A stretch of DNA of 18,746 nucleotides. Origin: Spirochaetes bacterium ADurb.Bin110 (GTDB lineage: Bacteria; Spirochaetota; Spirochaetia; Treponematales; Rectinemataceae). Positions 1-18,746 of the stretch are shown piece after piece (position 1 is the stretch's first letter; every line of letters begins with the position of its first letter). The stretch covers positions 1 to 18,746 of the forward strand of contig MWDY01000276.1 of the NCBI GenBank assembly GCA_002070755.1, read 5' to 3'. The notes under the pieces are model-generated. The model was not told the DNA's origin, searched no databases, and saw nothing but the letters and a program-made list of their open reading frames with translations. The translations under genes were made by a program, and so were the position numbers.

Positions 1-1
1 G

Positions 2-676
2 GCGCGTGGATTAGCTGCACTCGACTTTGATATTTCCAGTGGGATTCTCGATAAATTGTTGTATTATATCGATGAACTAGAGCGATGGAATCCTGTCTAT
101 GGCTTTGTCAAAGCTGAAGGCCAAGATTTAATTATTAAGCATGTGCTGGACAGCCTTGGCCCTTGGCGAATATTGGAGGATCTGTTCATTGAAATGAATA
201 AGCAATTCTCCGATAATAATGAGCTGCGCATCGCCGATATTGGAACAGGAGCAGGATTTCCGGGTATTCCACTAGCCATCGCATTTCCTCAAAGATCTTT
301 TCTTTTGATTGAAAGAATAGAGAAAAGAGCTCGTTTTCTAGAAAATGTTATCTGTATACTAGGACTCGAAAATGTAGAAATTCATCAAAACACAGTAGAA
401 GATGAAGACGAACCTTTGAGATGTGTAATATTCAGGGCATTGAGGCCATTCACAGATAAAAAATTATTCCGAACCATTTGGAAAAAGATCCAATTGGGCG
501 GAGCTTTGTGCGCCTATAAAGGCCGCATTATGCATGCAAAGCTAGAATTGACGGGGCTCTTGGATGATTCTGTACTTAGCAGCATGGCAGCTCATGCCAA
601 GATTACTCCTGTCTGGGTACCATTCTTGGAAGAAGAGCGCTGTTTGGTTGTAGCGAGAAAAACGCTGAACATCTGA
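2..676 (+). CDS. rsmG: 16S rRNA (guanine527-N7)-methyltransferase RsmG, 5'-truncated by window edge
   Basis: RsmG (GidB) methylates N7 of G527 in 16S rRNA using S-adenosylmethionine. The frame is open to the left edge: codons before the first possible internal start (TTG at 56) already read like the RsmG N-terminus (GLAALDFDIS, then LLYYIDELERWN), so the true start lies outside the window. The SAM-binding motif I is visible as IADIGTGAGFPGIPLA, followed by the acidic strand-end LIERIEKRARFLENV, and HVLDSL upstream is the usual RsmG HxxDSL element. The C-terminal half (VIFRALRPF, LGGALCAYKG) fits the family. It is the only plus-strand gene in the first 5.7 kb and is convergent with ogt. Seen: motifs and open frame. 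Known: the reaction. The assignment is secure; only the start is unknown. Confidence 0.93.
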   Translation, partial: ARGLAALDFDISSGILDKLLYYIDELERWNPVYGFVKAEGQDLIIKHVLDSLGPWRILEDLFIEMNKQFSDNNELRIADIGTGAGFPGIPLAIAFPQRSFLLIERIEKRARFLENVICILGLENVEIHQNTVEDEDEPLRCVIFRALRPFTDKKLFRTIWKKIQLGGALCAYKGRIMHAKLELTGLLDDSVLSSMAAHAKITPVWVPFLEEERCLVVARKTLNI

Positions 677-727
677 GGATACCTTGGGATACATGCAGGT
701 AGTGTAGGTGGAGTATTTAGGGTATTG

Positions 728-817
728 GGGGACGGAGGTTTAAAAGGATTGATAAGGTCTATGGAGTTTTATGAGAAACCTGTAGGGCTTATGGGGGACC
801 CTATGGGGACAGAGGTT
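728..817 (+). repeat. Two direct copies of the GGGGACGGAGGTT microrepeat in the rsmG-ogt gap
   Basis: Copy one is GGGGACGGAGGTTTAAAAG from 728; copy two is GGGGACAGAGGTTCAAAAG from 805 (one core mismatch). The similarity continues past the core into a T/C-AAAAG extension that also occurs at 1744, so the ancestral unit is longer than 13 bp. The rest of the 677-902 gap shows no credible gene and only a weak 5-bp stem (GTCAA/TTGAC) near 870-886. Confidence 0.85.
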
Positions 818-902
818 CAAAAGATCAATTATTAAGAAGATTCGAGCACCATGAGAAGGACATTTAAGAAGTCAAGCAAGCTTTGACAGCCAAATAGCAG
901 TA

Positions 903-1550
903 TTACCTTTGATAATCTATCGAATAATCCCAAAATTTGGCTCTTTCTATAATCACTTTGTTTGAGCGAATGAGGACGCCTTCGTTTTCGAGAAGAAATC
1001 GCTTCATCGCAATTCCTCCTTGATATCCTGCAAGATTTCCATTTGATGCTACTATGCGATGGCAGGGAATTAGAAGAGGAAGCGGATTATGTGAGAGCGA
1101 TCTTGCAACTGCTCGAAAAGAGAACTGTCTGCTGCAAGCTTTCGCAAGTTCCTTATAACTGCTTATAAAACCGAAGGGGATAGTGGCCTCCATCAAGAGT
1201 ACTTTTTGTTGGAATTCCGGTAGATTAAGATGTGAAAGGGAATCCTTGATGATGTTAATAGGCAACTGCACCGGATGGCCTGAAAGCACATTTAAAATCA
1301 ATTGCAGAATCAGTTCGACATGTTGAGGCAAGTGAACTTTTTTTCTCCATGGCTCTAAGAGATAGAAATCGGTCTTTGCTTGGGCTATTCGGGACACTCC
1401 CTCTTTAGGAAGATAGATACGGTGAACTCTTGGAGCATCTATGTCTTGCCAAATAAGGAGGATATCTCCAAAAGGAGATGGAATACTATGGTAGAATGTT
1501 GGCAAGTGTTGTGGCGATGGCAAAAAAGATGTGCTCAGGCTTTTCATCAT
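903..1550 (-). CDS. ogt: Methylated-DNA--protein-cysteine S-methyltransferase (O6-alkylguanine-DNA alkyltransferase)
   Basis: This suicide enzyme transfers alkyl groups from O6-alkylguanine in DNA to its own cysteine. The C-terminal catalytic domain is clear: the helix-turn-helix start EFQQKVLLMEATIPFG, the arginine finger in FRAVARSL, the asparagine hinge in SHNPLP, then the active-site cysteine in IPCHRIV and the closing NLAGYQGG. The N-terminal part (FYHSIPSPFGDILLIW) fits the less conserved first domain. Neither possible start has a Shine-Dalgarno sequence. The ATG pair at 1550/1547 lies 7 nt after the thrB stop and is preferred, but an upstream ATG at 1589 would add 13 residues and overlap thrB by 32 bp. 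It is the last gene of the thrC-thrB-ogt run. The family call is secure; the start is not. Confidence 0.9.
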   Translation of the reverse strand: MMKSLSTSFLPSPQHLPTFYHSIPSPFGDILLIWQDIDAPRVHRIYLPKEGVSRIAQAKTDFYLLEPWRKKVHLPQHVELILQLILNVLSGHPVQLPINIIKDSLSHLNLPEFQQKVLLMEATIPFGFISSYKELAKACSRQFSFRAVARSLSHNPLPLLIPCHRIVASNGNLAGYQGGIAMKRFLLENEGVLIRSNKVIIERAKFWDYSIDYQR

Positions 1551-1557
1551 ATTTGGA

Positions 1558-2670
1558 CTATTTATTCTGAGAATGACTCTTAAGATCATTGGTACATATT
1601 TTTCTAGTTCTGATTCCTAGGTTGTCAACATTTAGAGGCAAGGCTATCCAATTGTGGGTTGCCTTTTCTGCAATTCGTGTCTCAAGCATTTCATTCAAGC
1701 TCTTTGTTGTACTGGATGTTATGATAGGGATCTTGGGGATATTGGGGACGGAGGTTTCAAAGATTGCCATAATAGTAGGACCAGAGCCTGAGATACAGAT
1801 CATCTTTGCACCTTGTTCGAGACATGCAGTTTTTACTATTTCAAAATCAGGAATAAGAGGTCGACGATATGGTTCGTGGATTCGATCTGAACATGCACAG
1901 CTTAAAAGATTCAGATCAGCCTTAAGAAAAGCCAGAGCTACAAGCGCTGCATGAGAAATACCGTGAACCACATCTTGTCTTGAATAGGAATCTGGAAGAG
2001 CGTTTCGTGCGATGCTTGTTTCAAGAATAAAATCAGGAATTAAAGCTATAAATTGCCAATGCTCAGGAGCTGGATTCTGGCTGATTGCTATACCCTCGTC
2101 GGTGAGCGCTGCAGCTGTAAAACCACCATAGATAGCTGGAGCTGCATTGTCGGCATGCCCCTCGATATCGGTTGCTGCTCTAAGAAGAAAACGCTGATTT
2201 GCTTCTTCGTGTAGAAAGCTTGTTAGATTCGTCAGCTCAACCTCCGTCCCTGTGTAATCTGTTGGGTTAACCTCTGTCCCCAGGCTACCAATCAGATCAA
2301 CATCATCAACCTCCGTCCCTATGCCAGCTAGATCTTGTAGACTCTTGACTTTTTTTCCTGAAAGAAGGAGCGCGGCTGCAGCACCAGCTACAGCAAGCGA
2401 TGCGCTTGACCCAAGACCTCTAGCCGGAGGAATGCCCGTAATGATCTCGACAGAGATTTTGGGGACGGAGGTTTGTAATAGCATACAGCTATGGCGAAAA
2501 GAGCGTAGGAAAAGATTGTCCTCGTTGGCCCATTCTACAGGGCAGCCCTTGATCTGGGTTCTTTCAGCTCGCTCGAAACGCACGATATTCGAAAGAGACA
2601 ATGCTATTCCAAGGCAATCGAAACCTGGGCCAAGATTTGCACAACTAGCAGGAACTTCGATCTCTATCAT
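1558..2670 (-). CDS. thrB: Homoserine kinase, with in-frame microrepeat insertions
   Basis: ThrB phosphorylates homoserine to O-phosphohomoserine, the substrate of ThrC encoded just upstream. GHMP-kinase marks are present: PASCANLGPGFDCLG near the N-terminus, the ATP loop PPARGLGSSA around residues 81-90, IEGHADNAAPA around 169-179, and the C-terminal glycine motif ISGSGPT around 293-299. The start ATG at 2670 has GAGG 6 nt upstream and lies 7 nt after the thrC stop; a start at 2727 would invade thrC. At 370 residues it is longer than usual bacterial ThrB (about 300-320). Much of the excess is a segment at about residues 116-158 holding three GTEV tetrapeptides encoded by the microrepeat; two more copies are read as TSVP at 67-70 and 307-310. 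Whether the enzyme is fully active is not known, but the frame is intact and the motifs are kept. Confidence 0.92.
   Translation of the reverse strand: MIEIEVPASCANLGPGFDCLGIALSLSNIVRFERAERTQIKGCPVEWANEDNLFLRSFRHSCMLLQTSVPKISVEIITGIPPARGLGSSASLAVAGAAAALLLSGKKVKSLQDLAGIGTEVDDVDLIGSLGTEVNPTDYTGTEVELTNLTSFLHEEANQRFLLRAATDIEGHADNAAPAIYGGFTAAALTDEGIAISQNPAPEHWQFIALIPDFILETSIARNALPDSYSRQDVVHGISHAALVALAFLKADLNLLSCACSDRIHEPYRRPLIPDFEIVKTACLEQGAKMICISGSGPTIMAIFETSVPNIPKIPIITSSTTKSLNEMLETRIAEKATHNWIALPLNVDNLGIRTRKICTNDLKSHSQNK
1744..1757 (+). repeat. Microrepeat copy in thrB (read as TSVP)
   Basis: GGGGACGGAGGTTT is an exact core match, with flanks ATATT on the left and CAAAG on the right that resemble the noncoding copies at 728 and 805. 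On the thrB coding strand it is read as Thr-Ser-Val-Pro at residues 307-310, just after the conserved ISGSGPT motif. Confidence 0.85.
2239..2319 (-). repeat. Triplet of in-frame microrepeats in thrB (each read as GTEV)
   Basis: Three copies lie at 2239-2250, 2269-2281 (one mismatch, T for C) and 2308-2319. Start-to-start spacings are 30 and 39 bp, both multiples of three, so each is read in the same codon phase as Gly-Thr-Glu-Val. The intervening residues (DDVDLIGSL and NPTDYT) are acidic or polar and fit no known ThrB motif. Confidence 0.88.
2461..2474 (+). repeat. Microrepeat copy in thrB (read as TSVP)
   Basis: GGGGACGGAGGTTT, an exact core preceded by ATTTT. It encodes TSVP at thrB residues 67-70, just before the beta strand leading to the ATP-binding loop. 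Confidence 0.85.
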
Positions 2671-2677
2671 GAAAACC

Positions 2678-4303
2678 TCATATTGTTGATTTTCTATAGA
2701 CTTGCGATTCGGCAGTCTTATGAACAAAATCAGCTAAGACTGATTCTAGATTCGACTCCTCAACAATCATAGCATGATTTATTTTAGCGGTGACAAGGTC
2801 AGCAATAGGCTTGGGGACAGAGATATCTGTAGAGTTTGAAAGCTCAAAGGCTAGCGGAAGTTCATTATGAGAAATGAGCGAATTTTGAAGATTGCCTTGC
2901 AAAGCTGCAAGGCAGGATTTTGGAAACTTAAAAGGGCTCGCGGTTGCGGCGATGACGATGGGATTGATTGCCTGAGCTTTGATGATCTTACTATCTTTTT
3001 GATGATTTTGCGAATTACCGAAGACTTCATGAGCAACCTTGCAAGCAACTGCGGTATGAGGATCGACAAGCAAATTGTGGACTTCCCACATATGCCGAAT
3101 GCTCTGGAGCGTCTGAAAATCATCAGCCCATCCAGCATAAAAGTCCGATATATTGATAGCAAATTGCTCCGGAATTTGGAAGAAGCCTTCATTTTCGAAT
3201 CGATGCATTAGTCTCGATACGGATTCGGAGTTATTGCCAAAAGCATGATAGAGGAGCCGCTCGAGATTGCTTGAGATGAGGATATCCATTGAAGGACTTG
3301 GCGTTTTATTGAATGCTCTTCTTTTATCATAGATGCCCGTTGCGAAAAAATCATAGAGAATCCTATTAGAATTAGAAGCGCAGACTAGTCTCCGAATAGG
3401 CAGCCCCATCGCCTTGGCATATCTTGCTGCAAGAATGTCACCAAAATTGCCGCTTGGAACAACCACATCAAAGGATCCGTCACAATTAATAGCACCTGCA
3501 AAATATAGATCCCGCCATGCTTTTACATAATATACTATTTGAGGCAGAAGCCTCCCCATGTTTATGGAATTGGCAGAACTGAGCCGAATTCCAAAAAAAG
3601 GAGATCTAGGATCTTTTGCGCTCTGAAAAATATTTTTTGCTTTTCGCTGGGCATCGTCGAAAGTTCCTTTTAGTCCAATAACGCATCGATCTTCAAGAGG
3701 GACGGAGGTCATTTGCAATCTTTGGATTTCACTTGTCCCTTCTGCTGGATATATCACCGCGATGCGGATTCCTTGCTGTCCACCAAGCCCTGCAAGAGCA
3801 GCCGATCCAGTATCACCCGATGTTGCTGTAAGTACGAGAACAGGCTCATCTATACCGCATTTCTCGAGGCTTTTGCTCAATAGTCCTCCAAGAATGCTTA
3901 GTGCGAGGTCTTTAAAGGCGCATGTCATGCCATGAAAAAGCTCGAGTAAGAAAAATTGCGTCGGTTGTTTTTCGTCTCGGTATTCGTTTTTGCAGTCTAA
4001 CGAACCTGCATTCGATAGCAATACTATTTCCGGCGTATCGAACTTCGATTTGTCGCAAGAGGACGAATAAGCTTCTTCGATTAGGGGACGGAGCTCTGCC
4101 TCGCTCCAATCGAACCAAGGCGATAGAACGATCCATGCGAGCTCAGCATAGTTGAGTTTTGGCTCAAAAAGCGCCTCAGGACTCAGTTTGGGGATATTTC
4201 GAGGTACAAAAAGTCCGCCATCTTGCGGCATGCCCTGCACAATCGCTTCGGCTATGCTAACATCGACTTTAGAATCCCTAGTACTCGTATATCTAATAGC
4301 CAT
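2678..4303 (-). CDS. thrC: Threonine synthase
   Basis: ThrC converts O-phosphohomoserine to threonine with pyridoxal phosphate. The N-terminal MAIRYTSTRD, the GLFVP segment, the PLP-lysine motif in ELFHGMTCAFKDLAL (Lys about residue 131), TATSGDTGSAALAGL, SANSINMGRLLPQ and PSGNFGDILAARYAK are all characteristic. The ATG at 4303 is chosen because homology-like sequence begins there; its ribosome site is weak, and an upstream TTG at 4348 would add 15 unlikely residues and run into the terminator. The length of about 541 residues suits the longer, fungal/E. coli-like subfamily but is at its high end. The usual HGPT is HGMT here. Three degenerate microrepeats fall inside the gene (2813, 3699, 4084). 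It is followed by thrB after 7 nt, so the two are probably co-transcribed. Confidence 0.94.
   Translation of the reverse strand: MAIRYTSTRDSKVDVSIAEAIVQGMPQDGGLFVPRNIPKLSPEALFEPKLNYAELAWIVLSPWFDWSEAELRPLIEEAYSSSCDKSKFDTPEIVLLSNAGSLDCKNEYRDEKQPTQFFLLELFHGMTCAFKDLALSILGGLLSKSLEKCGIDEPVLVLTATSGDTGSAALAGLGGQQGIRIAVIYPAEGTSEIQRLQMTSVPLEDRCVIGLKGTFDDAQRKAKNIFQSAKDPRSPFFGIRLSSANSINMGRLLPQIVYYVKAWRDLYFAGAINCDGSFDVVVPSGNFGDILAARYAKAMGLPIRRLVCASNSNRILYDFFATGIYDKRRAFNKTPSPSMDILISSNLERLLYHAFGNNSESVSRLMHRFENEGFFQIPEQFAINISDFYAGWADDFQTLQSIRHMWEVHNLLVDPHTAVACKVAHEVFGNSQNHQKDSKIIKAQAINPIVIAATASPFKFPKSCLAALQGNLQNSLISHNELPLAFELSNSTDISVPKPIADLVTAKINHAMIVEESNLESVLADFVHKTAESQVYRKSTI
2813..2825 (+). repeat. Degenerate microrepeat in thrC (read as ISVP)
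   Basis: GGGGACAGAGATA matches the first ten core bases with one change, then diverges. The coding strand reads Ile-Ser-Val-Pro. The match is weaker than the other copies, so it could be a decayed copy or chance. Confidence 0.5.
3699..3710 (+). repeat. Microrepeat in thrC (read as TSVP)
   Basis: GGGACGGAGGTC matches 11 of the 12 bases in the core. The thrC strand reads Met-Thr-Ser-Val-Pro-Leu in a segment between conserved blocks. Confidence 0.7.
4084..4095 (+). repeat. Degenerate microrepeat in thrC (read as ELRP)
   Basis: GGGGACGGAGCT is exact over the first ten bases. Here the thrC frame reads Glu-Leu-Arg-Pro, a different codon phase from the TSVP copies in the same gene. Confidence 0.55.
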
Positions 4304-4336
4304 GTATAGAGCATACAAAACTCGCAAGAATGAGAA

Positions 4337-4372
4337 AAGCCCGCGCAAGGCTTATTTTCTTGCAGTGGGCTT
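4337..4372 (-). terminator. Rho-independent terminator after ferritin, in the thrC leader
   Basis: On the minus strand AAGCCC, a short bulge, GCAAG, a loop of about 9 nt, CTTGC and GGGCTT form an interrupted hairpin followed by TTTTCTC. It lies 42 nt after the ferritin stop and 34 nt before the thrC ATG. It most simply ends the ferritin transcript. Its position right before thrC also makes attenuation possible, but no threonine-rich leader peptide is visible. Confidence 0.75.
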
Positions 4373-4413
4373 ATGACAGTTCATTTTGGTGATATTAGTG
4401 CAATGCTAGATAC

Positions 4414-4932
4414 TCAGATCTTATTAAAATCAAGCGGTACTGAAGATTCTCGTCTGCCAAGTTCCGCATCTAGCAAATATAATCCCTGAGGAGAATTGCC
4501 GAGTAGATCTATCTTTTGGATTATCTCAATAGCATTTTTCTCTTCCTCGACCTGCTCGTCTATATACCACTGAGCAAGTATCTGTGTAGCATAATCTTTC
4601 TCTGCAATAGCCAATTCCATGATTTCGCGGATGCTAGCGGTTACACTTTCCTCATGGGCAAGCACATGTTGGAAGAGAGGCTTAATTTCTTTTTCTTTGA
4701 ATTCGGGTCTATCGATTTTGGTATATGAAACTTCAGCATTCTGATCGTGCAGATATTCTGCGAATTTAATAGCGTGAAACATTTCTTCATGATACTGCGC
4801 TGTGAGCCATTTCCCTACTCCTGTATAGCCTAGCTCTTTCATTTTTGCAGACATAGCGAGATAGAGATAGGCTGAGTACATTTCTCTATTGATTTGTAGA
4901 TTGATTCGATCGATCATTTTTTGCGATAACAT
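4414..4932 (-). CDS. ftnA: Bacterial non-haem ferritin
   Basis: This is an iron-storage protein that oxidises Fe(II) at a diiron centre and stores ferric mineral in a 24-mer shell. The 172 residues match the usual length. All ferroxidase ligands of E. coli FtnA are seen at the same numbers: Glu17 (INREMYSAY), Glu50 and His53 (YHEEMFHA), Glu94 (AHEESV), Gln127 and Glu130 (DEQVEEEK). The ATG at 4932 has a strong AGGAGG site. It sits between tag and thrC with a candidate promoter (4995-5023), an inverted repeat in the leader and a terminator, so it looks like a single-gene unit. Nothing in the sequence is a recognisable Fur or PerR box. Confidence 0.96.
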   Translation of the reverse strand: MLSQKMIDRINLQINREMYSAYLYLAMSAKMKELGYTGVGKWLTAQYHEEMFHAIKFAEYLHDQNAEVSYTKIDRPEFKEKEIKPLFQHVLAHEESVTASIREIMELAIAEKDYATQILAQWYIDEQVEEEKNAIEIIQKIDLLGNSPQGLYLLDAELGRRESSVPLDFNKI

Positions 4933-4956
4933 ATCATTCCTCCTAATTTATTCAGA

Positions 4957-4979
4957 TAGCATGATTAGATTTCATGCTA
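4957..4979. promoter_or_regulatory. Perfect 8-7-8 inverted repeat in the ferritin leader
   Basis: TAGCATGA, a 7-nt spacer, then TCATGCTA. It falls between the predicted transcription start and the ferritin ribosome site, so it can act either as an operator (half-site centres 15 bp apart) or as an RNA hairpin in the 5' leader. It does not match the Fur or PerR consensus known to me. Confidence 0.55.
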
Positions 4980-4994
4980 AGGCTATGCTCTTTA

Positions 4995-5023
4995 AATATA
5001 ATGTTTTTTATATAAAGCGTAAA
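4995..5023 (-). promoter_or_regulatory. Candidate sigma70-type promoter for ferritin
   Basis: Minus strand: -35 TTTACG, 17-nt spacer, -10 TATATT. The start would fall about 55 nt before the ferritin ATG. The -35 box ends 14 nt after the tag stop, which supports independent expression of ferritin. Confidence 0.55.
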
Positions 5024-5037
5024 ATAGGAAATAGGAT

Positions 5038-5607
5038 TTAGCTAAGATTTGCAATTTCTGCATGTCTAAAGCAACTTATAAGATGATCGTTGATGATGCC
5101 TATGGCTTGCATATGGGCGTATACTGTGATCGATCCAACAAATGAAAAACCGGCTTTTTTCATTTCATTGCTGACCAGATCTGAAAGCTCTGTCTGTGCG
5201 GGGATTTTAGAAATATCCTGCCAATGGTTGACAATTGGGCGGCCCTCGACAAAGTGCCAGATCCAAGCATCAAAGGAACCACATTTTTTCTGAATTGTGC
5301 AGAAAGCGCGCGCATTTTTGACAGCAGCTTCCAATTTTAGTCTGTTTCGTATAAGCCCAGGATCTGAAAGCAAACTAGTCATATCTTTCTCGCAAAAGCT
5401 AGCAACTATCTCTGGCCTAAAATTCGCAAATGCTTTTCGGTAAGCTTCGCGTTTGCCGAGAATAGTTCGCCAGGACAAGCCTGCTTGCTGGGTTTCGAGT
5501 AGCAAGAATTCGAAATGAGTTTGATCATCATGAACGGGGCTACCCCATTCTTCATCGTGATATCGAACATATACTGGGTCGCTTCCACACCATGGGCAAC
5601 GAGTCAT
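5038..5607 (-). CDS. tag: DNA-3-methyladenine glycosylase I
   Basis: Tag removes 3-methyladenine from alkylated DNA by base excision. The 189 residues match the family. The zinc site of E. coli Tag is seen at identical positions: Cys4 (TRCPWCG), His17 (VRYHDEEWG), His175 and Cys179 (DHLISCFRH). Glu38 and Trp46 of the base-binding pocket are present in LLLETQQAGLSW. The start ATG at 5607 lacks a clear Shine-Dalgarno sequence. It is divergent from the exported protein gene at 5743. Together with ogt, 3.5 kb away on the same strand, this gives two alkylation-repair functions close together, although ferritin and thrCB lie between them and no Ada-like regulator is present. Confidence 0.96.
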   Translation of the reverse strand: MTRCPWCGSDPVYVRYHDEEWGSPVHDDQTHFEFLLLETQQAGLSWRTILGKREAYRKAFANFRPEIVASFCEKDMTSLLSDPGLIRNRLKLEAAVKNARAFCTIQKKCGSFDAWIWHFVEGRPIVNHWQDISKIPAQTELSDLVSNEMKKAGFSFVGSITVYAHMQAIGIINDHLISCFRHAEIANLS

Positions 5608-5651
5608 AAAAGCAGAATACCACAGCTATAAATAGGAAAGAAGACGGACTA

Positions 5652-5680
5652 TTGATAGCAAATTAGATATTGTAATATAT
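5652..5680 (+). promoter_or_regulatory. Candidate promoter for the exported barrel-like protein
   Basis: TTGATA at 5652-5657, then an AT-rich segment with ATATAT at 5675-5680 (17-nt spacer). The match is modest and the region is AT-rich, so this is tentative. Confidence 0.35.
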
Positions 5681-5742
5681 TGTCGATTATGAGCTGCTAG
5701 TTCAGCATTTTTCATGCAGATTAAGTAGCATAGGAGGATCGC

Positions 5743-6276
5743 ATGAGAAAAAGCAAAATTGCTATGGTTGCTTGTATGATGATCGTTGCCATATTAAGCC
5801 CTTTGCTTGCACAGAACGTTACAAATGAAGTTCATACCGAACCAGGTGAGATGCATGCTTTGGGAGGAATAGGCTTTGGATGGAGAGGCATTGGGGTAAG
5901 TGGCGGAATAGAATATATCTTGCAGAAATTCAGCATTCCGAATTTTCCTCTTTCGATGGGTGTGATGGCGATTGCCGGCATGGATTTTGGAAGAGGTTTC
6001 GATCTTTCTGCATCTACAATGGCTACACTTCATTGGGGTATGAAAGCCTATAAAGATTTTCCTGAATTTATTAGAAATCTTGACTGGTATATTGGTCTTG
6101 GCATGGGAGTCGGGATCGTTTCCACTTTTGGTTTTGGGATTTCTACCGGAGGCGGATTTTCTTACTATGTGAATGATAAATTTGCTATAGATCTGCATTC
6201 TTACTATATCAATTATTTTGTGGGGGGTGGTTCCGGTTTTAGCGAAACGATTGGAATTCGCTATGCTTTGAAATGA
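5743..6276 (+). CDS. Small exported, probably outer-membrane beta-barrel protein of unknown function
   Basis: I do not recognise a named family. Residues 1-23 form a signal peptide: basic MRKSKI, a hydrophobic core, then LLAQ with a likely cut after LLA. The mature part of about 154 residues is rich in Gly, Phe and aromatics in alternating patterns (GGIGFGWRGIGVSGGIEYIL, STGGGFSYYVN, SETIGIRYALK), as in small outer-membrane barrels. The length would suit about eight strands. The ATG at 5743 has AGGAGG 5 nt upstream. A clear terminator follows, so it is likely monocistronic and divergent from tag. A periplasmic or lipoprotein-like role cannot be excluded; no lipobox cysteine is present. Confidence 0.75.
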   Translation: MRKSKIAMVACMMIVAILSPLLAQNVTNEVHTEPGEMHALGGIGFGWRGIGVSGGIEYILQKFSIPNFPLSMGVMAIAGMDFGRGFDLSASTMATLHWGMKAYKDFPEFIRNLDWYIGLGMGVGIVSTFGFGISTGGGFSYYVNDKFAIDLHSYYINYFVGGGSGFSETIGIRYALK

Positions 6277-6328
6277 GTTCATTGCTTTATTATTGCTATT
6301 TTCATAATTACTTCGGATTCTCATATTG

Positions 6329-6361
6329 CGCACAGCTATAGTTTTGAGCTGTGCGTTTTTT
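6329..6361 (+). terminator. Rho-independent terminator after the exported barrel-like protein
   Basis: CGCACAGCT, a 9-nt loop, AGCTGTGCG gives a perfect 9-bp stem, followed by six T residues. It lies 52 nt after the stop codon at 6276. Confidence 0.9.
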
Positions 6362-6467
6362 GTGGACTTTTGGCTTTATGTTGATCCTCAGCTGATGACT
6401 TCATTTATCGCTTTTTGTGCATTTTCTTAGCCATCTTGATTGGCTATATTTTTGGGCGTCCATAATC

Positions 6468-6594
6468 AAACCTCCGTCCCTAAAGCTTAATCAAACCTCC
6501 GTCCCCAAAATAATCCCTAAGTAAAGCAAGGTGCCAGGCTCCGTCTCAACCTTCAAGGCCGCCAAAATCAAGGAAGATCAAACCTCCGTCCCCC
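6468..6594 (-). repeat. Cluster of three microrepeats in the noncoding interval
   Basis: Copies at 6468-6480, 6493-6506 and 6580-6593, all in the same orientation and all preceded by ATC, giving the extended form ATCAAACCTCCGTCCCC. The first two are 25 bp apart, the third a further 87 bp away. Confidence 0.88.
6530..6547 (+). repeat. GGTGCCAGGCTCCGTC element beside the microrepeats
   Basis: GGTGCCAGGCTCCGTCTC contains a half-palindrome-like GGTGCCAGGC and then CTCCGTC, which is shared with the 13-mer. Phrases of the GGTGCC-nGGCACC type are known from REP-like elements associated with Y1 (IS200/RAYT-type) transposases. The link here is by resemblance only. Confidence 0.4.
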
Positions 6595-6726
6595 AAAAAG
6601 CTCCAAAAAAGCTCCAACAGTCACCTACAATCGCCCAAAAATCACCAAGACAACCAGAGACCTCAAGAACCAAGGCCTATAGACTCTTAGGATATTCTTG
6701 CGATCTCGATGAAGTATGTGCTGAGT

Positions 6727-8847
6727 CTATTCTGGCAAGAGCATACCAGCTCGGAATTGAAGTGTGATGATCTTCGACCCTGAATAACTTGCATAGAAAG
6801 TCATGGTTGCAGGAGCAAGTCCGAAAGCACGAGATTCGAATGAAAAGGACAATCCCGCTGCCCAGTCGTCCATGCGAAAGCTCTCAGTTGATGTGCTATT
6901 CCAGCATGTGTCGAAGAATGGAGCCAGTTCAAAACCTCTCAGGAGCAAGGCTTCTGAAATATCAAAGTATAATTCATGTGGCGAAAATGGGATTTCCACA
7001 TTTGTGATCAAATTGGAGGTCACTGCTTTTCTTGCTGCTGAACTTCTATATCCGTCGTATTTGGATTCCATGAACTCCTGACCATTGAGCGACACCTTCG
7101 AAAAAGCACGAAACTTGGGACTCACCCATTTGGAATCAAATCCTCCTTGGAGAGAGCCATGCAAACCCATTGCATTTTGTAATCCAACAGAGTTTTCCGC
7201 AAAACCTCCTACATTTACTGTGTACCATGGCTGGATAGGAGGGCCTGATTTTTTGTATTTTCTCGGCATCGTTGTCTGAAAAAATGCGCATGTCTGCCAA
7301 TTTGCAATTGAAAAATCCATCTTGAAAAAAATATCGCCTCCAATTTGGAATCCTATTTTCTTTTCTGTGTACGTTTCCATCCAGTTCGTGCGTCCTGCTA
7401 TTTCCCAATAATTAGAGTTATGTGAAAATATAGAAGTTGGGTCATAATCTCCCCATAGGCGAGCAGTAAACCATATGTTAAGGCTGTCTATCGGATTTAC
7501 ACGGAAGGTGGTCTCTATTGCCCAAACCTTTCCTGGGTCTGGGTTAAGAGCATTGAAATAAGATAAATCTGACTTGAACTTCAAATATGAAAAAGCAAGT
7601 GATGCACCTATGCACGCCTCTGTCCCGGTTTCTCCAGGCATCGATGTAAAGGGATCGAAAAGCCTTAGAATCGGTATGCCTCTTAAGATGAGCGAGGTAG
7701 AGGGCTGTTGGCCACTTTGGAGGTCTTTAATAGTCTTGTTAAGATTCTCATGCATTTTGCTACGCAATTCGAATAATCCAGAAGGAGGTGCATTTTCTAG
7801 TTCTTTCCTAGAAATGAGATCTAGTTGCTCAAGAGCATTCTGTGCACTTATTTCGCCTTTTTTTATAATTATGTCAGGGTCAGTAAATTGCATATAGGAT
7901 AGGTTTTCCACATCATTGCGGATTACCAAGGCCTTAGATCTTTCTATTCCTGCCATGCCCGCACGAGTTTTTCCTATATCTACGGAACGGTTGATAACTG
8001 TCACTGGACTCGAAAAGTTCATCGCTCGGTTATAGAAGGCAGTTGAAATCACAAGGCGGTTGCTGAATTGGAGGGCAGGTTCGACAGGCGCAATAGTAGT
8101 AGCTCCTGCATCGATAAGGATAAATTGGTCGAATGCTTGAGGCTCGAAAACAGCTGGCATTGCAAATGCGCTTGCCATGACAAGATCAAATGGACCTTCT
8201 GCTATCCATATCTGCTGTCGAGACTTGAGATCCTCAGCCGTTATGATAATTGGAATCGCTGTCTCAGAGACATCCAGTCTGCCGATTATCTTCCTCAGAG
8301 TAGCCCTGAACATTTCGGTATTGATGAGGCCACCATTTGTGGGTATTACTGGTGTAAAGAAAGACTCGAGCGGGAGCGCTTGAATGAGAAATTCGATGTC
8401 TTGGGGTGAATATCCAGCAGCATATAGCATTCCAACAACAGCTCCCATGGAACTTGCTACAATGAAATCTGGATAAATGCCGGCCTTTTCCAGCGTTTTT
8501 AGTACGCCGATATGCGCATAAGCCCGCGCCGATCCTCCACAGAGTACAATTCCAAGAGGGGGGTGTGGTTGATTGTCCTTGTTTTGATCGACCTCGAGGG
8601 ACTCTGTTTTTTCCTTGAGCCTTGAAATAAACGCCTCTTCTCCTAAGAACACCGGTTTTGTAATATTGCGAAGAGTATCTCCTTTCGGGAAGGCATATTC
8701 GAAATTATTAAAGGATGAAGGTTCTCGAGGGGAAGGCGGATTTTGCTGAGCTTGAAGATTCAAGATTGATAGGGATATTAAGAGAAGCGATAATAGCATA
8801 AGGAGAATCTGGCTGCGAATTCTATACGCATTAGGAATAGCCTTCAT
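6727..8847 (-). CDS. Patatin-like phospholipase with signal peptide and probable C-terminal outer-membrane barrel
   Basis: Residues 1-34 form a signal peptide (basic start, long Leu/Ile core, cut near LQAQQ). The patatin domain spans about 97-300: the oxyanion-loop segment GGSARAYAHIGVL at 104-116, the nucleophile elbow ASSMG with Ser133, and the catalytic Asp246 in LIDAGAT. The elbow and Asp motifs deviate from the usual GxSxG and DGG/DGA but keep Ser and Asp. From about residue 390 to the end (706) alternating polar/aromatic strands resemble an outer-membrane barrel, as in PlpD-type two-domain patatins (type Vd autotransporter architecture). I infer this from pattern and length. The ATG at 8847 follows CAGGAA. 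A microrepeat at 7616 is read as GTEA near the start of the barrel-like part. It stands alone between convergent and divergent neighbours. Confidence 0.88.
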   Translation of the reverse strand: MKAIPNAYRIRSQILLMLLSLLLISLSILNLQAQQNPPSPREPSSFNNFEYAFPKGDTLRNITKPVFLGEEAFISRLKEKTESLEVDQNKDNQPHPPLGIVLCGGSARAYAHIGVLKTLEKAGIYPDFIVASSMGAVVGMLYAAGYSPQDIEFLIQALPLESFFTPVIPTNGGLINTEMFRATLRKIIGRLDVSETAIPIIITAEDLKSRQQIWIAEGPFDLVMASAFAMPAVFEPQAFDQFILIDAGATTIAPVEPALQFSNRLVISTAFYNRAMNFSSPVTVINRSVDIGKTRAGMAGIERSKALVIRNDVENLSYMQFTDPDIIIKKGEISAQNALEQLDLISRKELENAPPSGLFELRSKMHENLNKTIKDLQSGQQPSTSLILRGIPILRLFDPFTSMPGETGTEACIGASLAFSYLKFKSDLSYFNALNPDPGKVWAIETTFRVNPIDSLNIWFTARLWGDYDPTSIFSHNSNYWEIAGRTNWMETYTEKKIGFQIGGDIFFKMDFSIANWQTCAFFQTTMPRKYKKSGPPIQPWYTVNVGGFAENSVGLQNAMGLHGSLQGGFDSKWVSPKFRAFSKVSLNGQEFMESKYDGYRSSAARKAVTSNLITNVEIPFSPHELYFDISEALLLRGFELAPFFDTCWNSTSTESFRMDDWAAGLSFSFESRAFGLAPATMTFYASYSGSKIITLQFRAGMLLPE
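7616..7626 (-). repeat. Degenerate microrepeat in the patatin gene (read as GTEA)
   Basis: GCCTCTGTCCC is the reverse-complement core with one internal change (T for C) and a changed edge base. On the coding strand it gives Gly-Thr-Glu-Ala between MPGET and CIGAS. Confidence 0.6.
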
Positions 8848-9152
8848 TTCCTGTTAGTATATATTGATATGAGCTGGGCACGGAAGAGTATTTTTGTGGA
8901 TTTTTAAATATTGCAAGATTTTTTCGGCTGTCATTGTGACAAAGCGATTTTTGAAAGCTTCTATTGGTGTTTTGTAAATAAAAAATAATCGGAGCCTTGC
9001 CAATACCTCGACAATGGCAATGTAGATTTGCTATTCTTTTACTATGGAAAGCGATGGTTCATCTACAGGGGACTCTGACTATTTCATATGCATAGGTTTT
9101 ATAGGTGTTGAAGCAAAAGCGATAGCTCTCATATTTGCAGACGAGGTATACA
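8848..9152. other. Divergent promoter region between the patatin gene and the CNNM gene
   Basis: The 305-bp interval holds AT-rich runs and no stable gene-length frame. For the patatin gene a weak promoter is possible (minus strand TTGCAA at 8911-8916, 18 nt, AATACT at 8887-8892). For the CNNM gene see the promoter at 9008-9037. A 39-codon frame at 9044-9163 is listed separately. Confidence 0.5.
9008..9037 (+). promoter_or_regulatory. Candidate promoter for the CNNM/CorC gene
   Basis: TCGACA at 9008-9013, 18-nt spacer, TATTCT at 9032-9037. Transcription would begin near 9044, exactly at the ATG of a short frame. Confidence 0.4.
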
Positions 9153-9163
9153 ATGATTTCTGA
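9044..9163 (+). CDS. Possible 39-residue upstream ORF overlapping the CNNM start
   Basis: The ATG at 9044 opens 39 codons beginning MESDGSSTGDSDYF, with a hydrophobic middle, ending in TGA at 9161-9163. It overlaps the CNNM start (9153) by 11 bp in another frame. It has no Shine-Dalgarno sequence, but the predicted promoter would make its mRNA nearly leaderless. It may be a regulatory upstream ORF or mere chance; I do not recognise the peptide. Confidence 0.2.
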   Translation: MESDGSSTGDSDYFICIGFIGVEAKAIALIFADEVYNDF

Positions 9164-10439
9164 AATCCTCGTCCTTTTAGCCCTCATTCTGATAAACGGA
9201 TTCTTTTCTCTCTCTGAGACAGCCCTCGTATCATCTAGAAAAGCTAGGCTCAAGGCTGAAGCAGATAAAGGGAAAAGTACTTACAAGCTTGCCCTTAATA
9301 CCCGGGAATCTCCAAGCCGCTATCTTTCTACAATACAAGTAGCAATAACACTTATTGGCATACTTATAGGCACAATAAGCGGTACGACTTTTTCGCAGCT
9401 TCTAGCCCAATGGCTCTCAAGATGGTCTTTTGTTGGCAGATATGCCGATTCTTTAGCTGTGGCTATTGTGGTTTTAGCGATAACCTTTCTCTCTGTAGTT
9501 GTCGGCGAACTCGTTCCTAAATCCATAGCGCTACGCAATCCTGAGTATATAGCTGCTCTTACTATAAAGCCCATGCATGCTTTGAGCGTTGTCTTTTATC
9601 CTATTGTAAGATTTCTCTCTTCGGTTACCGACAGCCTTACGAAGCTTCTTAGATTCTCGCATAAAGCCGAGCCTGCTATCACTCCAGAAGAAGTAAGGAT
9701 TCTATTAGAACAAGGAGAAAAATCAGGGGTATTTGAGGCAGCTGAACGCGAGATGATGGAAGAGGTGTTGAGTCTGGATGACAGGCGAGTCACAATGTTC
9801 ATGACACCTAGAACCGAAGTAGTAACGCTGAATGTAAAGGATTCTCGAGACTCTCACATCAGGGGTATTATCAAGAATTCCGAATATGGTTATTTGCCTG
9901 TAATAGATGGAGATCTGGATCACACAATAGGTATGGTGTCGGTGAAGCGAGCACTTACATGTATGGCAGAAGGTTGTTTTTTATCTTTAGAAACATGCAT
10001 GGAGCCAGCAGTTATGATCCCAGAGTCATTATCGGGTTTGCAAGCGCTTGCTATTCTCCGCGATGCTAAGAAGTCATCTGGTCTGATAGTTGATGAATTT
10101 GGGGGGATCTCAGGCATTGTAACGATAGCCGATTTGCTAGAGGCTATTGCAAATCTTTCAGAAATAGAGACAGAAGAAGCTCCTCAGATTTTAAAGCGCA
10201 GTGATGGCTCCTATCTTGTTGATGGTTCGATGCCAATCGATGAATTTGCCGAGAGCCTTGGTATCAATCTCGATATCATATCAAGTGAAGATTACGATAC
10301 CGTTGCAGGTTTTATTCTTCACTGTGGAGGCTCAATTCCTAGAGCTGGAGATATAATAGAATGGCCTCCTTTAAGAATTGAAATTGTGGACATGGATGGA
10401 AAACGGATCGATAAAGTATTAGTACAGAAATCTGAGTAA
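9153..10439 (+). CDS. CNNM/CorC (HlyC)-family membrane protein with CBS pair
   Basis: Three family domains occur in order. An N-terminal DUF21/CNNM membrane domain (about residues 1-190) has four hydrophobic segments, including ILVLLALILINGFFSLSETA, and the conserved GELVPKSIALRNPE. A CBS pair (about 210-330) begins MTPRTEVVTLN and includes LIVDEFGGISGIVTIADLLEAI. A C-terminal CorC_HlyC domain (about 345-425) contains DEFAESLGINL and DYDTVAGFIL. Relatives are implicated in Mg2+/Co2+ export or resistance; the substrate cannot be told from sequence. The start ATG at 9153 has GAGG 7 nt upstream and MISEILVLLA begins the membrane domain; an in-frame TTG at 9135 is less likely. Length (428) is typical. 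It has no adjacent partner gene. Confidence 0.93.
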   Translation: MISEILVLLALILINGFFSLSETALVSSRKARLKAEADKGKSTYKLALNTRESPSRYLSTIQVAITLIGILIGTISGTTFSQLLAQWLSRWSFVGRYADSLAVAIVVLAITFLSVVVGELVPKSIALRNPEYIAALTIKPMHALSVVFYPIVRFLSSVTDSLTKLLRFSHKAEPAITPEEVRILLEQGEKSGVFEAAEREMMEEVLSLDDRRVTMFMTPRTEVVTLNVKDSRDSHIRGIIKNSEYGYLPVIDGDLDHTIGMVSVKRALTCMAEGCFLSLETCMEPAVMIPESLSGLQALAILRDAKKSSGLIVDEFGGISGIVTIADLLEAIANLSEIETEEAPQILKRSDGSYLVDGSMPIDEFAESLGINLDIISSEDYDTVAGFILHCGGSIPRAGDIIEWPPLRIEIVDMDGKRIDKVLVQKSE

Positions 10440-10515
10440 GTTCTTCTTTAGGCTTTTTTAATATAGATAAAATTTACGCATAGCTTCCAAAGTCCGAAGG
10501 TTGCGAAAATCAATC

Positions 10516-10995
10516 TTAATGCCTTTTTTTGAAAATCAAGTGCTTCTGAAGCATGAAATTGTAAAAAATAGATACAACAACATCTACAATAAGCCTTGTG
10601 AGCTTATAGTCTATCTTGCTGAGAGATGTAAGGGTAAAAGTTCCTGCGGATTTTAAGGCGATGCTACCTAAGACCATTGGGAAAAACATGACAAGCTGCT
10701 GAAGAACGGAAAATTTATATTGTGCATCCTTTGAATAAAAGCTCCATTTTCTATTCACGCTGAAATTGACAACCGCCCCTACAATACCTCCAGCAGCGAT
10801 CGAGATAGTATAATGGATATGGAAGACTTCTGTAATAAAAATCATTGTACAGTAATCAATTACTCCACCAACAAAAGCGGATATTTGTGCTTTTGAGAAA
10901 GTAAGGGCTGAACGCAGCCAAGTAATGAATGCTTTTTGTTTATTCTTTGTTATTTTCCGCAATTTTCGATTCACTCTTTCTATTTTCTTCTTCAT
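10516..10995 (-). CDS. GtrA-like four-helix membrane protein
   Basis: GtrA-family proteins are small integral membrane proteins, often linked to polyprenyl-phosphate sugar flipping or surface glycan modification. Four hydrophobic segments are visible: SAFVGGVIDYCTMIFI, IAAGGIVGAVVNF, LVMFFPMVLGSIAL and LIVDVVVSIFYNFML. The family hallmark NFSVNRKWSF follows helix two and LQKHLIFKKRH ends the protein. A Lys/Arg-rich N-terminus of about 30 residues precedes helix one. The ATG at 10995 is chosen; an ATG at 11004 and a TTG at 11010 are also in frame, and none has a good ribosome site. It overlaps the upstream phosphatidyltransferase gene by 56 bp, pointing to translational coupling and a shared lipid-linked process. 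The start is uncertain. Confidence 0.85.
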   Translation of the reverse strand: MKKKIERVNRKLRKITKNKQKAFITWLRSALTFSKAQISAFVGGVIDYCTMIFITEVFHIHYTISIAAGGIVGAVVNFSVNRKWSFYSKDAQYKFSVLQQLVMFFPMVLGSIALKSAGTFTLTSLSKIDYKLTRLIVDVVVSIFYNFMLQKHLIFKKRH

Positions 10996-11686
10996 CACGC
11001 TCATTGGCAATTTTGGCTAGTTTTTTGAATTCAGAAAAATTTGAAATCCCTAGGATGATATCTGCTATTGCGGCGAGGTACATGATACTTCCTTGGAAAA
11101 TAACTTCAACCACAAGAAAAAGGGAAATAAGAATTCTGGTTTCGGTCGGGCTCAATTTGCCCGCATCGATGGAATAGCTACCACTGATCTTATAGCGAAG
11201 CAAGGCGATCATTATTTCTAGACCATAAAGCACGACAAAGGCATATCCCAAAATTTTTTGGAAGCTATTTGCGTAGATAGCAAATCCAAGACCGATAAGT
11301 ACGATACCCAACCAATCTACGACAAGATCGAGCATAAAGCCGTACCATTTTCTTGGCTTTTTTCTATAGTAAGCTACTCGTCCGTCGAGTGAATCTCCGA
11401 ACCATGAAATGAAAAAGCCAGCAACGCCAATAAGAAGAAAGCGAGTGTCAAGTAGTTTTGCGAGAATGAAGCTCAAAAAGACAATCACATTTCCTAAAAA
11501 TCCTATTGCCGTGAGCATATTAGAGCTCATCCAGTAAGGTATATATTGAACTAGAAAGGCAATGGCTTTCTGTTCCTGTTTTTTAAGTAGATTGGTTCTT
11601 ATACGATCCTGTGAAATGATTGGTAATGCATGATCTATTAAGCTCTTTTTTTGCTTTGTTTTTATTTTACTATTATCTTTATTCAT
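10940..11686 (-). CDS. CDP-alcohol phosphatidyltransferase family protein
   Basis: Members transfer a phosphatidyl (or related phospho-alcohol) group from a CDP-linked donor to an alcohol at the membrane. The signature D-x2-D-G-x2-A-R-x9-G-x3-D-x3-D is present as FGDSLDGRVAYYRKKPRKWY followed by GFMLDLVVD: all four Asp and both Gly are kept, but the Arg after Ala is Tyr. Several hydrophobic helices follow. The product (phosphatidylglycerol phosphate, phosphatidylinositol phosphate, cardiolipin or other) cannot be told. The ATG at 11686 has GAGG 6 nt upstream; an ATG at 11701 would remove that site. A promoter with a perfect TATAAT lies upstream, and the gene overlaps the GtrA-like gene downstream. 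The last 25 residues are strongly charged and encoded partly in the overlap. Confidence 0.9.
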   Translation of the reverse strand: MNKDNSKIKTKQKKSLIDHALPIISQDRIRTNLLKKQEQKAIAFLVQYIPYWMSSNMLTAIGFLGNVIVFLSFILAKLLDTRFLLIGVAGFFISWFGDSLDGRVAYYRKKPRKWYGFMLDLVVDWLGIVLIGLGFAIYANSFQKILGYAFVVLYGLEIMIALLRYKISGSYSIDAGKLSPTETRILISLFLVVEVIFQGSIMYLAAIADIILGISNFSEFKKLAKIANERDEEENRKSESKIAENNKE

Positions 11687-11708
11687 TTCTTGCCTCAACA
11701 TCTCTCTT

Positions 11709-11720
11709 TACTTCAATTGA
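11709..11720. promoter_or_regulatory. Perfect 12-bp palindrome CTTCAATTGAAG
   Basis: It lies about 12 nt downstream of the -10 box of the phosphatidyltransferase promoter, close to the predicted transcription start, a position typical for a repressor site. No factor can be named. Confidence 0.35.
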
Positions 11721-11731
11721 AGAATCTTTAA

Positions 11732-11761
11732 CAATTATACACAAATGGATTTTTGTCTGGC
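11732..11761 (-). promoter_or_regulatory. Candidate promoter of the phosphatidyltransferase/GtrA pair
   Basis: Minus strand: -35 TTGCCA, 18-nt spacer, -10 TATAAT (perfect). The start would fall about 40 nt before the ATG at 11686. This is the best promoter match in the window. Confidence 0.65.
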
Positions 11762-11767
11762 AATGGG

Positions 11768-11788
11768 CTCTAAAAGTACCTATCTTTT
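11768..11788. repeat. 7-7-7 inverted repeat between divergent membrane-protein genes
   Basis: CTAAAAG, TACCTAT, CTTTTAG. It lies just upstream of the -35 of the minus-strand promoter and 46 nt before the plus-strand gene, so it could be an operator or a short hairpin. The geometry is like that of the ferritin leader repeat, though the sequence differs. Confidence 0.35.
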
Positions 11789-11834
11789 AGATATGTGTCA
11801 ATCAAAGGGCATGATATTATTTGGGTATGAGGCT

Positions 11835-12521
11835 ATGAACAAGAAAAAACTCTTCTATATTGCTATCTATGCGATAGGGATGGCGTATCTCGAGGCGACG
11901 ATCGTCGTATATCTGAGAGGCTTGTATGGCATTGCTGATCTGATGACCAGTGTGCCGGCATTCGATCCTCAAGTATCGATCATCGAACTGGGGCGAGAAT
12001 TGGCTACGCTCATTATGCTGCTTGCTGTTGGTCTTGCATCTGGCAAGAGACTTCAATCGCAGATTGGGTTTGCCCTTTATGCATTTGGACTCTGGGACAT
12101 TTGGTATTATATATGGCTTGTCGTTTTCATCGGATTTCCTCATTCATTGTTCGATTGGGACCTGCTCTTTCTTATTCCGCTCCCATGGTGGGGGCCTGTG
12201 ATTGCACCCGTTATGATCTCAGTTCTCATGATAATTGGCGGAGCGAGGCTTGCTTTACTTGAGGAAAGAGGTTTCCTGGTAAGGCCTAAATGGCCGGACT
12301 GGGCAATGCTCGCCACTGGGGCTTGCACCATGCTATATGCATTTATGAGCAATGCAATTGCGAGCTTGCCATCTAGCGTGGAAAGCCTTAACGATCTTAG
12401 ACCGAGCTCATTCTTATGGTCAATTTTTCTTGTAGGATATGGAATTGCTACATATGCAATCTGGAGAATTCTATATAAGAGTCTGGATGAACCAGCGATG
12501 CACAGGAGCGGCAGGAATTAG
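11835..12521 (+). CDS. Integral membrane protein of unknown function
   Basis: I do not recognise the family. About six hydrophobic segments are visible: LFYIAIYAIGMAYLEATIVV, LATLIMLLAVGLASG, an aromatic-rich ALYAFGLWDIWYYIWLVVFI, PWWGPVIAPVMISVLMIIGG, WAMLATGACTMLYAFMSNAI and FLWSIFLVGYGIATYAIW. Loops are short and there is no extra soluble domain. The GLWDIWYYIW and PLPWWGPV motifs are the most distinctive. The ATG at 11835 starts a normal MNKKKLFYIAIY membrane N-terminus with GAGG close upstream; an ATG at 11745 would add 30 unlikely residues. Its 3' end overlaps the convergent pdxT gene by 51 bp. The membrane location is sure; the role is unknown. Confidence 0.75.
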   Translation: MNKKKLFYIAIYAIGMAYLEATIVVYLRGLYGIADLMTSVPAFDPQVSIIELGRELATLIMLLAVGLASGKRLQSQIGFALYAFGLWDIWYYIWLVVFIGFPHSLFDWDLLFLIPLPWWGPVIAPVMISVLMIIGGARLALLEERGFLVRPKWPDWAMLATGACTMLYAFMSNAIASLPSSVESLNDLRPSSFLWSIFLVGYGIATYAIWRILYKSLDEPAMHRSGRN

Positions 12522-13055
12522 TTCGGGGTGAAATGTCGCTGCTATTATCGAGCCTTGGCGAATCATTACGGGCTCATCCTGATACATTGCAAGGATCTCG
12601 ACCTCTTTTCCAGAAGCGAGTATGCGTGGTGCTCGTATGAATATGCCTTCTATTTTGCCTATGCTGCTTATGATGGTTTGTACTGGTGCATGAAAGCTAT
12701 CTACTTGACGTCCATAAGCATTGCGCTTGACCCTAATATCTAGGACACCGAGGCTCATTTGATTATTTCCTTCGATATCCTTTGCGAGGAGAATTAAGCC
12801 AGCACAAGTTGCAAGTATTGGCATCCCATTTTCGATTCGGCGCTTGAGTTCCTCGAACATGCCGAAGCGTTCGAGCAGCATGCTCATAACCGTGCTTTCA
12901 CCTCCAGGGATGATAAGTGCGGTCAAGGACTCCAGGTCGGAATAGCGTCGAACTTCTGCGATGTCGCAGCGAGGGAATCCAGCACGCTCAAGGGCTTTGC
13001 CATGAGCTTCGTAGTCTCCCTGAAGCGCGAGAAGTCCTATGCGATGGCTACTCAC
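12471..13055 (-). CDS. pdxT: Pyridoxal 5'-phosphate synthase glutaminase subunit PdxT
   Basis: PdxT hydrolyses glutamine and channels ammonia to PdxS. Class-I glutaminase marks are in place: [12 protein letters not shown] at the N-terminus, PGGEST around residue 50, the nucleophile Cys in [10 protein letters not shown] near residue 84, and the His-Glu of ATFHPEL near residue 176. The GTG at 13055 is chosen because it overlaps the pdxS stop as GTGA (4 bp) with GAGGGG 4-9 nt upstream, a typical coupled start; a TTG one codon earlier is also possible. At its 3' end it overlaps the plus-strand membrane protein gene by 51 bp. No terminator is seen within the overlap. Confidence 0.96.
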
Positions 13056-13957
13056 CAACCCCTCTCTGAGATCTTTTGATTCTCAGCAAGTTCATCAAGG
13101 CCGATGCCGACCATCGGTTCGCCGAGGTCCTCTGAGATCTCTGCAAGGATTTTTGGATCTTTATAATGGACAACTGCTGATACAATGGCTTTTGCTCTGC
13201 GTTCAGGATTGCTTGATTTAAAGATACCCGAGCCGACAAAGACGGACTCTGCACCGAGCTGCATCATCAATGCTGCATCCGCGGGAGTAGCAACGCCACC
13301 AGCTGAAAAATTGGGAACAGGAAGCTTGCCTGTCTTTGCTACTTCCCATACGAGCTCGAATGGTGCGCCTAGCTCCTTTGCTTCAGTCATGAGTTCTTCC
13401 TCCGGAAGGCCAACTAGACGAGCTATTCCATCCCGAACTGTGCGCATATGTCGTACGGCTTCAATGATATCGCCTGTACCTGCTTCTCCTTTTGTGCGAA
13501 TCATGGCTGCACCTTCGCCAATTCGTCGTAGGGCTTCTCCTAGGTCACGGCAGCCACATACAAATGGCACCTTGAAAGGATGCTTATATACATGAAAGCG
13601 ATCATCGGCGGGAGTGAGAACTTCGGATTCATCGATAAAATCGACACCAAGAGCCTCGAGTATCTGGGCTTCTACAAAATGACCTATGCGACATTTTGCC
13701 ATGACCGGAATTGAGACAGCATCTTGAATTTCTTTTATAATCTTTGGATCGGACATGCGAGCAACGCCTCCTTGGACTCTGATGTCGGCTGGTACGCGCT
13801 CGAGAGCCATAACCGCACAAGCTCCCGCCTTTTCGGCAATTTTTGCTTGGGCAGCATTGGTTACATCCATGATAACGCCGCCTCTGAGCATTTCGGCAAG
13901 TCCTACTTTTATATGCCACTGTTCGCTCTGGCGGTCAGACCATAATCTCTGTTCCAT
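13052..13957 (-). CDS. pdxS: Pyridoxal 5'-phosphate synthase subunit PdxS
   Basis: PdxS builds PLP from ribose 5-phosphate, glyceraldehyde 3-phosphate and ammonia in a dodecamer with PdxT. The 301 residues are typical. Catalytic residues correspond to the B. subtilis ones shifted by seven: Asp31 ([11 protein letters not shown]), Lys88 (VMAKCRIGH) and Lys156 ([11 protein letters not shown]). The phosphate loop and the [20 protein letters not shown] and FVGSGIFKS segments are also conserved. The usual AKARIGH is AKCRIGH here. The start ATG at 13957 has GAGGAG upstream. A promoter is likely at 14015-14043. ThrC in this window is one of many PLP users, but no regulatory link is visible. Confidence 0.97.
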
Positions 13958-14014
13958 AATATTATCTCCTCACTGTTGGCGGTGTGGAAGGAATCTGATT
14001 GGTTGCAAGACTAA

Positions 14015-14043
14015 AGATTAGCGAAAAAAAGCTTGTTACGCAA
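14015..14043 (-). promoter_or_regulatory. Candidate pdxST promoter
   Basis: Minus strand: -35 TTGCGT, 17-nt spacer, -10 TAATCT, about 58 nt before the pdxS ATG. The rest of the 219-bp interval before glcD shows only a small inverted repeat spanning the glcD stop (CTAAGC/GCTTAG, 14167-14180). Confidence 0.45.
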
Positions 14044-14176
14044 GGGTTGGAGATGCAGCAGCCCAAGGCATTGTGTTTTCGAGAATCGGGTGCTACGACC
14101 TATCTCGTAAGGACAACTTGGGTTAATCCTGATTATGAGAGACTTTGGAGTAATTCTTGCAACCATCTAAGCGGGC

Positions 14177-15595
14177 TTAGTCTTCAATATCGAAAATCTT
14201 GCCTGGATTCATAATGAGATTTGGGTCCCAAGCGCGTTTGATTGCCTTTATCAGGTTAAGTTCGGCAGGGCTCATGAATTGTTTCATGAAATCCTTGCGC
14301 TTTAGCCCGATGCCATGCTCGCCGGATATTTTGCCGCCAAGTGCAGTGATCGCTTCATAGAGTGCAAGGAGGGCTTGTTGCTCCATGCGTTGCCATTGTT
14401 CCATTGGCATTTGTGGGTCCTTGACGAGAGTGGCATGGAGATTGCCATCTCCTGCATGACCATAACATGGTATTTCAATGCCAAACCGTGAGGAAATGCG
14501 CTCGAGCTCAGGCATAACGGCGGATATAGCCGCAGGCGGCACTACTATGTCCTCGAGGCTCTGAACTGGGCAATAGACTTTTAATGCTTCGGCGATATTC
14601 CTGCGAATAGCCCAGAGGCGCTCTTGGGTTGTGCGGTTGTCGGCGACATATACTTCGATTGCGCCTTGTTCCATGCATAAGTCTCCAACTGCCTCAGCTT
14701 CGCTTTCGACTATGGATTGATCTCGTCCATCCATTTCTATCAGCAGCATCGCACCGCATTGAGCATAGGGCAGATTTTCGTTTAGATAGGCGCAAGATGT
14801 CTCCACGCTCTGGCGATCCATGAATTCGATGGATGTCGGAATGAGACCCTTTGAGAGAATCACGGGGACGGAGGATATGGCTTCCTGAGGGCTTCGATAG
14901 AGTACAAGCAGGTCGGATTTTGCGGCCGGAAGGCCAATCAACCTTATTATGGCAGCAGTCACAATGCCAAGGGTACCTTCGGAGCCAACAATAAGGTGCA
15001 CTAAATCATAACCCGTGACATCTTTTGCAAGCTTGCCTCCGAGCCAGACTACTTCGCCCGTAGGTGTAACGAATTCTAGGCCAAGGATATATCGTGATGT
15101 TACGCCATATTTGATGGCTTTTCCTCCTCCTGCATTTTCAGCTATGTTTCCACCGAGCATACAAGTCTCCAGGCTCATGGGATAGCCAGCGTAGAAAAGC
15201 CCTTTTTCTTTGACTAGGTTATTGATTTCGTTTGTCACGATACCGGTTTCGACGGTCATTGTAAGGTTATCGTAATCGATTTCGCGCACTTGGTTCATCT
15301 TTTCGAGCGACAATACTATTCCGCCGAATATGGGAATGGCACCTCCAGAAAGGCCGCTGCCTGCGCCGCGCGGCGTGATGGGGACGGAGGTTCGATTGGC
15401 AAGTTTGACGATTTCGGCTACAGCGGAAGTCGACCTTGGGGTAACCACCACTTCTGGCATATGGCCATATTCTTCCTTGGAAGTTTCGTCATGCGAAAAG
15501 ATTTCGAGCTGAGCTGGGTCGAGGAGGACATTTCGCTCACCAGCAATATTGATGAGTTCGCGGATTATGTCTTTGCTGACAGGATTATATTTCAT
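14177..15595 (-). CDS. FAD-linked glycolate/D-lactate dehydrogenase (GlcD/LctD type)
   Basis: This enzyme oxidises a 2-hydroxyacid, probably D-lactate or glycolate, with FAD. The N-terminal FAD-binding fold (residues about 45-185) has PEVVVTPRSTSAVAEIVKLA, PRGAGSGLSGGA and the GGNIAENAGGGKAIKYGVT block. The C-terminal FAD-oxidase domain contains YGHAGDGNLHATLV (about residues 385-398) and KISGEHGIGLKRKDF. Length (472) is typical. The ATG at 15595 overlaps the end of the ETF fusion by 11 bp and has AGAGG upstream, so the two are translationally coupled. Gene pairing with EtfAB matches the lactate dehydrogenase/ETF complexes of anaerobes such as Acetobacterium woodii. Two microrepeats are read as TSVP and SSVP in this gene. 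The exact substrate is not decided by sequence. Confidence 0.9.
   Translation of the reverse strand: MKYNPVSKDIIRELINIAGERNVLLDPAQLEIFSHDETSKEEYGHMPEVVVTPRSTSAVAEIVKLANRTSVPITPRGAGSGLSGGAIPIFGGIVLSLEKMNQVREIDYDNLTMTVETGIVTNEINNLVKEKGLFYAGYPMSLETCMLGGNIAENAGGGKAIKYGVTSRYILGLEFVTPTGEVVWLGGKLAKDVTGYDLVHLIVGSEGTLGIVTAAIIRLIGLPAAKSDLLVLYRSPQEAISSVPVILSKGLIPTSIEFMDRQSVETSCAYLNENLPYAQCGAMLLIEMDGRDQSIVESEAEAVGDLCMEQGAIEVYVADNRTTQERLWAIRRNIAEALKVYCPVQSLEDIVVPPAAISAVMPELERISSRFGIEIPCYGHAGDGNLHATLVKDPQMPMEQWQRMEQQALLALYEAITALGGKISGEHGIGLKRKDFMKQFMSPAELNLIKAIKRAWDPNLIMNPGKIFDIED
14864..14874 (+). repeat. Microrepeat in the GlcD-type gene (read as SSVP)
   Basis: GGGGACGGAGG is an exact 11-base core, then AT replaces TT. 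The coding strand reads Ile-Ser-Ser-Val-Pro-Val between the FAD-binding part and the C-terminal domain. Confidence 0.65.
15380..15392 (+). repeat. Microrepeat in the GlcD-type gene (read as TSVP), beside the FAD loop
   Basis: GGGGACGGAGGTT is a full core match. It encodes the TSVP that precedes ITPRGAGSGLSGG, where homologues usually have a Pro preceded by variable residues. The gene length is not increased at this point. Confidence 0.8.
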
Positions 15596-17750
15596 GCTGA
15601 GCCTCTGTGCTCAAAGTTTCTGAGCGCAAAATTGCTGGCTCTTGCGATTTTTTATCTTTGTTCTGATATGGAGAAGGAGAGAAAGAGGTATATGGAGAAC
15701 CAGACCCAGGGCTAGATCCAGGGTCAGGCCCAGATCCGGATCTTGACCCAGACGAAGAGCTATAGATTGACTTCAAGCGCGCCGTCAGCCGCGGCAATAT
15801 CTCGAAGAGATCCCCTATTATAGCTAGGTCTGCGACTGCATGGATTGGCGCATCTGGGTCTATGTTGATCGAAATTATTTTCTTAGCGGTTCGTATGCCC
15901 GCCAAATGCTGAACCGCTCCCGAAATACCTGCGCATATATAGATCTCGGGTGAGATGGTCTTGCCGCTAAGGCCTACCTGATGGGGATAGGATATCCATC
16001 CACGATCTACAGATTCCCGGCTTGCGCCAACCGCTCCGCCGAGAGCCAAAGCCAGATCGCGAATGAACTTAAAATTATCGGCTTTCTTTAGGCCTCTTCC
16101 ACCTGCTACAACGATGCTTGCACCTTCCAGGTTTTCGAAATCCTTAACATTGCTCTCTAGGGCTAGAACCTGGACGGGCAAAGCCAAAGAATCCGAAATC
16201 CTTAAGTCCGAAGATGAGTCATCGATTACATGGATTACACTGCCCTTGCGGCCAAAGTCTGGTGGAAGCGGCTTTATGGAGTGAGGTCGTACTGTGGCCA
16301 TCTGCGGTCTATGGTGGGCGGTTTTTATGGTGGCCATGATATTTCCTCCAATAGCGGGACGTGTCTGGAGAAGAAGTCCGCTGCTCTCTTCGATGGAAAG
16401 CTCGGTACAGTCCGCAGTGAGCCCAGTACCAAGTTTTGCCGCAAGATAAGGCATTAGGGTTCTTCCAGTTGTAGTGGCAGCTCCTAGAATGACTTCAGGT
16501 TTTCTAGCGCAAGCGAGTTTAAAAAGCGCTTTAGACCATAGCTCACATACGAAATCTTTCAGGCTCGGGCTTTCGACTAGAATGACACTATCAGCGCCAT
16601 GGGCAATCAGCATCGCAGCTTCATCTGTAGATGAGGATCCGATTACAATCGCCATCAGGATTGCTCCGCGGCTGTCCGCGAGGGATCGGGCTCTAGCTAG
16701 CAGTTCGAAAGCCACTAGATCGAGCCTACCTGTATGGCGCTCTGCAATAATCCAGAATTCAGGCTTGCCATCGGCTATGGGCCCCGATACAATCTGTTCA
16801 GAAAGAGAAATCACTGACTCCTGCAATGTAGACTGGATTTTAGCCAAGCAGACTCCAGTCTCTGGCTTTTCAACATTCGCTGCCGGATTTATTCCAGAAC
16901 ATCCTCCGTCCCCCATTATTGGACCAATCGTAGAAAGGATGCAGTCTATTGCTTTGTCTATTCCCGATTCATCGAGAGCAATAATTCGCTCTCCACTGCG
17001 CGCTACCTTCGGGTAAAAAATCTTTACTACACGGGTAGGAGATCCTGCTAAACCCACCGAAGCTGGATCGAGATTTATCTCCTTTGCTCCCCAATGCAGA
17101 ATTTCTGCACTTCTGGAGAATTTTTTCCCTCGCAGAGTCGGTAAGCGCGGTGAGGCAATCTCTTTGACTACGGTTAATAGGCATGGGGCTTTGGCTCTTA
17201 CATTTTGGTAGCCTTCTTCGGTAAGGCGACGAACGAGAAATGAAAGCGAGCTAGTACAATTCCGGTCTGACTCAGCAATTATTGAATTTTCTGTTTTGGA
17301 TTCTATTTCCAACGAACTCACATAAGTTAGCGCGGGTATTCCCAACCAAGAGGCTACCGCTGGTCCTACCTGCCCAGTATCGCCATCGGTTGCGCGCTCT
17401 CCTGCAAGGATTAGATCGGCCTTGCCGATATTTCTTATTGCCTCAGCCAGAACCCTAGAGGTAGCCCAAGTGTCCGATCCGGCAAAAGCCTTGTCCGTAA
17501 GCAGAATCGCTTTATCACAACCCATTGCAAGCGATTCTCGCAGTGCGCGTTCGGCATCTGGCGGGCCCATGGAAATTACCGTTACATAGGCTCCGAAACG
17601 CTGCTTCAATATGAGAGCTTCTTCGATCGCATACAGATCGAGAGGATTGATAATGCTTTCTAGCCCCGATCGCACCATAGTTCCTGTTTCGGGGTCCATT
17701 TTGACTTTATCAGTTTCTGGTACTTGTTTGATAAGAACGATTATGTGCAT
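15585..17750 (-). CDS. Electron transfer flavoprotein, EtfB-EtfA single-chain fusion
   Basis: The 721-residue chain carries both ETF subunits. EtfB covers about 1-272: MHIIVLIKQVPETDKVKMD, INPLDLYAIEEAL and the nucleotide loop ERATDGDTGQVGP at 118-130. A linker of about 55 residues follows with no cysteine-rich ferredoxin motif. EtfA covers about 329-660: the FAD site VGASRESVDRGW at 574-585, QVGLSGKT at 591-598, ISGAVQHLAGI at 609-619 and IIGDLFEILPRL. The last 58 residues are a low-complexity Ser/Gly/Pro tail and a charged end. The ATG at 17750 has GGAG 8 nt upstream. It overlaps the dehydrogenase gene by 11 bp. Known: ETFs pass electrons between flavoenzymes, and some bifurcate. Inferred: it accepts electrons from the adjacent dehydrogenase. 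A sequencing frameshift joining two genes seems unlikely, since the whole frame is open. Confidence 0.93.
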   Translation of the reverse strand: MHIIVLIKQVPETDKVKMDPETGTMVRSGLESIINPLDLYAIEEALILKQRFGAYVTVISMGPPDAERALRESLAMGCDKAILLTDKAFAGSDTWATSRVLAEAIRNIGKADLILAGERATDGDTGQVGPAVASWLGIPALTYVSSLEIESKTENSIIAESDRNCTSSLSFLVRRLTEEGYQNVRAKAPCLLTVVKEIASPRLPTLRGKKFSRSAEILHWGAKEINLDPASVGLAGSPTRVVKIFYPKVARSGERIIALDESGIDKAIDCILSTIGPIMGDGGCSGINPAANVEKPETGVCLAKIQSTLQESVISLSEQIVSGPIADGKPEFWIIAERHTGRLDLVAFELLARARSLADSRGAILMAIVIGSSSTDEAAMLIAHGADSVILVESPSLKDFVCELWSKALFKLACARKPEVILGAATTTGRTLMPYLAAKLGTGLTADCTELSIEESSGLLLQTRPAIGGNIMATIKTAHHRPQMATVRPHSIKPLPPDFGRKGSVIHVIDDSSSDLRISDSLALPVQVLALESNVKDFENLEGASIVVAGGRGLKKADNFKFIRDLALALGGAVGASRESVDRGWISYPHQVGLSGKTISPEIYICAGISGAVQHLAGIRTAKKIISINIDPDAPIHAVADLAIIGDLFEILPRLTARLKSIYSSSSGSRSGSGPDPGSSPGSGSPYTSFSPSPYQNKDKKSQEPAILRSETLSTEAQHEI
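15690..15765 (-). repeat. Imperfect tandem repeat encoding a Ser/Gly/Pro tail
   Basis: Degenerate CTGGGTCTGGATC-like units run through this stretch and encode GSGPDPGSSPGSGS. It contains the perfect 12-bp palindrome AGATCCGGATCT at 15732-15743. The units are too diverged for exact boundaries. Confidence 0.6.
16903..16913 (-). repeat. Microrepeat in the ETF linker (read as GDGG)
   Basis: CCTCCGTCCCC is an exact 11-base core. On the coding strand it is read as Met-Gly-Asp-Gly-Gly-Cys, a fourth codon phase, at the start of the EtfB-EtfA linker (about residues 279-284). Confidence 0.65.
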
Positions 17751-17850
17751 TAAAAAACTCCAGAATGCAAGTATGACATAGGAGTAGATAGATCCGCAAG
17801 CTTATAGGGGGTGTTAGAGGGATTGGGCATGGATTCTCGACCAAGAGGAT

Positions 17851-17885
17851 AAGATGGCCGTCGCAGTTGATTTGGCGGCCATCTT
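17851..17885 (-). terminator. Strong hairpin, probable terminator of lapA
   Basis: AAGATGGCCG, a 15-nt loop, CGGCCATCTT form a perfect 10-bp stem starting 10 nt after the lapA stop. The following minus-strand sequence (ATCCTCTT) is only partly T-rich, so termination may be inefficient or Rho-assisted. It separates lapA from the ETF gene. The remaining interval to 17751 shows nothing firm. Confidence 0.65.
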
Positions 17886-17894
17886 GCTATTCTG

Positions 17895-18236
17895 TTATAG
17901 AACTTTTGTATCCTGAGCTGTTGATGAAGTGTCTGTCTGCCCTGCTTCCGAGGATGACAAGGCTTGCGCATCTTGTGTTTCTTTTGCTAATTTTTCTGCT
18001 TTACTTGTCTTTTTTTTCTCTGCCGACAGCGCTCGCATGCGCTTCCATACCGAAGGAAAGAGTAGGAGCATGCCAATCAGGATCCCTGCGGCGAAGGTCA
18101 ATACCAGCACAATCGACATCGAAGCCTGGGCAGACCATCCGAAAAACGAAACGGTAATAGGAGCGCTATTCTGTACTGCAAAGATGACGGCTAGAATAGC
18201 GACCCCAATCAGAAGAACAATGTAAAAGACTTTCAT
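17895..18236 (-). CDS. lapA: LapA-domain (DUF1049) inner-membrane protein
   Basis: Two hydrophobic helices are separated by a short loop: VFYIVLLIGVAILAVIFAVQ, then NSAPITVSFFGWSAQA, then MSIVLVLTFAAGILIGMLLLF. The VQN-x-V-FFG-like pattern (here FAVQNSAPITVSFFGW) is the LapA/DUF1049 hallmark. A basic, Lys/Ala-rich, coiled-coil-prone cytoplasmic tail and a Ser/Thr/Asp-rich end follow. In E. coli LapA works with LapB in lipopolysaccharide assembly; in spirochaetes that often lack LPS the role is unknown, so the name means domain identity only. The ATG at 18236 has a strong AGGAGG site. It lies 23 bp after pckG and is probably co-transcribed with it. Confidence 0.85.
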   Translation of the reverse strand: MKVFYIVLLIGVAILAVIFAVQNSAPITVSFFGWSAQASMSIVLVLTFAAGILIGMLLLFPSVWKRMRALSAEKKKTSKAEKLAKETQDAQALSSSEAGQTDTSSTAQDTKVL

Positions 18237-18259
18237 TTTGCCTCCTCATATGGAGTTTC

Positions 18260-18745
18260 TTAAGAAGGCCTTTGCTCTTTATTATCAATGGTATCAGATT
18301 TCCAATGCTCAGGAGCGCGCCACAAGCTAGATAGTAAGAGTTGCCGAACGAAAATGAGCTCTTTTGGCAGGCGTTCATAAAGCTTTACAAACAGCTCCTC
18401 GTGGGAGAGGATTTCGTTCGCCCAGAGCTCGCGATCCACCGACATAAGTTCAATAAAGCGGTCCTTTGAAAAATCGAGGCCTTCCCAGTCCAAATCCTCA
18501 TAGCGCGGCATCCATCCAATGGGACTTTCGATAGCATTGGCTTTATGGTTGGCGCGATCGACAATCCACTTAAGGACGCGTATATTTTCCCCAAAACCTG
18601 GCCATATAAAATTGCCATCAGCGTCCTTGCGGAACCAATTTACGCCGAATATTAGGGGTGGATTAGGGTTGGAAAGGCCGACATGCAGCCAATAATCGAA
18701 GTATGAGGCCATATTGTAACCGCAAAATGGAAGCATTGCAAAAGG
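18260..18745 (-). CDS. pckG: Phosphoenolpyruvate carboxykinase (GTP), 3' part only
   Basis: PckG interconverts oxaloacetate and phosphoenolpyruvate with GTP/GDP. Only about 161 C-terminal residues are in the window; the frame is open to the right edge and reads [20 protein letters not shown], matching the PFAM-x-PF-x-GYN block of GTP-type enzymes. [20 protein letters not shown] is the conserved nucleotide-binding segment with its Phe residues, followed by RVLKWIVDR and [13 protein letters not shown]. The stop is at 18260. The start lies outside the window. It is followed closely by lapA. Confidence 0.95.
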
Positions 18746-18746
18746 A

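Follow-up and report, generated by a model that had tools for sequence, protein, structure and literature searches.

A dispersed 13-base word gathered around RAYT-like Y1 transposase genes in Rectinema-type spirochaetes

Copies of the word in the window

The DNA analysed here (the window) is a stretch of 18,746 nucleotides, contig MWDY01000276.1 of Spirochaetes bacterium ADurb.Bin110, and its closest relatives are Rectinema-type spirochaetes. The window genes are ordinary metabolic ones, no transposase being found among the 18 window ORFs scanned, and a 13-base word, RGGGACRGAGGTT, is scattered within and between them (Table 1). The first-pass annotation had listed 17 copies, of which 15 stand at two mismatches or fewer (6 exact, 7 with one and 2 with two), against a mean of 0.15 and a maximum of 2 in 200 shuffles of the window; the other two, at 2813 and 7616, are weak near-copies with at least three mismatches each. 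Some of the start positions first given were 1–2 bases off. The 15 better copies divide into 8 on the plus and 7 on the minus strand, and the split of nine to eight originally reported is correct once the weak copies at 2813 (plus) and 7616 (minus) are included. Inspection also confirms that the word contains no stop codon in any of the six frames.

The homoserine kinase encoded in the window carries an in-frame linker that is largely built of motif copies. Among 30 aligned proteins this linker occurs only in the closest relatives (P0001–P0007), with one unit in P0005, which is without the stretch between the motif copies. The site at 2461 in the same gene is present in the related genomes G001, G002, G003 and G004 and also in G005, and is lost in G011, where it shows four mismatches. 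At the other end of the window, a 721-aa ORF (15585–17750) adjoining the FAD-linked oxidase gene contains an ETF-alpha domain besides two stretches of ETF domain, and is apparently a fusion of flavoprotein subunits.

Table 1. Copies and near-copies of the word in the window
Feature	Position	Strand	Context
Motif copy GGGGACGGAGGTT	728..740	+	Intergenic, 3' of rsmG
Motif copy GGGGACAGAGGTT	805..817	+	Intergenic
Motif copy	1744..1756	+	In homoserine kinase gene; TSVP on minus strand; G002 is without 9 nt here
Three motif copies (2239, 2269, 2308)	2239..2320	-	Homoserine kinase linker, read GTEV
Motif copy	2461..2473	+	In homoserine kinase (QTSVP)
Weak near-copy GGGGACAGAGATA	2813..2825	+	Threonine synthase gene
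Near-copy AGGGACGGAGGTC	3698..3710	+	Threonine synthase
Near-copy GGGGACGGAGCTC	4084..4096	+	Threonine synthase
Three motif copies (6469, 6494, 6581)	6469..6593	-	Intergenic
Weak near-copy CGGGACAGAGGCG	7616..7628	-	Patatin-like gene
Motif copy GGGGACGGAGGAT	14864..14876	+	FAD-linked oxidase gene; common to G003 and G002
Exact motif copy	15380..15392	+	FAD-linked oxidase gene
Motif copy GGGGACGGAGGAT	16901..16913	-	Fused ETF gene

Clouds of sites around Y1 genes and their dependence in cis

Genome-scale counts were made on the relatives G001–G012 in place of the window's own genome. The exact word GGGGACRGAGGTT occurs 21 times in G001, 14 in G002, 39 in G003, 64 in G004, 6 in G005 and 10 in G011; the other six of the 12 genomes have none, and the reversed word is absent from all 12. 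Eight of the 30 genomes in the G004 family contain the exact word, the additions to the first six being G317 (7) and G321 (1). In Rectinema and its kin, copies of RGGGACRGAGGTT gather around RAYT-type Y1 (HUH) transposase genes (PF01797), mainly at distances of up to about 30 kb, and the earlier suggestion that a RAYT/Y1-like transposase is involved is thereby borne out. On contig C42 of G004 the cloud extends over 40–90 kb, with a Y1 gene at 63.8 kb; on C4 of G003 it covers 200–254 kb, with the gene at 232.6 kb; copies on C7 of G003 cluster with a gene at 21.5 kb, and further clusters sit on Y1 genes on C55 of G004 and on contigs of G011, G001 and G002. By hand count, 30 kb or less separates 29 of the 39 exact copies in G003 (3.0 Mb) from one of its two RAYT-type genes; the same holds for at least 41 of the 64 in G004 (60 of 64 places listed), where five more share one unplaced 4.5-kb contig, and for 9 of the 10 in G011, provided that C70 and C137 are joined at gene B, as synteny indicates. 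No exact copy was listed on the contig of, or near, the IS200-like PF01797 copies of G003 (two) and G005, the partial match on C13 of G002, or the PF01797 match on the 7.5-kb contig C86 of G004.

Pooled over G004 C42, G003 C4 and G003 C7 (144 copies at one mismatch or fewer), copy density falls with distance from the gene, from 1.08/kb at 0–10 kb to 0.63 at 10–20 kb, 0.48 at 20–30 kb and 0.10 at 30–50 kb, and beyond 50 kb there are 7 copies in all (0 to 0.10/kb per 10-kb bin). The frequency of about one per kb previously estimated from the window thus holds near the transposase gene and fails farther out. Across 10 cloud stretches, the window included, 251 copies at one mismatch or fewer were collected, of which 212 lie in ORFs, 37 between them and 2 at their edges, under a crude ORF model with a coverage of 0.90. 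All six strand and phase classes occur among them, so that the reading of copies in several phases, already remarked in the window, is general.

The Rectinema Y1 proteins are about 160–175 aa long and consist essentially of one Y1 domain. Their PF01797 matches exceed the cut-off, and NCBIfam NF047646 is the best match for the three proteins scanned, at 69.6, 75.7 and 73.8 bits, under the curated 80. His-59, His-61, Tyr-119, Asn-123 and Pro-124 (H-x-H and Y---NP) are invariant in 10 of 10 aligned proteins, which therefore possess the HUH and Y---NP signature of the RAYT/TnpA_REP group. The AlphaFold model has a pLDDT of 88.9, and no PDB sequence match was found at 0.001.

The genes and their clouds occupy two loci, A and B, syntenic between genomes; the word is the same in the two clouds, apart from a somewhat different choice of A or G at base 7. 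By synteny, base 1 of the window corresponds to 205.6 kb on G003 C4, 27 kb from gene A there, and in G001 and G002 the same synteny would place gene A about 19 kb from the window. The window therefore appears to be the edge of cloud A, with gene A predicted some 19–27 kb past its left end, and the declining number of copies along the window is consistent with this position. In G003 a pair of genes adjoins transposase B (L077, 2325–4609), and we take this pair to be IS21-like.

Relatives in which one of the genes is missing reveal what the sites depend on. The A region of G011 lies on one contig with about 80% identity to G003, and the gene A stretch is absent from it, the alignment ending at 232,385 of G003 and resuming at 234,606. 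This region has 5 copies in 100 kb, compared with 53 in 180 kb of G003, whereas the B region of G011 has gene B together with its cloud. Taking as ancestral those G003 sites that are common to a more distant gene-bearing genome (G004, G002 or window/G001 for A; G004 only for B), G011 retains 2 of 24 A sites and 17 of 21 B sites (p = 7e-7), four of the 21 B sites having gone despite the presence of gene B. Since G011, without gene A, loses the A sites and keeps B sites of the same word, maintenance of the sites depends on the linked gene in cis. Neither gene was found in the assembly of G005, which retains 7 of 24 A sites and 8 of 21 B sites (B in G011 versus G005, p = 0.011), the absence of the genes being less certain here because G005 is a MAG with the A locus at a contig break. 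Decay of the sites in G005 is partial, as retention exceeds that of controls for sites taken from G004 C42 (9 of 29, 31%; control 13%), G011 C70 (6 of 12) and the window (2 of 4), and falls below it for those from G003 C4 (12 of 37; control 39%) and G011 C137 (2 of 15; control 21%). G001 and G002 have gene A; gene B was not found in them, and their B-region contigs (10.4 and 4.7 kb) contain no copies. Gene A of G003 is frameshifted, yet cloud A is still present, which requires the break to be recent. Between gene-bearing genomes at 70–74% identity, 56–100% of aligned sites are retained, compared with 7–15% of control 13-mers (12 sets, five with only 2–8 sites).

Within coding sequence the word is maintained as DNA. 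In three pairs of gene-bearing genomes, synonymous change affects 25 of 207 motif codons (12%) compared with 42% of codons elsewhere (p = 1e-20); in three pairs that include a genome without the gene it affects 99 of 251 (39%) compared with 32% (p = 0.02), rates being counted over same-or-synonymous codons and the recently broken gene A of G003 being counted as present. A seventh pair outside the pooled test, G004 C42 and G005, gives 38% in motif codons versus 51% elsewhere, and this residual protection fits partial decay. The suppression of synonymous change in motif codons where the gene is present upholds the early proposal that conservation acts on DNA and not on peptide. After loss, amino-acid change at motif codons rises above background (0.38 versus 0.17 for G003–G011; 0.24 versus 0.17 for G003–G005), suggesting that the word carries some cost in the encoded protein. 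In almost every comparison the sequence flanking the sites is conserved below the average, and the sites therefore occupy tolerant stretches.

Turnover of the sites proceeds largely by substitution. Toward genomes without the gene, 122 of 179 losses are ungapped within 15 bases; between gene-bearing genomes 42 of 76 are ungapped and 34 gapped (overlapping comparisons are summed in both sets), while control positions are 81–96% ungapped, i.e. 4–19% gapped. As the majority of losses are ungapped, substitution is the commoner route, with indels still over-represented relative to controls. At position 45759 of G003 C7, TARGRRFGIKLSNTL is read in both of the genomes compared, in open frames 1080 and 1085 codons long, and codon choice alone accounts for the word occurring in just one of them. 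Added or removed DNA is seen at 1744 of the window (9 nt) and in the homoserine kinase linker with its three copies. Spread by insertion, as originally envisaged, is therefore supported in part only: the excess of indels at losses speaks for it, the ungapped majority and a site that differs through codon choice alone against it. An insertion element body around the word was ruled out, as the flanks of 230 copies show weak preferences only, beside the motif.

Interpretation and comparison with known systems

The data are best read in terms of a domesticated HUH nickase and, linked to it, a cloud of putative recognition sites. On balance, if by no great measure, we favour the view that a RAYT-like Y1 HUH nuclease probably recognises the word and that the word is kept via linked transfer. 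The Y1 enzyme would recognise and nick single-stranded DNA at the sites, and nicking would promote recombination or conversion of the surrounding stretch upon meeting a homologous chromosome; the sites may be kept because the DNA linked to them is co-transferred or converted. The benefit would be limited to sites on the fragment that carries the gene and, as only such sites profit, changes that create a site would be favoured near the gene and not far away, so that linked transfer would explain both the distance limit and the cis effect. The outcome would be an element that has no ends and is inscribed in core genes, in part through codon choice; some sites are gained or lost by substitution alone and others, as in the homoserine kinase linker, via added DNA. 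Several observations weigh against this reading: there are PF01797 matches with no cloud, the copies of GGGACAGAGC in G224 (below) gather in more than one place, cloud A of G003 outlasts the frameshift in its gene, G005 shows incomplete decay, G011 has lost four B sites in spite of gene B, and gaps are in excess at polymorphic sites. If linked transfer holds, a class of boundary-free mobile element lies hidden in codon choice, and the codon and protein evolution of neighbouring genes would be biased. We can more tentatively entertain a selfish element without ends, consisting of one HUH nickase gene and dozens of putative recognition sites that would spread and persist together by linked recombination, the sites having been made for the most part through minor changes to the core genes around them. 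Were this true, codon choice over some 60 kb of host genes would be shaped by the element. The RAYT-like genes here would have a cognate word, visible only when tens of kilobases are examined, for which the relatives supply a natural knock-out experiment.

Other explanations fit parts of the evidence. That the word is ordinary conserved protein sequence or a product of base composition can hardly be credited: TSVP at the homoserine kinase does recur in relatives, but 15 copies were found where 0.15 were expected, the reversed word is absent from 12 genomes and synonymous sites are constrained, and chance, base composition and peptide conservation are refuted by the shuffles, the reversed-word counts and the synonymous constraint. 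DNA uptake sequences (DUS/USS) are short words that lie in genes on both strands and can come about by substitution. The present word resembles them in being short, non-palindromic, found in genes on both strands and maintained as DNA, but differs in being local to one gene, and the genome-wide Neisseria-type uptake sequence for natural transformation raised in the first-pass annotation is very improbable, since G003 has 39 exact copies in 3.0 Mb, 29 of them near two Y1 genes, the distribution is not genome-wide, and cloud A of G011 is lost while the same word persists at B. ComEC, found in 7 of 9 genomes, is compatible with uptake and is not decisive; it was not found in G001 and G002, which are incomplete and have clouds. 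The word may instead be a site for a nucleoid protein, though such a protein would need to act chiefly in the vicinity of the transposase gene.

A host-useful local system, in which the Y1 protein acts near its place of production and the sites organise or repair the region or restart its replication, would account for enzyme and sites having persisted so long at the two syntenic loci and for the conserved catalytic residues. We nonetheless regard it as rather improbable, as both genes are missing from the G005 assembly and one from G011, and the confinement to about 30 kb around the gene has no evident reason under it. Local copying, whereby the transposase writes micro-copies into nearby DNA and the cloud reflects a balance of insertion and loss, draws on the gapped losses between gene-bearing genomes (34 of 76, compared with 4–19% in controls), on position 1744 and the homoserine kinase linker, and on the preferential formation of REPs near the rayt gene proposed for Thauera in a single report (PMC2817692). 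Set against this, site places are conserved between genomes at 70–74% identity, the flanks do not align as an element, most losses are ungapped and at some sites the only difference lies in synonymous codons, and we judge local copying unlikely, though deserving of attention.

REP/RAYT systems, described by Nunvar 2010 (PMC2817692) and Quentin 2018 (PMC6006769), present the same combination of a low-copy Y1 HUH transposase-like gene and a cognate short repeat. Here, however, the word is non-palindromic, has neither hairpin nor GTAG foot, is flanked by nearly unconserved sequence and lies mostly in genes (212 of 251 copies in ORFs), and it keeps fixed places across species, within a limit of about 30 kb, and decays upon loss of the linked gene. 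TIRYTs (TIRtrons), as outlined by Di Nocera 2013 (PMC3733652), are Y1 genes with terminal repeats of consensus GGGGWSAS, which by inspection the GGGGACAG form of the word fits and the GGGGACGG form misses by one base. For subclasses 2.1 and 2.3, PMC6006769 reports that REP-like sequence was not found, about 1 kb around the genes having been examined, and subclass 2.1 is reported to have a long C-terminal extension (table value 238 aa). The Rectinema proteins (about 160–175 aa) have no such extension, and they are accompanied by tens of sites over 60 kb. An inverted repeat pair flanking the gene was not seen consistently across six Rectinema genes. Rickettsia palindromic elements, cited in PMC3733652, likewise lie within reading frames but are longer inserted palindromes, whereas the word here has 13 bp, is non-palindromic and is often substituted in place. 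The exact 13-mer was not found in the literature searched, nor was anything closer among the matches listed on RAYT, RAYT with GGGGAC and spirochaete uptake sequences, and TIRYT is named in two papers; in the portions of that literature covered, clouds of in-gene sites kept in cis were not found, and the published precedents are RAYTs, terminal repeats of the GGGGWSAS kind and a single comment about repeats in the neighbourhood of the gene.

Words around Y1 genes in other spirochaetes and on plasmids

Relatives of protein B occur in 67 of 296 spirochaete genomes, and 30 Y1 genes, chosen among the matches listed for long contigs and spread, were surveyed. Many of them have a local word of their own (GGGACAGACCC, GGGACAGAGCT, GGGACAGACAC, GGGACGGTGGT, GTGTCAGACAC, GCTCAGAGTAA, GGGTCAGAGC and others). 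Two Y1 genes of G075 differ in this respect, GGGACAGACCC occurring 14 times at C16 and 0 at C1, and GGGACAGAGCT 6 and 21 times. In the complete genome G224, the 69 copies of GGGACAGAGC form not one cluster but several, and 17 copies lie no more than 10 kb from the Y1 gene at 788 kb. Scored per 20 kb, the best dispersed 9-mer has a median of 7.5 copies in the 30 Y1 stretches, compared with 5 in 17 controls (p = 1e-4); the top control (13 copies), a CRISPR-like array retained in the rank test, is exceeded by one of the 30 and the next control (8) by 12. This outlier (L075, 312.7–314.9 kb of G003 C4) comprises about 24 units with a 66-base period. A related core in the top 9-mer (CAGA or ACGGT on either strand, defined after looking) is found in 16 of 30 Y1 stretches and in none of the 17 controls, the other 14 genes having no strong related word.

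Y1 genes are found at both syntenic loci of G318, a genome from which GGGGACRGAGGTT is absent. It carries dense clouds of RGGGACRGAGS instead, mostly ending in GAGC (23 copies in one stretch of 15.0 kb, 38 in another of 15.7 kb), so that word and protein are both shifted, and most of its single sites do not align with those of other genomes.

In other phyla, 15 plasmid records matched and six Y1 loci were examined. Twelve copies of GGGTCAGAGTT lie in about 4 kb at the Pseudoalteromonas locus (L216) and 14 copies of AGGGACGGTTCT across 20 kb at that of Acetoanaerobium (L214), and the remaining four loci have no strong word. At four of the six (L212, L214, L215 and L216), the Y1 gene is flanked on each side by inverted words no more than 1 kb away. 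The Acetoanaerobium locus also has three inverted AGGGACGGTTCT pairs, with copies about 78 bases apart, an arrangement that is REPIN-like. Among the spirochaetes, a second and unrelated dispersed word, GCGATAGTTAC, accompanies GTGTCAGAGC around two Y1 genes of G044 and G019 (L176–L177 and L202–L203), and near 2.11 Mb of G224 (L162–L163) a Y1 gene is surrounded by GGTGACTGTCACC, which is palindromic, unlike the non-palindromic words.
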